DNA of 64,000 nucleotides, taken from contig NZ_CP048289.1 in the NCBI RefSeq assembly GCF_014084105.1, positions 6,333,922 to 6,397,921 on the forward strand. The letters run 5' to 3'. The notes below the pieces were generated by a model. That model was not told the origin of the DNA. It saw only the letters and a list, made by a program, of their open reading frames with translations, and made no database searches. Shown here piece after piece: positions 1-64,000 of this stretch (position 1 is its first letter; each line of letters opens with the position of its first letter). A program made the position numbers and the translations under genes. The stretch is from Streptacidiphilus sp. P02-A3a. GTDB taxonomy: Bacteria; Actinomycetota; Actinomycetes; Streptomycetales; Streptomycetaceae.

Positions 1-1195
1 TGAACAGGTAGACCACCAGCACCGGGATGGTGCCCATGGTCCCCGACTCGGAGAAGAAGGTGACGGCGTCCAGGTGCCCGGTGGAACCGCCGAGCACGTG
101 GCCCAGCGCCCAGCCGCCGATCACCACCAGCGAGATCGCCACGAAGACCAGGGTGGCGTTGACCGGGGTGCGCCGGGTCGGGTGCACTCGGCCGATCCAG
201 CGCGGCAGCAGGCCCTCGCGGCCGGAGTTGAACAGCAACCTGGCCTGGGCGTTCACCCCGGCGATCAGCGCGCCCAGGGTCGAGGTGAGCCCGGCCAGGT
301 AGGCGCAGCAGGCGAGCACGCCCACGGTGCCCTCGGCCACCGAGACGAACGGGATGTCCGCCTGCCCGAGTCGGCCGACGTCGTAGCCGAAGCCGGTCAC
401 GGTCGCGTAGGCGAAGAGCAGGTAGCTGACCACCATGACGGCGATGGAGGAGAACACGGCGCGCGGCACGTTGCGGCGCGGGTCGTCGGTCTCCTCGGCC
501 AGCGCGGCGGAGTTCTCCCAGCCGATGAACAGGTAGACGGCCAGCGGGAATCCGGCGGCAAGACCGGCGAAGCCGCCGTGGATCCGCGAGGGTTCGAAGG
601 GGGTCAGCGACAGGTGCCCGGCGTGCTGGACGATCACGGTCACCGAGATGACGACCAGGACCAGCATCTCGAAGGCGAAGAAGAACCCGGCGAGCTTGGT
701 GGAGACCGCCACGCCCCGGGTCATCACCAGCACCGCCAGGCCGGTCAGGACCACGGTCAACACCCCCCAGGGGACGGTGACGTGGAAGTAGCGCTGAACG
801 GCGATGGACAGGAAGCCGCCGGAGATCGCGATGATCGAGGACATCGCGATGATGTACCCGCTCACCGCGACCAGCGCGGTGGTGACCGCGCTGGTCGGGC
901 CGAAGGTCCGGCCGACGTAGGTGATGAAGCCGCCGGTGGAGGGCAGCGCCCGGCAGAACTGGGCGAGGGTGTTCCCCAGCAGCGCGACCGCGATCCCGGC
1001 GACCAGGATGGTCAGCGGGGAGGCGACCCCGGCGGTGACCGCGAGGAAGGCGAAGCCGAAGAAGAAGCTCATGGCCGGGCCGATGTTGGCCATGGTGGCG
1101 GCGGCGATGTCGATCAGGCCCAACGCACCCCGGCGCAGCCGGTGTGCGTCGCCGGGCAGCGGCTCGCCGCCGGTCCCTCTCGGGCTGTCGGTCAT
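1..1195 (-). CDS. APC-family amino acid permease (3' end outside window)
   Basis: The frame is open from an ATG at 1195 to base 1, giving 398 residues; the C-terminus lies beyond the window. It is a polytopic membrane protein of the amino acid-polyamine-organocation superfamily: an N-terminal segment with IGPAMSFFFGFAFLA followed by a series of hydrophobic helices, with family-typical GGFITYVGR in the region of helix 3 and GWENSAALAEET at about two thirds. It should import an amino acid or amine with a cation. It lies 78 bases downstream of the aldehyde dehydrogenase on the same strand and probably shares its transcript, so an amine whose breakdown gives an aldehyde is a reasonable substrate guess. 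Substrate cannot be read from the sequence. Confidence 0.85.
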   Translation of the reverse strand, partial: MTDSPRGTGGEPLPGDAHRLRRGALGLIDIAAATMANIGPAMSFFFGFAFLAVTAGVASPLTILVAGIAVALLGNTLAQFCRALPSTGGFITYVGRTFGPTSAVTTALVAVSGYIIAMSSIIAISGGFLSIAVQRYFHVTVPWGVLTVVLTGLAVLVMTRGVAVSTKLAGFFFAFEMLVLVVISVTVIVQHAGHLSLTPFEPSRIHGGFAGLAAGFPLAVYLFIGWENSAALAEETDDPRRNVPRAVFSSIAVMVVSYLLFAYATVTGFGYDVGRLGQADIPFVSVAEGTVGVLACCAYLAGLTSTLGALIAGVNAQARLLFNSGREGLLPRWIGRVHPTRRTPVNATLVFVAISLVVIGGWALGHVLGGSTGHLDAVTFFSESGTMGTIPVLVVYLF

Positions 1196-1273
1196 CTGTG
1201 GTCTCCTTGCATGTCGGCGCTCCTGGTTCGTGCGGTGGGTCATCCCTGTGGTGAGTGCGTGCGGTCGGTGCGG

Positions 1274-2734
1274 TCAGTACGGGTAGTGGACCGGGGTGCC
1301 GGTGACCGTGCGCCAGCGGCGCTCGGTGAACTCGTCGAGGTTGGCGTCGCCGCCGGCCCGGCCGCCGAGGCCGGAGTCGCCGATCCCGCCGAACGGCGCC
1401 AGCGCCTCGTCCTGCGGGGTGGCGTCGTTGACGTGCACCATGGCGCAGGTCAGCCGCTCGGCGACGGCCGCGGCCCGGTGCACGTCGGCGCCGAGGACGG
1501 AGCAGACCAGTCCGTACCGGGTGTCGTTGGCGAGGGCCACGGCCTGTTCGGCGCCGTCGACGACCGCGACCGGCGCGATCGGCGCGAAGATCTCCTCGGT
1601 CCACAGCGCGGAGGCGGGGTCCACGTCGACGACGACGGTGGGGCGGAAGAACCGGCCGTCGTTGGTGCCGCCGGTGAGCACCCGGGCGCCGCCCGCCACC
1701 GCCTCGTCCAGCAGCCGCCGGGCCCGGGCCAGTTGCGCGTCGTTGATGATCGGACCGAGCCCGGTCCGCTGCCGCAGCGGGTCGCCGACGGTGATGGCCG
1801 CCGCCCGGTCGGTCAGGTTGCGCAGGTACGCCTCGGCGACCCGGCGGTCCACGATGTGCCGTCCGGCGCTGATGCAGGTCTGCCCCTGGTAGTGGAAGCT
1901 GGACCAGGCCCCGATCATCGCGGCCTGGTCGACGTCTGCGTCGTCCAGCACCAGCAGCGCGTTGTTGCCGCCGAGCTCCAGCGAGGTCCTCTTGAGCAGC
2001 GACCCGGCGGTACGGGCGATCTCCCGGCCGACCGTGGTCGAGCCGGTGAAGTGGACCATCGCCACGTCCGGGTGCTCGACCAGCCGACGGCCGACCCGCT
2101 CCCCGCCGGGCAGCACCTGGAGGATGCCCGCGGGCGCCCCGGCCCGGGCGAAGAGCTCGGCGATGGCGAGGCCGCCGCTGCCGGGGGTCTCCGGCGAGGG
2201 CTTGAGCAGCACGGCGTTGCCCAGCGCCAGCGCGGGCGCGATCACCCGCATGCCCAGTACCAGCGGGAAGTTCCACGGCGTGATCACCGCGACCAGGCCG
2301 ACCGGTACCCGCTCACAGACCGAGGAGCGCCCGGGGTGGCTGGTCCGCAGCACCTCCCCCACCGGCCGCGACGCCAGCGCCGCGGCCTCGGTGAGCTCGT
2401 CGACCGCCGCCGAGATCTCGTACTCGGCCTTCCCGGCGACGCAGCCGGTCTCCCGCATGATCAGTTCGACCAGCCCGGTGGCGCTCTCCAGGGCCGCCGC
2501 GACCCGCCGCAGCACGGCCGCGCGCTCGCCGTGGCCGCGGGCGGCCCAGTCGCGCTGGGCGGTGACCGCCGAGGCGGCGGCCGCGTCGACGTCGGCCGCC
2601 GAGGCGTCGCCCGCCGTGGCGAACACCTCGTCGGTGGACTTGTCGCGGATGTCCGACCGGCCGCCGTCCAGCGGCGGCTGGAACCGGCCGTCGACGAAGA
2701 CGCAGTCGGCCCAGGGGTGCTGGTGCTTGTCCAT
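1274..2734 (-). CDS. NAD(P)-dependent aldehyde dehydrogenase (benzaldehyde/vanillin-dehydrogenase-like)
   Basis: 486 residues, normal for the ALDH superfamily; oxidises an aldehyde to its acid in the cytoplasm. Visible hallmarks are the cofactor stretch VITPWNFP, the phosphate-binding FTGSTTVGR, the general-base glutamate in LELGGNN and the catalytic cysteine in GQTCISAGR. The closest look is to aromatic-aldehyde dehydrogenases, but the substrate is not certain. ATG start with GGGAG about six bases upstream. The permease gene follows on the same strand. A LacI-type operator sits 21 bases upstream of the start, so expression is probably controlled by the regulator at 10430-11494. A paralogue (49011-50444) lies in the right-hand catabolic locus. 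Confidence 0.92.
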   Translation of the reverse strand: MDKHQHPWADCVFVDGRFQPPLDGGRSDIRDKSTDEVFATAGDASAADVDAAAASAVTAQRDWAARGHGERAAVLRRVAAALESATGLVELIMRETGCVAGKAEYEISAAVDELTEAAALASRPVGEVLRTSHPGRSSVCERVPVGLVAVITPWNFPLVLGMRVIAPALALGNAVLLKPSPETPGSGGLAIAELFARAGAPAGILQVLPGGERVGRRLVEHPDVAMVHFTGSTTVGREIARTAGSLLKRTSLELGGNNALLVLDDADVDQAAMIGAWSSFHYQGQTCISAGRHIVDRRVAEAYLRNLTDRAAAITVGDPLRQRTGLGPIINDAQLARARRLLDEAVAGGARVLTGGTNDGRFFRPTVVVDVDPASALWTEEIFAPIAPVAVVDGAEQAVALANDTRYGLVCSVLGADVHRAAAVAERLTCAMVHVNDATPQDEALAPFGGIGDSGLGGRAGGDANLDEFTERRWRTVTGTPVHYPY

Positions 2735-2754
2735 ACGTGGCTCCCAAGGAGGTA

Positions 2755-2768
2755 GGTAAGCGCTTTCC
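2755..2768. promoter_or_regulatory. Putative LacI-family operator in front of the ALDH gene
   Basis: GGTAAGCGCTTTCC differs by one base from the 14-bp core of the perfect palindrome at 11512-11527 next to the LacI gene. The GCGC centre is typical of LacI-family operators. It lies between the ABC permease stop (2813) and the ALDH start (2734), so it would control the ALDH-permease unit separately from the upstream ABC operon. Confidence 0.7.
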
Positions 2769-2812
2769 CAGAAGGTGTGCGGGTGGTGGCGCGGGGCACC
2801 GGCCCGGGGCGG

Positions 2813-3658
2813 TCAGCCCTTGACGGCGCCCGCCGAAAGACCGCCGACGACGAAGCGCTGGAAGGCGACGGCCAACAGCACCGGCGGCACCGAGGCGATC
2901 AGGCCGCCCGCCGCGACCAGTCCGAAGTCGGTGCTGTAGCGGCCGGTGAAGTCGGCGATGGCCACCGGGATGGTCTTGGCGTTGGTGGAGGTGAAGATCA
3001 ACGCGTACAGGAACTCGTCCCAGGCCAGGATGAAGGCGAACATGATGGTGGCGAAGAGGCCGGGTCGGGCGGCGGGCAGGATCACCCGGAACAGCGCGCC
3101 CATCCGCGAGCAGCCGTCCACCCGGGCCGCCTCCTCCAACTCGGCCGGGATGCTGAGGAAGTAGTTGCTCAGGATCCACAGCACGAAGGGGGTGACGTAG
3201 GAGCAGTAGATGATGATCAGGCCGAGGTCGGTGTCCAGCAGCCCCAGCGCGCTCATGGTCAGGTAGAGCGGCACCAGCAGCGCGATCGGCGGCAGCATGT
3301 AGGTGGCCAGGAAGACCATCATGGTGGCCCGTCGGAACCGGAACCGGAGCATCGCGAAGGCGTACGCGCCCAGGATGCCCACCGCCATCGAGATGATGAC
3401 GGTTCCGCTGGCGACCACGGTGGAGTTGATGATCGACTTGCGGAAGGCCCCGGCCACGTCCTGGCCGCTGCCGCTGAAGATCGCGCTGTAGCGGCTGAAG
3501 TCCAGGTGGCTCGGTATCCACCGGTAGGGCCGGGCGGTCAGCGCCGCCGGGGGCGTGACGCTGGCGGTGACCATCCAGGCGAACGGGGCCAGGATGACGG
3601 CGGCGACCAGCAGGGCCGCGCAGTGGGTGAAGATCTGGAACCGCTTGCCGGGTTTCAC
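2813..3658 (-). CDS. Carbohydrate ABC transporter permease, MalG type
   Basis: 281 residues with about six membrane helices and the cytoplasmic EAA loop (EEAARVDGCSRMG) that docks on the ATPase. It is the second permease of a CUT1-family sugar importer and should pair with the preceding gene. No ATPase gene is present nearby; Streptomyces CUT1 importers commonly use a shared MsiK-type ATPase encoded elsewhere. The GTG at 3658 is chosen because it overlaps the upstream stop (ATGTGA) and no Met occurs before the second half of the first helix. Confidence 0.9.
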   Translation of the reverse strand: MKPGKRFQIFTHCAALLVAAVILAPFAWMVTASVTPPAALTARPYRWIPSHLDFSRYSAIFSGSGQDVAGAFRKSIINSTVVASGTVIISMAVGILGAYAFAMLRFRFRRATMMVFLATYMLPPIALLVPLYLTMSALGLLDTDLGLIIIYCSYVTPFVLWILSNYFLSIPAELEEAARVDGCSRMGALFRVILPAARPGLFATIMFAFILAWDEFLYALIFTSTNAKTIPVAIADFTGRYSTDFGLVAAGGLIASVPPVLLAVAFQRFVVGGLSAGAVKG

Positions 3659-4608
3659 ATCAGGCTCGTCTCGTTGCGGCGCAGTGCGCGCAGGTACACC
3701 GCGCAGAGCAGGAGGATGCAGACCACGATCACGTCGGCGAGCGCCGAACCGAATCCGAACCGCTGGTCGGAGAACGCCTGGACGTACGTGTAGTAGGCGA
3801 TGGTCTGGGTGCCGTTGGCGGGTCCGCCGCCGGTGAGGACATAGACGAGGTCGAACACCTTGAAGGCGTCGATGGTGCGCAGCACCAGGACCACGGACAC
3901 GCTGGGGATCAGCAGCGGCGCGGTGATCGACCAGAAGGCGCGCACCGGTCCGGCTCCGTCGACCCGGGCGCTCTCGTAGATCTCCTTCGGTATCGACTGG
4001 AGACCGGTGAGCAGGAAGAACGCCACCAGCGGGGTGGTCTTCCAGACGTCGGCGAGCACCAGCATGTTCAGCGCGCTGGTGGGGGTGCCCAGCCAGGAGT
4101 GGTAGGCGGAGGTCAGGTGCAGTTGCGTCAGCAGCGCGTTCAGCGAGCCGTACTGGGCGTTGAGCACGCCGCGCCACATGGCGCCGTTGACCACCGTGGG
4201 CAGTGCCCAGGGCAGCACCACCACGGCTCGGAACAGCCAGCGCATCCGCAGCTTCTGCTCCATCAGCAGCGCCAGGCCGAGGCCGAAGAGGAGCTCCAGG
4301 GCGGTGGAGAGGACCGTGAAGTAGACGGTCCGTCCCATCGACGACCAGAAGTCGCTGTCGCTGAAGATGGCGGTGTAGTTGTGCAGCCCGACGAACGGGG
4401 TCGAGCCGGCCACCGCGCTGTTGACGTCGAAGAACGAGATCAGCACGGTGCGGCCGATGGGGTAAAGGATGATGCCGAAGACGACGACGGCGGAGGGCAG
4501 CAGCAGGAGTGCCGCGAGCCTGCCCTGGGAGGCGGGGCGCCGGGGCTTGCGGACGGGTGCCGCGCGCTCGCCCGTCTTTCCGGCGGATCGGTGCTGGGTG
4601 AGGGCCAC
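3655..4608 (-). CDS. Carbohydrate ABC transporter permease, MalF/UgpA type
   Basis: 317 residues. A basic N-terminal tail is followed by six predicted membrane helices and an EAA loop (YESARVDGAGPVRAF). First permease of the sugar importer whose binding protein ends just upstream (4612). The stop overlaps the GTG of the next permease, so the two are translationally coupled. Sugar specificity is not visible; the kinase and SIS genes around it suggest an amino sugar or sugar derivative. Confidence 0.9.
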   Translation of the reverse strand: MALTQHRSAGKTGERAAPVRKPRRPASQGRLAALLLLPSAVVVFGIILYPIGRTVLISFFDVNSAVAGSTPFVGLHNYTAIFSDSDFWSSMGRTVYFTVLSTALELLFGLGLALLMEQKLRMRWLFRAVVVLPWALPTVVNGAMWRGVLNAQYGSLNALLTQLHLTSAYHSWLGTPTSALNMLVLADVWKTTPLVAFFLLTGLQSIPKEIYESARVDGAGPVRAFWSITAPLLIPSVSVVLVLRTIDAFKVFDLVYVLTGGGPANGTQTIAYYTYVQAFSDQRFGFGSALADVIVVCILLLCAVYLRALRRNETSLM

Positions 4609-4611
4609 GGG

Positions 4612-5940
4612 TCAGCTCGCCATCAGCGGTGCCGAGGCCTTGACCGCGTCGTCCAGGGCCTGTTGCGGCGTCTTGTTGCCGAGCAGCGCGTTCTGCAGCT
4701 CGACCTGGAGGTTCTTGGAGATGGCGTTGTAGTTGACCACCTGCGGGCGCACGATCAGGTCGTCGAGCTGCTCGGCGGCGGCGGTGAAGGTCTCCGGGGC
4801 GACCCGGGTCACCGCCGGGTCGGTGTACGAGGCCCGCCAGACCGGCAGCGCGTCGGCGGCGTAGGGGTCGGTCTGGGCCTGGCTGGTGAGCCATTCGAGG
4901 TAGGTCCAGGCGGCGTCCTGGTTCTTGCTGCCCGCCGAGATGGCGAGCGCCATCGCGCCGTTGACGCCGGGGCGCTTGCCGCTCGGCCCGGCCGGGGTCT
5001 GCACGCACTCGACCTGGCCGACCACCTTGGAGTTGGCCGGGGTGTTCGACGAGCCCAGGTAGTAGGTCCAGTTCAGGCCCATCGCGGCCTGGCCGTTGTT
5101 CATCGTCTTCTCGACGTCCTGCTCCAGGAAGGTGGTGGACGCGGGGTTGCTCAGGCCGTCGACCAGGGTCTGCCGCATCCAGCTCAGCGCTTCGACGGCG
5201 CCGCCCTGGTTGACCGCGAGCCGGCCCGAGGCGTCCAGGAAGCTGCCGCCGAACGCGCCCACGAGCTGCGTGTAGTCGCACATGATGGCCTCGGCCTGGG
5301 ACCAGCTCCAGGCCAGCGGGTACTGCACGGTGCCGGTGCGCTTCAGCGCGCGGGCGGCGTCCAGCACCCCGCTCCAGGTGCCCAGGCTGCCGGGGTCGAC
5401 ACCGGCCTTCGCCAGCAGCGCCCGGTTGTAGTAGAAGAACTTGGTGTCCATGCCCCAGGGCACGCCGTAGAACTTGTCCTGGTACTCGGCGGTGGTGAGG
5501 CCGCCGGCGAGCATCGACTGCCGCCAGGCCGCCGGGTAGCGCGCGGTGACGTCGGCGACGATGGACTTCTCGGCGAACTCGGCGGGCCAGATCACGTCGA
5601 TCAGCACCACGTCGTAGGTGCCCGCGGCGGCGGCGGTGACGATCTTGTCGTGCAGCGCCTCGTACGCCACGAAGGCGGGCACGACCTTGATCCCGGGGTG
5701 CTGCTTCTGGAAGCCGGCCGTCATCGCGTCGATGTCGGCGGTGCTGTAGCCGGCCTGCTGCATGAACAGCACGTTGAGGGTGCCGGTGCCCTTGCCCGCG
5801 CTGCCCTTGGGGGCGGAGACGCCGGTGACGCTACAGGCCGAGAGCGCGGCGGTGGCGCCGACGGCCAGGCCGCCGATGAGGAAGCCGCGGCGGGTGGGCC
5901 GACCGAGGTCCTGGGGGGTGCTGAGCCGGGACAGGTTCAT
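4612..5940 (-). CDS. Extracellular sugar-binding lipoprotein of ABC importer
   Basis: 442 residues, family 1 solute-binding protein. The N-terminus carries both a twin-arginine-like RRGFLIGG and a lipobox LSAC with Cys36, so it is probably exported (possibly by Tat) and lipid-anchored on the outer face of the membrane. It captures the sugar and delivers it to the two permeases encoded immediately downstream. Its ATG overlaps the stop of the upstream kinase gene (ATGA), so kinase, binding protein and permeases form one operon read leftward. Confidence 0.92.
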   Translation of the reverse strand: MNLSRLSTPQDLGRPTRRGFLIGGLAVGATAALSACSVTGVSAPKGSAGKGTGTLNVLFMQQAGYSTADIDAMTAGFQKQHPGIKVVPAFVAYEALHDKIVTAAAAGTYDVVLIDVIWPAEFAEKSIVADVTARYPAAWRQSMLAGGLTTAEYQDKFYGVPWGMDTKFFYYNRALLAKAGVDPGSLGTWSGVLDAARALKRTGTVQYPLAWSWSQAEAIMCDYTQLVGAFGGSFLDASGRLAVNQGGAVEALSWMRQTLVDGLSNPASTTFLEQDVEKTMNNGQAAMGLNWTYYLGSSNTPANSKVVGQVECVQTPAGPSGKRPGVNGAMALAISAGSKNQDAAWTYLEWLTSQAQTDPYAADALPVWRASYTDPAVTRVAPETFTAAAEQLDDLIVRPQVVNYNAISKNLQVELQNALLGNKTPQQALDDAVKASAPLMAS

Positions 5941-6905
5941 GGGTGCGTCTCCGTGCTGCTCGACGAATCGGTGCGGGAAGGGCGGGAGTTCGTGGACGCC
6001 GCGGCCAGGGCCAGGGCGCCGGTGACCGGTGGCCGGTCCAGGACGGTGACGGTCAGCTCGGGGCGGCGCGCCGCCAGCAGTTCGACGAAACGGGTGCGCA
6101 GCCGCTCCTGCGACTGCACCACCGCTCCCCCGGCGACCACCTGGTCGGCGTCGATCCCGCGCTGCAACAGCCGCTGGACCAGCAGCGCGAGGTGGTCCGC
6201 GGCCTGGTCGACCACCCGCAGGGCGACCGCCGACCCCTCGTCGGCGGCGGCGAACACCTCCCCCGCGTGGCTGCCCCAGGCGTCGGCCGAGTTGGACAGG
6301 GTCAGCGCCATCGCGAGTTCCGGGCCGTCACCGGCGCCGAGGGCCGCCAGCAGCCGCGGCACCAGCGGGTCCCCGGTCCGGCCGGTGTCCAGCTCGGCCA
6401 GCACCGCCTTGGTCGCCTCGCGCACCAGGCCGGAGGCACCGCCCTCGTCGCCGAGCATCCAGCCCCAGCCGCCGCAGGTCACCAGTTCGCCCCGCGGATC
6501 GCGGGCGACCGCGATCGCCCCGGTGCCGGAGACCACGCCGATGCCCCCGGGCACCCCCATCGACCAGGGCATGAGCTCGGCGTCGTTGACCACCCGGACC
6601 GGGCCGTTGGTCCGGGCCGCCAGCGCCCGTTCCAGGACCCGGCACTGCTCGGTGCTGTCACAGCCGTGCGCGCCGACGCCGAGCGGCAGGTCCAGTGCGG
6701 GCTCCCCGAAGTGCTCGCGGACCAGCCCGGCCAGCGCGGCGGCGTCCCGCTCCGGCGACCTGGTGCGCCAGCCGGAGGTGGCGACGGTGCGCTCCTGGAC
6801 CGCGGCCCCGGGGCGGGTGATCGCGAGATGGGTCTTGGTACCGCCGATGTCGATGCCCACCACCGCTGCCGCGGCGGGGGCTCGTTGGGCTTCGGGGAGC
6901 CGCAT
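5937..6905 (-). CDS. BadF/BadG-family sugar kinase (N-acetylglucosamine-kinase-like)
   Basis: 322 residues from the ATG at 6905 (an in-frame GTG at 6917 and ATG at 7001 are alternatives). ASKHA-fold ATPase: phosphate-1 motif GIDIGGTKTHLA at the N-terminus, central GTGAIA, and the GGWGWMLGDEGG stretch typical of the BadF/BadG and N-acetylglucosamine kinase group. It probably phosphorylates the sugar brought in by the ABC importer encoded directly after it. The gene is first in a four-gene operon and faces the ROK regulator across a 280-base divergent region. Confidence 0.85.
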   Translation of the reverse strand: MRLPEAQRAPAAAAVVGIDIGGTKTHLAITRPGAAVQERTVATSGWRTRSPERDAAALAGLVREHFGEPALDLPLGVGAHGCDSTEQCRVLERALAARTNGPVRVVNDAELMPWSMGVPGGIGVVSGTGAIAVARDPRGELVTCGGWGWMLGDEGGASGLVREATKAVLAELDTGRTGDPLVPRLLAALGAGDGPELAMALTLSNSADAWGSHAGEVFAAADEGSAVALRVVDQAADHLALLVQRLLQRGIDADQVVAGGAVVQSQERLRTRFVELLAARRPELTVTVLDRPPVTGALALAAASTNSRPSRTDSSSSTETHP

Positions 6906-7185
6906 AAGATCTTTCACCGAACTCTCAGTTCTCAGATGCCGACAACGCCACAGGTCGGCACTTACCTCGCCGACCGAGCCCCAACACTGCCCAATCAGCA
7001 CTTTCTACAGCTCAAGAAGGCATAATGTGGACTCTGCACGGTGACCCAACTGGAGGCCCGCACCCTAGCGGGGGGCACCCCAGGCGGTCTGGACGTTCGC
7101 CAGGTTAACTAAGTAGCGGTAGGGCGACAAGGTCAGCCGAGTAACATTGCGATTACTTGGCGGCTCGCCGACGGAGGGGTAGCGA
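6906..7185. promoter_or_regulatory. Divergent promoter region between sugar importer operon and ROK regulator
   Basis: A 280-base non-coding region separating divergent genes. It contains TTAACTAAGT at 7105-7114, which resembles the core of the proposed ROK operators at 48951 and 52253 (TTAACTTAAGT). On the minus strand TTGGGT and CATTAT, 16 bases apart, around 7022-7049 could serve as a weak promoter for the kinase operon. A good ribosome site (GGAGGGG) precedes the ATG at 7186. Confidence 0.45.
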
Positions 7186-8349
7186 ATGAGCACGGCGCCG
7201 ACCACGGAGCGCTATGAACTGACCGACAGTGCCCGCGCGGTGCTGCGCGCGCTGGCGCTGGGAGACCCGGCGAGCCGGCCCGCCCTCGGCGAGGCCCTGG
7301 GCCTGTCCAAGGTCACCATGTCGGTGGCGGTCTCGGACCTGCTGAAACTGGACCTGGTCGAGAGCCGGGGCACCTCGCGCGGACCCACCGGGCGCAGCGC
7401 GGTGCTGTACTCGGTGGCACCGGCGGCCGGGCACGTGCTGGGCATCGAGGTCGGCGCGACCCGGCTCCAGGTGGCCGCGCACAGCCTCGACGGCGGGCAG
7501 ATCGCGGCCCGGACCGAGGCACTGCCGCGGCACAACCTGAACGTCACCGAGGCGGCCTCCAGCGCGGCCCGGAAGCTGACCGAGCGGGTCCGCGCCGATG
7601 TCGGCGACAGCAACGGCCCGCTGCTCGCCGTGGTGATCGCCGCGCCGACGCTGCCCACGCTGCCGACCCGGAACTCCGGAGCCAACCAGCTGCTGGACGG
7701 CGTCCAGCAGCTGGCGACGCAGCTGCCGGTACCCGCCGACGTACCGGTGATCGTGGAGAACAACGTCAACTGCGCGGCACTGGCGGAGCACCGGATCGGC
7801 GTCGCCCGCGACCGGGAGATGTTCGCCTACCTGCAGATCGGGGTGAAGATCGGCGTCGGCATCGTGGTCGGCCACCGGCTGCTGCGGGGCGCCCACGGCG
7901 CGGCCGGCGAGGTGGCCATGGGGCCGTTCCCCTGGGCCCCCGGCCTGGCGCCCCGGCGCGCCGGACTGGAGGAGTACCTGGGCTCGGACGCGCTGATGCG
8001 GCGTTGCGCGGCGGCCTGGCCCGCCCGTCGGGGGCCCGCGCCGCAGGACGCCCAGGCCCTCTTCGACGCCGCCGCCCAGGGCGACGCCACCGCCCGGCAG
8101 TTGGTCGACCAGCACGCCCGCGACATCGGCGGTCTGGCGGTGGCGGTGCTGTCGGTGATCGACCCGGGCCTGATCGTGCTCGGCGGCGGTGTCGGGCAGA
8201 ACCAGCTGGTCGTGCCGGAGGTCCGCCGCACCGTCCAGGAACTCGCCTGGGACACCGAGGTGACCGTGGGCGCGCTCGGCGACCACGCCACGCTGCTCGG
8301 CGCGGTGCACACCGCGATCGACCGCGCCCTGGACCGCATCGCCGGCTGA
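7186..8349 (+). CDS. ROK-family transcriptional regulator
   Basis: 387 residues. An N-terminal winged HTH (helix pair around LGEALGLSKVTMSVAVSDLL, residues about 35-55) is fused to a sugar-kinase-like ROK domain with the signature LQIGVKIGVGIVVG ... GAAGEVA. The usual zinc-binding C-x-C-G-x2-G-C-x-E motif is absent; the matching stretch reads PGLAPRRAGLEEYLG without cysteines. It probably represses the divergent kinase/ABC operon and responds to the imported sugar or its phosphate. The other ROK protein in this window (47614-48843) keeps the cysteines. Confidence 0.88.
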   Translation: MSTAPTTERYELTDSARAVLRALALGDPASRPALGEALGLSKVTMSVAVSDLLKLDLVESRGTSRGPTGRSAVLYSVAPAAGHVLGIEVGATRLQVAAHSLDGGQIAARTEALPRHNLNVTEAASSAARKLTERVRADVGDSNGPLLAVVIAAPTLPTLPTRNSGANQLLDGVQQLATQLPVPADVPVIVENNVNCAALAEHRIGVARDREMFAYLQIGVKIGVGIVVGHRLLRGAHGAAGEVAMGPFPWAPGLAPRRAGLEEYLGSDALMRRCAAAWPARRGPAPQDAQALFDAAAQGDATARQLVDQHARDIGGLAVAVLSVIDPGLIVLGGGVGQNQLVVPEVRRTVQELAWDTEVTVGALGDHATLLGAVHTAIDRALDRIAG

Positions 8350-8398
8350 CCCCGGGCCCGGCCGCCGCGCCGGGGCCGGGCGGCGGTCGGGCCCGGGG
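8350..8398. terminator. Bidirectional terminator hairpin
   Basis: Perfect 11-bp outer arms (CCCCGGGCCCG at 8350-8360 and its complement at 8388-8398) plus an inner GCCGCC/GGCGGC stem. It sits between convergent genes ending at 8349 and 8412, so it can serve both. No T-run, as is common in actinomycetes. Confidence 0.75.
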
Positions 8399-8411
8399 CC
8401 GCCGGGACCCG

Positions 8412-9467
8412 TCAGTGGTCCGCGACCGGGGTGAAGTCCGCCTGGTCGACGCCGCCCTCCTTGGTGTCGGCGTTGGCGAAGACGAAGGTCTCGATCGGCA
8501 CGCCGCGCTCCTCGCTCAGCGCCACCACCAGCTCCTGGACGACCACGGTCTCCAGCACCACCCGCGCGGCGGCCGCCGCCTCCGGCAGCCGGACCACGCC
8601 GAGTCGCGCCGCGGGTTCGACCGCGCCCGTGGTGACCAGCAGCGTCAGGTGCCCGGCGGCGGCCAGCGAGCGGGCGAGTTCCACCTCGCGGCCGTCGCCG
8701 AGGACCAGGTGCAGGGTGCCGCCGGCCGACTCCATCTCGCCGTGCAGGTAGTTGCGGGTGACCCCGGCGCTCGCGGGCATCCGCACCACCTCGCGCAGCA
8801 GCAGCGCGCCCTCCTCCGCCGAGGCCCGGGACGCGCCCGCGGCGACGACGTCGGCCGCGACGCAGCGCGCGGCGCGTTCCCGCAGCCCGGCGACCACCTC
8901 CGCCGCCCGGGCGCGCACCGCCCGCACCGATTCGGCGATGCCGGACCAGGGGTCGTCCGCCGCCGCCCGCCCGGCGATCGCCCCGGCGATCAGGTCCAGG
9001 GCCACCACCGTCCCGGTGAAGCCGATGGTGGAGGCGTAGGAGTCGGGCTCGTTGCCGAGGTCGAGGACCGTCTCCGCGAGGCCGCCCAGCGGCGAGTCGG
9101 TGACGTTGAGCAGCGCCGCCCGGGGCAGTCGGGCCGCGCCCGCCCGCTGGAACGCGGCCACGGTCTCCGAGCTGCGTCCGCCCTGCGACACGCCGACCAG
9201 CAGGTCCACGTCGAACCCGGCGGTCCCCGCCACGATCTCGCTGGCCAGCACCCGCTGGCTGACCACCCCGTGGTCGCGCAGCAGTTGGACCGGTACCGCC
9301 AGCGCGGCGTACGAGGCGCCGATACCCGTGAACAGCGGGCGCCGGGCGCGGCGCAGCGGCTCGGCGGAGGCCGCGTCGAGCTGCCGCCGCAGGGTGGCGA
9401 CGACACGCTCCAGGGCCTGCGGCTGGTTCGCCTGGCCCGTGAGAAATGGGATCCGGGTGCCTGACAT
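8412..9467 (-). CDS. SIS-domain sugar-phosphate isomerase/deaminase (NagB-II/AgaS/FrlB-like)
   Basis: 351 residues with two SIS (sugar isomerase) domains; the phosphosugar-binding SQGGRSSET occurs in the first. This layout is that of glucosamine-6-phosphate deaminases of the NagB-II type, AgaS and fructoselysine deglycases, which release an amine from a phosphorylated amino sugar. Together with the kinase and importer to its left it suggests uptake, phosphorylation and deamination of an amino sugar. The ATG at 9467 is preferred over the in-frame upstream start at 9497 because AAAGGA lies just ahead of it. Divergent from the GntR regulator, its likely controller. Confidence 0.82.
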   Translation of the reverse strand: MSGTRIPFLTGQANQPQALERVVATLRRQLDAASAEPLRRARRPLFTGIGASYAALAVPVQLLRDHGVVSQRVLASEIVAGTAGFDVDLLVGVSQGGRSSETVAAFQRAGAARLPRAALLNVTDSPLGGLAETVLDLGNEPDSYASTIGFTGTVVALDLIAGAIAGRAAADDPWSGIAESVRAVRARAAEVVAGLRERAARCVAADVVAAGASRASAEEGALLLREVVRMPASAGVTRNYLHGEMESAGGTLHLVLGDGREVELARSLAAAGHLTLLVTTGAVEPAARLGVVRLPEAAAAARVVLETVVVQELVVALSEERGVPIETFVFANADTKEGGVDQADFTPVADH

Positions 9468-9531
9468 GGCGGTGGTTTCCTTTCGTTCGCTGCCCACGGC
9501 TGGAGGGGTGAGTGCCGGGTGCGACCCTAAA

Positions 9532-9577
9532 GGTATGCAGTGGTAGCCAAGTGGTCAACAGTGGTATGCAGTGATAC
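9532..9577. promoter_or_regulatory. Repeated operator for the GntR/HutC regulator
   Basis: GGTATGCAGTGGTA (9532-9545) and GGTATGCAGTGATA (9563-9576) are direct repeats 31 bases apart, with a further AGTGGTCAAC between them. GTGGT-type half-sites are typical for HutC-subfamily GntR regulators. The array lies between the divergent SIS gene (9467) and GntR gene (9625). Confidence 0.6.
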
Positions 9578-9624
9578 GTTCAAGCTCCGGATCATCCGTT
9601 CATCCAGCCCCGGAGGCCCTGTCC

Positions 9625-10383
9625 GTGCCCGACGACGCCGCGCCCGCCCGTACCGTCCGGCGTGACTCCGGCCCGGAACCGCTGTGGGAGCAGGCCGCCG
9701 CCGTGATCCTGGAGGACATCGGACGGCGCGGACTGTCCGCCGGAGCCCGGCTGCCGCCCGAGCGGGAGCTCTGCGCCCGACTCGGGATCTCCCGGATCAC
9801 GCTGCGCAAGGCGCTGGCGCACCTGGTGGACCGGGGCGTGGCGACCGCCTCGCACGGCCGGGGCTGGTTCCTGGCCTCCCCCGGGACGTCCCGGGACTGG
9901 CCGAACGACCTGGAGTCCTTCACCGCCACCGCCCGGCGCAAGCAACTGCGGCCCGGTTCGCTGGTGCTGCGGCAGGAGGTCGCCCCGGCCTCGCTCGACC
10001 AGGCCGACCGGCTCGCCGTCGCGGCAGGCACCCCGGTGTTCCACCTGGACCGGGTCCGGCTGCTCGACGACGTGCGGATCGCCGTGGACCGCACGCTGCT
10101 CCCGGCGGAGCTCGCGCCGGGGCTCGACCGGGTCGACTTCGGCTCGGCCTCGTTGTTCGAGGAGTTGCGCGCCCGGGGCCTCGAACCGGACCGCTCCGAG
10201 GCGACCATCGAGGCCCGCGGCGCCGACGCCGTGCTCGCCGGACACCTGGGCATCGCGCCGGGCGCCCCGGTGCTCGTGCTCGACCAGGCGGTCTACGGCC
10301 GCGAGCAGCGGCCACTGCTGCTGTCGACCGTCGAGTACAGCGGGGAGCGGTACCGGTTGCGGACCACGCTCCCGTCCGGCTGA
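9625..10383 (+). CDS. GntR-family regulator, HutC subfamily (UTRA domain)
   Basis: 252 residues from the GTG at 9625. An N-terminal winged HTH (LPPERELCARLGISRITLRKAL region) is followed by a UTRA ligand-binding domain. The GTG is preferred because GGAGG lies eight bases ahead of it, whereas the earlier in-frame ATG at 9571 falls inside the operator repeats and lacks a ribosome site. It likely represses the divergent SIS gene and itself until a sugar phosphate binds. Confidence 0.87.
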   Translation: MPDDAAPARTVRRDSGPEPLWEQAAAVILEDIGRRGLSAGARLPPERELCARLGISRITLRKALAHLVDRGVATASHGRGWFLASPGTSRDWPNDLESFTATARRKQLRPGSLVLRQEVAPASLDQADRLAVAAGTPVFHLDRVRLLDDVRIAVDRTLLPAELAPGLDRVDFGSASLFEELRARGLEPDRSEATIEARGADAVLAGHLGIAPGAPVLVLDQAVYGREQRPLLLSTVEYSGERYRLRTTLPSG

Positions 10384-10396
10384 CCGGACGGGAGCG
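10367..10396. terminator. Hairpin spanning the GntR stop codon
   Basis: Perfect 13-bp inverted repeat (CGCTCCCGTCCGG and its complement) with loop CTGA that contains the GntR stop codon. It lies between convergent GntR and LacI genes and probably ends transcription from the left. Confidence 0.7.
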
Positions 10397-10429
10397 GCCG
10401 GCCACGGCCGACCGGGCGGGCGGGTCGGC

Positions 10430-11494
10430 TCAGGACGCCGGTCCGGTGCTGTCGCGGAGCACCAGTTCGGCGTCCAGCCGGATCCGCCGGGGGCCGGCCA
10501 CCGGCTCGTCCAGGATCAGCCGGACCGCCGCCGCCCCCGCCGCCGCCAGCGGCAGCCGGACGGTGCTGAGCGCGGGCCGCAGATCCGCCGCGTACGGGAC
10601 GTCGTCGAAGCCGACCACGGAGACCTGCCCGGGCACGCTCAGGCCGAGGTCCTGCCGCAGCGCGGCGAGGACCCCGCTGGCCATGACGTCGTTCAGGGCC
10701 AGGACCGCGGTGGTGGCCGGGTCCTGGGCGAACAGCCGCCGGGTGGCGGCGCGCCCGCCCTCGCGGGTGAAGTCCGCCGCGACCAGGCGCTCGGCCGGGA
10801 GCGCCCCGCCGAGCTCGCGCAGCGCCTGGCGGACGCCGTCCAGCCGGTCGCTGACGGTGGTCAGCTCCGGCGGCCCGGCCACCACGCCGATCCGCCGGTG
10901 GCCCCGCTCCCACAGGGCGCGCACCGCCGAGGCCGCGCCGCCCCGGTTGTCCGGTGCCACGGTGTCCAGCTCACCGCCCCGGTCGCCGATGCAGACGACC
11001 CGGCCGCCCTCCTCCTGGAAGCCCGCGATCTCCGCGGCCAGCCGGTCGGCGTCGGCCGCCCCGGCCGCGCCGCTGCCCGCCAGCACCACCGCGCGGGCCC
11101 GCTGCGCACGCAGTCCGCGCAGGTACTGGAGCTCCAGGCCGGGCTCACGGAAGGTCGCCGAGATCATCACCATCAGCCGCTGCTCGCGGGCGACCCGCAT
11201 CGCCCCCGCCGCGATCGCCGCGAAGTACGGGTCGGCGACGTCGTGCACGATCAGCCCGACCACGTTGGCGGTGGCGCTGGCCAGCGCCTGCGCGGGGCCG
11301 TTGGAGACGTAGTTCAGCTCCGCCGCGGCGGCCTCCACCCGGCGGCGCAGCTCCTCACCGACCGATCGGCCGCCCGCGCCGTGCAGCGCGCGGGAGGCGG
11401 TCGCCAGCGAGACCCCGGCCTGCCGCGCGACCTGCTGCAACGTGACCGCTCCGGTCGAGCGGTCGGCCCGACTCCTTGACCCTGCGTTCGCCAT
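10430..11494 (-). CDS. LacI-family transcriptional repressor
   Basis: 354 residues. The N-terminal HTH and hinge helix (VTLQQVARQAGVSLATASRAL, about residues 17-37, then LNYVSNGPAQALAS) precede a periplasmic-binding-protein-like sensor domain (ANVVGLIVHDVADPYF onward). It is divergent from the Gfo/Idh operon across a 90-base gap that holds a perfect LacI-type palindrome, so it very likely represses both itself and that operon. A near-identical site in front of the ALDH gene at 2734 suggests that this unit is a second target. Confidence 0.92.
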   Translation of the reverse strand: MANAGSRSRADRSTGAVTLQQVARQAGVSLATASRALHGAGGRSVGEELRRRVEAAAAELNYVSNGPAQALASATANVVGLIVHDVADPYFAAIAAGAMRVAREQRLMVMISATFREPGLELQYLRGLRAQRARAVVLAGSGAAGAADADRLAAEIAGFQEEGGRVVCIGDRGGELDTVAPDNRGGAASAVRALWERGHRRIGVVAGPPELTTVSDRLDGVRQALRELGGALPAERLVAADFTREGGRAATRRLFAQDPATTAVLALNDVMASGVLAALRQDLGLSVPGQVSVVGFDDVPYAADLRPALSTVRLPLAAAGAAAVRLILDEPVAGPRRIRLDAELVLRDSTGPAS

Positions 11495-11511
11495 GCTCGT
11501 AACCTACCCAT

Positions 11512-11527
11512 TGGAAAGCGCTTTCCA
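11512..11527. promoter_or_regulatory. LacI-type operator, perfect 16-bp palindrome
   Basis: TGGAAAGCGCTTTCCA is fully self-complementary with the GCGC centre of LacI-family operators. It is 17 bases from the LacI start and 57 bases from the start of the divergent dehydrogenase operon, the expected place for control of both. Confidence 0.85.
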
Positions 11528-11584
11528 GCACCGCGCCACCACGCACCCACCTCCCGCCACCTCCTCGGAAAGGGGCCGACACAC

Positions 11585-12736
11585 ATGGCCCGCAGGTCCA
11601 TCGGCATCATCATGAACGGCGTCACCGGACGCATGGGCTACCGGCAGCACCTGGTCCGCTCGATCCTGGCCATCCGCGAACAGGGCGGTCTCACCCTCGC
11701 CGACGGCACGGTGGTGTGGCCCGAACCGATCCTGGTCGGCCGCGACGAGGAGAAGCTGAAGACCCTGGCCGAGCGCCACGGACTGGACCGGTGGACCACC
11801 GACCTGGACGCCGCGCTGGCCGATCCCGGCGCCGAGATCTACTTCGACGCCCAGCTCACCCAGGTCCGCGAGGAGTCGCTGAAGGCCGCGATGAACGCCG
11901 GAAAGCACATCTACACCGAGAAGCCCACCGCCGAGTCGCTGGAGGGCGCGCTGGACCTGGTCCGGCTGGCCCGCGCGGCCGGGGTGAAGAACGGCGTGGT
12001 CCAGGACAAGCTCTTCCTGCCCGGACTGCTCAAGCTGAAGCGGCTGGTCGACGGCGGCTTCTTCGGCCGGATCCTGTCCGTGCGCGGCGAGTTCGGCTAC
12101 TGGGTGTTCGAGGGCGACTGGCAGCAGGCGCAGCGCCCCTCGTGGAACTACCGCGCCCAGGACGGCGGCGGCATCGTGCTGGACATGTTCCCGCACTGGC
12201 AGTACGTGCTGGAGCAGACCTTCGCGCCGATCCGCTCGGTCTACGCCCACACCGCCACCCACATCCCGGAGCGCCGCGACGAGCGCGGCACGGCGTACCC
12301 GGCCACCGCCGACGACGCGGCCTACGGCATCTTCGAGCTCGACTGCGGGATCGTCGCCCAGGTCAACTCCTCCTGGACGGTCCGGGTGGACCGTGACGAG
12401 CTGGTCGAGTTCCAGGTGGACGGCACCGAGGGCAGCGCCGTCGCCGGGCTGCGCAACTGCCGCTTCCAGCACCGCGCGGCCACGCCCAAGCCGGTCTGGA
12501 ACCCGGATCTGGCCGCCACCGAGCCGTTCCGCGAGCAGTGGCAGCAGGTCCCCGACAACACCGAGTTCGACAACGGCTTCAAGGCCCAGTGGGAGCTGTT
12601 CCTGGCCCACGTCGTCGCCGACGAGCCGTTCCGGCACGACCTGGCGGAGGGCGCCAAGGGCGTGCAGCTCGCCGAGCTGGCCCTGGAGTCGGCCCGACTG
12701 GGGCGCCGGGTCGAGGTCCCTCCGCTGGGGATCTGA
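11585..12736 (+). CDS. Gfo/Idh/MocA-family oxidoreductase
   Basis: 383 residues. The N-terminal Rossmann fold starts GIIMNGVTGRMG and the EKPTAES stretch near residue 115 is the family's catalytic EKP motif; the C-terminal half is the alpha/beta substrate domain. Such enzymes oxidise or reduce a sugar or cyclitol hydroxyl with NAD(P). It is the first gene of an operon with a DUF993 aldolase-like gene, an epimerase-like gene and a glycerate kinase, consistent with initial oxidation of a sugar that ends as glycerate. Preceded by GGAAAGGGG. Controlled most likely by the divergent LacI repressor. Confidence 0.88.
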   Translation: MARRSIGIIMNGVTGRMGYRQHLVRSILAIREQGGLTLADGTVVWPEPILVGRDEEKLKTLAERHGLDRWTTDLDAALADPGAEIYFDAQLTQVREESLKAAMNAGKHIYTEKPTAESLEGALDLVRLARAAGVKNGVVQDKLFLPGLLKLKRLVDGGFFGRILSVRGEFGYWVFEGDWQQAQRPSWNYRAQDGGGIVLDMFPHWQYVLEQTFAPIRSVYAHTATHIPERRDERGTAYPATADDAAYGIFELDCGIVAQVNSSWTVRVDRDELVEFQVDGTEGSAVAGLRNCRFQHRAATPKPVWNPDLAATEPFREQWQQVPDNTEFDNGFKAQWELFLAHVVADEPFRHDLAEGAKGVQLAELALESARLGRRVEVPPLGI

Positions 12737-12794
12737 GTCAGCGTCACCGTCCGTTCCCCATACCGTCGTTCCATCGAACCCGCCGAGGCCCGCC

Positions 12795-13937
12795 ATGCCC
12801 CCGCAGATCCAACTGCCGCTCCCCGAGGGGACCCGCGACTACACCGTCCCCGAACCGCCGCCGCTGCCCACCGCCGCTGCCCCGGCGAGCAGTCGAACCG
12901 TCTTCGCCGCAGCCCATGTGACGCCCCATCAGCATGACTCCTCGGCGGTGGACTGGGACACCACGCTGGCCTTCCGGCAGCACCTGTGGTCCCTGGGCCT
13001 GGGGGTGGCCGACGCCATGGACACCGCCCAGCGCGGCGCCGGCCTGGACTGGCCGACCACCAGGGAGCTGATCGCCCGCAGCGGCGCCGCGGCCCGGGCC
13101 GCCGGGGGCGCCCTGGCCTGCGGCGCGGGCACCGACCAACTCACCCTGGCGGCGCCCACGCTGAAGCAGATCGGCGACGCCTACGAGGAGCAGGTCGCCG
13201 TGGTCGAGCAGGCCGGGGCGCAGGTGGTGCTGATGGCGAGCCGGGCCCTGGCGGCCACCGCCGCGGGGCCCGAGGACTACGCCGAGGTCTACGGCCGGGT
13301 GCTGGCGCGGACCGAGCGCCCGGTGATCCTGCACTGGCTCGGCACCGCCTTCGACCCGGCCCTGGAGGGCTACTGGGGCTCCGCGGACCTGGACCGCGCG
13401 GCCGAGAGCGTGCTGGCGCTGATCCGCGACCACGCTGCCGGGATCGACGGCATCAAGGTGTCGCTGCTGGACGCCGAGCGCGAGGTCGCGCTGCGGCGCG
13501 CGCTGCCCGAGGGCGTCCGGCTGTACACCGGTGACGACTTCAACTACCCGGAGCTGATCCTCGGCGACGCGCGGGGCTTCAGCCACGCCCTGCTCGGGGC
13601 GTTCGACCCGCTCGCCGCGCACGCCGCGGCGGCACTGGCCGCGCTGGACGCGGGCGACACCGAGGCCTACCGGGCGGTCCTGGAGCCGACGCTGCCGCTG
13701 GCCCGGCACCTGTTCGCGGCGCCCACCCGGTTCTACAAGACCGGCGTGGTCTTCCTGGCCCATCTGGCCGGGCACCAGGACCACTTCACCATGATCGGGG
13801 ACGCCCAGCGGCACCGGTCGGTCGAGCACCTGTCGCTGCTCTTCCGCCTCGCCGCCGAGGCCGGGGCGCTACCCGACCCCGAGCTGGCCACCGCGCGCAT
13901 GCGCGCCTTCCTCACCGCGAACGGATACCCCCGATGA
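12795..13937 (+). CDS. DUF993 family protein (dihydrodipicolinate-synthase-like aldolase)
   Basis: 380 residues; recognised as the DUF993 family, which belongs to the class I aldolase/DapA superfamily of TIM barrels. Stretches such as DGIKVSLLDAE (with a lysine in the place of the Schiff-base lysine of DapA-like enzymes) and LYTGDDFNYPELI are consistent with this. The reaction is not established. Between a sugar dehydrogenase and an epimerase-like gene it is likely to cleave an oxidised sugar. The ATG at 12795 is chosen as the first in-frame start after the previous stop; the frame continues upstream only as overlap with the dehydrogenase gene. Its stop overlaps the next ATG. Confidence 0.8.
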   Translation: MPPQIQLPLPEGTRDYTVPEPPPLPTAAAPASSRTVFAAAHVTPHQHDSSAVDWDTTLAFRQHLWSLGLGVADAMDTAQRGAGLDWPTTRELIARSGAAARAAGGALACGAGTDQLTLAAPTLKQIGDAYEEQVAVVEQAGAQVVLMASRALAATAAGPEDYAEVYGRVLARTERPVILHWLGTAFDPALEGYWGSADLDRAAESVLALIRDHAAGIDGIKVSLLDAEREVALRRALPEGVRLYTGDDFNYPELILGDARGFSHALLGAFDPLAAHAAAALAALDAGDTEAYRAVLEPTLPLARHLFAAPTRFYKTGVVFLAHLAGHQDHFTMIGDAQRHRSVEHLSLLFRLAAEAGALPDPELATARMRAFLTANGYPR

Positions 13938-14785
13938 CCGGCGCACCGGGCCTGGAACGGCTCTCGCTGAACACCGCCACCACCAAGCGGTGGAGCCTGG
14001 CCGAGGCGGTCGCCGGTTGCGTGGCGGCGGGCGTCCCGGGGATCGGGCTGTGGCGCGACCGGGTGGCCGAGGCCGGTGCGGAGCGGGCCGCGCGGCTGGT
14101 CCGCGACGCCGGACTGACCGTCACCAGCCTGTGCCGGGGCGGGTTCTTCACCGCGCCGGACGCCGCCGGACGCGCGGCGGCGCTGGAGGACAACCGCCGG
14201 GCGGTCGAGGAGGCCGCCACCGTCGGCACCGACACGCTGATCCTGGTCTGCGGCGGCCTGCCGGAGGGCAGCAACGACCTGCCCGGGGCCCGGCGGATGG
14301 TGGTCGACGGGATCGCCGCGCTGCTGCCGCACGCCCGGCAGCACGGGGTCCGGCTGGCGATCGAGCCGCTGCACCCGATGTTCTGCGCCGACCGGGCGGT
14401 GGTCTCCACCCTCGGCCAGGCGCTTGACATCGCCGAGGAGTCGGCCGACGACGACGCCGTGGGCGTGGTGGTGGACGCCTACCACGTCTGGTGGGACCCG
14501 CAGCTCGACCGGCAGATCGCCCGGGCGGGCTCACGGATCGCCTCCTTCCAGGTCTGTGACTGGGTGCTGCCGCTGCCCGCCGACGTCCTGCTCGGGCGCG
14601 GACACGTCGGCGACGGCCGGATCGACCTGCCCCGGCTGGCCGACGCCGTGCACGCGGCCGGATACCGGGGCTTCACCGAGGTCGAGATCTTCAACCAGGA
14701 GATCTGGGACACCCCCGGCGAGCAGACGCTCAGCGAACTGACGGCACGTCATCGTGATTTCTCCGCAAGGCTTTCCAGCCAATGA
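13934..14785 (+). CDS. Sugar phosphate isomerase/epimerase (xylose-isomerase-like TIM barrel)
   Basis: 283 residues of the AP endonuclease family 2 / xylose isomerase-like barrel. Acidic and His metal ligands are visible in AIEPLHPM, VVDAYHVWWDP, FQVCDW and FTEVEIFNQEIW. Such enzymes move a carbonyl or invert a centre in a keto sugar. ATGA overlap with the upstream DUF993 gene and with the downstream glycerate kinase shows a tightly coupled operon. Confidence 0.85.
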   Translation: MTGAPGLERLSLNTATTKRWSLAEAVAGCVAAGVPGIGLWRDRVAEAGAERAARLVRDAGLTVTSLCRGGFFTAPDAAGRAAALEDNRRAVEEAATVGTDTLILVCGGLPEGSNDLPGARRMVVDGIAALLPHARQHGVRLAIEPLHPMFCADRAVVSTLGQALDIAEESADDDAVGVVVDAYHVWWDPQLDRQIARAGSRIASFQVCDWVLPLPADVLLGRGHVGDGRIDLPRLADAVHAAGYRGFTEVEIFNQEIWDTPGEQTLSELTARHRDFSARLSSQ

Positions 14786-15930
14786 CGGACCATCAGGTTC
14801 TGCTTGCCCCGGACAAGTTCAAGGGCTCGCTGGACGCCCCCGGCGTGGCCGACCGGCTGTCGGCCGGACTGCGCCGGGTGCTGCCCGGGCTGCGGGTGAG
14901 CAGCCTGCCGGTGGCCGACGGCGGCGAGGGCACGGTGGACGCGCTGGTCCACTGCGGCTTCCGGCGGCACACCGCCACCGCCACCGGTCCCACCGGCCGC
15001 CCGGTGCGGGCCCGCTACGCGCTGCGCGACGGGACCGCCGTGGTGGAACTCGCCCAGGCCTCGGGGCTGGCGCTGCTGCCGCCCGGGGTCCGGGCCCCGC
15101 TGCTGGCGAGCAGCCGGGGCACCGGCGAGCTGATCCGGGCGGCCCTGGACGCGGGCGCCCGCGGCATCGTCCTCGGCCTGGGCGGCAGCGCCTGCACGGA
15201 CGGCGGAACCGGCCTGCTCAGCGCCCTGGGCGCGCGGTTCAGTGACGCCGAGGGGCGACCGCTGCCGGACGGCGGGGGCGCGCTCGGCGCGCTCGCGCAC
15301 GCCGACCTGACCGGACTCGACCCGCGCCTGGCCGACACCGAGCTGGTCCTGGCCACCGACGTGGGCAGCCCGCTGCTGGGCGACGACGGGGCCGCCGCCC
15401 TGTTCGGTCCGCAGAAGGGCGCCGACCCGGCGGAGGTCGCCCAACTGGAGGCCGGACTGGCCCGGCTGGTGCGGGTGCTGACCCGGGCCGGGGTCCCCGG
15501 GGCCGGGGCCGCCGCATCGCTGCCCGGCGCGGGCGCGGCCGGGGGCGCCGGTTACGGGGCGCTGGCCTGCCTGGGCGCGCGCCGCCGCCCGGGGATCGAC
15601 GTGGTGCTCGACGCGGCGGGCATCGACGACCGGCTGCGCGAGGCCACCCTGGTGGTCACCGGCGAGGGCTCGCTGGACGCCCAGAGCCTGCACGGCAAGG
15701 CGCCCGTGGGCGTGGCCCGCCGGGCCGGCCGCCACGGCGTCCCGGTGGTCGCGGTCTGCGGACGGCTGGAACTGACCCCGGAGCAGGTCGCGGCCGCGGG
15801 CTTCACCGCCTGCTACCCGCTGAGCGCGCTGGAGGCCGACCCCCGGCGCTCCATCGCCGAGGCGGCGACGCTGCTGGAGTCCCTGGGGCGGCGGATCGCC
15901 GAGCGGCACCTGCTCCCGGCCGGTCGCTGA
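14782..15930 (+). CDS. Glycerate kinase (GarK/GlxK family)
   Basis: 382 residues, the standard length. Typical motifs: LLAPDKFKGSL at the N-terminus, SLPVADGGEGT near residue 50, GLGGSACTDGGTG near residue 133, and TGEGSLDAQSLHGKAP in the C-terminal domain. It phosphorylates glycerate with ATP to feed lower glycolysis and so marks the end of the pathway encoded by this operon. ATG overlaps the preceding stop; a strong hairpin follows. Confidence 0.93.
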   Translation: MTDHQVLLAPDKFKGSLDAPGVADRLSAGLRRVLPGLRVSSLPVADGGEGTVDALVHCGFRRHTATATGPTGRPVRARYALRDGTAVVELAQASGLALLPPGVRAPLLASSRGTGELIRAALDAGARGIVLGLGGSACTDGGTGLLSALGARFSDAEGRPLPDGGGALGALAHADLTGLDPRLADTELVLATDVGSPLLGDDGAAALFGPQKGADPAEVAQLEAGLARLVRVLTRAGVPGAGAAASLPGAGAAGGAGYGALACLGARRRPGIDVVLDAAGIDDRLREATLVVTGEGSLDAQSLHGKAPVGVARRAGRHGVPVVAVCGRLELTPEQVAAAGFTACYPLSALEADPRRSIAEAATLLESLGRRIAERHLLPAGR

Positions 15931-15946
15931 CCCGGGGGCCGCCCCC

Positions 15947-15979
15947 GACCGCGCGGCCCGCGGGTCAGGCCGCGCGGTC
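15947..15979. terminator. Terminator hairpin after the glycerate kinase operon
   Basis: Perfect 12-bp inverted repeat (GACCGCGCGGCC and complement) with a 9-base loop, 17 bases after the operon stop. The loop contains the stop codon of the questionable leftward frame 15965-16375. Confidence 0.75.
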
Positions 15980-16375
15980 GACGTTGTCCAGCACCGCCCG
16001 GAGCAGCCCCGGGAAGCGCTGCTGGAACTCCTCGGCGCGCGGTCGCGCGCTCTGCCACTGGCCCTGGTGGGTCCGCAGCAGCGGCCCGCATGCGCGGAGC
16101 ACCCGGAAGTGGGGCCGCGCTTCTCGGCGCAGTTCCTCGGCGTGGCGGTCGGCGGCGGGCTCGCCCTGTCCGGCGTCGGTCCGGCCGCGGTGCCGCTGGT
16201 CGGCGGCGCGGTCGCGCCGGCCGCCGCGCTGAGTGTGCGCCAGGTGACGCCGGTGGCCGAAGGCGCCCTCCCGGCCGACGGCCCGGGGCTGCCGGACGCG
16301 GACGCGCCGCGCGTCCGGCGGCGGTCGCCCGCGGGCTGAGCTGGGGGGATGGCCCGGGGTCGGGAGAACGGCCAC
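15965..16375 (-). CDS. Doubtful hypothetical protein, 136 residues
   Basis: An open frame with very high G/C in third codon positions throughout; its C-terminal half (from about residue 78) reads as plausible amphipathic helices (AEELRREARPHF, EEFQQRFPGLLRAVLDN). However the exactly opposed frame (GTG 16067 to 16339 on the plus strand) is also open and GC3-rich, so codon statistics cannot decide, and the first 70 residues are Arg/Pro-rich. No family recognised. It may equally be non-coding spacer between the catabolic operon and the biosynthetic cluster. Confidence 0.25.
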   Translation of the reverse strand: MAVLPTPGHPPSSARGRPPPDARRVRVRQPRAVGREGAFGHRRHLAHTQRGGRRDRAADQRHRGRTDAGQGEPAADRHAEELRREARPHFRVLRACGPLLRTHQGQWQSARPRAEEFQQRFPGLLRAVLDNVDRAA

Positions 16376-16415
16376 GGGGTGGCGGCCGGGGTCGCGTCAG
16401 TTTTTCCCCGGCCGT

Positions 16416-16460
16416 CGGGAAAGGCGCCCCTACCGACCGGGAACGGCGGCTCCCTAGCCT
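16416..16460 (+). promoter_or_regulatory. Cluster promoter element, copy 1
   Basis: 45 bases that match 28869-28913 without gaps at 31 positions. The shared blocks are, in order, CGGGAA, CCCCT, CGAC, GGG, CGGC and CCTAGCCT, with identical spacing. TAGCCT fits a -10 hexamer, but no good -35 is present, which suggests an activator-dependent promoter. It lies 124 bases before the GTG of the N-hydroxylase and would drive the 16584-27432 operon. Confidence 0.65.
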
Positions 16461-16565
16461 CCATTACGTCACTCGGCGATGTTCCGGAGCAGTGACCCCA
16501 CCGGCGAAGAATCGCACGGCAACTGACCTCGCGTCCGCGCCGTCCGTCCGTGGGCCCACCGCAGT

Positions 16566-17848
16566 GTATCCGAGGGGGTAATTGTGACTGACCGCGAGGT
16601 CGGCGTCCTGGCCATCGGCGCGGGACCAGCGAACCTGGCCCTGGCCGCCGCCATCGAAGAAAGCGGCTCGACCGAACTGGCCGACAACACCCTGCTGCTC
16701 GAACAAGCACCCGACATCAAATGGCAACGCGACCTGCTCATGCCCTGGGCCCGCAGCCAGGTCTCCTTCCTCAAAGACCTCGTCACCCTCCGCAACCCCC
16801 GCAGCCGCTTCACCTTCCTCAACTTCCTCCACGACCAGGGCCGACTCGACCAATTCGTCAACCTCGGCACCTTCCACCCCCTCCGCTGGGAATTCTCCGA
16901 CTACCTCCAATGGGTAGCCCACAACCTCCACCACGTCACCATCCAATACGACTCCCGCGCCACCACCATCACCCCCGAACCCGACCACGACGGCACCCCC
17001 AAAGCCTGGAACGTCACCCTCACCAACGGCGACACCATCCACGCCCGCGACCTCGTCATCGGCGGCGGACGCGACCCCCACATCCCCCCCGTCTTCGCCA
17101 ACCTCCCCCCCGAACGCCTCATCCACAGCAGCCACTACCGCACCCGCATCAACACCATCAACCGCGACCAACCCCTCCACGCCGTCGTCGTCGGCGGAGC
17201 CCAAAGCGCCGCCGAAATGTTCTACGCACTCCACGACAACCTCCCCAACAGCCACATCACCATGCTCGTCCGCTCCATCGGACTCCAAAACTACCAAACC
17301 AGCAAATTCGTCAACGAGCTCTTCTTCCCCTCCTTCGTCGACGAATTCCACGACAGCCCACCCGACATGCGCGCCCAAATCCTCGACGAAATGAGACTCA
17401 CCAACTACGCAGGCCTCGCACCCCCCTTCCTCGACGAGCTCTACATGATGCTCTACCAAAACCGCCTCACCGGCACCACCCGCTCCGAAGTCATCCCCAT
17501 GACCGAAATCACCGACGCCCGCGAAGAAAACAACCGCATCACCCTCGAACTCCACGACCGCAAAACCGGCAAAACCGCACCCCTCACCTGCGACCTCATC
17601 CTCCTCGGCACCGGCTACGACACCCGCATGCCCACCATCATCCGCAACCTCGCCACCCACACCGGCACCACCGACATCACCGTCAACCGCAACTACCGCC
17701 TCGACCTCGGCCCCGCCAAAGCCGCCGTCTACCTCCAAGGCGTCAACGAAGCCACCCACGGCATCGCCGACTCCCTCATCAGCGTCCTCGCCCAACGCTC
17801 CAACGACATCCTCACCGACCTCCTCACCCGCCGCACCACCCCCGAACA
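16566..17848. repeat. Long direct repeat, copy A (1,283 bp)
   Basis: Covers the N-hydroxylase gene with its ribosome site. It matches 21846-23127 with only one substitution (A at 16910, G at 22190) and one missing C (C7 at 17105-17111, C6 at 22385-22390). The sequences diverge at once outside these borders, so this is a true duplication and not one continuous larger repeat. Confidence 0.97.
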
Positions 17849-17861
17849 GAGGATCAGCTGA
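16584..17861 (+). CDS. Flavin-dependent amino-acid N-hydroxylase (lysine/ornithine N-monooxygenase family)
   Basis: 425 residues, SidA/IucD/PvdA family. FAD motif GAGPAN at residues 12-17, the diagnostic MPWARSQVSFLKDLVTLRNP stretch, NADPH motif VVGGAQSAAEMFY near 203-215 and LLGTGYD near the C-terminus. It should hydroxylate the side-chain amine of lysine or ornithine using FAD, NADPH and O2. Next to MetRS-like and DAO-like genes, lysine and a role in N-N bond formation are more likely than siderophore synthesis. GTG start with AGGGGG ahead. Codon use (CTC for Leu, CAA and AAA common) differs sharply from neighbours. The stop overlaps the MetRS-like ATG. Confidence 0.92.
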   Translation: MTDREVGVLAIGAGPANLALAAAIEESGSTELADNTLLLEQAPDIKWQRDLLMPWARSQVSFLKDLVTLRNPRSRFTFLNFLHDQGRLDQFVNLGTFHPLRWEFSDYLQWVAHNLHHVTIQYDSRATTITPEPDHDGTPKAWNVTLTNGDTIHARDLVIGGGRDPHIPPVFANLPPERLIHSSHYRTRINTINRDQPLHAVVVGGAQSAAEMFYALHDNLPNSHITMLVRSIGLQNYQTSKFVNELFFPSFVDEFHDSPPDMRAQILDEMRLTNYAGLAPPFLDELYMMLYQNRLTGTTRSEVIPMTEITDAREENNRITLELHDRKTGKTAPLTCDLILLGTGYDTRMPTIIRNLATHTGTTDITVNRNYRLDLGPAKAAVYLQGVNEATHGIADSLISVLAQRSNDILTDLLTRRTTPEQRIS

Positions 17862-19396
17862 TGGAGCGCACGCTGGTGATCGCCCCCGGCCCGACCGCGA
17901 ACGGCGATCTGCACCTCGGCCACCTGGCCGGTCCCTTCCTGAGCGCGGACGTGTGCGCCAGGTACGCCCGTGCCGCCGGTCGCGACGTGCTCTTCGGCAC
18001 CGGCGTGCACTTCACCCAGAACTACATCGTCACCACCGCCTGGCGGCTGGGCCTGCCGCCGGAGGAGCTGCGGACCCGCTCGGCCGGGCAGGTGGAGGAG
18101 ACCCTGGCGGCGGTGGGCATCGACGCGGACGGGTTCGTCCGCTTCGACGACCGGTACGTGTCGGCGGTGCGCGACTTCTTCGGCCGCCTGCACCGGCTGG
18201 GCAAGCTCCGGTTGCGGGCGATGACCTTCCCGTACCTGGCCCGCACCGAGGAGTTCCTGACCGACGCCTACGTGCGCGGCGGCTGCCCGGTCTGCCTGGC
18301 CGTGGGCTGCGCCGGGCTCTGCGAGAACTGCGGCCACTGGATCGCGTCCGGCGAGCTGATCGACCCGCGCTCGACCCTGCACCCGGACGAGCCGGTGGAA
18401 CTGCGTGAGCAGCAGGTGCTGGTGCTGCCGCTGGAGGAGTACCGGGCCGCGCTGACGGAGTACTTCGCCCGGCAGAGCGCGACCATGCGGCCCCGGCTGG
18501 CCCGGCTGATCGAGGAGCTGCTGGCCGCCCCGCTGCCCGAGTACCCGATCACCCTGCCGATCGCCTGGGGCATCCCGGCGCCGTTCCCGGAGACCCCCGG
18601 GCAGGTGCTCTACGCCGATGCCGAGACCATCGCCTGGAGCATGCACTGCACCACCCTCGCCGCCGAGCAGCGCGGCGAGGTGCCGTCCGGGCAGGACGAG
18701 TTGTGGTCCACCGAGGCCGGCGCCAAGGTGGTGTACTTCTTCGGCTCGGACGCCGGTTTCGCCTTCGCGGTGGTCGGCGTGGCGATGCTGCTGGCGCTGG
18801 GCGGCTACGCGCTGCCCGAGCACTTCGTCACCAACGAGTTCTACGAGCTGGACAACGACAAGTTCTCCAGCAGCCGCGGCCACGTGGTGAGCGGCCGGGA
18901 GCTGGCCGCCGAGGTGCCGAGGGACCTGATCCGCTTCTACCTCGCCGCCACCGGACCGGACTTCCAGCGCACCAACTTCACCCGCGCGGCGATGACCAGC
19001 GTGACCGGGTCGCGGCTGGTGCAGCCGTGGAACCGGGTCGCGGACAAGGTAGACGCCTGGACCGGCGCGGGCCCGCTGCCGGTGTCCGGGCGGTCCCGGG
19101 CGGCCGCCGCGCGCCTGCTGGAACGTTTCGCCGGGGCCTACGACGCACGCCGCTTCAGCCTGACCGCGGCCGCCTTCACGCTGACCGAGCAGCTGGCCCG
19201 GCTGGACCAGTGGGAGGTGACGGCGGACGACGCCGGTGACTTCTGCCACGAGGTGGAGGTCTTCCTGCGCTGCGCGGCGCCGCTGCTGATCGACCTGGCC
19301 GCGCGGGCCCTGCCGGACACCGCCGTCCCGGCGGTGCCGCACGCCACCGAGGTCACCCCGGTGTCCCTGCCCCGGCTGGCCGAGGCCGTGCGGTGA
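17861..19396 (+). CDS. Methionyl-tRNA-synthetase-like enzyme, probable hydrazine synthetase subunit
   Basis: 511 residues of class I aminoacyl-tRNA synthetase fold. HIGH motif as HLGH (residues 18-21), a zinc-knuckle with CPVC and CENC near 142-158, and a KMSKS-like KFSSSRG at 334-340 whose second lysine is Ser. The length covers catalytic core plus a helical C-terminal part. In s56-p1 and formycin-type pathways a MetRS-like domain fused to a cupin joins N6-hydroxylysine to glycine or glutamate and forms the N-N bond. Here no cupin is fused; a cupin gene lies at 28965. Position directly after the N-hydroxylase and overlap with the DAO-like gene argue against a housekeeping MetRS. Confidence 0.88.
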   Translation: MERTLVIAPGPTANGDLHLGHLAGPFLSADVCARYARAAGRDVLFGTGVHFTQNYIVTTAWRLGLPPEELRTRSAGQVEETLAAVGIDADGFVRFDDRYVSAVRDFFGRLHRLGKLRLRAMTFPYLARTEEFLTDAYVRGGCPVCLAVGCAGLCENCGHWIASGELIDPRSTLHPDEPVELREQQVLVLPLEEYRAALTEYFARQSATMRPRLARLIEELLAAPLPEYPITLPIAWGIPAPFPETPGQVLYADAETIAWSMHCTTLAAEQRGEVPSGQDELWSTEAGAKVVYFFGSDAGFAFAVVGVAMLLALGGYALPEHFVTNEFYELDNDKFSSSRGHVVSGRELAAEVPRDLIRFYLAATGPDFQRTNFTRAAMTSVTGSRLVQPWNRVADKVDAWTGAGPLPVSGRSRAAAARLLERFAGAYDARRFSLTAAAFTLTEQLARLDQWEVTADDAGDFCHEVEVFLRCAAPLLIDLAARALPDTAVPAVPHATEVTPVSLPRLAEAVR

Positions 19397-20457
19397 CAAC
19401 GGCCGCCGCCCCGGCGCGGGTGGTCATCGTCGGTGCCGGGATCACCGGGCTGCTGACCGCCGTCGAGTGCGCGCTCGCGGGGCACCGGGTGACGGTGCTG
19501 GACCGGGGCCCGATCCCCAACCCGGAGTCGAGCTCCTACGACCAGCACCGGGCCATCCGGACGCTGGTGCCGGGCGACCCGGACGCCACCCGGCGGCTGG
19601 TCGGCGCCCACCGCCGGTGGCGGGAGCTGGAGCCGGTGCTGGGCGCCCGCTTCTACCGGCGGGTGGGCGTGGTCACCGCGTGGCCCCGGGAGCGGCTGGC
19701 GGCGGTGACCGCCTCGGCGGCCGACGCCGGGGTGGCGGTCCGGCCGGTCGAACCGGCGGCACTGCCGCACCTGGGCTTCCCCACCGGGTCGGTCGGCCTG
19801 CGCGAGGCGCAGGCCGGGGTGCTGCTGGCGGAGCGGGTGCTGCGGGCTGCCGCCCGGTGGCTGGCCGGGCATCCGGCGGTGACCCTGCGGCCGTACCGCG
19901 CGGTGGCCTCGGTGGCCGCCGACAGCGGGCGGGTCAAGCTCGCCGACGGCGACGTCCTCGGCGGCGACCTGGTGCTGGTCGCCGCCGGGCCGTGGTCCCG
20001 CGAGCTGGTCGAGCACCCGGTGGAGCTGCACCGGCAGACCATGGTCTACCTGCGCCCGCCGCGGCGGCTGGCGCGCTGGTGGCGGACCGCGCCCGCGGCC
20101 GGGGGCCTGGGCACGGACGGGCGGGCCTGGGTGCTGCCGCCGGTGGACGGCACGCTGCTGAAGATCAGCTCCGACGCGGTCCGCCGCGAGGCGGCCGACA
20201 CGGACTGCGCGGACGAGGACCAGGCGCCCTGGGCCGAGCGGCTGGCCGAGTCGGCGGTACTGCCGGAGCTGGACAGCTACACCGTGGTCGCGGTCCGGGC
20301 CTGCCACTACGCGACCGACGCCGCCACCGGCGGCGCGCACCTGGCCCGGGTGGGCCCCGCCGTCTGGTCGCGCGCGGCCTGCGGCGGCAGCGGCTTCGCC
20401 GCCGCCCCGCTGGTGGCGGCCCGGATCGTGGACGCGGCCAGGGGGGCAGCGGCGTGA
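19393..20457 (+). CDS. FAD-dependent D-amino-acid-oxidase-like enzyme
   Basis: 354 residues, DAO/glycine-oxidase fold: VIVGAGITG dinucleotide motif (GxGxxG at 14-19), EQ/DRG end of the second strand (VTVLDRGPIPN) and a C-terminal ACGGSGFAAAPLVA FAD stretch. In the lysine-derived hydrazine pathways a DAO-like flavoenzyme cleaves the lysine part from the N-N adduct and leaves a hydrazino acid; this gene is the natural candidate for that step. GTG start overlaps the MetRS-like stop (GTGA), so both are co-translated. Confidence 0.85.
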   Translation: MTTAAAPARVVIVGAGITGLLTAVECALAGHRVTVLDRGPIPNPESSSYDQHRAIRTLVPGDPDATRRLVGAHRRWRELEPVLGARFYRRVGVVTAWPRERLAAVTASAADAGVAVRPVEPAALPHLGFPTGSVGLREAQAGVLLAERVLRAAARWLAGHPAVTLRPYRAVASVAADSGRVKLADGDVLGGDLVLVAAGPWSRELVEHPVELHRQTMVYLRPPRRLARWWRTAPAAGGLGTDGRAWVLPPVDGTLLKISSDAVRREAADTDCADEDQAPWAERLAESAVLPELDSYTVVAVRACHYATDAATGGAHLARVGPAVWSRAACGGSGFAAAPLVAARIVDAARGAAA

Positions 20458-20521
20458 CCCGCGTCGGCCGCGCGGCGACCGAGAGCACCGAGGACAGCCA
20501 CATCACCGTCGGAGGCATGGC

Positions 20522-21799
20522 ATGAGCGAACAACCCGCACTCACCGGACCGGTCCTGGTCGTCGGCTACGTGGGTCTGACCATCCCGTTCATCAGGGCGT
20601 TCCAGCCGGAGAACTCGGTGGTCTACATCGAGGAGCCGGACGTCGCCCGCAAGCGGCAGGTGGCCGAGATCATCCAACAGGTGCCGTTCGCCCGCGAGGT
20701 GATCGAGTGGGAGCACCACCTGCCGGGCAAGGCGGACGAGTTCTACCAGGCCCACCCCGACCTCGACCCGGTCGCGGTGATCCCGGCGGTCGAGTACGCG
20801 ACGCCGTTCGCCGCCCGGCTCGCGGAGCGCTACGGCCTGCCCGGCGCGAGCCTGGGCGCCGCCCAGATCCTGCGGGACAAGGCGCTGCTGCGGCAGGTCA
20901 GTGCCGCCGCCGGGATCGCCAACCCGGCCAGCGTCCGGGTCGGCGGCGTGGAGGACGTGCTGGCCTTCATGCGCGGCCGGTCCGGACCGGTGGTGCTGAA
21001 GCCGGCCAACCGGCAGGCGTCCATCGGCACCCGCGTGGTGCACGACCCGGCCGAGGTCGAGCAGGCCTGGGCCGAGTGCCTGGTCCAGGACGAGGGCGTC
21101 TTCGTGCCCGACCGGCCGATGCCGCTGCAGATGCTGGCCGAGCAGTTCGTCCACGGGGACGAGTACAGCGTGGAGATGCTGGTGCGGGACGGCGTCCCGG
21201 TGTTCACCAACGTCACCGGCAAGCAGCTGTTCCCGGGCCCGTACCCGGTGGAGCTGGGCCACGTCGTCCCGGCCGACATCTCGGCGGAGCTGACCGGCCT
21301 GCTCGCGGCGCAGACCACCCGGCTGCTGCGGACGGTGGGCTTCGGCACCGGGATCACCCACTGCGAGTGGATCGTCTCGGACGGCGTGCCCTACCTGGTG
21401 GAGTGCGCGGGGCGGATGCCCGGCGACGCCATCCCGGACATCATCGAGGCGGCCTACCCGGTGGAGCTCTTCCGCGGCTACTACGCGCTGATGCGCGGCG
21501 AGCAGCCCGGCGCCCTGCCGGAGCGGGCCGAGTTCGGCACCGCGGTGCGGTTCCTGGCGCCCGGTCCCGGCACCGTGGAGCGCGTGCTCGGGGTCGAGGA
21601 GGCGGGGCGGGCCGAGGGCGTGCTGCTGGCCGACTGCCCGGTCCCGTCCGGCCACACCTACACCGGGCTGCGCAACTCCTGGGACCGCGCGGGCATCGTG
21701 ATGACCCGCGCGAAGACCTCGGCCGAGGCGCTGCGGCTGGCCGAGGCCGCCGCCGAGCTGATCACCATCGAGCTCCGGCCGGAGCCGCAGGCGCCGTGA
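20522..21799 (+). CDS. ATP-grasp carboxylate-amine ligase
   Basis: 425 residues. N-terminal Rossmann-like region, central ATP-grasp fold with the ATP-binding lysine stretch VVLKPANRQASIGTRVV and the metal-binding VECAGRMPGDAIPD, then a C-terminal domain. Such enzymes make an amide bond via an acyl phosphate. In a cluster with a hydrazino-acid route it probably couples that building block or another amino acid. Start at ATG 20522, six bases after GGAGG; the ATG at 20517 would be too close to it. 64 non-coding bases follow the DAO-like gene. Confidence 0.88.
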   Translation: MSEQPALTGPVLVVGYVGLTIPFIRAFQPENSVVYIEEPDVARKRQVAEIIQQVPFAREVIEWEHHLPGKADEFYQAHPDLDPVAVIPAVEYATPFAARLAERYGLPGASLGAAQILRDKALLRQVSAAAGIANPASVRVGGVEDVLAFMRGRSGPVVLKPANRQASIGTRVVHDPAEVEQAWAECLVQDEGVFVPDRPMPLQMLAEQFVHGDEYSVEMLVRDGVPVFTNVTGKQLFPGPYPVELGHVVPADISAELTGLLAAQTTRLLRTVGFGTGITHCEWIVSDGVPYLVECAGRMPGDAIPDIIEAAYPVELFRGYYALMRGEQPGALPERAEFGTAVRFLAPGPGTVERVLGVEEAGRAEGVLLADCPVPSGHTYTGLRNSWDRAGIVMTRAKTSAEALRLAEAAAELITIELRPEPQAP

Positions 21800-21845
21800 C
21801 CGCGCCGACCGCACCGCACGTCCTTCCTTCATCCACCGACGCACC

Positions 21846-23127
21846 GTATCCGAGGGGGTAATTGTGACTGACCGCGAGGTCGGCGTCCTGGCCATCGGCG
21901 CGGGACCAGCGAACCTGGCCCTGGCCGCCGCCATCGAAGAAAGCGGCTCGACCGAACTGGCCGACAACACCCTGCTGCTCGAACAAGCACCCGACATCAA
22001 ATGGCAACGCGACCTGCTCATGCCCTGGGCCCGCAGCCAGGTCTCCTTCCTCAAAGACCTCGTCACCCTCCGCAACCCCCGCAGCCGCTTCACCTTCCTC
22101 AACTTCCTCCACGACCAGGGCCGACTCGACCAATTCGTCAACCTCGGCACCTTCCACCCCCTCCGCTGGGAATTCTCCGACTACCTCCAGTGGGTAGCCC
22201 ACAACCTCCACCACGTCACCATCCAATACGACTCCCGCGCCACCACCATCACCCCCGAACCCGACCACGACGGCACCCCCAAAGCCTGGAACGTCACCCT
22301 CACCAACGGCGACACCATCCACGCCCGCGACCTCGTCATCGGCGGCGGACGCGACCCCCACATCCCCCCCGTCTTCGCCAACCTCCCCCCGAACGCCTCA
22401 TCCACAGCAGCCACTACCGCACCCGCATCAACACCATCAACCGCGACCAACCCCTCCACGCCGTCGTCGTCGGCGGAGCCCAAAGCGCCGCCGAAATGTT
22501 CTACGCACTCCACGACAACCTCCCCAACAGCCACATCACCATGCTCGTCCGCTCCATCGGACTCCAAAACTACCAAACCAGCAAATTCGTCAACGAGCTC
22601 TTCTTCCCCTCCTTCGTCGACGAATTCCACGACAGCCCACCCGACATGCGCGCCCAAATCCTCGACGAAATGAGACTCACCAACTACGCAGGCCTCGCAC
22701 CCCCCTTCCTCGACGAGCTCTACATGATGCTCTACCAAAACCGCCTCACCGGCACCACCCGCTCCGAAGTCATCCCCATGACCGAAATCACCGACGCCCG
22801 CGAAGAAAACAACCGCATCACCCTCGAACTCCACGACCGCAAAACCGGCAAAACCGCACCCCTCACCTGCGACCTCATCCTCCTCGGCACCGGCTACGAC
22901 ACCCGCATGCCCACCATCATCCGCAACCTCGCCACCCACACCGGCACCACCGACATCACCGTCAACCGCAACTACCGCCTCGACCTCGGCCCCGCCAAAG
23001 CCGCCGTCTACCTCCAAGGCGTCAACGAAGCCACCCACGGCATCGCCGACTCCCTCATCAGCGTCCTCGCCCAACGCTCCAACGACATCCTCACCGACCT
23101 CCTCACCCGCCGCACCACCCCCGAACA
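21846..23127. repeat. Long direct repeat, copy B (1,282 bp)
   Basis: Second copy of 16566-17848, 5.28 kb downstream in the same orientation, one base shorter in the C-tract at 22385-22390. Recombination between the copies would delete or amplify the MetRS-like, DAO-like and first ATP-grasp genes. Confidence 0.97.
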
Positions 23128-23149
23128 CTCCGCAGGAGGGGCAGCATGA
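21864..23149 (+). pseudogene. Frameshifted second copy of the N-hydroxylase gene
   Basis: Identical to 16584-17861 except one silent change and loss of one C in a C7 tract (codons about 174-176). Translation from GTG 21864 gives about 176 native residues and then a Ser/Thr/Pro-rich tail ending at 22673 (269 residues). The rest of the enzyme, including the NADPH motif and substrate part, stays open in the +1-shifted frame up to the stop at 23149, which still overlaps the ATG of the next gene. The short homopolymer could be a slipped-strand switch, a recent inactivating change or a sequencing error. Divergent last residues (EHSAGGAA in place of EQRIS) show fusion to a new downstream context. 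Confidence 0.9.
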
Positions 23150-24444
23150 CCACCACCAACGGGACGCTGCTGGTCGTCGGCAGCGGGCTGAAGGTGTACC
23201 GGGAGTACCTGGTGGCGCCGATCAGCCGCCGCGCCCGCGCCGCGGGTCTGGACCTGGTACTGCTCAACAACCTCAACCCCAGCTGGCAGCGCGAGTACTT
23301 CGACGAGGTGGTGGTCGCCAACCTCTTCGACTCGGAGACGCTGGCCGCCGCCGCCCGCGGGATCGCGGGCCGCCGCAACGTGGTCGGCCTGATGTGCTGG
23401 GACGAGCCGCTGGTCCTGGACGCGGGCCTGCTGGCCGCCGAGTTCGGCGTGCCCGGCCTGTCCGCCCGCGGCGTGCGCGGCTGCCGGGACAAGGAGCTCA
23501 CCCGGGCCGAGCTGACCGCCGCCGGGCTGCACCAGCCCGGCTTCGAGCTGACCACCGCGGTCGAGCGGGCCAGGGCGGCGGCCGAGCGGATCGGCTACCC
23601 GGTGGTGCTCAAGCCCCGGGCCATGGGCGCCAGCATCGGCGTGGTGTTCGCCACCGACGCGTCCGAACTGGACGAGGCCTTCCGCATCGCGCTGGCCGCG
23701 AGCGAGGTCGACCCGGGGCCGTACCGGGCGAGCGTCATCGTCGAGGAGTACGCGCCGGGGCCGGAGATCAGCATCGACGGCGCGGTGCACAAGGGCGAGT
23801 ACCTGCCGCTGTTCGTGGCCCGCAAGTACAGCAGCGACCACCCGTACTTCGAGGAGGTCGGCCACATCGTGGACGGGGCCGACCCGCTGTTGGCGGACCG
23901 CGACCTGATCGGCCACCTGGCGCGGGCGCACCAGGCGCTCGGCATCGAGGACGGGATCACCCACAGCGAGGTCCGGCTGACCGAGCGCGGACCGCTGATC
24001 ATCGAGGTCAACGGACGGCTCGGCGGGGACCTGATCCCCTTCCTGGGCCGGATCGCCACCGGCATCGAGCCCGGCGAGGTGCTCTTCGACGTGGCCACCG
24101 GTCAGCGGCCGGACACCGCGCCGTCCCGGCGGTCGGTGGCCGGGATCCGGTTCAACTACCCGGAGTCGGACTGCCTGCTGCGGTCGGTCACGGTGCCCAC
24201 CGGGGCGCCGGGGCTGGTGACCGCGGCGCCGATGGCCGAACCGGGCACCGCGCTGCGGCTGCCGCCCGGCGGCTACCTGGCCCGGCACTCCTTCGTGATC
24301 TGCGAGGCCGACGACACCCGCGGCGTCCAGGACCGGCTGACCGCGGCGGCGGCACTGGTCCGGCTGGACGCCGAACCGCTCGGCCCGCCGGTGCCGGACG
24401 CCCCGTTCGCCATGCCCGCCGGGCTGCTGGACGTGGACGAGTGA
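23146..24444 (+). CDS. ATP-grasp carboxylate-amine ligase
   Basis: 432 residues. Starts with LLVVGSGLKVYREYLVAP, then the ATP-grasp core with YPVVLKPRAMGASIGVVF and the metal-site EVNGRLGGDLIPFLGR. It is a clear paralogue of the C-terminal half of the double ATP-grasp protein at 43230-45701 (shared SWQ, GCRDK/NCRDK, FFEEVGH and NGRLGGD stretches). It should form an amide or peptide bond during assembly of the cluster product. ATG overlaps the stop of the broken N-hydroxylase copy. Confidence 0.88.
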   Translation: MTTTNGTLLVVGSGLKVYREYLVAPISRRARAAGLDLVLLNNLNPSWQREYFDEVVVANLFDSETLAAAARGIAGRRNVVGLMCWDEPLVLDAGLLAAEFGVPGLSARGVRGCRDKELTRAELTAAGLHQPGFELTTAVERARAAAERIGYPVVLKPRAMGASIGVVFATDASELDEAFRIALAASEVDPGPYRASVIVEEYAPGPEISIDGAVHKGEYLPLFVARKYSSDHPYFEEVGHIVDGADPLLADRDLIGHLARAHQALGIEDGITHSEVRLTERGPLIIEVNGRLGGDLIPFLGRIATGIEPGEVLFDVATGQRPDTAPSRRSVAGIRFNYPESDCLLRSVTVPTGAPGLVTAAPMAEPGTALRLPPGGYLARHSFVICEADDTRGVQDRLTAAAALVRLDAEPLGPPVPDAPFAMPAGLLDVDE

Positions 24445-24482
24445 CCGGCACCGGCACCACCGACGAGCTGAGGGACGGACAG

Positions 24483-25691
24483 ATGACCACGACCCAGACC
24501 ACGGTGGCCGGGATGCCCCGGACCGCAGCCGAACTCCTGTCCCGGGCGCAGGAGTTGGCGCCGATACTGCGGGAGCGGGCGGCGGAGATCGAGCAGCACC
24601 GGCAGTTGCCGGACGACCTGGTGGAACTGCTGCGCGGCAGCGGGGTCTTCCGGATGTGCCTCGACCGGGACTGGGGCGGCCTGGAGTTGACCTCCATGGA
24701 GCAGACACAGGTGGTGGAGGCGCTGGCCTACGGCGACGCCTCGGCCGCCTGGTGCGGCGTGATCGGCGCCAACACCGGGATCTACAGCAGGTTCGTGGAC
24801 CAGACCGCCGCCAAGGAGATGTTCCCCACCCCCGACCTGATCATGGCCGGGCTGCTACAGCCCTCCGGCCGGGCCGAACGCGTCCCCGGGGGCTACCGGC
24901 TCAGCGGACGCTGGTCCTTCGGCAGCGGGATCGGCCACAGCGACTGGGTGACCTCCGGCGCGTTCGTCTTCCAGGACGGCGAGCCCTACGCCAGCCCCGA
25001 CGGCAGCAACCCGCACGAGTCCCGCCAGTTCCTGGTGCCCCGCGCACAGGTCGGGACGATCGACAACTGGTACACCACCGGCCTGTGCGGCAGCGGCAGT
25101 TGCGACTACACGATCTCCGACGTGTTCGTCCCCGAGGAGCACAGCTACACCTTCGAGACCGCGCAGGGACGCCCCGGACCGCTGGCCCAGCCGGACGCGT
25201 TCACCCGGAGCATGTGCGGGGTGCCGCTGGGGGTGGCCCGGGCCGCGCTGGACCACGCCCGGGGCATCGCGCTCACCCGGATCGACCGGATGACCGGCAC
25301 CGCCTGGTCCGACAGCTTCCGGGTGCAGGTCACCCTCGCCGAGTGCGAGGCCGACTACAACGCCACCCGCAACGGCGTCTACGCCAGCATGACCCGCCAG
25401 TGGGAGGTGCTCGCCGCCGGGGGCACCCTGGACGACCTCACCCCCGACGAGCGCGCCGCCTCACCCCTCGCCTGGGTGCACTCCTTCCGCACCTCGCGCT
25501 CCATCGTCAACCGGCTCTACGACCTGCTCCAGACCTGGTCCATCAGCCGCACCTCGCCGATGGACCGCTGGCTGCGCGACACCACCACCATGTGCCAGCA
25601 CCTGATCGCGCAGGACCGCATCATGCAGTCGGCCGGAGCCTACCTGGTCGGCGGAAAGCCCGAATTCGGCATCGCCCTCGGCATCGTCTAG
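24483..25691 (+). CDS. Acyl-CoA-dehydrogenase-like flavoenzyme (possible group D N- or C-monooxygenase)
   Basis: 402 residues with the three-domain acyl-CoA dehydrogenase fold. The N-terminal helices (LPDDLVELLRGSGVFRMCLD), WGGLELT and GYRLSGRWSFGSGIGHSDWV resemble the HsaA/DszC type of reduced-flavin monooxygenases more than classical dehydrogenases. In this operon it could oxidise a hydrazine nitrogen or desaturate next to it; an acyl-CoA dehydrogenase homologue is known to act on a hydrazine-derived intermediate in actinopyridazinone biosynthesis. ATG 24483 follows GGGACGGAC; 38 bases after the ATP-grasp gene, 16 before the radical SAM gene. Confidence 0.83.
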   Translation: MTTTQTTVAGMPRTAAELLSRAQELAPILRERAAEIEQHRQLPDDLVELLRGSGVFRMCLDRDWGGLELTSMEQTQVVEALAYGDASAAWCGVIGANTGIYSRFVDQTAAKEMFPTPDLIMAGLLQPSGRAERVPGGYRLSGRWSFGSGIGHSDWVTSGAFVFQDGEPYASPDGSNPHESRQFLVPRAQVGTIDNWYTTGLCGSGSCDYTISDVFVPEEHSYTFETAQGRPGPLAQPDAFTRSMCGVPLGVARAALDHARGIALTRIDRMTGTAWSDSFRVQVTLAECEADYNATRNGVYASMTRQWEVLAAGGTLDDLTPDERAASPLAWVHSFRTSRSIVNRLYDLLQTWSISRTSPMDRWLRDTTTMCQHLIAQDRIMQSAGAYLVGGKPEFGIALGIV

Positions 25692-25707
25692 TCCGACAGG
25701 AATCCCG

Positions 25708-27432
25708 ATGAGCAGTCGTCTTGTCCTTTTGGTCAACCCCAACAAGGTGCATCCGCCGATCGCGCCCTACGCGCTCGATGTGCTCACCACCGCCCTGGAG
25801 GCCGCGGACTTCGAGGTCGAGGTACTCGACCTCACCTTCCACCGGGAGGACTGGAAGTCCTACCTCGCCGAGTACTTCGCGCTGCGCAGCCCGATGCTGG
25901 TCGGGGTCACCGTCCGCAACACGGACACCGTCTACGCCTTCGAGCAGCGCCCCTTCGTCGGCGAGCACAAGGAGATCATCACCGAGATCCGGCGGCTGAC
26001 CGACGCGCCGATCGTCGGCGGCGGCATCGGCTTCTCCAGCATGCCCTTCGCCCTGGTCGACTACTTCGGCATCGAGTACGGCGTGAAGGGGCCCGGCGAG
26101 CGGATCATCTGCGACCTGGCCGACGCGCTGTACACCGGCCGGGACACCGGCACGGTGGCGGGCCTGATCCGCAACACCGACGAGGGCGTCACCCGGGTAC
26201 CCCCGGCGGTGCTCACCACCCGGCACGGCCGCACCGTGCCGCCGCAACCGGGCGGGCAGTTCGAGCACCGGGTGTGGCAGGTGGACGGCACCGCGAGCTA
26301 CGTACGCCGCTCCGGGGCCCCGTACAAGGTCGACAACCTGCTGTACTACCAGCGCGGCGGCCTCGCCGGGATCCTCACCAAGAACGGCTGCTCCTACCGC
26401 TGCTCGCACTGCGTGGAGCCGGACGCCAAGGGCACCCGGTTCGCCCGCCGCGACGTCGCCGCCGTGGTCGACGAGATGCAGTCGCTGGCCGCCCAGGGCA
26501 TCCTCGACCAGCACACCACGGACAGCGAGTTCAACCTGTCCATCAACCACGCGAAGCAACTGCTGCGGGAGGTCGTCCGCCGCAAGCACGCCGACCCGGC
26601 GAACCCGCTGAACGAGTTGCGGCTCTGGGTCTACTGCCAACCCAGCCCGTTCGACGAGGAGTTCGCCGAACTGCTGGCCGCCGCCGGGTGCCGGGGCGTG
26701 AACGTGGGCTCCGACCACGTGCGTCCGGACATGCTGCGCGGCTGGAAGGTCTCCGAGAAGGGCACCACCTACTACGACTTCGCCGACACCGAGCGGCTGG
26801 TCCGGCTCTGCCACCAGCACGGCATGCTCACCATGGTCGAGGCGCTGTTCGGCATGCCCGGCGAGACGCCGGACAGCATGCGCGCCTGCGTCGAGGCGTT
26901 CATGGCGCTGGACGCCACGGTGACCGGCTTCTCGATGGGGCTGCGGCTGTTCCCGTACACGCCGATGGGCATCGCCATGGCCGAGCAGTGCGACTCGGTG
27001 CGCACCCTGCCCGGGCTGCGGTCCGACGGCGCCGGCGGGCCGATCGTACTGAAGCCGCTGGCCGCCTGCTCGGGGCCGGTGGAGTACGAGCGGCAGTTCA
27101 TGTTCGACGAGCAGGGCAACTTCCGCCTGGTCTGCTACTTCTCGCCGGAGCTGCTGCCGGATCCGGCGACGGCCACCGACCCGGACGAGCGGTGGAGCAG
27201 TGCGGTGGACCAGCTCTGGGATCTGATCGACCCCGCCGACTACCACCGGGTGATGCTGCCGACGCTGAGCGGCTCCAGCGAGAACGACAACAACTACGCG
27301 GACAACCCGTTCCTGACCAGCCTCAGCGGACTGGGGTACACCGGCGCCTTCTGGTCGCACTGGCGCAGCCGCGAGGAGATCCAGCGGGCGGCGGCGGACC
27401 GCGCCGGGATGGTCGGATCAACCGGCGGCTGA
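25708..27432 (+). CDS. B12-binding-domain-type radical SAM enzyme
   Basis: 574 residues. N-terminal Rossmann-like domain of the cobalamin-binding type (VGVTVRNTDTV, IVGGGIGFSSMP, YGVKGPGE), then a radical SAM barrel with the [4Fe-4S] motif C-S-Y-R-C-S-H-C at residues 228-235, and a C-terminal extension. Relatives do methylations or other radical chemistry on unactivated carbons, or ring formations. The substrate is presumably the hydrazino-acid or peptide made by the operon. Last gene of the operon; followed by a long inverted repeat. Confidence 0.85.
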   Translation: MSSRLVLLVNPNKVHPPIAPYALDVLTTALEAADFEVEVLDLTFHREDWKSYLAEYFALRSPMLVGVTVRNTDTVYAFEQRPFVGEHKEIITEIRRLTDAPIVGGGIGFSSMPFALVDYFGIEYGVKGPGERIICDLADALYTGRDTGTVAGLIRNTDEGVTRVPPAVLTTRHGRTVPPQPGGQFEHRVWQVDGTASYVRRSGAPYKVDNLLYYQRGGLAGILTKNGCSYRCSHCVEPDAKGTRFARRDVAAVVDEMQSLAAQGILDQHTTDSEFNLSINHAKQLLREVVRRKHADPANPLNELRLWVYCQPSPFDEEFAELLAAAGCRGVNVGSDHVRPDMLRGWKVSEKGTTYYDFADTERLVRLCHQHGMLTMVEALFGMPGETPDSMRACVEAFMALDATVTGFSMGLRLFPYTPMGIAMAEQCDSVRTLPGLRSDGAGGPIVLKPLAACSGPVEYERQFMFDEQGNFRLVCYFSPELLPDPATATDPDERWSSAVDQLWDLIDPADYHRVMLPTLSGSSENDNNYADNPFLTSLSGLGYTGAFWSHWRSREEIQRAAADRAGMVGSTGG

Positions 27433-27444
27433 GCCCGGTTGGCT

Positions 27445-27516
27445 GGAGGATGCCTTGCGACCTGCGCGGACGGGTTCCCCCTGACCGTCTCCGGCGGGTG
27501 CGGCAAGGCATCTTCC
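27445..27516 (+). terminator. Inverted repeat after the radical SAM gene, probable terminator
   Basis: Arms GGAGGATGCCTTGC (27445-27458) and GCAAGGCATCTTCC (27503-27516) pair with one mismatch around a 44-base GC-rich loop, 12 bases after the operon stop. It may end the 16584-27432 transcript or fold as a regulatory structure. Confidence 0.55.
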
Positions 27517-28040
27517 ATGTGCGGCCCGATTGCGGAATTACCTGCTGACACGTACATATATATCGCGGTCATGACAACTCAACAACCGTCGGTGACGTGA
27601 GCACCGCAAAGCACTGGTCGCTGCCCTCTAGCCATTTCACATACGCTTCTATTAGCCTCGGCTCAGCTCACTTCAGTTCAATTCAGGTAGCACGTATTTA
27701 TGCGCTTGAGGTCAGGAACGGGGGGTCGCCACCTGATTCAAGCGTCAACCAGCACCACGCGAAGGGGGGACACGCCGACCTGACCCGTGCGCCGGGTGTC
27801 GGCGGCAGGCACAGCGAAACCCCGGTGCCGACCTCGGTACCGCCTCACCGGAGCGGCGGCGGGCGGGGTCCCTCCAGGCGCAGATCCTCTTCGCGCAGTT
27901 CGGCGGCATCCGCTTAGGTCTGTCACCGATCTGACGCCACGTCACCAGGCCTCGTGATCGGTAGTTCTCGGTGCCCCGGCACCGGTCGAACCGCGCTACC
28001 TGAACGACCCAGCTGGAGGAACTCCTTTCTTGAGGGGCAG
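27517..28040 (+). promoter_or_regulatory. AT-richer leader region of the response regulator gene
   Basis: 524 non-coding bases, clearly lower in GC than the rest (for example ACATATATAT near 27555). It holds five tandem YTCAN pentamers at 27662-27686 (CTCAG, CTCAC, TTCAG, TTCAA, TTCAG) that could be a regulator-binding array. A GAGGGG ribosome site precedes ATG 28041. The weak open frames here lack GC3 bias and were not accepted as genes. Confidence 0.5.
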
Positions 28041-28811
28041 ATGAACCGAATTGAGAGCAGCAGCGGGTTACCGTGGCCATTGCCTTCGCACGTCGATGTG
28101 CGGCGGGACGTCAGAGGCCATCGGCCCAACGACGAACTCACCTCCGGGCGCACTGCCACCGCTCCGCTCACCGTCCTGCTTGCCGACGCCCAACCCGCGA
28201 TTCGCCACGGCGTGCGTTCAATGCTCGAACACTTCGGTGACATATCGGTTGTCGGTGAAGCATCAACAACTGGCGAGGTGCTCACCGAGACATCCCGCTA
28301 CCGCCCCGATGTGCTGGTGCTCGATCCGCTGATGGACGGCGCGGCCGGTATGCAGGTGATCGTGCAGGTCCTGCGCCTGATCCCGGCCACCGGCGTGCTG
28401 GTCTTCAGCTCGGACGACGACGACAAGGCGATCACCTCGGCGTTCCACGCCGGGGCCCGGGGATACCTGATCAAGAAGGCGGGTGCGGACCAGATCCTGC
28501 GCGGCATCCAGGCCGTGGCCGCCGGTGAGGGGATCGTGGACCGGTCGATCGCCGGTCGGCTCAGCGACCTGATCCGCCCCGCGACCACGCCCGACTACTA
28601 CCCGTTCCCGCAACTCACGGACCGGGAGCGGGAGGTGATCGAACGCATCGCCGCGGGCAAGTCCAACAGCGCCATCGCCCGGGAGCTCGCGCTCGCGTCC
28701 AAGACCATCAGCAACCGCATCTCGACCATCTTCGGCAAACTCGGGGTGGCCGATCGCGCGCAGGCGATCGTGCTGGCCCGCGACGCGGGCCTGGGCAGCG
28801 GTCAGGGCTGA
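28041..28811 (+). CDS. NarL/FixJ-type response regulator, likely cluster-situated activator
   Basis: 256 residues. Receiver domain from about residue 40 (LTVLLADAQPAIRHGVRSML, phospho-acceptor Asp in VLVLDPLMDG, GYLIKKAG) and a LuxR-type HTH at the C-terminus (LTDREREVIERIAAGKSNSA). Only one of the usual two acidic residues after the first strand remains, and no histidine kinase is encoded nearby, so it may be an atypical or orphan regulator. It lies between the two units that share the 45-bp promoter element and is the best candidate to bind it. Confidence 0.85.
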   Translation: MNRIESSSGLPWPLPSHVDVRRDVRGHRPNDELTSGRTATAPLTVLLADAQPAIRHGVRSMLEHFGDISVVGEASTTGEVLTETSRYRPDVLVLDPLMDGAAGMQVIVQVLRLIPATGVLVFSSDDDDKAITSAFHAGARGYLIKKAGADQILRGIQAVAAGEGIVDRSIAGRLSDLIRPATTPDYYPFPQLTDREREVIERIAAGKSNSAIARELALASKTISNRISTIFGKLGVADRAQAIVLARDAGLGSGQG

Positions 28812-28868
28812 GCCCCCCGACCGCGGCCCAGGGGGTTCCTGCGGCCCGAACGCAGATTCCCTGCCGGA

Positions 28869-28913
28869 CGGGAAGAGTTCCCCTGTCGACGGGGTGCGGC
28901 CCGCTCCTAGCCT
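28869..28913 (+). promoter_or_regulatory. Cluster promoter element, copy 2
   Basis: Gap-free partner of 16416-16460: blocks CGGGAA, CCCCT, CGAC, GGG, CGGC and CCTAGCCT at the same spacing. The element ends 51 bases before the TTG start of the cupin gene, so it should drive the cupin operon together with the N-hydroxylase operon. Confidence 0.65.
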
Positions 28914-28964
28914 GATGGCTGTCGCACGGCCGCCCAAACGAAGGACGTCGATCGGAGTGGGACG

Positions 28965-29363
28965 TTGACCGACCAACTGCCTCCTGGCGTGACCATTCGC
29001 GCGCAGGAGTCCGAGGACCTGACCCGGGCCCACGGCCTGGACATGAAACTGCTGCACCCGTGGCCCGGAGTGGACACGCCGTTCCGCGGCGCCTGGTGCG
29101 TACTGCGCCCCGGTGACGTCTCCGAGGGCCACGCCCACCGCGAGCGGGAGATCTTCATCGCCATGTCCGGCCGCGCCGAGGTGGTCACCGCCGACCGGCG
29201 CCAGCTCCTCACCGCCGGGGACCTGGCGACCATCGGGCCCGACGTGGAGCACAGCGTCGTCAACCCGTACGACGAGGACTTCGCCTACTACGCCATCTGG
29301 TGGGACCGGGCGATGGCGGCCGAGTTCCTCGGCCCGGAGTCCGGGACGGAGCGGAGCGCGTGA
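28965..29363 (+). CDS. Cupin protein, probable separate metal subunit of hydrazine synthesis
   Basis: 132 residues, single cupin domain. The first cupin motif is complete (GDVSEGHAHREREIFIAMSG: HxH, then E after three residues, then G after six), the second reads GDLATIGPDVEHSVVN and gives the last His ligand. In s56-p1/formycin-type enzymes such a cupin is fused to the MetRS-like domain and forms the N-N bond; here it is free. TTG start, with GGAG seven bases ahead. GTGA overlap with the next gene. Other roles for a small cupin cannot be excluded. Confidence 0.82.
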   Translation: MTDQLPPGVTIRAQESEDLTRAHGLDMKLLHPWPGVDTPFRGAWCVLRPGDVSEGHAHREREIFIAMSGRAEVVTADRRQLLTAGDLATIGPDVEHSVVNPYDEDFAYYAIWWDRAMAAEFLGPESGTERSA

Positions 29364-29689
29364 TCGACTACAACGGGCGCAGGTTCCGCAAGCCGGACGG
29401 CGACCTGGCCACCGTCGCCGTCTACCACCAGCAGGACGACCTCGTCTGGGGCGAGGTCGCCGGGGGCCCGGTGCGGCGCGGCTGGACCGCCGGTACCCGG
29501 CAGCCGGACGGCACCCTGGCCATGGGCTACACCATCGTCTTCGTCTCCGGCGAGGTGGTCTGCGGGCACACGGTGAACACCCCCGAGCTGACCGCCGACG
29601 GCCGGGTGCGGCTGCACGAGGTCTGGGAGCGCTACGGCCCGCACGCGGCGACCGGGACCTCCTGCATCGAAGAGGACGTGACCCGGTGA
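29360..29689 (+). CDS. Small beta-barrel-like protein (often misannotated as N-acetylglutamate synthase)
   Basis: 109 residues, beginning IDYNGRRFRKPDG and containing RRGWTAGTRQPDGTLAMGYT, VNTPELTADGRVRLHEVWER. This pattern is that of a small family labelled n-acetylglutamate synthase in databases without evidence; it looks like an all-beta calycin-like fold and has no acetyltransferase motif. Function unknown. The GTG at 29360 overlaps the cupin stop and its own stop overlaps the GTG of the flavoprotein gene, so it is firmly in the operon. Confidence 0.75.
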   Translation: MIDYNGRRFRKPDGDLATVAVYHQQDDLVWGEVAGGPVRRGWTAGTRQPDGTLAMGYTIVFVSGEVVCGHTVNTPELTADGRVRLHEVWERYGPHAATGTSCIEEDVTR

Positions 29690-31077
29690 CGCCCGATCCG
29701 CGGCGGCCGGTCTCCGAGGCCGACTGGAGCCGGCTGGAGCGGAGCGTCACCGGCCGGGTGCTGCGCCCCGGCGAGGCCGGGTTCCAGTCGTCCAGCGCCC
29801 CCTACAACCGGCGGTTCACCCGGACCGCGCCCGCCCGGGTACTGGCCGCGGCCGACGTCGCCGACGTCCGCCGCGCCGTCGACTGGGCGCGCGGGACCGG
29901 CACCCCGATCGTCCCGCGCGGCGGGGGGCACAGCTACGCCGGGTTCTCCGTCAACACCGGCCTGGTGGTCGACCTCAGGGCGCTCGGCACGGTGACCGCC
30001 GACGGCTCCACCGGGCTGGTCACGGCGGCCGGCGGCGCGCTGATGGCCGACGTGTACGCCGCGATCGAGCCGCACGACATCGCCTTCGCGCTCGGCAACG
30101 GCGCGTCCGTGGGCATCGCCGGGCTGGCCCTCGGCGGCGGCTCCGCCGCCACCTCCCGCAAGCTCGGGCTGACCGCCGACGCCCTGGTCAGCACGACCCT
30201 GGTGACCGCCGACGGGCAACTGCTGACCTGCGACGAGCAGCGGAACCCGGACCTGTTCTGGGCCTGCCGCGGGGGTGGCGGCGGCAACTTCGGCATCAAC
30301 ACCTCGTTCACCTTCCAGGCCTCCGCGGTCCCGGACGTCTCCACCTGCCTGCTGCTGTGGGAGGGGGCGCACGCGGCCAAGGTCTTCGCGGTGCTCCAGG
30401 AGATCATGCGGGACGCCCCGGACGAGGTGTCGCTCCGGCTCGGCGTCAACGCCGCCGAGGGCTCCGGGACGACCGTGTCGGCCATCGGCCTGCACCTGGG
30501 ACCGGCCCGCGAACTGCGCGAACTCCTGGACCCGGTGCTGTCGTTGGCCCGCCCGTTCCGCGAGGACATCGCCGACCGCAGCTTCTGGCAGGCCAAGGAC
30601 TACCTGCTGCACGAGACCTCGGGCGGCGCGTTCGCGGTGAAGACCGGGTTCGCCACCGAACCGCTGCCGCCCGAGGCCGTGGCCGCCGCCCTCGACCTGC
30701 TGGAACGCCGCCCCGGCGGCGCCAATCCGGACGGTTGCGGCCTGGCCCTGTTCGGCTGGGGCGGCGCGATCAACCGGGTCGCCCCGACGGCCACCGCGTT
30801 CGCCCACCGCAGTGCCAACTACCTGGTCAGCCTGGACACTTCCTGGGGGGAGCAGGACAGCCCGGCCACCGTCGAGGCCAACCTCCGCTGGCTGGCCGAA
30901 CTGCGGCGGACGGTGGCCCCGCACCTGGACGAGGGGTCCTACCTGAACTTCACCGACCCCGACCTGGCCGACTGGCGCACCGCGTACTACGGCGCCAACT
31001 ACCCGCGGCTGCTGGAGATCAAGCGGCGGGTGGACCCGGAAGGGCTCTTCACCTTCGCCCAGGGCATCGGCTCCTGA
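29686..31077 (+). CDS. FAD-linked oxidase, berberine-bridge-enzyme-like
   Basis: 463 residues, PCMH/VAO fold with BBE C-terminus (YYGANYPRLLEIKRRVDPEGLF). His82 in PRGGGHSYAG is the usual site of covalent FAD attachment. The cysteine that gives the second flavin link in bicovalent members seems absent (GNGASVGIAG in that place), so a single link is expected. It oxidises an alcohol, amine or C-H bond with O2 as acceptor. GTG overlap with the preceding gene; a late tailoring oxidation of the cluster product is plausible. Confidence 0.88.
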   Translation: MTPDPRRPVSEADWSRLERSVTGRVLRPGEAGFQSSSAPYNRRFTRTAPARVLAAADVADVRRAVDWARGTGTPIVPRGGGHSYAGFSVNTGLVVDLRALGTVTADGSTGLVTAAGGALMADVYAAIEPHDIAFALGNGASVGIAGLALGGGSAATSRKLGLTADALVSTTLVTADGQLLTCDEQRNPDLFWACRGGGGGNFGINTSFTFQASAVPDVSTCLLLWEGAHAAKVFAVLQEIMRDAPDEVSLRLGVNAAEGSGTTVSAIGLHLGPARELRELLDPVLSLARPFREDIADRSFWQAKDYLLHETSGGAFAVKTGFATEPLPPEAVAAALDLLERRPGGANPDGCGLALFGWGGAINRVAPTATAFAHRSANYLVSLDTSWGEQDSPATVEANLRWLAELRRTVAPHLDEGSYLNFTDPDLADWRTAYYGANYPRLLEIKRRVDPEGLFTFAQGIGS

Positions 31078-31115
31078 ACCCCGACACCGGCACCGACTCG
31101 GAAGGAACCCCCACC

Positions 31116-31940
31116 GTGTCCTCGGACAACACCCGTACGGCCCGCCCACGCCACTACCTGATGTGCCGTCCGACGCACTTCACCGTGGACTACTCCATCA
31201 ACCCGTGGATGGATCCGGCCAAGCCGACGGACACCGACAACGCCATCGCCCAGTGGGAGCAGTTGCACGCGCTGTTCCAGCGGCTCGGCCACACCGTCGA
31301 GGTGATCGAACCGGTCGCGGGCCTGCCGGACATGGTGTTCGCCGCCAACGGCGCGACCGTGGTGGACGGCAGGGCGCTGGTCGCCCGGTTCCGCCACCGG
31401 CAGCGCCAGGACGAGGCCCCCGCCTACCTCGCGTGGTTCCGGGAGCGGGGCTACCCGGTGGTGCGGCAGGCCGAGTTCACCAACGAGGGCGAGGGCGACT
31501 ACCTGGTCGTCGGTGAGCGCATCCTGGCCGGGACCGGCTTCCGCACCGACCGCCGGGCGCACGCCGAGGCGGAGCGGGTGCTCGGCCGTCCGGTGGTCAC
31601 CCTGGAGCTGGTGGACCCGCGCTACTACCACCTGGACACCGCGCTCGCCGTGCTCAGCGAGACCGAGATCATGTACTACCCCGGCGCCTTCTCGGCCGAG
31701 AGCCGCGCCACGCTCCAGCGGCTCTACCCGCGGGCCGTCCTGGCCACCCCCGAGGACGCCGCCGTCTTCGGCATGAACGCCGTCTCCGACGGCCGCCGGG
31801 TGGTCCTGCCGGAGGCGGCCGTCGCCCTCGCCGAGCGGCTGCGCGAGCGGGGCTTCGAGCCGATCGGCATCGACATCACCGAACTGCTCAAGGCCGGTGG
31901 CAGCGTCAAGTGCTGCACGCTGGAACTACGCCCCGCGTGA
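31116..31940 (+). CDS. Dimethylargininase (DDAH)/arginine-deiminase-fold amidinohydrolase
   Basis: 274 residues. Guanidine-modifying enzyme fold: PDMVFAANGA near the N-terminus, catalytic His in YYHLDTALAVL and the nucleophilic Cys in VKCCTLEL at residues 266-267. Hydrolyses a guanidine of (methyl)arginine to citrulline and an amine. GTG start with GGAAGGA. It is 38 bases after the BBE-like gene and probably the last gene of the cupin operon, but close relatives also occur as ordinary metabolic genes. Its end overlaps the convergent regulator by 35 bases. Confidence 0.85.
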   Translation: MSSDNTRTARPRHYLMCRPTHFTVDYSINPWMDPAKPTDTDNAIAQWEQLHALFQRLGHTVEVIEPVAGLPDMVFAANGATVVDGRALVARFRHRQRQDEAPAYLAWFRERGYPVVRQAEFTNEGEGDYLVVGERILAGTGFRTDRRAHAEAERVLGRPVVTLELVDPRYYHLDTALAVLSETEIMYYPGAFSAESRATLQRLYPRAVLATPEDAAVFGMNAVSDGRRVVLPEAAVALAERLRERGFEPIGIDITELLKAGGSVKCCTLELRPA

Positions 31941-33009
31941 GTTCCGGTCCGGGCCGGTCGACGGAGTGCCGGAACCGGGACCGGTACTCCGTCGGCGTGG
32001 TGTTGAGCGTGCGGCGGAACGCCCGGACCAGGGTGTCGACCGTGCCGAAGCCGCAGGTCGAGGCGATGCGTTCGAGGGAGTCCGCGGTGGATTCGAGCCG
32101 GTTGCGGGCCATCTCGACCCGCGCGGCCTCGATGTAGGCCGCCGGGGTCGTCCCGAGCTCCGTCCGGAAGATCCGGGTCAGCTGCCGCTCGCCGATGTGG
32201 GCGTACCGGGCGAGGTCGGCGATGGTGAGCCGCCCGGCCAGGTTCCGGGTGATGTGGTGCCGCAGGTCGTCCATCCGCCTGGTGGTCGAGGTGGTCTCGA
32301 TCGGGACGCTGAACTGGCTCTGGCCGCTGGGGCGCTTCAGGTACATCACCAGCTGGCGGGCGACGGCCATGGCGGCGGCCTCGCCGAAGTCCTCGGCGAC
32401 CAGGGCCAGCGACAGGTCGAGGCAGGCGGTGATGCCCGCGCCGGTCCACACGTCGCCCTCGCGGATGAAGATCGGATCGGCGTCGACCGCCACCGCCGGG
32501 AAGTCCGCCGCGAGTTGCCCCGCGGTCGACCAGTGCGTGGTGGCCCGCTTGCCGTCCAACAGCCCGGCGGCGGCCAGCAGATGCGCGCCCACGCAGACCG
32601 ACGCGGTACGCCTGGCCCGACCGGCGAGCACCCGCACCCAGGCGACCACGGCCGGGTCGGTGCGGGCGTGGACCCGGTGCTGCTCGTCGGTGTCGACCGC
32701 GCCGGGGACCACCAGCGTGTCGATGCTCCGCCCGGCGACCGCCTGGAAGGTGGCGTCCGGCAGGATCCGGACCCCGGCCGAGGTGGTGACCGGCTCCGTG
32801 CTCTCGGCGGCGAGGACCACCTGGTAGCCGGTCTCCTGGCGCATCTCGCGCTGTAGCAGCGCGAACACCTCCGGCGGCCCGGTCACGTCGATCAGGTCGA
32901 CCCCGTCGAACAGCATGATGACGATGAGCCGCCGGAGGGCGTTCACCTGGGCTTCATCCATCTGCGGCGCCGCTCCCCCGGATGTCCGTATCTGCGGGTC
33001 GTATGACAT
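31906..33009 (-). CDS. GlxA-type AraC-family regulator (DJ-1/PfpI domain plus AraC HTH)
   Basis: 367 residues from ATG 33009 (a GTG at 33018 is the alternative but has no spaced ribosome site). An amidase-like DJ-1/PfpI domain with the nucleophile-elbow Cys in SVCVGAHLLAAAG fills the first two thirds; the last 100 residues are two AraC HTHs (LTIADLARYAHIGERQLTRIF, IASTCGFGTVDTLVRAFRR). It is divergent from the isochorismatase-like gene and probably controls it. Confidence 0.88.
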   Translation of the reverse strand: MSYDPQIRTSGGAAPQMDEAQVNALRRLIVIMLFDGVDLIDVTGPPEVFALLQREMRQETGYQVVLAAESTEPVTTSAGVRILPDATFQAVAGRSIDTLVVPGAVDTDEQHRVHARTDPAVVAWVRVLAGRARRTASVCVGAHLLAAAGLLDGKRATTHWSTAGQLAADFPAVAVDADPIFIREGDVWTGAGITACLDLSLALVAEDFGEAAAMAVARQLVMYLKRPSGQSQFSVPIETTSTTRRMDDLRHHITRNLAGRLTIADLARYAHIGERQLTRIFRTELGTTPAAYIEAARVEMARNRLESTADSLERIASTCGFGTVDTLVRAFRRTLNTTPTEYRSRFRHSVDRPGPELTRGVVPACST

Positions 33010-33037
33010 TGCCGTCACCCCCGCAGGATCCTAGCGT
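33009..33037 (+). promoter_or_regulatory. Promoter of the isochorismatase-like gene
   Basis: TTGCCG (33009-33014), 17-base spacer and TAGCGT (33032-33037) form a HrdB-type promoter about 97 bases before the ATG at 33134, inside the divergent region shared with the GlxA-type regulator. Confidence 0.45.
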
Positions 33038-33133
33038 GAGTCCCGGCCGCTGTGAGCTGGCCCGATTCCCAGGAATCACCCCCGAGTACCCGGACCATCC
33101 CGCACCTCCCGCACCTCCCGAGAAGGGGCAGCC

Positions 33134-33724
33134 ATGCCTTCCACCACCCTGCGCGAACTCAACGGCTTCGACCAGACCCCGGCGTCCCCGGCGACCGCCA
33201 CGCTGATCCTGATCGACTATCAGAACACCTACACCCAGGGCGTGATGGAGCTGGAAGGCTGGAACGCCGCGCTGGACGCCGCGGCGGACCTGCTGGCCCG
33301 GTCCCGGGCCGCCGGGGCGAAGGTGATCCACGTGATCAATGACGGCGGCGAGGGCACCCCGTACGACATCCGCGCCGAGATCGGCCGGATCCACCCCCGG
33401 GTCGCCCCGGCCGACGGCGAGCCGGTGGTGGTGAAGCAGGTCCCCAACGCCTTCCTCGACACCGACCTGGGCGACCTGGTCGACGGCGCCGGTGCCAAGG
33501 ACGTCATCATCGCCGGATTCATGACCCACATGTGCGTCGCGTTCACCGCCCAGGGCGCGTTCCTGCGCGGCAACCGGCCCACCGTCGTCGCCGACGCCTC
33601 GGCCACCCGCTCGCTGCGGACGGCGGTGGCCGAGGTGTCCGCCGAGCAGGTCCACCACAGCGCGCTGGCGACCATCGAGGACCTGTACGGCGTCGTCGTA
33701 CCGTCGGCCGTGGCCCTCGGCTGA
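33134..33724 (+). CDS. Isochorismatase-family cysteine hydrolase
   Basis: 196 residues. The triad is visible: Asp in LILIDYQNTYT, Lys in VVVKQVPNAF and Cys in ITAGFMTHMCV-type FMTHMCVAFTAQ. Members hydrolyse amides or vinyl ethers (nicotinamidase, isochorismatase, ureidoacrylate hydrolase); the substrate is not apparent. AGAAGGGG precedes the ATG. The divergent GlxA-type regulator and the strong downstream hairpin make it an independent unit. Confidence 0.88.
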   Translation: MPSTTLRELNGFDQTPASPATATLILIDYQNTYTQGVMELEGWNAALDAAADLLARSRAAGAKVIHVINDGGEGTPYDIRAEIGRIHPRVAPADGEPVVVKQVPNAFLDTDLGDLVDGAGAKDVIIAGFMTHMCVAFTAQGAFLRGNRPTVVADASATRSLRTAVAEVSAEQVHHSALATIEDLYGVVVPSAVALG

Positions 33725-33736
33725 GTCCGCCGGGCC

Positions 33737-33786
33737 CCGCCGCGGCGGACGCCACGCTCCCAGAGGCGTGGTGTCCGCCGCGGCGG
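33737..33786 (+). terminator. Strong terminator hairpin
   Basis: 21-bp arms (33737-33757 and 33766-33786) with one mismatch and an 8-base loop, beginning 13 bases after the isochorismatase-like stop. It separates that gene from the Tat-exported protein gene. Confidence 0.8.
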
Positions 33787-33839
33787 AACGAACTCCCGAC
33801 CGCAACCCGCAGCATCATTCCCAAGGGGGGAATACCGAA

Positions 33840-35039
33840 GTGGTCACCCGTAGAACCATCCTCGGCAGCAGCGCCGCAGCCAGTGCCGCGGCGCTCCTCG
33901 TCGGCGCCCCGGGCGCCGCGAACGCCAACCCGAGCGCCACCGCGACCGCGGCGCCGACACCGACCGCCACCGCCTCCGCGCCGACGGCGGCCGGTGCCGC
34001 CCAGGTGCTCCGGGCCCAGGCCGCGATCCGCGCGGTCGACACCGCCATGCAGCAGAACTACGACACGCTCAAGGCCGACCTCACCACGCACCTGAGCCCG
34101 GTCGTGGTCGTCTTCAACGACGCCCAGGGCGGCCTGTACACCCTGGTCGTCAACGGGCAGCAGCAGGCGGTGCACCCGGCCGGGGTGGTCTTCGAGATGG
34201 CGAAGGCGATCGCGCACACCCCGCTCGGCATCTACACCGTCATCGCCCCCTACCTGAGCAACCAGGTCCCGGCGTGGCACAGCACCGACATCGACCCGCA
34301 CGACCTGGCGATGGTCGCCTTCGACGGCCCCGGCACCGACTGGATACCGCCGCTCCAGGCCTTCTCGGCGACGCTGGCCACCGCCCGGCAGCAGCTCGCC
34401 GCCGCGCAGCTGCCACCGGACCTGCAGACCTCGTGCGCGAACATCATCGACGGCGCGCAGCAGTTCATCGCCCAGGCGACCCGGAGCCAGTACGTCGACA
34501 TGAAGTCCTTCGAGACCTACACCGGCAGCGTGTACGAGGACATCCGCACCAACATGTACTACGCGTCCCAGGCGCAGATCGACGGCGTCACCGCGCTGAT
34601 GAACCAGTGGCGCGCCCAACTCGGCCCGACCGCCTGGTCGGAGCTGTACGTCGTGGTCCTGGAGATGTGGACCACGTCCGTGAAGAACCAGAACTCCATC
34701 ATCATCAGGAACCTGATGGACCCGGCCCAGGTCGACAGCCACCTGATCGACCTGTCCACCGCCGAGACCCCGGCCGACCCGGTCGCCACCGCACTGGACA
34801 ACCTCGCCCGGATCGTCCAGGACAACATCGCCGCCGAGATGGTCTTCTGCACCGACCAGACCCTGGCCGACGCCCTCAAGGGCACCGAGGACCTGCTCTC
34901 CGAGGAGATCCTGCAACTGCTCGGCGGCACCGGCGGCACCCCGAGCCCGACCGCGACGGCGGCGACGACGGCGACCGCCGCCGTCGCCGCCGCCACCCAG
35001 GGTGTCTGCCCCTACCAGGGCCGGGCAGCCCGCGCCTGA
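33840..35039 (+). CDS. Tat-exported protein of unknown function
   Basis: 399 residues from the GTG at 33840 (AAGGGGGG eight or more bases ahead). The N-terminus TRRTILGSSAAASAAALLVGA ending in ANA is a twin-arginine signal peptide, followed by an Ala/Thr/Pro linker and a mostly helical domain of about 300 residues with no motif I recognise. The tail is a low-complexity Thr/Ala stretch ending CPYQGRAARA. Exported to the cell surface or medium. No link with the neighbouring cluster can be shown. Confidence 0.8.
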   Translation: MVTRRTILGSSAAASAAALLVGAPGAANANPSATATAAPTPTATASAPTAAGAAQVLRAQAAIRAVDTAMQQNYDTLKADLTTHLSPVVVVFNDAQGGLYTLVVNGQQQAVHPAGVVFEMAKAIAHTPLGIYTVIAPYLSNQVPAWHSTDIDPHDLAMVAFDGPGTDWIPPLQAFSATLATARQQLAAAQLPPDLQTSCANIIDGAQQFIAQATRSQYVDMKSFETYTGSVYEDIRTNMYYASQAQIDGVTALMNQWRAQLGPTAWSELYVVVLEMWTTSVKNQNSIIIRNLMDPAQVDSHLIDLSTAETPADPVATALDNLARIVQDNIAAEMVFCTDQTLADALKGTEDLLSEEILQLLGGTGGTPSPTATAATTATAAVAAATQGVCPYQGRAARA

Positions 35040-35046
35040 GCACCCG

Positions 35047-35075
35047 CGGCAGCGCGGGCCCGGCCCGCGCTGCCG
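35047..35075. terminator. Bidirectional terminator hairpin
   Basis: Perfect 13-bp stem (CGGCAGCGCGGGC and complement) with a 3-base loop, filling the gap between the convergent genes that end at 35039 and 35078. Confidence 0.8.
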
Positions 35076-35077
35076 AC

Positions 35078-36364
35078 TCAGACGGTCTGCTGCTCCGGTA
35101 CCGCGGCGGCGGCCGGGACCGGCTCGGTGTGGGCCGGGACGAGCGCGTTCAGCAGCGGGGCCGCCAGCGCGGTGGTGACCAGCGCCATCAGCACCATCGC
35201 GGTGAACAGTTGCACGGTCAGCAGCCCGATGCTCAACCCGACGTTGAGCAGCACGAGTTCGGTCAACCCACGGGTGTTCATCAGCGCCCCGAGCACGGTC
35301 GAGTCACGCCATCCCATACCGGTCAGCCGGGCCGAGAGGGTGACCGCGCCGAGCTTGGCGACACAGGCCACGGCGATGATCGCCAGCGTCTGCAGCAGGC
35401 CGCCCGCGGTCAGCGAGGTCAGGTTCACCGACAGGCCGGTGACCACGAAGAAGATCGGCAGCAGGAGCCGGCCCACCGTCTCGGCCGGGATGAACACGGC
35501 CTTGTGCAGCAGCCGGTCCTCGGTGTCGAACCGGGGCATCACCAGGCCGAAGACGAAGGCGCCGAAGATGGAGTCGAGGCCGATCCGCGCGGTCACGTAG
35601 GCCGAGGCGAAGGCACCGGCCGCGACCAGCGGAGCGGCGTACGCGGCGTACTCGGAGCGCAGTCGCCGTGCGGCCACCGTCAGCAGCGGGCGCACCAGCA
35701 GCAGCATCACGCCGAGGTAGAGCACGGACCAGCCCATGACCGAGAGGAACCCGGTCACGCCGGCGGCGCTGGTGATGGCGACCACCACCGCGAGCATGCA
35801 CCAGGCGAGCAGGTCGTCCATGGCGGCCAGGCCGAGCGCGAGGGTGCCCAGCGGGGAGCGCTGGAGGCCGTGTTCGGCGACGATCCGGGCCAGTACCGGG
35901 AAGGCCGTGATGGACATGGCGACGCCGATGAAGAGCACGAATCCGGTGAACGGCACGGTGTGGCCGCCGACCGTGTGCTGGGAGCCGTAGATGCCCCAGG
36001 CGAGCCCGCTGCCGAGGAGCAGCGGCACCAGCAGCGAGCTGATCCAGATGGTCGCGGCGGAACCGACCCGTCCGCTGACGCCCCGCCGGTCGAACTCCCA
36101 GCCGATGACGAACATGAAGAGCAGCAGGCCGACCTGGGAGAGGACGCTCAGGTATCCGCGGATGTCGGTCGGGAAGATCCGGGCCGGCAGGTCGCCTGGG
36201 AGGAGCCCGAGCAGGCTGGGCCCCAGGCAGATCCCGGCGACGATCTCACCGACCACGGCGGGTTGGCCGAGGCGGCGGCCCAGGGCGGTGAACAGTACTC
36301 CGGCAGCGAAGGCCAGGGCTATCCCGGCCAGGGCTGTGGTGGCGAGCGTGGAAGCGGTGGGCAC
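35078..36364 (-). CDS. Cation/proton antiporter, CPA2 (Kef/NapA) type
   Basis: 428 residues, about 12 to 13 membrane helices. Typical stretches are VVGEIVAGICLGPSLLG near the N-terminus, GVAMSITAFPVLARI and LGLAAMDDLLAW in the middle (the acidic pair expected in the transport site) and LMNTRGLTELVLLNVGL near the end. It exchanges Na+ or K+ for protons. GTG start. No KTN/TrkA domain. A role in self-protection is possible but not supported by the sequence. Confidence 0.88.
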   Translation of the reverse strand: MPTASTLATTALAGIALAFAAGVLFTALGRRLGQPAVVGEIVAGICLGPSLLGLLPGDLPARIFPTDIRGYLSVLSQVGLLLFMFVIGWEFDRRGVSGRVGSAATIWISSLLVPLLLGSGLAWGIYGSQHTVGGHTVPFTGFVLFIGVAMSITAFPVLARIVAEHGLQRSPLGTLALGLAAMDDLLAWCMLAVVVAITSAAGVTGFLSVMGWSVLYLGVMLLLVRPLLTVAARRLRSEYAAYAAPLVAAGAFASAYVTARIGLDSIFGAFVFGLVMPRFDTEDRLLHKAVFIPAETVGRLLLPIFFVVTGLSVNLTSLTAGGLLQTLAIIAVACVAKLGAVTLSARLTGMGWRDSTVLGALMNTRGLTELVLLNVGLSIGLLTVQLFTAMVLMALVTTALAAPLLNALVPAHTEPVPAAAAVPEQQTV

Positions 36365-36427
36365 GGCATTCTCCCTCGTTGAGTAGGCGAGTGCGGGATG
36401 GTCGCGGCCACCTCCGGCAGCCGCGAT

Positions 36428-36457
36428 GGCCCCCGCGGGCGTTCGCCCGCAGGAGCC
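36428..36457 (-). terminator. Terminator of the leftward biosynthetic operon
   Basis: 13-bp arms around loop GTTC (36428-36440 and 36445-36457), 11 of 13 pairs plus possible G-U pairs, 22 bases beyond the stop of the small hydrolase gene on the minus strand. Confidence 0.65.
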
Positions 36458-36478
36458 ACCGCGGTTGCCGGGATGTGA

Positions 36479-37018
36479 TCAGCGGTCGAAGGCCTCGCTG
36501 AACAGTGCCCAGCCCTCGGGCCAGTCGCCGAGAGCCGAGTCCGCGTTGATGTGCCCCTTGCGCCCGACGTTCACCAACGGGGCGCCGAGCTGCTCGGCGC
36601 TCGCCGTCGCGTGCTCCAGCGAGCCGTAGGGGTCGTCCTCGCTGGCGACCACGACCGCGGGGAACGGCAGTCGGGCGGGCTTGAGGGGGGCGAACCCCAC
36701 CGCCGCGTCGGGGAACTCGGGCCCCCGTACGTCCGGCGGGGCGACCAGGAACGCGCCGGTGACCGACTCGTCCTGGTGCTCGGCGGCCCACTCGGCGACC
36801 AGTGTGCAGCCGAGGCTGTGGGCGATGATGGTCTTGGGGCCCTCGACGGCCCGCAGCGCGTCGTCGAACTCCCGCACCCAGACGTCGCGGTCGGGTGCGT
36901 CCCAGGAGCTGTGCTCGACCCAGACGCTGTCGGCCACCCGGTCGCGCCACAGGTACTGCCAGTGGTCGGGACCGGAGTTGCCGATACCGGCGACGAAGAC
37001 GTATGTGGTGGTTGCCAT
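36479..37018 (-). CDS. RBBP9/YdeN-type serine hydrolase
   Basis: 179 residues, small alpha/beta hydrolase: WQYLWRDRVADSVWVE at the N-terminus, nucleophile elbow AHSLGCTLVAEWA, Asp in VVASEDDPYG, and His in VGRKGHINADSALG. It starts four bases after the halogenase stop and is the last gene of the leftward operon, so it may release, deprotect or proofread an intermediate. Such proteins are also common as stand-alone genes of unknown role. Confidence 0.87.
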   Translation of the reverse strand: MATTTYVFVAGIGNSGPDHWQYLWRDRVADSVWVEHSSWDAPDRDVWVREFDDALRAVEGPKTIIAHSLGCTLVAEWAAEHQDESVTGAFLVAPPDVRGPEFPDAAVGFAPLKPARLPFPAVVVASEDDPYGSLEHATASAEQLGAPLVNVGRKGHINADSALGDWPEGWALFSEAFDR

Positions 37019-37022
37019 GTGC

Positions 37023-38741
37023 TCAGACCTCGTACTCGACGCCGACGCCGTCGAAGCGCAACCGCTCCTGGACGAAGACGGGATTGTCGTTCTTGTCGTA
37101 TCCGGCCAGCAGACCGGCTTCCATCAGCCGGATGACGATCTGCGAGCTGGTCTCCTGCCGACCCGCGTCGTTCAGCTGCTTGATCAGCGCCTTGTAGCCG
37201 ACCGTCTCCTTGGTGACCAGCTGGAAGATCGCGCGGTGCTCCTCCTCCACCGGGAACTTGATCATGTCAAGGCCGTTCTCGTTGGCCAGCACCTGCTTCT
37301 GCTCCAGCCGGAAGGAGAGCGGCTCGACCTTGTAGTACGGCTTCAGCAGCACCTCCTCGCCGACCCACTCCAGCCGGGTGATGCGGTTCAACTGCTTGGT
37401 CAGCTCGCTGATCCAGCGCACCCGGGCGGGGTTGAGCTCGCTCTCGGAGTACTCGTCGCTGAGCTCGCGCCGCTGGTGCCGACCGATGGAGATCATCGTG
37501 GAGGCGCGGTCGCGGAAGTCGCCGACCGAGGCGGTGGTCGGCTTCGTCGGGTCCTCCTGGACCAGCCGGTCGAACCACTTCTTGCGGTTCAGCCGGTCGT
37601 CGTCGGACTCGCTGATCCGGCGCTTCAGCCAGAACTCGGACTCCGGCTCGGTGAACGAGGCGAAGGTGTAGAAGGAGGCCAGGAACTCGTGGTACTGCTC
37701 GTAGGTCTCGCGGTAGCTGCGGTTGTACCACTGGTGGACCGCGTCGAGCTCGCTCTCGTCCTGGGTGATCCGGTCGATCGCCGCCGCCGCCGAGACCGCG
37801 GACTGGGTGGCCAGGTGGACGCCCTGGGAGAACAGCGGGTCGGTGAAGCAGGCGGAGTCACCGGTGAGGAAGTAGCGACCGGCGGAGAAGTGCTCGGCGT
37901 CGTACGACCAGTCGTGGACGATGCGGACCTCGTCGATCATCTCCGAGTCGCCGAGGATGTCCGTGGCGCGGGTGGCCTTGGCCAGGGTCTCCCGGTAGAA
38001 GCGCTCCGGGCCCAACTCCCGCACCTCGTTGGACTTGGACCGGTCGACCACCAGGCCGACGCTGTAGATGTCGCCCTTCAGCGGAATCATCCACACCCAG
38101 CCGTCCTCGAAGGTGATCGAGTACGTGGTGCCCCTGAGGTCGCCCTGGAACGGGTCCGGGCACTTGAAGTAGGACCAGACCGCGAAGTTCTTGTAGAACT
38201 CGTCGTAGCGACGGATCTTGAGCTGGCGTGCGAGCGGACTGCCCGCACCACCAGCGTCGATCACGAAGTCGCTCTCCACCACACGGGACACCGTACCTTG
38301 ACGGATCGTCAGTGAAACCTTCGTATCGGTGAAGATGTCCACCTCGGTCACCGCGGCGCCCTCGTGGACGGTGACGCCGCGCTCCCTGACCTCGTCCAGC
38401 AGCAGTTGGTCGAACTCCTCGCGCTTGACCTGGATGGCGTGGTCGAAGACCCAGGGCGTGGTCCTCGGCGTGGCGAAGGAGAAGGTCCAGGGGGCCTGGT
38501 CCTGGCCCCAGAGGAAGGTGGCGGAGGGCTTCTTCACGAATCCCGCGGCATCGATCTTGTCCTGGAGGCCGAGCCGGTTGAACACCGACAGCGTCCCGGG
38601 GAGGAAGGACTCACCGACCCGGTAGCGGGGGAACTGCCCCTTCTCGAACACCTCGACCTCGTGGCCGAGCTTCTGCAGGGTCAGCGCGGCCACGCAACCG
38701 GCCGGGCCCGCGCCGATGACGGCAACCTTCGATGTCTTCAC
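37023..38741 (-). CDS. FAD-dependent halogenase, CmlS-like
   Basis: 572 residues. FAD motif GAGPAG at 10-15, VGESFLPG, Lys70/Lys71 where flavin halogenases carry the chloramine-forming lysine, and the halogenase signature W-V-W-M-I-P at about 215-220, then GDSACFTDPLFSQGVHLA. Length and the long C-terminal extension fit the chloramphenicol halogenase CmlS group, which acts on small acyl groups, often carrier- or CoA-bound. With an acyl-activating enzyme and an ACP in the same operon, halogenation of a tethered acid is likely. A flavin reductase is not encoded here. Confidence 0.87.
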   Translation of the reverse strand: MKTSKVAVIGAGPAGCVAALTLQKLGHEVEVFEKGQFPRYRVGESFLPGTLSVFNRLGLQDKIDAAGFVKKPSATFLWGQDQAPWTFSFATPRTTPWVFDHAIQVKREEFDQLLLDEVRERGVTVHEGAAVTEVDIFTDTKVSLTIRQGTVSRVVESDFVIDAGGAGSPLARQLKIRRYDEFYKNFAVWSYFKCPDPFQGDLRGTTYSITFEDGWVWMIPLKGDIYSVGLVVDRSKSNEVRELGPERFYRETLAKATRATDILGDSEMIDEVRIVHDWSYDAEHFSAGRYFLTGDSACFTDPLFSQGVHLATQSAVSAAAAIDRITQDESELDAVHQWYNRSYRETYEQYHEFLASFYTFASFTEPESEFWLKRRISESDDDRLNRKKWFDRLVQEDPTKPTTASVGDFRDRASTMISIGRHQRRELSDEYSESELNPARVRWISELTKQLNRITRLEWVGEEVLLKPYYKVEPLSFRLEQKQVLANENGLDMIKFPVEEEHRAIFQLVTKETVGYKALIKQLNDAGRQETSSQIVIRLMEAGLLAGYDKNDNPVFVQERLRFDGVGVEYEV

Positions 38742-38785
38742 GGTCTTCCTTCTCTCGGGGAAAGCGAATAACGGAAATGGTCAGC

Positions 38786-38821
38786 GGTGTTCGGAGCGTC
38801 CTGGGTGTTCAGAGCGTCCTG
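38786..38821. repeat. Two adjoining 18-bp direct repeats at the end of the NeuD-like gene
   Basis: GGTGTTCGGAGCGTCCTG (38786-38803) is followed at once by GGTGTTCAGAGCGTCCTG (38804-38821). The single difference turns an Arg codon (CGA) into the stop codon (TGA) of the NeuD-like gene when read on the minus strand. Confidence 0.9.
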
Positions 38822-39447
38822 ATCGACTTGATCCGGCTCGGCGCGAGGTAGGAGTGTCCACTCGGCGCGTCCTCGAACAGGGTGAGCCCGGCCTGGAACC
38901 TGCTGCCGCTGCCGACGACCACGCCGGGGGCGACCGTGCAACTCAGGCCGAAGAAGTTGTCGTCGCCCAGCTCGACGCTGTTCCCGCAGTGGAAGTTCGG
39001 CGCGATGAAGTTGTTCGAGCCCACGCGCGAGTAGTTCCCCACGGTGCAGTGGTAGTTCACGACGTTGTAGCCGCCCAGGACGGCGTTCACGCCGACGTAG
39101 CAGTTCGGGCCGATCACGTTGCCGCCGCCGGTGAGCTGCCCGGGGTCGATCCGGGAGCTCGGGTGGACGATGTTCTCGGCGACCAGCCCGTGCTTCTCGA
39201 TGAACCCCTGGACCAGCTCGCGCCGCTGCGCCGGATCGGCCACCGCCAGCACCACCCGGGTACCGGCGGTCGGCCGGTACTCCGCCAGCGCGACCCGGCG
39301 CTCCGCCGGGACCTGCGGCTCCTCGCCGGGCAGGCTCAGGTACCGCTCGATCCGGTAGCCGCCCGGGGCGGCCGGCGCCGCGTCCTCGACGTACCGGGAC
39401 ACCTCGACGGCGAACTTCCCGGCGCCGATCAGCAGCAACTCGGTCAC
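38809..39447 (-). CDS. NeuD-like hexapeptide-repeat acyltransferase
   Basis: 212 residues. N-terminal Rossmann-like LLLIGAGKFAVEVSRYV domain as in NeuD/PglD, then a left-handed beta helix of hexapeptide repeats (VIGPNCYVG, VGNYSRVG, VVVGSGSRF) with an active-site-like His in NYHCTVG. Such enzymes transfer acetyl or another acyl group to an amine or hydroxyl. GTG start overlapping the stop of the acyl-activating enzyme, so it could use the acyl group activated by its neighbours. Confidence 0.85.
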   Translation of the reverse strand: MTELLLIGAGKFAVEVSRYVEDAAPAAPGGYRIERYLSLPGEEPQVPAERRVALAEYRPTAGTRVVLAVADPAQRRELVQGFIEKHGLVAENIVHPSSRIDPGQLTGGGNVIGPNCYVGVNAVLGGYNVVNYHCTVGNYSRVGSNNFIAPNFHCGNSVELGDDNFFGLSCTVAPGVVVGSGSRFQAGLTLFEDAPSGHSYLAPSRIKSIRTL

Positions 39448-40808
39448 GGCAGGATCCGCTTCTTCTTGAACCGCTCGGAGACGGTGACGGCGTCGACCAG
39501 GTTGACCTTCGACGGGATCTTGAACGGGTCGACCTTGTCGCTCAGGAACTCGGCCACGTGCTTCCGCATCTGAGCCCTCGTCAACTCACCGTGCGGGCTG
39601 ACGTCCACGCACACCGACTGCCCGGTGATGGCGTTCGGCCGGCCGTACACCATGCAGTCGTCGATGAGCGGGCTGGACAGCAGGATGGACTCAAGCTCCA
39701 GCGGCAGCACCTTCTCACCGCCGACGTTGATGACCTCCTTGGCCCGGCCCTTGATCTTGATGAAGCCTTCCTCGTTCTCCTCGACCAGGTCCCCGGTCCG
39801 GAACCAGGAGTCCTCGGTGAGCGAGTCGCTGGGGTAGTTCAGGTAGCCGAGGAACTGCGTGTTGCTCTTCAACTGGAGCTCGCCGTCCACGATCCGGTAC
39901 TGCACGTTGGCGTCGGCGATCTTGAAGAAGGTGCTCCTGGAGGACTCGCTGGTGGTGGTCGCGATCCCGGTCTCGCTGGTGCCGAAGGTCTGCAGCAGCC
40001 GTGCCCGCGGGAAGGCCGCGTTGACCCGCTTCAGCAGTTCCTCCGGCATCGGTTCGGTGCCGTAGGTGATCAGGCGCAGGCTGCTGAGGTCGTGCTGCTC
40101 GTGGTAGCCCGCGATCATGATCAGGTTCAGGAAGGTGGGGCTGGTCGGCAGCAGCCGGATCTGGTACCGCTCGATCAGCGCGCAGATCTCGTCCGGGGTC
40201 CGCCGCGCGGGCAGGATCGCGGTGCCGCCCACGCGCAGCGCGCCGAGCAGCGAGTTGATCCCGCCGATGTGGTCGAACAGCAGGAACATCAGGATGTTGG
40301 CGGACCGGCCCCCGGTCCGCGCCCGCTTCCCCAGCTTCTCCTCGACCAGGGAGTCGAGGTTGTGCAGGATCGCCTTAGGGGCGCCGGTGCTGCCGCTGCT
40401 GAGCAGCACCAGACCGGACGCGCCCTGCTCGACCAACTGCCGGTAGTGGTCGCCGGGCACCGCCCCGGCATCGCCCAGGGTCTCGATCTCGACCGACTGG
40501 CCGACCCTGATGACGTGTTGCGGGGAGCACGACTCGGTGACCGTGGCCAGGGTCGCCCCGGTCAGCGAGACCACCGGGATGATGACGTTGCGGTTGAGGT
40601 AGAGCGCCAGCAGCATCGCCACCGACTGGAAGGAGAAGTCCCCGTTGAGGATCACGGCCTGCTGCGGCCGGATCTGACGCGACTCCAGTTCCTTGACCGA
40701 CTGCCGTATCCGGTCCGCCAGTTCGGCGTAGCTGTGCGGCGTTCCGCCGTCCACGACGGCGGTCCGGCCGCCTAGTTCGTCGAGCCTGCTGAGCAGTTCG
40801 TTTCGCAT
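39444..40808 (-). CDS. Acyl-activating enzyme (ANL superfamily AMP ligase)
   Basis: 454 residues, short for the family. Core motifs: P-loop-like LLSSGSTGAPKAIL near 145, TYGTEPMP, QTFGTSETG, WFRTGDLVEENEEGFIKIKGRAKE, and the C-terminal lysine in RFKKKRILP. It adenylates a carboxylic acid and passes it to CoA or, more likely here, to the ACP at 41537-41884. Start follows the SDR stop with no gap. The acid cannot be read from the sequence. Confidence 0.88.
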   Translation of the reverse strand: MRNELLSRLDELGGRTAVVDGGTPHSYAELADRIRQSVKELESRQIRPQQAVILNGDFSFQSVAMLLALYLNRNVIIPVVSLTGATLATVTESCSPQHVIRVGQSVEIETLGDAGAVPGDHYRQLVEQGASGLVLLSSGSTGAPKAILHNLDSLVEEKLGKRARTGGRSANILMFLLFDHIGGINSLLGALRVGGTAILPARRTPDEICALIERYQIRLLPTSPTFLNLIMIAGYHEQHDLSSLRLITYGTEPMPEELLKRVNAAFPRARLLQTFGTSETGIATTTSESSRSTFFKIADANVQYRIVDGELQLKSNTQFLGYLNYPSDSLTEDSWFRTGDLVEENEEGFIKIKGRAKEVINVGGEKVLPLELESILLSSPLIDDCMVYGRPNAITGQSVCVDVSPHGELTRAQMRKHVAEFLSDKVDPFKIPSKVNLVDAVTVSERFKKKRILP

Positions 40809-41507
40809 TCAGTGAACTCCGCCAAGGAAAAGTGTCTCACCGGTGACGAACCCGGATTCCCGGGATACCAGGAACTCGACGGGCCCGACTATGTCGTCCA
40901 TCGTGCACATGCGTTTGACCGTCTGCTGTTGGATCAGGGCGTCGATCTTCTCCGTGGGCACGGACCGGGTGAGCGCCGTGCGGACCGGCGGCAGGCCGAT
41001 GCCGTTGACCCGGATGTGGAAGTCCGCCAGCTCCTTGCTCATCACCCGGGTCAGCTGCTCGACCGCGGCCTTGCTGGCCGAGTACGCCAACTGGCCCGCC
41101 AGTGCCCACGGAACGGCGACGGTGGAGACGTTCAGGATCGCCGGAGCCGGTTCCTCGCTCTTCTGCAGCAGCTTGACGGTCTCCCGGCAGCAGTTCAGCA
41201 CCGCGAAGAAGTTCATGTCGAACATCCGGCGGGCGGTCTCGTCGGGGGTCATCATGAAGTGGTTCATGCTCGCGACACCGGCGTTGTTGACCACGGCGTC
41301 GAGGCGTCCGTGTTCGGTCCGGATGGCGCGGCACATGGACTTGATCGCCTTGGCGTCGCTGAGGTCCGCCTCGTGGTGGGTGTACCCCGGGTGGTCGATG
41401 GCCGACGGTTTCCGGCTGCACCCCACCACCTGGTGGCCGCGACCGAGGAAGTGCAGGGCCAGGGCCTTGCCAATTCCGGTCCGGGTGCCCGTGATCAGCA
41501 TGATCAT
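40809..41507 (-). CDS. Short-chain dehydrogenase/reductase (FabG-like)
   Basis: 232 residues, classical SDR: TGTRTGIGKAL cofactor motif, NNAGVAS, Ser in LNVSTVAV and the YSASK catalytic pair. Reduces a ketone or oxidises an alcohol with NAD(P)H, probably on the ACP- or CoA-bound acyl chain. It is followed without gap by the acyl-activating enzyme gene and sits 29 bases after the ACP gene. Confidence 0.9.
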   Translation of the reverse strand: MIMLITGTRTGIGKALALHFLGRGHQVVGCSRKPSAIDHPGYTHHEADLSDAKAIKSMCRAIRTEHGRLDAVVNNAGVASMNHFMMTPDETARRMFDMNFFAVLNCCRETVKLLQKSEEPAPAILNVSTVAVPWALAGQLAYSASKAAVEQLTRVMSKELADFHIRVNGIGLPPVRTALTRSVPTEKIDALIQQQTVKRMCTMDDIVGPVEFLVSRESGFVTGETLFLGGVH

Positions 41508-41536
41508 TTCTCGTGTCCGGTGGTGCGTCGGTCCGT

Positions 41537-41884
41537 CTAGGCCTCGACCAGTTCCCCGTCCGCGCCCTGCTCGGCGTCCTCCCCGGCGCCGCGGGCCAGG
41601 TTGACCTCCTCCTCGATGAACTCGACCAATCGGCGGCCGCTGCTGAACGGGCTCACCCGGCGGGACACCGCCTTCTCCGAGGTCAGCGAGATCTCCACGT
41701 CGTACTCGTCCTCCAGCGCCTCCTCGATCAGCACCAGGAAGTTCACCAGGTGCATGGAGTCGAACATCCCGGCGTCGCCGTAGAGGACGATCCCCTCCAG
41801 GTCGTCGGTGGGGATCTTCTCCTCACGTCTCTCGTTGAGTTCCTCGACGACGTTCCTGATCAGCGCGAGCAGCTGGTCCTGCAT
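41537..41884 (-). CDS. Acyl carrier protein
   Basis: 115 residues from ATG 41884 (GGAAAGG ahead; an upstream in-frame start at 41914 is less likely). The phosphopantetheine site is Ser43 in FDSMHLVNFLVLIEEAL. Helices on both sides fit an ACP; the acidic C-terminal tail (from about residue 95) is longer than usual. It probably carries the acid loaded by the ANL enzyme while the SDR, halogenase or condensation protein acts. Confidence 0.83.
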   Translation of the reverse strand: MQDQLLALIRNVVEELNERREEKIPTDDLEGIVLYGDAGMFDSMHLVNFLVLIEEALEDEYDVEISLTSEKAVSRRVSPFSSGRRLVEFIEEEVNLARGAGEDAEQGADGELVEA

Positions 41885-41949
41885 GGTCGTACCTTTCCGT
41901 TGATCACTGGGCATGGGTGTGGCCTGGCGGGTTCCGGTGCGCCCGGCCG

Positions 41950-43233
41950 TCAGTGGGCCCCGGCCGCCGGGGCGGGCTCCGCCGCCGTCGGCTGCCGCTG
42001 CCGCTCGGTCCGGGCGAGTCGGCCGCCGAGCGCGCTCACCGCCGCGGCGGTGACCAGGAACAGCGCGGCCAGCCCGATCAGGCCCGCGGTCCCCCGGCTC
42101 AGCAGCAGGGCCAGCAGCGCCGGGCCGACGATGCCGGCGGCCGAGGTGCCCAGGCTGAACACCGACAGGTACTCGGTGCGCTGCGCCTCGGGCGCGTGCC
42201 GGTACGACAGCTCCCAGCCGCCCGCGCCCTGGAGCAGCTCACCGCAGGTCAGCAGCGCCGTGGCGACCAGCAGCAGGACGATCGTCAGCCACTTGGCGCT
42301 GTGCGTGGTGGCGATCAGCGCCAGGCTGAAGGCGGCGAGGGCGAAGCCGGAGTTGCGCAGCGCCCTGGTGCCGTCGTGCGAGCTCCTGACGTTCTTGGCG
42401 AACTGCACCTGGAACGCGATCGCCAGCACGGTGTTCACCGTGAACAGCACGCTCAGCAGCCCGGCCGGGGCGTTGGTGGACTGCACCAGCCACAGCGGCA
42501 GGCCGATCCCGAGCAGCACCGTGTGCAGGAACATCACCCCGTTGAGCAGGGTCAGCCCCAGGTAGCGGCGATCCCGGACGACCGACAGCACGCCGCTGTG
42601 CCAGCGGGTCGGCCGCTCCTCGGCGGCGCTCCGGCCGACCTTCAGCAGCCCGAACACCCCGGCGGACGCCAGGCAGCACCCGGCTCCGGCCAGCAGGACC
42701 ACCCGCAGCAGCATGGCGCTGCCGATCAGGAACGGCGCCGCCGCCAGCGCGCCCACGGACATGCCGACGTTGATGACCGAGCTGATCACCCCGAGTATCC
42801 GGGTCCGGTCCTCGCCCCCGGCGACGGCGTTCACCAGCAGTTGCACCATCGGGAAGATCGGGCCCTGGGAGATCGCGAACAGCGAGGCGAAGAGCGTGAA
42901 GGCGACCATGCTGTGGGCGAAGGCCAGGGCCACGAACCAGATCGCCCGCCAGGCCTGGAGCAGCCGCAGCAGCCGCAGCGGGCCCCAGCGGGTGGCCAGC
43001 ATGCTCACCGGCACCGTGGTCAGGAAGCCGACCAGGCCCGCGATGGTGAGCCCGGTGCCGATCTGCGCGGTGCTCAGGCCGATGCCCTTGACGAAGTAGA
43101 CGGTGCCGCCGGCCAGGTACAGGCCGCTGCTGGTGGCGTAGACCACGACCCCGGTAGCGATCACCCGGCCGCCGTTGTTCGGCAGCGCGTAGCTGCTCAG
43201 CAGCCGTCGCAGGACGCCGGTACCGCCGCTCAC
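41950..43233 (-). CDS. MFS transporter, likely product exporter
   Basis: 427 residues with about 12 membrane helices and the MFS loop motif in the first half (MLATRWGPLRLLRLL). GTG start overlaps the stop of the double ATP-grasp gene (GTGA). In the middle of a biosynthetic operon it most likely exports the finished compound and gives self-resistance. Confidence 0.85.
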   Translation of the reverse strand: MSGGTGVLRRLLSSYALPNNGGRVIATGVVVYATSSGLYLAGGTVYFVKGIGLSTAQIGTGLTIAGLVGFLTTVPVSMLATRWGPLRLLRLLQAWRAIWFVALAFAHSMVAFTLFASLFAISQGPIFPMVQLLVNAVAGGEDRTRILGVISSVINVGMSVGALAAAPFLIGSAMLLRVVLLAGAGCCLASAGVFGLLKVGRSAAEERPTRWHSGVLSVVRDRRYLGLTLLNGVMFLHTVLLGIGLPLWLVQSTNAPAGLLSVLFTVNTVLAIAFQVQFAKNVRSSHDGTRALRNSGFALAAFSLALIATTHSAKWLTIVLLLVATALLTCGELLQGAGGWELSYRHAPEAQRTEYLSVFSLGTSAAGIVGPALLALLLSRGTAGLIGLAALFLVTAAAVSALGGRLARTERQRQPTAAEPAPAAGAH

Positions 43234-45701
43234 GCTGTCCCCCCGGCCTCGGTGATCGGCTCGACCTCGGCGCGGACCAGCGCGGACGCCCGGTCCAGCA
43301 CGGACTGGCAGTGCTCGGGCGTGTCACCGGTGACCACGATCGCGGCCAGCCTCGGCACGATGCCGCGCGGCGGCAGCAGCAGCCGGGTGCCGGGCTCCGC
43401 CAGCCGGACCACCTCGGCGACGCCGGACACGGCGGCGGCCTCGGTGACGTCCAGCGAGCGGACCACGCCGTCCTGCGGCGGGTAGAGGAACCGCACCTCG
43501 GCGCAGCTGTCCCGGGTCTGCCGCAGGTCGGGCTCGGCGCCGAGGGCGAGGTCGATCGCCGCGGCGGTCAGGTCGACGCCGGTAGCCAGGCGGCCCAGGT
43601 GCGGGATGAAGTCCCCGCCGAGGCGGCCGTTGAGCTCCACCAGGCGCGGCCCGGCGACGGTGAGCCGTACCTCGGCGTGGGTGACGCCGGTGTCGACGCC
43701 GAGCACCCGGTGCGCGTCGAGGACGAGCCGGCTGAGGTCGTCCGCCCACGGCTCCTGCCGCCAGGGCGCGACCAGGTGGCCGACCTCCTCGAAGAAGGGC
43801 GCGAAGCCGAGCCGCTTGCGGGCGACGTTGACCAGCCGCACCTCGCCGTCGCGGACCACCGAGTCCACGCTGACCTCGGGCCCGTCCAGGAACTCCTCCA
43901 GCAGCAGCCCGTCCAGCGCGTTGATGCCGGGGTACGCCGCGTCGGAGGCGTGGTGGTAGACGGCGCGCAGCTCGTCGGCGTCCTGGGCGATCACCACGCC
44001 CACGCTGCCCGCCAGCGCCCGGGGCTTGACCACCACCGGGTAGCCGATGGCCTCGGCCTCGCGCAGCGCCTGCTCCTGCCCCTGGACGTGGGCGAACCTG
44101 ATCCCGGCGACGTCGGCGTCCCGCAGCAGCCGCCGGGTGGACAGCTTGTCCCGGCAGTTGCGCACGGCGGTCGGGGACATGTGCGGCAGGCCCAGCCGCC
44201 GCGCCGCCTCGGCGGTCGCCTCCAGCAGTACCTCGTCCCAGGTGAACACCCCGGCCCGGCCGGGGGTTTCGGCGATGCTCGCGGCGACGGCGGCGGCCAG
44301 CGCCGCCGGTTCGACGCTCGCCACCCGGCGGTGTCCGCTGAGGTAGCGCTGCTGCCAGCTGGGCTCGGTGGGCGTGACCAGGGCCACCTCGGCGCGGGCG
44401 GCGGCGGCGACGAAGGCGTACTCGCGGTAGGCCTGGCCGCCGCTGCCGACCAGCACCACCCGGTCCGGGACGGTGGCGACGACCGGGGTGCACCGGAAGT
44501 CGAACCGGGCGACGGTCCGCTCCAGCGCGGCCTGGACCTCGGCCGTGCTGTCACCGCGGAACCGGAACCGGGCACCGGAGTGCTCGTAGCCGGGGAGGTC
44601 GGCCAGCGTCTGCCCGACCACGGGGACGCGTTCGGTGTAGGGGCCGCCGTCGGCGTCGAGTTGCGAGTCGGCCGCGGTGACCCGGCAGGGCCGGACCGCC
44701 GGGGTGGGCACCAGCAGCCAGCCGCCGCGCCGCGCCGGGCGCCGCGCCGCGGTCGCGTGGGCGGCGACCGGCAGCGGCGCGTCGGTCTGTAGCGCGAAGG
44801 CGATCTCCATCAGGTCGATGCCGTGCACCTCCCGCCACAGGAAGGGGATCTCCGCGCCGCCCGGGCGCGCGCCCACTTCGAGGACCTGTAGCGCCGGTGT
44901 CCCGGGCCGGTCCGAGCAGAAGAGCTCCAGGTGGAACACCCACGGCCCGGCCGACAGCGCGCGCGTCGTCCGGTCGGTGAACTCGCCTATGGCGTCCAGC
45001 AGTTCCGGGTCGTCCAGCTCCACCGAGCCGAGCGCCGCGCCCTCGGTGAAGCCGAGGCAGGTGTTCAGGTAGCGCGAGGCCCGCCAGGCGCCCAGTCCCT
45101 CCCCGGTGGCCACCCCGTCGACGTGCAGGATCTCGTCCGGCAGGTAGGGCTGGACCAGCATCGGCACGTCCGGGGGGAAGGCGTACGCGTCCAGCTCGGC
45201 GTCCGAGTCGATCCGGGTCACCCCGGCGCTGGCGGTGCCGCGGACCGGCTTGACCAGCACCGGCCAGCCGTGGGCGGTGGCGAAGGCGCGCACCGCGGCG
45301 TGGTCCGGCGCCGCCTCGGTGGCGGGCACCGGCACCCCGGCCGCCGCCAGCCGCCGGGCCATCACCAGCTTGTCGCGGAAGGGCGCGAGCGCGGCCAACT
45401 GCTCTCCAGGGATCCCGAGTTCCTCCCGCAGCTCGGCCGCCATGTCGAGGTCGACCTCGTGCAGCGCGACGATCCGCGCGGGCCGGCCGAACTCCCCGAT
45501 CAGGGAGGTGACCGCGGCCCGCACCTCCTTGCCGTCCTCGGTGCTGCTGACCAGCCTGACCGCCGCGGCGCCCTCGGGCAGCGAGCCGACGGCCCGCTGG
45601 GTCGTCACATAGCTGACCCGACGGGTGCGGTGGTCCACGTAGGAGCCGTAGTCCGCGTAACTGTCGCTCCACCGGTGCAGGACGATGAGATGATCTGACA
45701 C
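43230..45701 (-). CDS. Double ATP-grasp ligase (two fused ligase modules)
   Basis: 823 residues. Module 1 (about 1-400): WPVLVKPVRGTASAGVTRI and EVGARPGGAEIPFLWREV. Module 2 (about 420-823): YPVVVKPRALAGSVGVVI and ELNGRLGGDFIPHLGR; this half is a clear paralogue of the ligase at 23146-24444. Two amide-forming steps by one chain are likely. The GTG at 45701 follows GGGAGGGG and is preferred over the longer open frame to 46004. It links the leftward operon with the rightward hydrazine operon through shared ancestry. Confidence 0.88.
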   Translation of the reverse strand: MSDHLIVLHRWSDSYADYGSYVDHRTRRVSYVTTQRAVGSLPEGAAAVRLVSSTEDGKEVRAAVTSLIGEFGRPARIVALHEVDLDMAAELREELGIPGEQLAALAPFRDKLVMARRLAAAGVPVPATEAAPDHAAVRAFATAHGWPVLVKPVRGTASAGVTRIDSDAELDAYAFPPDVPMLVQPYLPDEILHVDGVATGEGLGAWRASRYLNTCLGFTEGAALGSVELDDPELLDAIGEFTDRTTRALSAGPWVFHLELFCSDRPGTPALQVLEVGARPGGAEIPFLWREVHGIDLMEIAFALQTDAPLPVAAHATAARRPARRGGWLLVPTPAVRPCRVTAADSQLDADGGPYTERVPVVGQTLADLPGYEHSGARFRFRGDSTAEVQAALERTVARFDFRCTPVVATVPDRVVLVGSGGQAYREYAFVAAAARAEVALVTPTEPSWQQRYLSGHRRVASVEPAALAAAVAASIAETPGRAGVFTWDEVLLEATAEAARRLGLPHMSPTAVRNCRDKLSTRRLLRDADVAGIRFAHVQGQEQALREAEAIGYPVVVKPRALAGSVGVVIAQDADELRAVYHHASDAAYPGINALDGLLLEEFLDGPEVSVDSVVRDGEVRLVNVARKRLGFAPFFEEVGHLVAPWRQEPWADDLSRLVLDAHRVLGVDTGVTHAEVRLTVAGPRLVELNGRLGGDFIPHLGRLATGVDLTAAAIDLALGAEPDLRQTRDSCAEVRFLYPPQDGVVRSLDVTEAAAVSGVAEVVRLAEPGTRLLLPPRGIVPRLAAIVVTGDTPEHCQSVLDRASALVRAEVEPITEAGGTA

Positions 45702-45783
45702 TTCCCCTCCCAAAGGGACTGATCTGCGGGTGAACGGGTCGGCCGGGAGGGGCCGAGGTACGGCGGGGAACGGCGCGGAACCG

Positions 45784-47079
45784 CTATGCGGATTTCTCGT
45801 CGGCGGCGGAGACGATGACGTCCTGGAGGTCGAGCAGCAATTCGGTGACTCCGTCGAAACCGGTGGTCGACGAATTCTCCCGGAGCGTGCAGGTGAGCGC
45901 TTCACCATCCTGGACCTGCAGGTAGAGCGGAGCCCCGATGTTCCGCCCCGCAGTACCGGTCTCCATATCCTGCCGGGTCGGCGCCTGATCCTTCTGGTAT
46001 TCACCCAGATAGTTGAAGAAGTAGCGGAAGAACCCGCTGACCGAGCCGTCGAAGGAGCCGTTCACGGTTCCGGTGTAACCGAACTTCCGGCCGATTTCGA
46101 GCACGTCGTCCACATTGTGCGAACCGTGCTTGTAGGAGCGGAGGGTCTCCCAGTGGACCCGTCCCACGAAGGTGTCGAATTCCTCGTCCGGGTCGACCGT
46201 CACCAGCAGCGGAATGATCTGGTTCTGCGCCGCGACCAGGTTCTCCCAGCGGGGGTCGCTCCGGTTGTTGGTGTAGACCGCGACCAGCAGCCGACGGCGG
46301 CCGGTCTGCCGGCTCAGCGCCACGCAGAAGGCACTGAGCAGGACCGAGGGGACGGAGACCTTGAGCCGCTCGGCGGTCCGGTGCGCGGCGGTGGCCGCCG
46401 CCTCGGAGCCGCACCGGGCCCAGCGGCTGGTGACCGCCTCCGGCGCGGGATCCCGCTCCATGTCCGGGGCCGCCTCGAAGACCTGCTGCCAGTGCTTGCG
46501 CGCCGAGCGCCGCCGCGACTGCCGGGCCTCGGACCACTGCTCGGCGGCCAGCTCACGGCAGTTGGGCGGATCGGCGGACACCGGCCGACCGGCCAGCAGG
46601 TCCTGGAACTCCTGCTGCAACTGGTTGATCGCCCAGGCGTCGACGGCGATGTGGTGGAAGCACACCACCAGCCGCGACGGCTCGCCGGACGAGGTGACCA
46701 GCCGCGCCCGCCACGGCCGGTCCGCCGCCAGGTCGAACGGCGTCGCCGCCAGTTCCTCGGCGACCCGTTCGGCCTCCGCCTCGACCACGCCGAGGGACGC
46801 CGGGGCGGCCGCCCAGACCAGCTGGACCAGGCCGTGCTCGGCGGTCTCCTGGTACCGGGTGCGCAGCGACTCATGGCGCCGTTCGAGGGTCTCCAGCGCG
46901 CGCTCGACCGATTCGGCCGTCGTTCCGGGCGGCAGGCTCCACACTTGCGGCAGATTGCAGGCCACCGCCGGGAGTTCTGCTATGGATCGCCACAGGGAGA
47001 GTTGCCCGAAGGTGACGGGACCCTTATCGATAACGGACTGCTGCACGGTTCCGAAACCTCGCGGAAAGAAATTCGACAT
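45784..47079 (-). CDS. Free-standing NRPS-type condensation domain protein
   Basis: 431 residues, complete condensation fold with the catalytic HHIAVDA at residues 142-148 and the later NYLG/bridge-like region. No adenylation or carrier domain is attached. It may join the ACP-bound acyl group to an amine such as a hydrazine or a ligated dipeptide. First gene of the leftward operon, 82 bases before the double ATP-grasp gene. Confidence 0.87.
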   Translation of the reverse strand: MSNFFPRGFGTVQQSVIDKGPVTFGQLSLWRSIAELPAVACNLPQVWSLPPGTTAESVERALETLERRHESLRTRYQETAEHGLVQLVWAAAPASLGVVEAEAERVAEELAATPFDLAADRPWRARLVTSSGEPSRLVVCFHHIAVDAWAINQLQQEFQDLLAGRPVSADPPNCRELAAEQWSEARQSRRRSARKHWQQVFEAAPDMERDPAPEAVTSRWARCGSEAAATAAHRTAERLKVSVPSVLLSAFCVALSRQTGRRRLLVAVYTNNRSDPRWENLVAAQNQIIPLLVTVDPDEEFDTFVGRVHWETLRSYKHGSHNVDDVLEIGRKFGYTGTVNGSFDGSVSGFFRYFFNYLGEYQKDQAPTRQDMETGTAGRNIGAPLYLQVQDGEALTCTLRENSSTTGFDGVTELLLDLQDVIVSAADEKSA

Positions 47080-47613
47080 CCTGGAGCGGATGGAGGTGGC
47101 AAGGTCGCCAGATCACACCCGAAGGGTTGGCTTGACCTCATCCCGGAGAAATCCAGGTGAAGCCGGGCCGACCTTCCGCTCCCCGTCGAGTGGATAGGCG
47201 GCCGTCAAAGTCCGATGAGTCGGCGGGGATGCGGGAGTTGGTCCGCACCAGCCGATTACCCCGAAAAGTAGAGGGCCGAACACCCCTAGTCAACCGCTGT
47301 TCCAGTTGGTGAGACGAGGGGCTCAGGATTTGCAAAGCCAAGGCCCTCGGGCCGAGCGTTTCGTTAGGGAAAGTGCCCATTGGCGCCTTTTCCCGGCGCA
47401 CCTGGCGGGCCGGTTCCGGTCCGTGTGACTGCGGCGGCCGAATTGGCATGTGCATTTCACCATAAGACCCCGGTGACCGCCCGCGGGCCCGCCCGGAGTC
47501 GTCCCGGCGTACACCCCGCTCCGTGGTGCTACGCAGCCTACCCGGCGGGACCGGGATGGCGCCGCCGGGGAGCGGAAGCGCCACCAGGCGCGCGGACTGG
47601 CAGACTTCACCGG
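47080..47613. promoter_or_regulatory. Divergent control region between leftward cluster operon and ROK regulator
   Basis: 534 bases without a convincing gene; the open frames here lack GC3 bias. On the minus strand CGCCGGGAAAAGGCGCCA (complement of 47381-47398) resembles the start of cluster promoter element copy 1 (GTCGGGAAAGGCGCCCC), but the rest of the element is not preserved. This is where the promoter of the 47079-36479 operon must lie. Confidence 0.45.
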
Positions 47614-48843
47614 GTGAGTTCACTGGTAAAGCACACGACGCGTGACCTGCGCTGGCACAACCGCTCGGCCCTGCTCACCCACCTCTATGTGCAGGGGCCC
47701 ACCAGTCGCAACAAACTGAGCCGGGTATTCGGGCTCAGTTCCGCGACGGTGAGCAACATCGTCTCCGGCCTGATCGCCGACGGCCTGGTCGAGGACGCCG
47801 GGCTGGAGAGCTCCGACGGCGGCAGGCCGCGCTCGGTACTGCGGGTGCGCTCCCAGTACGGGCACGTCGTCGGCGTGGACATCGGCGAGACCCATATCCG
47901 GACTGGCCTGTTCGACTGGTCGCTGACCATGGTCGCGGCCTGGGAGCACCCCATCGCCGACACCAAGCTCGACCCGTACGAGGTGGCCCGGCTGGTCATC
48001 CAGGGGGTCGCCGAGGTCACCGCGCGGGCGGGGCTCGACCCGGACAGGCTGCTCGGTGTGGGCGTCGGCGTGCCCGGCGCGGTGCGGTCCACGCCCGAGG
48101 CACCGGACCGGCTGCTGGTGCACGCGCCCACGCTCGGCTGGTCCGGCGTCCGGCTCGGCGACATGCTGCGGTCGGGCATCAGCGCCCCGCTGGCCATCGA
48201 CAACTGCGCACGCACCCTGGGCCAGGCCGAGATGTGGCTCGGCGTCGGCCGGGACGCCCGGCGGGCGGTGGTCGCGCTGATCGGGGTCGGCGTGGGCGCG
48301 GCGCTCACCCCCGGTTCCAAGGCCGGTCCCCCGGCGTCGGACGCGTCGACCATAGAGTGGGGACACACCGTCATCCAGGCGGGCGGGCTGCTCTGCCGCT
48401 GCGGCTCGCACGGCTGCCTGGAGGCGTACGCCGGGGCCGAGGCGATCCTGCACAGCTATCAGGCGACGCTCGGCAGCCTGCCCTTCACCGCGACCGGGAC
48501 CGAGCCCCGGCTGGTCGAACTCACCGAGCGGGCGCACACCGACCCGGTGGCCCGGCAGACCCTGAACCGGACCGCCGAGTACATCGGCATCGGCATCGGC
48601 AACCTGGTCAACCTGCTCGATCCGGAGCTGGTGGTGCTCTCCGGCTGGGCGGGCTCGCTGATCGGTCCGACCATCCTCCCGGCCGTCCGGGAGGCGGCGG
48701 AACGGCACACGCTGCCCTACCTCCAGGGCCACACCTGGATCAGCGTCGGCCAACTCGGCCAGGAGGCAGTGGCCATGGGCGCCGCGACGCTGCCGGTCAG
48801 CCGGGTCCTGGCCGGTGGCGGCGCACCGGAACCGGCGCAGTGA
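47614..48843 (+). CDS. ROK-family transcriptional regulator with zinc motif
   Basis: 409 residues from GTG 47614. Winged HTH (NKLSRVFGLSSATVSNIVSGLIADGLV) then a ROK domain with GVDIGETH, DNCARTLGQAE and the zinc motif C-R-C-G-S-H-G-C-L-E. It probably represses the two units downstream (49011 and 52404), whose promoters carry a common inverted repeat. The start lacks a strong ribosome site, so a nearby alternative is possible. Confidence 0.87.
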   Translation: MSSLVKHTTRDLRWHNRSALLTHLYVQGPTSRNKLSRVFGLSSATVSNIVSGLIADGLVEDAGLESSDGGRPRSVLRVRSQYGHVVGVDIGETHIRTGLFDWSLTMVAAWEHPIADTKLDPYEVARLVIQGVAEVTARAGLDPDRLLGVGVGVPGAVRSTPEAPDRLLVHAPTLGWSGVRLGDMLRSGISAPLAIDNCARTLGQAEMWLGVGRDARRAVVALIGVGVGAALTPGSKAGPPASDASTIEWGHTVIQAGGLLCRCGSHGCLEAYAGAEAILHSYQATLGSLPFTATGTEPRLVELTERAHTDPVARQTLNRTAEYIGIGIGNLVNLLDPELVVLSGWAGSLIGPTILPAVREAAERHTLPYLQGHTWISVGQLGQEAVAMGAATLPVSRVLAGGGAPEPAQ

Positions 48844-48883
48844 GGGCGGTCCGGGCGCGGCGCTGACCCGAGTCGGGCCGGTG

Positions 48884-48919
48884 CACCGGCCCCGCCGTCG
48901 CACGGCGGCGGGGCCGGTG
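48884..48919 (+). terminator. Terminator hairpin after the ROK gene
   Basis: Perfect 14-bp stem (CACCGGCCCCGCCG at 48884-48897, complement at 48906-48919) with an 8-base loop, 41 bases after the ROK stop and just before the next promoter. Confidence 0.8.
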
Positions 48920-48930
48920 TGACGGAATGG

Positions 48931-48974
48931 TTGACTTTCGCTTTCTCGCTACTTAGCTTAAGTCCAAGCCAAAG
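48931..48974 (+). promoter_or_regulatory. Promoter-operator of the ALDH-ThuA-dehydrogenase operon
   Basis: TTGACT (48931-48936), 17-base spacer, TAGCTT (48954-48959). The -10 lies within ACTTAGCTTAAGTC followed by AAGCCAAAG, nearly the same as at 52254-52277. An overlapping repressor site, likely for the ROK protein encoded just upstream. Confidence 0.7.
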
Positions 48975-49010
48975 CCCCCTCCCGGCCTCCTCCTGTTCCC
49001 TGGAGCCTTC

Positions 49011-50444
49011 ATGACGTCCTCCCCCGCCGCGGGTCAGCTCTATATCGACGGGTCCTTCGGCCCGCCGCAGTCCGGCCGCACCGCCCCGGTCGCCGACAAG
49101 TCGACCGGGGCGGTCCTGGGCAGCTACGCCCTCGGCGGCGCCGGGGACGTGGACCGCGCGGTCGCCGCGGCCCGCGCCGCCCAGCCCGGCTGGGCCGCGC
49201 TGAGCGCCCCCGAACGCGCCGCGGGCCTGCGCCGGTTCGCCGAGTACCTGCAGGCGCACTTCGACCGGCTGGTCGTCCAGAGCATGCGCGAGACCGGCGG
49301 GGTCCGGGCCAAGGCGCTGGACGAGGTGTCCACCGGCATCCGGCAGTTGCAGATATCGATGATCCAGGCGACGGAGCGCGCCGGGGACCTGCTGCCGCCC
49401 TACAAGGCGGGCAAGCTGTCGATGTCCCGGGCCGTGCCGATCGGGGTGATCGGGGTGATCACCCCGTGGAACTACCCGGTCAACCTGGCGCTGCGGGCGG
49501 TCGCGCCCGCGCTGGCCTTCGGCAACACCGTCGTGCTCAAGCCCGCCGAGCTGACGCCGGTCATCGGCGGCCAGGTGCTGGCCGAGGCCGCCGACTGGGC
49601 CGGACTGCCGCCGGGGGTGTTCAACGTGGTCACCGGGGACGGCCCGGAGGCCGGGCACGCGCTCGCCGAGCACCCCGGGGTGGACCTGCTCGACTTCACC
49701 GGCTCGCGCGCGGTGGGCCTGGCCATCGCCGCCTCGGCGGCGGCCACGCTGCGCCCGATCCGGCTCGAACTCGGCGGCAGCAACGCCTTCCTGGTGCTCG
49801 ACGACGCGGACGTGGAGCTGGCCGCCGGCTGCGCGATGGTCGCCTCGCTGGAGTTCCAGGGCCAGACCTGCATCAGCGCCAGCCGGCACATCGTCACCCG
49901 TGCCGTGGCCGACCGCTACACCGACGCGCTGGTGCGGCGCGCCGCCGCGCTGCGGGTGGGCGACCCGATGACCGGCGAGGTGGAGCTGGGTCCGCTGATC
50001 GACGAGCGGCAGCGGGACCGGCTGCACCACGACATCGTCGGGGCCTCGGTCGCGCTGGGCGCGGAGGTCCTCACCGGCGGCGAGTACGACGGCCTCTTCT
50101 ACCGCCCCACGGTCCTGGGCAAGGTCACCCCCGACATGCCCGCCTTCGTCGAGGAGGTCTTCGGCCCGGTGCTCCCGATCACCGTGGTCGAGGACGAGGA
50201 GGAGGCGGTCCGGCTGGCCAACGGCCTGCCGATGCTGATGGACTCGGTCTTCACCGCCGACCTGATCCGCGGCCTGGCGGTCGCCGAACGGCTGGAGGCG
50301 GGCGAGGTGCACGTCAACGACGCCCACGCCCGGCACGGCGCGGACGACCAGATGGCGGGCTTCACCAAGCGGCAGTGGATCGGCGTCCAGCGCACCCCGC
50401 TCGACCTGCCCGGCTGGACCGCGGACCCGGCCGGCCGCCGATGA
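49011..50444 (+). CDS. NAD(P)-dependent aldehyde dehydrogenase
   Basis: 477 residues, ALDH superfamily: VITPWNYP, FTGSRAVGL, ELGGSNAFLV with the general-base Glu and the catalytic Cys in GQTCISASR. Paralogue of 1274-2734, with the same GQTCIS(A)xR and IVxR context. It should oxidise a sugar-derived or aromatic aldehyde. First gene of an operon; its stop overlaps the ThuA-like ATG (ATGA). Confidence 0.92.
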   Translation: MTSSPAAGQLYIDGSFGPPQSGRTAPVADKSTGAVLGSYALGGAGDVDRAVAAARAAQPGWAALSAPERAAGLRRFAEYLQAHFDRLVVQSMRETGGVRAKALDEVSTGIRQLQISMIQATERAGDLLPPYKAGKLSMSRAVPIGVIGVITPWNYPVNLALRAVAPALAFGNTVVLKPAELTPVIGGQVLAEAADWAGLPPGVFNVVTGDGPEAGHALAEHPGVDLLDFTGSRAVGLAIAASAAATLRPIRLELGGSNAFLVLDDADVELAAGCAMVASLEFQGQTCISASRHIVTRAVADRYTDALVRRAAALRVGDPMTGEVELGPLIDERQRDRLHHDIVGASVALGAEVLTGGEYDGLFYRPTVLGKVTPDMPAFVEEVFGPVLPITVVEDEEEAVRLANGLPMLMDSVFTADLIRGLAVAERLEAGEVHVNDAHARHGADDQMAGFTKRQWIGVQRTPLDLPGWTADPAGRR

Positions 50445-51124
50445 GCCCCGACCGCACCGCGCTGGTGGTGCGCGGCGGCTGGGACGGCCACGCCCCGGTC
50501 GCCTGCACCGAGTTGTTCCTGCCCGCGCTGGCCGGGGCGGGCTTCGAGGTCACCGTCGCCGAGGACCTGGAGGTCTACCGGGACCAGGAGTTGCTGGCGC
50601 GCACCGACCTGATCGTCCAGTGCTGGTCGCAGGGCCGGTTGACCGGGCCGCAGAGCGAGGGACTGGTGAACGCCGTCCGCGCGGGCACCGGTTTCGCGGG
50701 CTGGCACGGCGGGGTGGTCGGCACCTTCACCGACGACACCGACTACCTGCGGATGGTCGGTGGGCTCTTCCTGCACCACCCCGAGCAGCACCTGGACTAC
50801 CGGGTGCGGATCGCCCCGGCGCACCGCGACCATCCGGTCGTCGCCGGTCTGGACGACTTCGCGGTGCACACCGAGCTGTACTGGATGCTGACCGACGCCC
50901 ACAACACGGTGCTGGCCACGACCACCGTGCACCCCTCCGGTCCGCCGGGGCCGGAACCGGGCGCCGGAACCGGTCCGGAGCCGGTCGAGATGCCGGTGGT
51001 GTGGACCAGGCGGTGGGGGCGCGGACGGGTCTTCTTCTCCGCGATCGGCCACCAGCCGGAGGACCTGACCCCGCCGGTGGTCCGCACGCTGACCGCCCGG
51101 GGCCTGCTGTGGGCGGCGCGGTGA
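50441..51124 (+). CDS. ThuA-like domain protein
   Basis: 227 residues of the ThuA (trehalose utilisation) family, a glutamine-amidotransferase-like fold: LVVRGGWDGHAPVACTELF at the N-terminus, FAGWHGGVVG, and VVWTRRWGRGRVFFSAIGHQPED near the end. Often encoded with Gfo/Idh dehydrogenases and sugar importers; the reaction is not firmly established, though some relatives take part in 3-keto-sugar breakdown. Overlaps both neighbours by four bases. Confidence 0.87.
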   Translation: MSPDRTALVVRGGWDGHAPVACTELFLPALAGAGFEVTVAEDLEVYRDQELLARTDLIVQCWSQGRLTGPQSEGLVNAVRAGTGFAGWHGGVVGTFTDDTDYLRMVGGLFLHHPEQHLDYRVRIAPAHRDHPVVAGLDDFAVHTELYWMLTDAHNTVLATTTVHPSGPPGPEPGAGTGPEPVEMPVVWTRRWGRGRVFFSAIGHQPEDLTPPVVRTLTARGLLWAAR

Positions 51125-52137
51125 CAGTGCCCGCGCCCCGGCTGTCGGTGGTCCTGGCCATGGACCGGCACCTGCCCGCGCGGCTGCTGTCGGCCCAGGC
51201 CGGGGCCCGGCTGGCGGCGGTCTGCGCGGTGGCCCCGGAACCGCTCACCGAGTTCGACTCGCCCCGGGCCCGGGCCGCCCTGGCCGGGGCGGAGGTGCTG
51301 CTCACCGGCTGGGGCAGCCCGCCGCTGGACGCCGCGGCGCTGGCGCTGGCCCCCCGGCTGCGCCTGGTCGCCCACGCGGCCGGGTCGGTCAAGGGGCACG
51401 TGACCGGGGCCGTGTTCGACCGCGGGATCAGCGTCACCTCGGCGGCCTGGGCGAACGCGCTCCCGGTCGCCGAGTACACCCTGGCGATGATCCTGCTGGC
51501 CAACAAGGCGGTACCGGCCCTGGCCCGCGAGTACCGCGCGCGCCGGGCGGATCTGGAGCTGACCCGGCGCGATCCCGGGTTCGGCAACCACCGGCGGACG
51601 GTGGGGCTGGTCGGCGCCTCGCTGATCGGCCGCCGGGTGCTGGAGCTGCTGTCGCCGTTCGACCTGGACGTGCTGGTCAGCGACCCCTACCTGGACCCGG
51701 GCGAGGCACTGCGGCTGGGCGCGCGGCCGGTCGGCCTGCGGGAGTTGTTCGCCGCGAGCGACGTGGTCTCGCTGCACGCCCCGGCGACCCCGGAGACCCG
51801 CGACCTGGTGGACGCACCGCTGCTGGCGGCGCTGCGCGACGGCGCCACGCTGATCAACACCGCGCGCGGCTCCCTGGTCGACCAGTCGGCCCTGGTCCGG
51901 GAGTTGCGCACGGGCCGGATCTCGGCGGTGCTGGACGTCACCGAACCCGAGATCACCGAACCCGGATCCCCGCTGTGGGACCTGCCGAACGTGGTGCTGA
52001 CCCCGCACCTCGCCGGGTCCCTCGGGACCGAGCTGTTCCGGCTCGGCGACGCCGCCGTGGACGAGGTACTACGGGCCGCGGCCGGCCTGCCGCCCGCGCA
52101 CCCGGTCGATCCCGCGGCGCTGGCCAGCTCGGCCTGA
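51121..52137 (+). CDS. D-isomer-specific 2-hydroxyacid dehydrogenase
   Basis: 338 residues. NAD-binding VGLVGASLIGRRVLELL, the substrate Arg in LINTARGSLVDQ, Glu in LDVTEPEITEPGSPLWDLPNV and His in LTPHLAGS. Interconverts a 2-keto acid and a D-2-hydroxy acid (hydroxypyruvate or glyoxylate reductase-like). Note that the N-terminal catalytic domain is rather diverged. GTG overlaps the ThuA-like stop. Confidence 0.9.
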   Translation: MTVPAPRLSVVLAMDRHLPARLLSAQAGARLAAVCAVAPEPLTEFDSPRARAALAGAEVLLTGWGSPPLDAAALALAPRLRLVAHAAGSVKGHVTGAVFDRGISVTSAAWANALPVAEYTLAMILLANKAVPALAREYRARRADLELTRRDPGFGNHRRTVGLVGASLIGRRVLELLSPFDLDVLVSDPYLDPGEALRLGARPVGLRELFAASDVVSLHAPATPETRDLVDAPLLAALRDGATLINTARGSLVDQSALVRELRTGRISAVLDVTEPEITEPGSPLWDLPNVVLTPHLAGSLGTELFRLGDAAVDEVLRAAAGLPPAHPVDPAALASSA

Positions 52138-52233
52138 CCGGGCCGCGCCCACGCGCCCCGCCCGGCCGTATCGCCCGGCCGGAACGCCTGGCCGGAACGC
52201 CTGGGCCAGGCCGAAACTCATGTGTCAGATGTG

Positions 52234-52277
52234 TTGACCCCATGTATCCATCGACTTAACTTAAGTCTCAGCCAAAG
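52234..52277 (+). promoter_or_regulatory. Promoter-operator of the right-hand ABC importer operon
   Basis: TTGACC (52234-52239), 17-base spacer and TAACTT (52257-52262). The -10 is inside GACTTAA-C-TTAAGTC (52253-52267), a perfect 7-bp inverted repeat with one central base, followed by CAGCCAAAG. Same architecture as 48931-48974. The rest of the gap 52138-52403 contains GC-rich repeats (CCGGAACGCCTGG twice) just after the dehydrogenase. Confidence 0.72.
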
Positions 52278-52403
52278 TAGCTCCGGCCGAATCCCGCCCT
52301 CGCGGGGGAACCCCAGGACCGGAACGCAGGGTGGCCGCCCCCCGCTGACGACAGACAGCCGCTTCGGGCCCTCCACCATCAAGGGAAAGCGAGTACACGG
52401 CCG

Positions 52404-53735
52404 ATGAACACCACCAGAGCCACGGCAGCGGCAGCAGCACTGGCGGGGACGCTGCTCCTCGCCGCCTGCGGCAGCGGAACCAGCGGGACCAGCGGCGGCA
52501 GCGGCAGCGGGTCCGGCAGCAGCGCCTCCGGCCCCGCCGGAAAGGTCACCCTCACGTTCTGGGACTGGGACCCGGGGATGAACAAGGTGGTCGCCCTGTG
52601 GAACTCCACCCACCCCGACATCCAGGTCCGGTTGAGCAACCCGGCCGGCGGCGACCAGCTGGTCAGCAAGCTGATCACGGCGCACCAGGCCAAGCAGGAC
52701 CCGGACCTGACGAAGGTCGAGTACCAGTCGCTGCCCGGGCTGGTCTCCAACGGCGTGGTCCGCGACATCACCGCCTACACCAAGCAGGCCGTGGCCGACT
52801 ACGACAGCGCGACCCTGTCCGCCACCGAGTTCCAGGGCAAGGTCTACGGGGTGCCGCAGGACTTCGCGCCGCTGGCGCTGTTCTACCGGGCCGACCTGTT
52901 CCAGAAGTACCACCTGGCCGTCCCCACCACCTGGGCGCAGTACGCCCAGGAGGCGGCCGAGTTGCACCAGCAGGACCCCAGCGCCTACATGACCAACTTC
53001 GACAGCGCCGACCCCGGCTGGTTCACCGGGCTGGCCCAGCAGGCGGGCGCGCAGTGGTGGACCACCCAGGGCGACTCCTGGCACGTCGACATCAACGGCC
53101 CGGCCACCCAGCAGGTCGCCTCCTACTGGCAGGGCCTGGTCGACAAGGGCCTGGTGCAGAAGAGCCCGTCGTTCTCGCCGCAGTGGAACAAGGAGATGAA
53201 CTCCGGCACCCTCGCCACCTGGATCTCCGGCGCCTGGGCCCCGGCCCAGATCGGCGGGATCGCCCCGTCGACCCAGGGCAAGTGGGCCGTGGCCGCGCTG
53301 CCCGGGTGGACCTCGGGCAGCGCCGCGACCGGGGTCTGGGGCGGCTCGGCCACCACGGTCACCACCGACTCGGCGCACCCGGCGCAGGCGGCGGAGTTCG
53401 CCACCTGGCTGAACACCGACCCGGCGGCGGTCACCGCGCAGGTCCAGGACATCAACATCTACCCGGCGTCGACCCCCGGACGCTCGCTGCCGATCCTCAA
53501 CCAGCCGCCCGCGTTCTTCCCCAACCAGCCCGGCTTCTACGCGCTGATCAAGCAGATCGCACCGTCGGCCCGCAGCTTCTCGATGTGGGGCCCCGACGTC
53601 ACCGTGACCTTCGCCGCCTACAGCGACACCTTCGGAGCCGCGCTGCAGAACGGCACCCCGTTCACCGGCGCGCTGGACTCCATGCAGAACAGCACCACCA
53701 GCGACATGAAGCGGCTGGGCTTCTCCCTCCACTAG
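52404..53735 (+). CDS. Extracellular sugar-binding lipoprotein of ABC importer
   Basis: 443 residues, family 1 solute-binding protein. Signal peptide with lipobox LAAC (Cys22), a Gly/Ser linker of about 25 residues, then TLTFWDWDPGMNKVV and the usual two-lobe fold. Delivers a sugar to the permeases encoded downstream. A strong hairpin between it and the first permease gene fits the usual excess of binding protein over membrane parts. Confidence 0.92.
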   Translation: MNTTRATAAAAALAGTLLLAACGSGTSGTSGGSGSGSGSSASGPAGKVTLTFWDWDPGMNKVVALWNSTHPDIQVRLSNPAGGDQLVSKLITAHQAKQDPDLTKVEYQSLPGLVSNGVVRDITAYTKQAVADYDSATLSATEFQGKVYGVPQDFAPLALFYRADLFQKYHLAVPTTWAQYAQEAAELHQQDPSAYMTNFDSADPGWFTGLAQQAGAQWWTTQGDSWHVDINGPATQQVASYWQGLVDKGLVQKSPSFSPQWNKEMNSGTLATWISGAWAPAQIGGIAPSTQGKWAVAALPGWTSGSAATGVWGGSATTVTTDSAHPAQAAEFATWLNTDPAAVTAQVQDINIYPASTPGRSLPILNQPPAFFPNQPGFYALIKQIAPSARSFSMWGPDVTVTFAAYSDTFGAALQNGTPFTGALDSMQNSTTSDMKRLGFSLH

Positions 53736-53745
53736 CCGTCCCGGT

Positions 53746-53792
53746 CCCGGCCGCCGCCCGTCCCGTCCCCCCGCGGACGGGCGGCGGCCGGG
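53746..53792 (+). terminator. Intercistronic hairpin (attenuator/stabiliser) inside ABC operon
   Basis: Perfect 18-bp stem (53746-53763 with 53775-53792) and 11-base loop, 10 bases after the binding-protein stop and about 40 before the permease ATG. Probably causes partial termination or protects the binding-protein mRNA. Confidence 0.8.
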
Positions 53793-53833
53793 GCGACCGG
53801 AACCCCCACCCACCCGAGTGAGATGACACCCCG

Positions 53834-54748
53834 ATGGCGACTTCCGCTCCACCCCGCGGCTACCGCGCGGGCCGCAGCCGACTGCCCTATCTGCTGACCC
53901 TTCCGGCCACCCTGCTGTTCCTGGCCTTCGTGGCCGCTCCCGGCGGCTACGCCCTGCTCCTGAGCCTGCAAGCGCGCAAGGTCGACGGCGGGCTGCTGGC
54001 CGCGGGCAGCAGGACGGTCTTCGCCGGACTGAGCAACTACACCACCGCCCTGCACGACACCGAACTGTGGCGCAGCGTGCTGCGGATGGCCGCGGTCGGG
54101 GCGATCACCATCCCCGGCACGGTCGGCCTGGCGCTGCTCTTCGCACTGCTGCTGGACGCTCCCCGGGCCCGGCTGACCGGCTTCACCCGGCTCGCGATCT
54201 TCCTGCCGTACGCGGTGCCCGGCGTCATCGCCACGCTGCTCTGGGGGTTCCTCTACCTCCCGGCGACCAGTCCGATCGGCGGACGCCACCTCGACTACTT
54301 CGGCTCCACCACCGTGTTCTTCTCCGTCGCCAACATCGTGGTGTGGGGCGCCGTCGGCTTCAACATGGTGGTGATGTACACCGCGCTGCGGGCGCTGCCG
54401 CCGGAGATCTACGAGGCGGCGCGGATCGACGGGGCGACCGAGCTGCAGATCGCGCTGCGGATCAAACTGCCGCTGATCATCCCGGCGGTGGCCATGTGCA
54501 CGCTGTTCACGGTGCTGGCGGCGCTGCAACTGTTCAACGAGCCCAACACGCTGCAACCGCTGTCCACCGCCATCTCCTCGACCTGGGTACCGCTGATGCA
54601 GATCTACACCGACGCCTTCGTCAACTCGGACGTCCACCAGGCCGCCGCCACCTCGATCATCTTCGCGGTCGGCATCCTCACCGTCTCCTTCGTGGTGGGC
54701 CGCCTGGTGCAGTCCCGGCTGGACGCGGCGCAGGGAGGCCGGGGATGA
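53834..54748 (+). CDS. Carbohydrate ABC transporter permease, MalF/UgpA type
   Basis: 304 residues, six predicted membrane helices with a basic N-terminal tail; the EAA loop reads YEAARIDGATELQIALRIKLPL. First membrane subunit of the importer that uses the binding protein at 52404. Its stop overlaps the ATG of the second permease. As on the left arm, no ATPase gene is nearby. Confidence 0.92.
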   Translation: MATSAPPRGYRAGRSRLPYLLTLPATLLFLAFVAAPGGYALLLSLQARKVDGGLLAAGSRTVFAGLSNYTTALHDTELWRSVLRMAAVGAITIPGTVGLALLFALLLDAPRARLTGFTRLAIFLPYAVPGVIATLLWGFLYLPATSPIGGRHLDYFGSTTVFFSVANIVVWGAVGFNMVVMYTALRALPPEIYEAARIDGATELQIALRIKLPLIIPAVAMCTLFTVLAALQLFNEPNTLQPLSTAISSTWVPLMQIYTDAFVNSDVHQAAATSIIFAVGILTVSFVVGRLVQSRLDAAQGGRG

Positions 54749-55650
54749 GCCTGGTCTCCGCCGTCCGCCGCCCCGCCGCGGGCCCCGGCCACCCGCGGGC
54801 CGCCGCCCCCGGGCGCCGCCGCCGGGCCGGGCTGCTGCCCACCCTGGCGCTGCTGCTCGGCGCGGTCTACTGCCTGGTCCCGGCGCTGTGGATCCTGATC
54901 GGCTCGACCAAGTCGAGCGCCCAGCTGTTCTCCACCGCGACCTACCTGCCCTCCTTCGGCTCCGGCCTGGTCGACAACGTCAGGAGCCTGTCGGCGTACG
55001 ACAGCGGCGTCTACTGGCACTGGATGCTGAACAGCTTCCTGTACGCGGCCGGTGGCGGACTGCTGGCCACCGGGGTCTCCGCCGCCGCGGGCTACGGGCT
55101 CGCCAAGTACCGCTTCCGGGGCCGGACGCTGCTGTCCAACACCATCCTGGCCGGGGTGCTGCTGCCGCAGGTGGTGCTGGCCGTGCCGCAGTACCTGCTG
55201 CTGGCCCACGTCGGCCTCACCAACAGCTACCTGTCGGTGATCCTGCCGCAGCTGTTCAACCCCTACGGCATCTACCTGTGCCGGATCTACGCCAGTGCCT
55301 CGGTCCCCGACTCGATCCTGGACGCCGGGCGCATCGACGGCGCGAGCGACGCCCGGCTGTTCGGCTCGATCGGCCTGCGGCTGATGACCCCTGGCCTGAT
55401 CACCGTGTTCCTGCTGCAGTTCATCGTCATCTGGAACAACTTCCTGCTGCCGTTCGTGATGCTGACCAGCGACACCAAGTTCCCGCTGACCGTGGGCCTC
55501 TACAGCCTGCTGCTGCACGGCTCCAACCAGGCCTCGCTGTACTCGCTGGTGATCACCGGAACACTGCTGTCGGTGGTCCCGGTGCTCGCGCTGTTCCTGT
55601 CGCTCCAGCGGTACTGGCGGATCGACCTGGTCACCGGCGGCCTCAAGTAA
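54745..55650 (+). CDS. Carbohydrate ABC transporter permease, MalG type
   Basis: 301 residues from ATG 54745, coupled to the previous gene by ATGA and preceded by GGGAGG. Arg/Pro-rich N-terminal tail of about 35 residues, then six predicted helices and the EAA loop LDAGRIDGASDARLFGSIGL. Second membrane subunit of the importer. Confidence 0.92.
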   Translation: MSLVSAVRRPAAGPGHPRAAAPGRRRRAGLLPTLALLLGAVYCLVPALWILIGSTKSSAQLFSTATYLPSFGSGLVDNVRSLSAYDSGVYWHWMLNSFLYAAGGGLLATGVSAAAGYGLAKYRFRGRTLLSNTILAGVLLPQVVLAVPQYLLLAHVGLTNSYLSVILPQLFNPYGIYLCRIYASASVPDSILDAGRIDGASDARLFGSIGLRLMTPGLITVFLLQFIVIWNNFLLPFVMLTSDTKFPLTVGLYSLLLHGSNQASLYSLVITGTLLSVVPVLALFLSLQRYWRIDLVTGGLK

Positions 55651-55684
55651 CCGCGAACCCCTCCCCCACCGAAGGAGCCCCCAG

Positions 55685-56698
55685 ATGACGGACGACCACC
55701 GCGGGCGGCCGCCGGCGCTCGGATACGGCCTGGGCACCGCCCCGTTGGGCATCCTGCCGCACCTGGTCGACGCCGCCGCGGCCCGGGCCTGCCTGCACCG
55801 CGCGGTCGGACTCGGCGTCCGCTACCTGGACACGGCCCCGTTCTACGGCGCGGGGTTGGCCGAGTCCAGGCTCGGCGCCTTCCTCGCCGAGCACGACCGG
55901 GCCGACCTGGTGCTCTCCACCAAGGTCGGGCGCAGCGTGGTGGCCCGGGGCCGGGGCGCGACCACCGTGTTCGACTTCTCCGGCGAGGCGATCCGGCGCC
56001 AACTCGACGCCAGCCTGCGGCGGATGCGGGTCGACCGGATCGACACGGTGTTCCTGCACGACCCCGACGACCACTGGACCGAGGCCCTCGACCAGGCCTG
56101 GCCGGTCCTCGCCGAGCTGCGCGACCAGGGCGTCGTCGGCTCGGTCGGCGCGGGGATGAACCAGGTCCCGATGCTCACCCGGTTCGTCCAGGAGACGGAC
56201 ATGGACGTGGTGCTGCTGGCCAACCGCTACACCCTGCTGGAGCCGGAGGCGGCGCTCGGGCTGCTGGACCTGTGCCTGGAGCGGGAGGTCTCGGTGGTCC
56301 TGGGCGGCGTCCTGAACAGCGGCATCCTGGCCACCGGCGACGTGCCCTCGGCCCAGTACGAGTACGCCCCGGCTCCGGCCTCGGTCCGGGCCCGGGTGGC
56401 CCGGATCGAGGCGGTGTGCCGCAGTTACGGCGTACCGCTGGCGGCGGCCGCGCTCCAGTTCGCCCGCGGCAGCCATCCGGCGGTGGCCTCGGTGCTGATC
56501 GGCGCCAGGTCCGCCGCCGAGATCGAGGCCAACCTCCGGCTGACCGCGCATCCCGTGCCGCCGGGCCTGTGGGACGCGCTCAGCGCCGAGTCCCTGCTCC
56601 CGGACGGGTCCCGGCACGAACTCGGGCACGGTATTCCCGCCGCCCGGGAAAGGCGCGTCGTTTCCGAAAGGCGCGTCAGCCGTGGTTGCCCAGAATGA
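55685..56698 (+). CDS. Aldo/keto reductase
   Basis: 337 residues, AKR barrel of the fucose-dehydrogenase-like type: Asp and Tyr in YLDTAPFYGAGLAESRLG, Lys in LSTKVGR, His in VFLHDPDDH. Interconverts an aldose and its lactone or a ketone and alcohol with NAD(P)H. It is 34 bases after the permease gene and completes the catabolic operon. The last residues hold a doubled ERRVVS-type hexapeptide (12-bp repeat at 56648 and 56666), and its end overlaps the convergent EF-hand gene by 23 bases. Confidence 0.9.
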   Translation: MTDDHRGRPPALGYGLGTAPLGILPHLVDAAAARACLHRAVGLGVRYLDTAPFYGAGLAESRLGAFLAEHDRADLVLSTKVGRSVVARGRGATTVFDFSGEAIRRQLDASLRRMRVDRIDTVFLHDPDDHWTEALDQAWPVLAELRDQGVVGSVGAGMNQVPMLTRFVQETDMDVVLLANRYTLLEPEAALGLLDLCLEREVSVVLGGVLNSGILATGDVPSAQYEYAPAPASVRARVARIEAVCRSYGVPLAAAALQFARGSHPAVASVLIGARSAAEIEANLRLTAHPVPPGLWDALSAESLLPDGSRHELGHGIPAARERRVVSERRVSRGCPE

Positions 56699-57194
56699 AT
56701 CCGCCCAGGTACTCGGACAGCTGCTCCCTGGACAGGAAACCCGTACCGCCGCTGTCCAGTTGTTCGAATGTCAGCTGAATCCGGTCGGCGGGGACGTCCC
56801 AGGCCCGGTGATAGCGCTCGAACTCGCTCGGTGAGATTTTCCCGTCACCGTCGACGTCGAACAGCTCGAACAGGAGGTCGGTGAGCTGTGTCAGCGACTG
56901 CCGCACCGCGCTGTCGGCGGCCGCCGAGTAGTGGGCCACGTAGTGCTCGCGGCCGACCTTGTCCTTGTCGCCCAGGCCCAGGTCCTGGAGCAACACCTGC
57001 CACAACCTGCTGGTCGCCGCCTTGAGCGCGGTGTGCTCCGGCGAACCGGGGGCGACTCCGAAGGCCCCGGCCAGCTGCTCGACCAGCTCCTCGACGTGCT
57101 CGCCGCCCAGCTCGCCGCGGCCGTTGACGTCGGCCAGATCGAATACCCCGCCCACCTCGTTGCGACGGCTTTCGGATCGCGCAGCATCAGCCAT
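56676..57194 (-). CDS. EF-hand calcium-binding protein (calerythrin-like)
   Basis: 172 residues from ATG 57194, which has GGAGGGG ahead. One canonical EF-hand loop, DVDGDGKISPSE, near residue 120; two further loops are degenerate (DVNGRGELGGEH near 20, DSGGTGFLSREQ near 153). Resembles the four-hand calcium proteins of actinomycetes (calerythrin, CabB types) thought to buffer or sense calcium in the cytoplasm. Monocistronic. Its 3' end overlaps the aldo/keto reductase gene. Confidence 0.88.
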   Translation of the reverse strand: MADAARSESRRNEVGGVFDLADVNGRGELGGEHVEELVEQLAGAFGVAPGSPEHTALKAATSRLWQVLLQDLGLGDKDKVGREHYVAHYSAAADSAVRQSLTQLTDLLFELFDVDGDGKISPSEFERYHRAWDVPADRIQLTFEQLDSGGTGFLSREQLSEYLGGFILGNHG

Positions 57195-57393
57195 TTCTCG
57201 CCACCCCTCCCGCTCACTCCGGTGAACCATTACCAGGATCATAGGCGCGCGGCCGCCGATTGTTCAACGGCCGATTTCACGGCCGTTCGGTCCTCGTTTC
57301 ACTTTCGGTACTCCCGCCGATCCTTCCCCCGCTGGCATTTCCATTCCCCCGCTCCCCCAGTATCCCCGGCCGTTTCAGCGCGGCCGGGCCGGG

Positions 57394-58281
57394 TCACCAG
57401 CGCAGCCCGGTGAAGTCGACCGGGCGGGGCGTGAGTTCCGCGGTGCGGTCGGCCAGGGCCCGCATCCGGCGGGCGAACTCGTCGGCGGGCAGCCGCTTGC
57501 GGTCGCCGTGGCCGGGCAGCAGCCACTCGAACCGCAGCCGGGGCGCGGTCCGGGCCAGTGAGGCGGCCAGTTCGGTGATGGAGTACCAGGTGACCGACTC
57601 GGCGACGGCGAGGTCGCCCAGGCTCCGGGACCAGTAGCAGCTGTCGCCGCTGAAGCAGTAGCGGTCGTCGGCGAGGTAGAGCACGCTGCCCTCGGTGTGC
57701 CCGGGCAGCGGGTGGGCCGTCACGCCGTCGGCGATCTCGGTCGGCCCGCTGCCCCGGAGCACCCGGTCGGCGTCCGGCGCGGCGGCCAGGTCCCCTTCGT
57801 GGATCCACAGCCGGGCGCCGAAACGCCCGGCGTACGCGCGGCCGTGCGCGGCGTGGTCGCGATGGGTGAGCAGCACGTCGGTGATCGGGCCGAGCGCGGC
57901 GTACCGCGCGGCCAGCGCCGGGCTCCAGCGCGGCGTGTCGACCAGCATCAGATTTCCGGCCGGTCGGCGCAGCAGATAGGAGTTCGCCCCGGCGGTGTGC
58001 GGCGAGTTGTGCCCGCACAGGTACACGTGTTCGGCGAGGCGCAGCGGGAACGGGTCGAGGGACGGGTGCGGTGCCCGCGCGCCGTGCCGGATCGACCGGC
58101 TGGGGCAGGCGAACGCGGCCGCGTGCAGCGCGCTTTCCTCGGCCCGGTTACGTGGCCGGCGCACCACCGCGGACCGCCCGGCCACCTCGGCGATCAGCCC
58201 CGGGGCGAGCTGCCGGGCGGCGTCGCAGTTGGTGCAGCGTTGGTCGACGTGCCACTCGGCGTCGGCCGTCCGGTCGGTCAT
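57394..58281 (-). CDS. Metallo-beta-lactamase-fold protein with ferredoxin-like N-terminus
   Basis: 295 residues. The first 65 residues carry CTNC (Cys16, Cys19) and ACPSRSI (Cys59), a ferredoxin-like pattern with only three cysteines. From about 85 on an MBL fold: THRDHAAHG (the first His of the HxHxDH motif is Leu), LPGHTEGSVLYL, FSGDSCYW and LLPGHGD. Likely a hydrolase or redox enzyme related to YflN-type proteins. Monocistronic. Function unknown. Confidence 0.83.
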   Translation of the reverse strand: MTDRTADAEWHVDQRCTNCDAARQLAPGLIAEVAGRSAVVRRPRNRAEESALHAAAFACPSRSIRHGARAPHPSLDPFPLRLAEHVYLCGHNSPHTAGANSYLLRRPAGNLMLVDTPRWSPALAARYAALGPITDVLLTHRDHAAHGRAYAGRFGARLWIHEGDLAAAPDADRVLRGSGPTEIADGVTAHPLPGHTEGSVLYLADDRYCFSGDSCYWSRSLGDLAVAESVTWYSITELAASLARTAPRLRFEWLLPGHGDRKRLPADEFARRMRALADRTAELTPRPVDFTGLRW

Positions 58282-58447
58282 GGCGTGGTTCCCCCTGCGC
58301 GGTGCCGGCGTTCGATATTCGGATTGATATCACGCGCCACGCCGGGGAACCAATAAGGAAATGCCGTTGACTTTACCCGGACCGCCGCTCTCGAATGCCT
58401 TTCCAGCATGCGGTTGACAATTGCGGGAATGCTGCTCCGGCGGGCGG

Positions 58448-59269
58448 TCAGGAGGCCAGGATCTCGCCCTCGAACGGGCTGCACAGGCTGTCGGTCCGGT
58501 AGGAGCTGGCCGACCAGCCGGACGGCAGGGTCGAGTTGGAGCAGGCGAGCATGCCGTTGTAGGCGGCGTTGTACTCCAGGCCCTCGTACTGCCCGCAGCC
58601 GCTGTAGCTGCTCCAGACCTCGGTGATCACGTAGCCGGTCGGGGAGGGTCCGGCGCCCACGCCGCAGGCGACGATGCCGTTGTGCACCGGGTTCAGCACC
58701 TCGGTCCCGTACCCGGCGCAGGCGCCGCCGGTGCCGTCAGCGGTGGCCACGTAGTTGTTCCACTTGATGGTGTTCTGGCAGGCGGTGATACCCGGGGTCT
58801 CCTGCTCCAGGGTCATCGTCCGGCCGCTGCACGCCGAGCTGCTGCCGGTGGAGATGTCGGTGATCACGTAGGGGGTGGGCAGCGTCCCGCCGAAGCAGAC
58901 CACGATGCCGTTGTACGGCTGGGTGATGGTCTGCGTCTCGAACTGGTTGTCGCACTGCGGCTGGGCGGTGGTGGTCCCGGCGATGATGACGTACGGGTAC
59001 GGCACCGCGACGCCGACGGTACACAGCGTGGCGCCGTTGCTCGGCGGTGCGACCGTGTACAACAGGTAGCCGTCGCAGGCGCTGCTCGCGGAGACGGCGG
59101 TGACGATGTCACCGGACGGGACGGCCTGGTTGGCGCAGACCGAGGTCACCGTGTCCGGCGTCGCGGCCCGGGCGGAGGCCGCCCCGGGCACGGCGAGGGC
59201 GAGGACCGCCAGCGCGGCGGCGGCGGCGAGCGGAAGGACCCGGCGTAACAGCAGCACGAAGCCGCTCAT
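58448..59269 (-). CDS. Unrecognised secreted protein with five cysteine-containing repeats
   Basis: 273 residues from ATG 59269 (AAGGAGCG ahead). A Sec signal peptide (LLLRRVLPLAAAAALAVLALA, cleavage near ASARA-A) is followed by about five tandem units of roughly 40 residues. Each starts with a Cys and has a second Cys in its middle, with NGIVVCFGG / NGIVACGVG and PYVITDIS / GYVITEVW as the most conserved parts. No enzyme motif is seen. The regular Cys pairs suggest a disulphide-stabilised beta-repeat domain outside the cell. Confidence 0.8.
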   Translation of the reverse strand: MSGFVLLLRRVLPLAAAAALAVLALAVPGAASARAATPDTVTSVCANQAVPSGDIVTAVSASSACDGYLLYTVAPPSNGATLCTVGVAVPYPYVIIAGTTTAQPQCDNQFETQTITQPYNGIVVCFGGTLPTPYVITDISTGSSSACSGRTMTLEQETPGITACQNTIKWNNYVATADGTGGACAGYGTEVLNPVHNGIVACGVGAGPSPTGYVITEVWSSYSGCGQYEGLEYNAAYNGMLACSNSTLPSGWSASSYRTDSLCSPFEGEILAS

Positions 59270-59395
59270 GGACACGCTCCTTGGATCGGGTGGATCGGGT
59301 GGGCACGTATCGGGCACGCGTACGACCGTGACGCTAGCAACTGTCGTGAAGGAATGTCGCTGTCGGATCCATTTTGGCTGATTCCCGGCCGGGGT

Positions 59396-60355
59396 TCAGG
59401 TCCACTCCCAGCGGATGCCCACCACGCCCGGCGGCACGTCCAGCGCCACCACGTGGGCGCTGCCCGAGGGGCCGATCCACAGCGGTCGGCGCAGCCGGTC
59501 CCGCGCGTCGCCGCAGTCCCGCTCGTAGTGGTAGCAGTGGGCGGGCACGGCGGCCGGGTCGAAGTGCACCTGGAGCACGTACTCGCGGGCCGGGATGGTG
59601 AACCGGCGGTCGCAGTTGGTGGCCGGTTCGGCGTTGCTCAGCAGCACCTCGTAGTCGAACACCGCCGTGTCGCCGGTGTTCAGCGGCGTGTCCAGGACGA
59701 GTTCGGCCATCACGAACTCGGAGTCCGGGCGGTGCCGGATGCGGCCGACCCGGGCGTTCCGCACCAGGCTGAAGACCGCCGGGTCCTCCCTGGCCTCGTT
59801 CGACTTGAAGCCGACGATGCAGCGCGAGACCCGGTCCGTGGTGGCCCGGACCACCTGCCGGACCCGCAGCAGGTACTGCCCGCTGCGGGCGTCCACGTGG
59901 TAGTGGTCGTGGATGCTGAGCCGTTCCAGCGACTCGGCCGGTGGCGCCGCCAACTCCTCCAGCACGTCCAGCAACCAGGGGTCGTCCGGCCAGAGCTCGT
60001 CGAGTCGGCGGGACTCGGCGCGGGGCTGCTTGGCCGCCCAGCGTCCGCGCGGCCGGGGCGAGCCCAGTCGGCCGGAGAGCTCCCGCTCCGGGAGCCCGAG
60101 CAGCTCCTCCAGCAGCGGCACCGCCCGCAGCGAGGCCGACCGCTCCGGTCGGCTGCGCCCCCGCCGCCAGTAACTCAGGGTGGTGACACTGACGTTGACG
60201 CCGCTCAGGGCCAGTCGCCGCTGGATCGCGTACAGGGTCAGCCCGCTCGCCTCGATCGCGGCGTGCAGCCGCCCGGCGAAGCCGTCCGGATCCGCGGCGG
60301 GTCCGACGGACGCGGGGGTGTGGGGGGACAACTCGTGCTGGTACTGCCGCGCCAT
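59396..60355 (-). CDS. HTH protein with unrecognised C-terminal domain
   Basis: 319 residues from ATG 60355 (starts at 60403 and further upstream are possible). Residues 25-90 form an XRE-like HTH region (FAGRLHAAIEASGLTLYAIQRRL ... LSYWRRGRSRPER). The remaining 200 residues look all-beta (LSIHDHYHVDARSGQYLLRVRQVV, FDYEVLLSN, REYVLQVHFDP) and match no family I know. It could be a regulator with a ligand- or lipid-binding barrel. Divergent from the sedolisin gene. Confidence 0.72.
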   Translation of the reverse strand: MARQYQHELSPHTPASVGPAADPDGFAGRLHAAIEASGLTLYAIQRRLALSGVNVSVTTLSYWRRGRSRPERSASLRAVPLLEELLGLPERELSGRLGSPRPRGRWAAKQPRAESRRLDELWPDDPWLLDVLEELAAPPAESLERLSIHDHYHVDARSGQYLLRVRQVVRATTDRVSRCIVGFKSNEAREDPAVFSLVRNARVGRIRHRPDSEFVMAELVLDTPLNTGDTAVFDYEVLLSNAEPATNCDRRFTIPAREYVLQVHFDPAAVPAHCYHYERDCGDARDRLRRPLWIGPSGSAHVVALDVPPGVVGIRWEWT

Positions 60356-60699
60356 GGTGCCGCCCCGTCCCGCTGCCGTACCCGTCGTGCTGAGTGCCCC
60401 CATGCTGCCCGCCGCGAAGCTGTGTGTCACCGGTCCGAAGCTGGGAGCGCGCTGTGAGTCGTGACACGGTGACCGGGCGAATATCGCGTGAACGTCATCT
60501 TTCCGCGATGGAACGGTTACCCTGCGCGTTTGATTTCCGTCCAGTTGTGAACAGTTGTTCAACATTTGACTGTTCATTGACAAAAGATGGGCATCTCCTT
60601 GCCGCGGCCCGGGTCCGGATCTGCCAGGTTGCCGGTCGACGCTCCAAGACCTGGAGTGCGAAGCCCCTTCCTGGTGTGCGGCCAGGACGAGGAGGATCC
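60356..60699. promoter_or_regulatory. Divergent region before the sedolisin gene
   Basis: 344 bases. A lower-GC stretch contains GAACAGT (60549-60555) and its complement ACTGTTC (60569-60575), 13 bases apart, overlapping two TTGAC sequences including a perfect TTGACA at 60577-60582. No clear -10 was found. GGAGG precedes the GTG at 60700. The inverted repeat may be a binding site of the divergently encoded HTH protein. Confidence 0.45.
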
Positions 60700-63102
60700 G
60701 TGAGATACCGATCGATTGCCGCGGCGGCCGCGTTCGCCCTGCTGACCCCGGCGGCGGCGCTGATGAGCGCGACCGGCGCCCAGGCTGCCGTCCAGTCAGC
60801 CGCCGCCGTGCCGCTCGCCGGCAGCACCTCCCCCGCCCTGGCCTACTCCCACCGCGTCGGCGCGCTGCCGGGCAGCCGGCGGCTGTCGGTCGCGGTCACT
60901 CTCAAGCTGCGCAACCAGGCCCAGCTGTCCGCCTTCGTCGGCGCCGCGAGCACCCCGGGCACCGCCGCCTACGGCCACTACCTGACCGCGGCCCAGTTCA
61001 CCGCCGCGTACGCGCCGACCACGGCCCAGGTCGACACCGTCTCGGCCTTCCTGCGGAGCAAGGGCCTGACCGTCACCCGGGTCAGCGGCAACCGCGAGTC
61101 CCTCGACGTGACCGGCAGCGTCAGCAGGCTCCAGGGCGCCTTCGGCACCACCGAGAGCACCTACCTGGACCCGTACAGCCACCGGCAGTTCTACGCCAAC
61201 GACCACGCGGTGGTCCTGCCGTCGGCCATCGCCGCGCTGGTCGCCTCGGTGGCGGGCATGGACGACCACACGGTGCGCGCGCCGGAGCTGGTCCGCAAGG
61301 ACGACAGCACCCCGCACTCGACCCCCTCGGGCGTCAGCCCCAGCCAGGTCGACACCGCGTACCGGATAAACCAGACCGGCGAGAACGGAGCCGGGGAGAC
61401 CGTCGCGCTCTGGGAGTTCGACGGCTACGACTCCTCGGACCTGAGCACCTACAACTCGCAGTACAAGCTGTCCGGCCCGGCCGCGACCACGGTCTCGGTC
61501 GACAGCGCCGACTACGACTCCGACCCGGGCCAGGGCGAGGGCGAGGTCGAGCTCGACAGCGAGGTCGTCCGCGCGGTCGCGCCGCAGGCGACCCAGCTGG
61601 TCTACGAGGCCCCCAACAGCGACCAGGGCGAGATCGACATCGCGAACGCGATCGTCTCCGCCGACAAGGTCTCGGTCATCTCCATCTCCTGGGGCTCCTG
61701 CGAGCAGGACACCACCCCGTCGGTGATGACCGCGGTCAACAACACCTTCGAGCAGGCCGCCGCCGAGGGCATCAGCATCTACAGCGCCGCGGGCGACAGC
61801 GGCTCGCGCGACTGCACCGGCAGCACCAGCGGCTCCGGCGTCAAGGCCGTCGACTTCCCCGGCAGCAGCGTCTACGACACCAGCGTCGGCGGCACCACCC
61901 TCAGCATGGGCTCCGGCGGCAGCTACTCCTCCGAGAGCGCCTGGAGCGACGGCGGCGGCGGCGTGTCCACGCTCTACACCCGGCCCAGCTGGCAGCCCGG
62001 CAGCAGCACCTACCGGACCGTGCCCGACGTGGCCTCCAACGCCGACCCGAACAGCGGCTACGCCATCTACACCGGCGGCTCCTGGGAGCAGATCGGCGGC
62101 ACCAGCGCCGCCGCGCCGCTGTGGTCCGGCTTCACCGCGCTGTACAACGAGAAGGCCGCCGCCGCGAGCAAGGCCAACCTCGGCTTCGCGGACCCGGCCA
62201 TCTACCAGGTCGGCGAGGGCAGCGGCTACGGCTCCGCGCTGCACGACGTGACCACCGGCGCGAACCAGGACTACTCGGCCGGTCCCGGCTACGACGAGGT
62301 CACCGGCTGGGGCACCCCGGTCGCCGACGGCCTGATGACCGCGCTCCTGGGCTCCGGCGGAACCACCGGCGGCAACACCGTCACCGTGACCAACCCGGGC
62401 AGCGAGTCCGGCACCGTCGGCACCGCCGCCTCGGTGCAGATCGCCGCCGGCGACTCGGCCTCCGGCCAGACCCTGACCTACAGCGCCACCGGCCTCCCGG
62501 CCGGACTGTCGATCAACGCCTCCACCGGCCTGATCTCCGGCACCCCGACCGCCGCCGCCACCTCCTCGGTCACCGTGACCGCCAAGGACACCACCGGCGC
62601 CACCGGCAGCACCACCTTCAGCTGGACCGTCACCGGTACCAGCAGTTGCACCGCCGCCCAGCTGATCGGCAACCCCGGCTTCGAGACCGGCACCGCCGCC
62701 CCGTGGACCGCGAGCTCCGGCGTCATCAACAACGACACCACCGACGAGCCCGCCCACTCCGGCAGCTGGGACGCCTGGCTCGACGGCTACGGCACCACCC
62801 ACACGGACACCCTGTCCCAGCCCGTGACCGTGCCGACCGGCTGCGACGCGACCTTCAGCTTCTGGCTGCACGTCGACACGGCCAAGACCGGCAAGACGGC
62901 CCAGGACAAGCTCACCGTCACGGCGAACTCGACCACCCTGGCCACCTACTCCAACCTGAACGCCGCCAACGGCTACGCCCAGGAGACCTTCAACCTGTCC
63001 TCGTTCGCGGGCCAGAAGGTCACCCTCAAGTTCAGCGGTGTCGAGACCAGCGGCGCGCAGACCAGCTTCGTCATCGACGACACGGCCCTGAACGCCTCCT
63101 GA
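60700..63102 (+). CDS. Secreted sedolisin (S53) serine-carboxyl protease with C-terminal beta domains
   Basis: 800 residues from GTG 60700. Signal peptide, then a pro-kumamolisin activation domain (about 40-190), then the S53 catalytic domain: Glu282 and Asp286 in GEVELD, oxyanion Asp in SAAGDSGS and the nucleophile Ser469 in GGTSAAAP, followed by a calcium-site region (GYDEVTGWGTP). The C-terminus adds a putative Ig-like domain (LPAGLSINASTGLISGTP) and a carbohydrate-binding-like jelly roll (LIGNPGFETG). An exported acid protease, self-processed after secretion. Confidence 0.93.
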   Translation: MRYRSIAAAAAFALLTPAAALMSATGAQAAVQSAAAVPLAGSTSPALAYSHRVGALPGSRRLSVAVTLKLRNQAQLSAFVGAASTPGTAAYGHYLTAAQFTAAYAPTTAQVDTVSAFLRSKGLTVTRVSGNRESLDVTGSVSRLQGAFGTTESTYLDPYSHRQFYANDHAVVLPSAIAALVASVAGMDDHTVRAPELVRKDDSTPHSTPSGVSPSQVDTAYRINQTGENGAGETVALWEFDGYDSSDLSTYNSQYKLSGPAATTVSVDSADYDSDPGQGEGEVELDSEVVRAVAPQATQLVYEAPNSDQGEIDIANAIVSADKVSVISISWGSCEQDTTPSVMTAVNNTFEQAAAEGISIYSAAGDSGSRDCTGSTSGSGVKAVDFPGSSVYDTSVGGTTLSMGSGGSYSSESAWSDGGGGVSTLYTRPSWQPGSSTYRTVPDVASNADPNSGYAIYTGGSWEQIGGTSAAAPLWSGFTALYNEKAAAASKANLGFADPAIYQVGEGSGYGSALHDVTTGANQDYSAGPGYDEVTGWGTPVADGLMTALLGSGGTTGGNTVTVTNPGSESGTVGTAASVQIAAGDSASGQTLTYSATGLPAGLSINASTGLISGTPTAAATSSVTVTAKDTTGATGSTTFSWTVTGTSSCTAAQLIGNPGFETGTAAPWTASSGVINNDTTDEPAHSGSWDAWLDGYGTTHTDTLSQPVTVPTGCDATFSFWLHVDTAKTGKTAQDKLTVTANSTTLATYSNLNAANGYAQETFNLSSFAGQKVTLKFSGVETSGAQTSFVIDDTALNAS

Positions 63103-63166
63103 CCCCTGGCGGCACCCCCGCAGGGCCCGGCGCGGCCATCCCCGCCCGGGCCCTGCCCCGGCTGGG

Positions 63167-64000
63167 TCAGCGGCGGTCGCGGCGGCGCCTGAGGTACCAG
63201 AGCGAGACCGGCAGCACCAGTGCGGCGCCGTCCGCCACGGCGGGCAGCGCGGCCGAGGAGAGCCCGCTCTGGTGGAAGGTCGACGGCACCGACAGCGCCG
63301 ACCAGTGGCTGATCGGCCAGGCCACCACGAACGCCCGGCCGACCACGTCCTTCAGCGGCACGAAACCGCCGCCGTTGTTGTGCGCGCGTTGGTCGCGGGA
63401 GTCGGCGGAGTCGTCGCGGTGGTCGCCCATCACCCACAGATCGCCCTTGGGCACGGTCACGGTACCGGCCGGGTACAGGTCGCAGGGGGTGTTCCCAGGG
63501 TAGATGTAGGGCTCGCTCAGGGTGGCGCCGTCGACCGAGACCGGGGCTCCGGCCTTGCAGAGGACGGTGTCGCCGCCGACCGCGATCACCCGCTTGATCA
63601 GGTCCTGGTCGTTGGCGGAGGGCATCAGCCCGATCGTGCTCAGCACCGACTGGAAGTCCCGGGTCACCGGGTTGGTGGACGGGGCGGGCAGGTCCTCGCC
63701 GGACAGCCAGCCGCCCGGGTCCTTGAACACGATCACCTGGCCGCGCTGCGGGGTGGCCCCGAACCACGGGCTCAGCTTGTCCACCAGCACCCGGTCACCC
63801 GGCTGCAACGTGTTCTGCATGGACTGCGAGGGAATGGAGAAGGCCTGGACGAAGAAGGTCTTGATGATCACCGCCATCACGATCGCCGCCACCACCAGCA
63901 GCGGCACCTCCTTCCAGAACGGACGCTGCTTGCCAGGCACGGGCGTGGGCACGGGCACGGGTGCGGGCACGGGCGCGGGCTCGGGCGCGGGCTCGGTCAT
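63167..64000 (-). CDS. lepB: Type I signal peptidase
   Basis: 277 residues, starting with the ATG at the last base of the window (a longer form beyond the edge cannot be excluded). A Pro/Ala/Val-rich N-terminal tail of 22 residues, a membrane helix (about 32-50), the catalytic Ser60 in SIPSQSM, the catalytic Lys in IKRVIAVGGD, WVMGDHRDDSADSR, and a second hydrophobic segment near the C-terminus. It cleaves signal peptides of exported proteins. Streptomyces usually have several such enzymes. Confidence 0.9.
   Translation of the reverse strand: MTEPAPEPAPVPAPVPVPTPVPGKQRPFWKEVPLLVVAAIVMAVIIKTFFVQAFSIPSQSMQNTLQPGDRVLVDKLSPWFGATPQRGQVIVFKDPGGWLSGEDLPAPSTNPVTRDFQSVLSTIGLMPSANDQDLIKRVIAVGGDTVLCKAGAPVSVDGATLSEPYIYPGNTPCDLYPAGTVTVPKGDLWVMGDHRDDSADSRDQRAHNNGGGFVPLKDVVGRAFVVAWPISHWSALSVPSTFHQSGLSSAALPAVADGAALVLPVSLWYLRRRRDRR
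63938..63996. repeat. Hexanucleotide-type repeat in the signal peptidase N-terminus
   Basis: About ten degenerate GGGCAC/GGGCGC/GGGCTC units that encode the alternating Pro-Ala/Pro-Val tail. Such arrays can vary in length between strains. Confidence 0.75.

Follow-up and report, generated by a model that had tools for sequence, protein, structure and literature searches.

Two independent gene clusters very probably adjoin in the window studied here, by which we mean the whole stretch of 64,000 nucleotides that was analysed (positions 6,333,922 to 6,397,921 of the single-contig, 9.33-Mb genome of Streptacidiphilus sp. P02-A3a). Cluster A (16.6 to 31.9 kb) carries a hydrazine set, and cluster B (35.1 to 47.1 kb) is proposed to serve an acyl halogenation of the Cml type. 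The gene identities, the catalytic motifs and the separate location of the two clusters in other genomes were established by computation. The original prediction had taken both sets for a single cluster; the observation on which it was built was confirmed in part and its interpretation is supported in part.

Gene calls were based on codon usage; Pfam was run on most of the genes between 9.6 and 55.7 kb and NCBIfam on many, while scans of the window with Rfam and for tRNAs were empty. The genus names of some of the relatives' genomes mentioned below were assigned by inference. Cluster A and the spacer behind it comprise the following genes:

16584..17861, plus strand: N-hydroxylase copy 1, Lys/Orn type, intact, 425 aa (PF13434, 305 bits)
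17861..19396, plus strand: MetRS-like half of a split hydrazine synthetase, 511 aa (PF09334, 208 bits; HLGH and KFSSS motifs)
19393..20457, plus strand: DAO-like FAD oxidase (PF01266, 94 bits)
20522..21799, plus strand: ATP-grasp ligase 1, L-amino acid ligase type (PF13535, PF18603)
21840..23149, plus strand: N-hydroxylase copy 2, a near-identical duplicate of copy 1, frameshifted in a C run
23146..24444, plus strand: ATP-grasp ligase 2 (PF13535; found in 61 of 78 relative loci)
24441..25691, plus strand: flavin monooxygenase of group-D type (NF045629 HsaA, 141 bits; PDB matches; tree)
25708..27432, plus strand: cobalamin/radical SAM tryptophan 2-C-methyltransferase, TsrM type (TIGR04428, PDB 6wte, CSYRCSHC)
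27954..28811, plus strand: LuxR-family response regulator (PF00072, PF00196; 25 of 78 relative loci)
28989..29363, plus strand: cupin half of the hydrazine synthetase (PF07883, 48 bits; H48-x-H50-x3-E54-x33-H88)
29360..29689, plus strand: protein of 109 aa outside any named family, predicted to fold as an eight-strand avidin-like barrel
29686..31077, plus strand: BBE-type FAD oxidase (PF01565, PF08031)
31116..31940, plus strand: DDAH/arginine dihydrolase-like enzyme (NF045659, 456 bits, cut-off 300; 23 of 78 relative loci)
31906..35039: spacer between A and B, with an AraC/DJ-1 regulator (minus strand), an isochorismatase (plus strand) and a protein without family match (plus strand)

The N-hydroxylase, MetRS-like protein, DAO-like oxidase and cupin that had been predicted as a hydrazine set are indeed present, as is the BBE-like oxidase, and the combination of an N-N-forming set with amide ligases is real. 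The nearest solved structure to the MetRS-like protein is PyrN, to which it is closer than to true MetRS, and its HIGH and KMSKS-type motifs are both present. In the cupin, H48, H50, E54 and H88 have exactly the spacing of the catalytic residues H50, H52, E56 and H90 of PyrN, where the exchange E56A abolished the product (PMC8664883), and the same motif was found in all 53 relatives whose called protein has at least 115 aa. A MetRS-like protein with its motifs and a cupin with its key residues, clustered with an N-hydroxylase of Lys/Orn type, mark the set as a hydrazine synthetase system which, judging from the sequences, would join an N-hydroxy amino acid to an amino acid through an N-N bond.

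Concerning the radical SAM enzyme, the family (PF04055) had been recognized correctly and the type had not been named. The protein scores 1033 bits against the equivalog TIGR04428 (cut-off 500) and 1070 bits against the solved TsrM structure 6wte, and it contains both a B12 and a radical SAM domain with the CxxxCxxC motif in the form CSYRCSHC, an identity which shifts the likely chemistry towards tryptophan. The flavoenzyme formerly described as ACAD-like is instead nearest to group-D flavin monooxygenases (HsaA, 141 bits, below the cut-off of 450; PDB Rv3094c, 142 bits; XiaF, 96 bits); in the relative locus L067 a flavin reductase gene directly precedes the monooxygenase, and another one is found in locus L034. 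Three further genes belong to this first set, namely those of the LuxR-type regulator, the DDAH-like enzyme and the avidin-like 109-aa protein, for which a fold search matched avidin-like barrels and indicated no function.

In the scheme of substrates and step order that we infer for cluster A, the N-hydroxylase would provide an N-hydroxy diamino acid, presumably N6-hydroxylysine, the MetRS-like enzyme would adenylate an amino acid and couple it to the hydroxylamine oxygen, and the stand-alone cupin would rearrange the ester to give the N-N bond. The DAO-like oxidase is presumed to cleave this hydrazine conjugate, which would release a free hydrazino acid for the ATP-grasp ligases to place into an amide or hydrazide. 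TsrM would methylate tryptophan at C2, and the group-D monooxygenase or monooxygenases would, together with the BBE oxidase, oxidise the (2-methyl)indole part.

Cluster B is read from the minus strand and comprises:

35078..36364, minus strand: cation:proton antiporter (PF00999; CPA2 family below cut-off; colinear in L130 and L197)
36479..37018, minus strand: serine hydrolase, RBBP9 type (PF06821)
37023..38741, minus strand: CmlS flavin halogenase (NF033113, 1076 bits, cut-off 900; PDB 3i3l, 934 bits)
38809..39447, minus strand: NeuD-like hexapeptide acyltransferase (TIGR03570, 84.5 bits, below the cut-off of 160.8)
39444..40808, minus strand: ANL acyl-adenylating ligase in CmlK position (PF00501)
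40809..41507, minus strand: SDR in CmlJ position (PF13561)
41537..41884, minus strand: carrier protein in CmlM position (no family match; DSM motif; 81% orthologue in L130)
41950..43233, minus strand: MFS exporter (PF07690)
43230..45701, minus strand: double ATP-grasp ligase, 823 aa (PF13535, PF18603)
45784..47079, minus strand: free condensation domain with HHIAVDA motif (PF00668, 122 bits)

Here the original prediction held for the CmlS-like halogenase, which reaches the NCBIfam equivalog, for the condensation domain, and for the ANL ligase, the SDR and the MFS protein, whose families were found by Pfam and NCBIfam where they had been placed. The NeuD-like call stands as a match that stays below the cut-off, and the ACP, for which no family matched, is recognized by its DSM motif and the position of its gene. 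The four ATP-grasp modules counted earlier are two single proteins and one two-module protein, the latter with 118 homologues at E <= 1e-20. The order cmlM-J-K-S is found together with a CmlS equivalog, the ligase, the SDR and the carrier protein being placed by family and order and not by CmlK, CmlJ or CmlM sequence, and the antiporter is by its predicted function an analogue of cmlN. The halogenation and the product of this cluster may be pictured as follows: the cassette would load, chlorinate and process an acyl group on the carrier protein, and the free condensation domain would transfer it to an amine, the acyl group being dichloroacetyl if the analogy with chloramphenicol holds. The acceptor amine would probably be a small peptide that the double ATP-grasp protein assembles, and the presence of this protein beside a free condensation domain suggests an acylated small peptide as product. 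The cassette recurs in other settings as well (L198 to L202).

To see how cluster A is distributed, genomes (one per species) were scanned with an alignment of 19 MetRS sequences, which yielded 207 relatives; the best 78 distinct loci were examined with flanks of at most 10 kb per side, 17 of the 78 being shorter than 21 kb. The family to which cluster A belongs is widespread among actinobacteria. Counted at 40% identity or more over half coverage, these best 78 loci contain the N-hydroxylase in 77 cases, DAO in 68, ATP-grasp ligase 2 in 61, the cupin in 60, the monooxygenase in 54, the 109-aa protein in 53, BBE and ATP-grasp ligase 1 in 42 each, LuxR in 25, DDAH in 23 and TsrM in 20. At the same threshold CmlS, NeuD, ACP and the condensation domain were matched in none of the 78 loci and the double ATP-grasp protein in one. 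A looser threshold again gave no match for CmlS, NeuD and ACP, weak matches for the condensation domain (L061, 26%; L089, 23%) and the ligase (L061, 24%), and matches for the double ATP-grasp protein in L026, L056 and L066 (37–41%) that are also matched by single ATP-grasp genes. Regarding the spacer, 8 of the 78 loci have a match to the AraC-type protein and 1 has a match to the isochorismatase, and no spacer gene was matched in the stretches L130, L133 and L197.

Conversely, cluster B is complete and colinear, from the antiporter to the condensation domain, in L130 and L197 (from two genomes of the Kitasatospora group) with no cluster A adjoining, which speaks against one pathway with one halogenated hydrazine product as originally proposed. 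Both of these genomes contain A as well, unlinked from B: the two clusters lie on different contigs in G481 and 5.1 Mb apart in G496. A full-length double ATP-grasp orthologue of at least 60% identity occurs in two of the 27 genomes with A (78% in G034, which is G481 as inferred from equal coordinates, and 61% in G027), in each case on a contig other than that of A, and G027 has no CmlS in the stretch fetched. Ten genomes of the family have CmlS, and the surroundings were covered in that of the window and seven others (all except G589 and G709). G540 and G767 have cassettes of B type with no double ATP-grasp gene within the 20 kb fetched; as to MetRS-like proteins, G540 has no match at E <= 1e-60 and G767 only two, of 36–37%. 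In addition, A and B seem to be served by separate exporters, the relatives of A having one and B another.

A single pathway in which A and B contribute jointly to a halogenated hydrazine peptide is, in view of this unlinked occurrence, very unlikely, although the two clusters adjoin here with only a three-gene spacer between them and all three genomes in which a complete B was seen (that of the window, G481 and G496) carry A. A MetRS match at E <= 1e-150 occurs in 26 of 394 genomes of the family, and a single genus (g154) includes G481 and G496 and supplies 14 of these 26, so that the co-occurrence cannot be given weight. Thirteen genus-mates have neither a CmlS match at 1e-100 nor a MetRS match at 1e-150, and since both clusters are absent there they may have arrived together; a search for plasmid-borne named copies gave only partial or distant matches. 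A and B could also cooperate at a distance.

The state of cluster A in this genome needs separate consideration. The stretches 16560-17848 and 21840-23127, a duplication of the N-hydroxylase, are identical at 1285 of 1289 positions (99.7% of the DNA) with one gap, which is a 1-base deletion in a C run that causes the frameshift in copy 2 and may be a sequencing error. A pair of copies in these positions is also found in L012 and L014 (91.5 and 95.2% alike within the genome), in five Lentzea loci (72–75%) and in the shorter L024. The near-identity of the copies fits gene conversion, and recent duplication would be an alternative. The codon usage of the N-hydroxylase differs from that of the other window genes above 150 aa: A-ending Lys, Glu and Gln codons reach 0.86, a value that does not exceed 0.38 in the rest of the window or 0.36 among the relatives listed.

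An MFS exporter of one family (identity of at least 45%) accompanies all 20 TsrM loci and 51 of the 78 loci overall, and nine such exporters from relatives, when searched against the window, gave no match. That the second N-hydroxylase copy is frameshifted and that an exporter and one monooxygenase are missing at cluster A itself counts against our explanation, and would suit the alternative that cluster A is here a decaying remnant which makes nothing. We regard this alternative as unlikely, because the other frames of cluster A are open, N-hydroxylase copy 1 is intact, and the gap in the C run may not be real. Moreover, an exporter (76%) and the first monooxygenase (84%) lie side by side with open frames at 3,347,989-3,350,584, 3.0 Mb from cluster A, and since both survive there cluster A looks split rather than dead. 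The displaced pair is close to mshC (TIGR03447, 662 bits); orthologues of the genes on this side of the pair, as far as mshC, are found behind cluster B in L130 and L197 as well. The monooxygenase of the window groups with the second paralogue of Actinacidiphila (98/90 in the tree). A chimera of the two paralogues was considered and rejected, as sliding identity shows no stretch clearly nearer to the first.

Within the family, TsrM goes along with a second monooxygenase. Two paralogues occur in 19 loci, all with TsrM, and a single one in 35 loci, where TsrM is found solely in L028; within the fetched flanks the pair is thus present in 19 of 20 loci with TsrM and in none of 34 without. The MetRS-like protein varies in parallel. 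Only four of its 511 positions (208, 212, 253 and 439) are fixed in 19 TsrM-linked proteins, i.e. that of the window and those of 18 of the 20 loci (L044 and L071 being called too short), and the same residues occur in at most 5% of 41 proteins without TsrM. Left out of this count were three loci with Asp253 on contigs that stop short of TsrM (L013, L015 and L024), eleven distant loci (L072, L074, L075, L077, L079-L084 and L088) with Trp, Ser or Asn at position 253, and L078 and L089, where the protein was called too short. At position 253 the TsrM-linked proteins have Asp and the others Asn (30 proteins) or His (11); this position aligns, at low identity, with Trp253 of E. coli MetRS, which we take, like His301, to be part of the amino acid pocket in that numbering. 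In TrpRS an Asp contacts the indole. L028, which has TsrM and keeps Asp253, groups with TsrM-negative proteins of Kutzneria and Amycolatopsis (92/84, under star level). As we read the tree, the history of TsrM may require no more than a single gain and a single loss, so that the correlation of Asp253 with TsrM is suggestive only. TsrM by itself is no marker of the cluster A family, since the TsrM loci of six genomes in another family gave no hydrazine-gene match within the 20 kb fetched.

Which amino acid is joined to the hydroxylamine can be read in two ways. The link of TsrM to paired monooxygenases and to Asp253 suggests that the methylated tryptophan itself may receive the N-N bond. In this case the MetRS-like enzyme would activate (2-methyl)tryptophan, with Asp253 reading the indole N-H, to give alpha-hydrazino-(2-methyl)tryptophan, the paired group-D monooxygenases would oxidise the indole, and the terminal hydrazine nitrogen would close onto C2 to form a methyl-capped pyridazino-indoline; taken in full, this proposal is rather doubtful, and if true it would mean that a hydrazine synthetase makes a tryptophan alkaloid skeleton. 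The chances are about evenly balanced for a more classical chemistry, in which glycine is the substrate of the MetRS-like enzyme and (2-methyl)tryptophan a second block added by ATP-grasp, two such ligases being available in cluster A. Hydrazinoacetic acid from glycine is an intermediate in the s56-p1, triacsin and azaserine pathways (PMC11705231). Against glycine, the residues lining the presumed side-chain pocket are small (Gly10, Ser260, Ala298, Ala301 and Gly306; alignments at 16–27% identity) and the pocket varies with TsrM in these alignments, which is unexpected for a fixed glycine pocket. Glutamate is an unlikely substrate, as the Arg that PyrN has at the position of His301 of E. coli MetRS is Phe302 here.

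Whichever of these applies, one branch of the cluster A family ties a hydrazine synthetase to tryptophan C2 methylation and offers a concrete test of how these enzymes choose their amino acid. Cluster B, in turn, shows the acyl-halogenation cassette of chloramphenicol in a different setting, and its comparison with L198 to L202 and with chloramphenicol could define a minimal halogenation set. As had been predicted, no described cluster of such content was found within open-licence PubMed Central papers (MIBiG being outside this scope); the same papers yielded no cluster like B, no described product for the cluster A family, no TsrM with Kitasatospora setae and, mostly judged by title and beginning of the abstract, no cluster with TsrM joined to hydrazine genes.

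Among known systems, PyrN, RHS1 and Afn8/Afn9 of albofungin combine N-hydroxylase, MetRS-like and cupin functions as cluster A does, with the cupin and the MetRS on separate genes in A, RHS1 and albofungin, unlike in PyrN; the tailoring genes of A differ from those of pyrazomycin-type systems. With s56-p1, triacsin and azaserine/N-nitroglycine cluster A shares the Lys-type N-hydroxylase, MetRS/cupin and DAO-like oxidase. In contrast to azaserine, triacsin and N-nitroglycine, its scanned genes include no fused cupin-MetRS(-carrier), NRPS or carrier protein. Cluster A was considered as an azaserine or N-nitroglycine cluster and this was rejected, the gene lists of both differing from that of A; the papers considered include PMC10445470, PMC8992657 and PMC8896826, and PMC13274452 describes labelling of N-nitroglycine from 15N-lysine and 15N-glycine through hydrazinoacetate and an azaserine-like cluster different from A. 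Compared to thiostrepton, whose TsrM the window protein matches at twice the TIGR04428 cut-off, no thiopeptide-type enzyme is found among the Pfam-scanned genes, and TsrM is here tied to hydrazine genes.

Chloramphenicol is the closest parallel drawn for cluster B. Its genes follow the order cmlM-cmlJ-cmlK-cmlS and include the antiporter cmlN (PMC4249514, table 3), their roles in dichloroacetylation being called obscure in that paper. Cluster B has the same order of carrier protein, SDR, ligase and CmlS, and both have an antiporter, whereas in B the NeuD-like gene is inserted, no p-aminophenylalanine genes are found among those scanned, and there is a free condensation domain and a double ATP-grasp ligase instead of CmlP.

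Both flanks of the two clusters look like sugar or polyol catabolism, judging from the genes scanned there, so that cluster A (the predicted hydrazine synthetase set with TsrM) and cluster B (the chloramphenicol-type cassette) may have been inserted into a catabolic region.

9625-15930: flank with GntR, LacI, oxidoreductase, DUF993, TIM barrel and glycerate kinase genes
47749-55650: flank with ROK, aldehyde dehydrogenase, ThuA and ABC transporter genes

A cluster-A-family exporter and the first monooxygenase, a flavin monooxygenase paralogue absent from the window, stand by themselves near mshC in the same genome, 3.0 Mb away from the window (G000:C1:3347989-3350584; L182 and L183). In two Kitasatospora-group genomes cluster B adjoins orthologues of the same mshC-side genes, which suggests that the mshC-side region is an insertion hot spot.

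The N-hydroxylase gene (16584-17861 and 22496-23149, the latter within the frameshifted second copy) favours A-ending Lys, Glu and Gln codons and CTC, at 0.86 each in the first copy, a bias which differs from that of the other window genes longer than 150 aa and from that of the relatives listed. The protein itself is ordinary. The gene is likely a foreign allele now present at both sites.

TsrM homologues (56–59%) were found in six genomes of another family (L172-L177), and no match to the hydrazine genes was obtained in the 20-kb stretches around them. A core of cluster A lacking TsrM occurs in Streptomyces scabiei 87.22 (L067) and Saccharothrix carnea (L034). A flavin reductase gene immediately precedes the monooxygenase in L067, and in L034 these two genes are about 8 kb apart. 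Five plasmids of Pantoea and Klebsiella (NZ_CP059085, NZ_CP063918, NZ_CP143400, NZ_CP143523 and NZ_CP134760; matches H6-H10) match 78% of the window's MetRS-like protein at about 42% identity, the underlying genes being annotated as tRNA-ligase-like and cupin.

Two further proteins are encoded in cluster A:

29360-29689: conserved 109-aa protein, predicted eight-strand avidin-like barrel
31116-31940: DDAH-like enzyme, present in 23 of the 78 cluster-A loci

The former could serve in product binding or product cyclisation. Comparison of the latter with PDB sequences placed Sll1336 and Alr4995, which are arginine dihydrolases, an assignment that NCBIfam shares, closer than DDAH.
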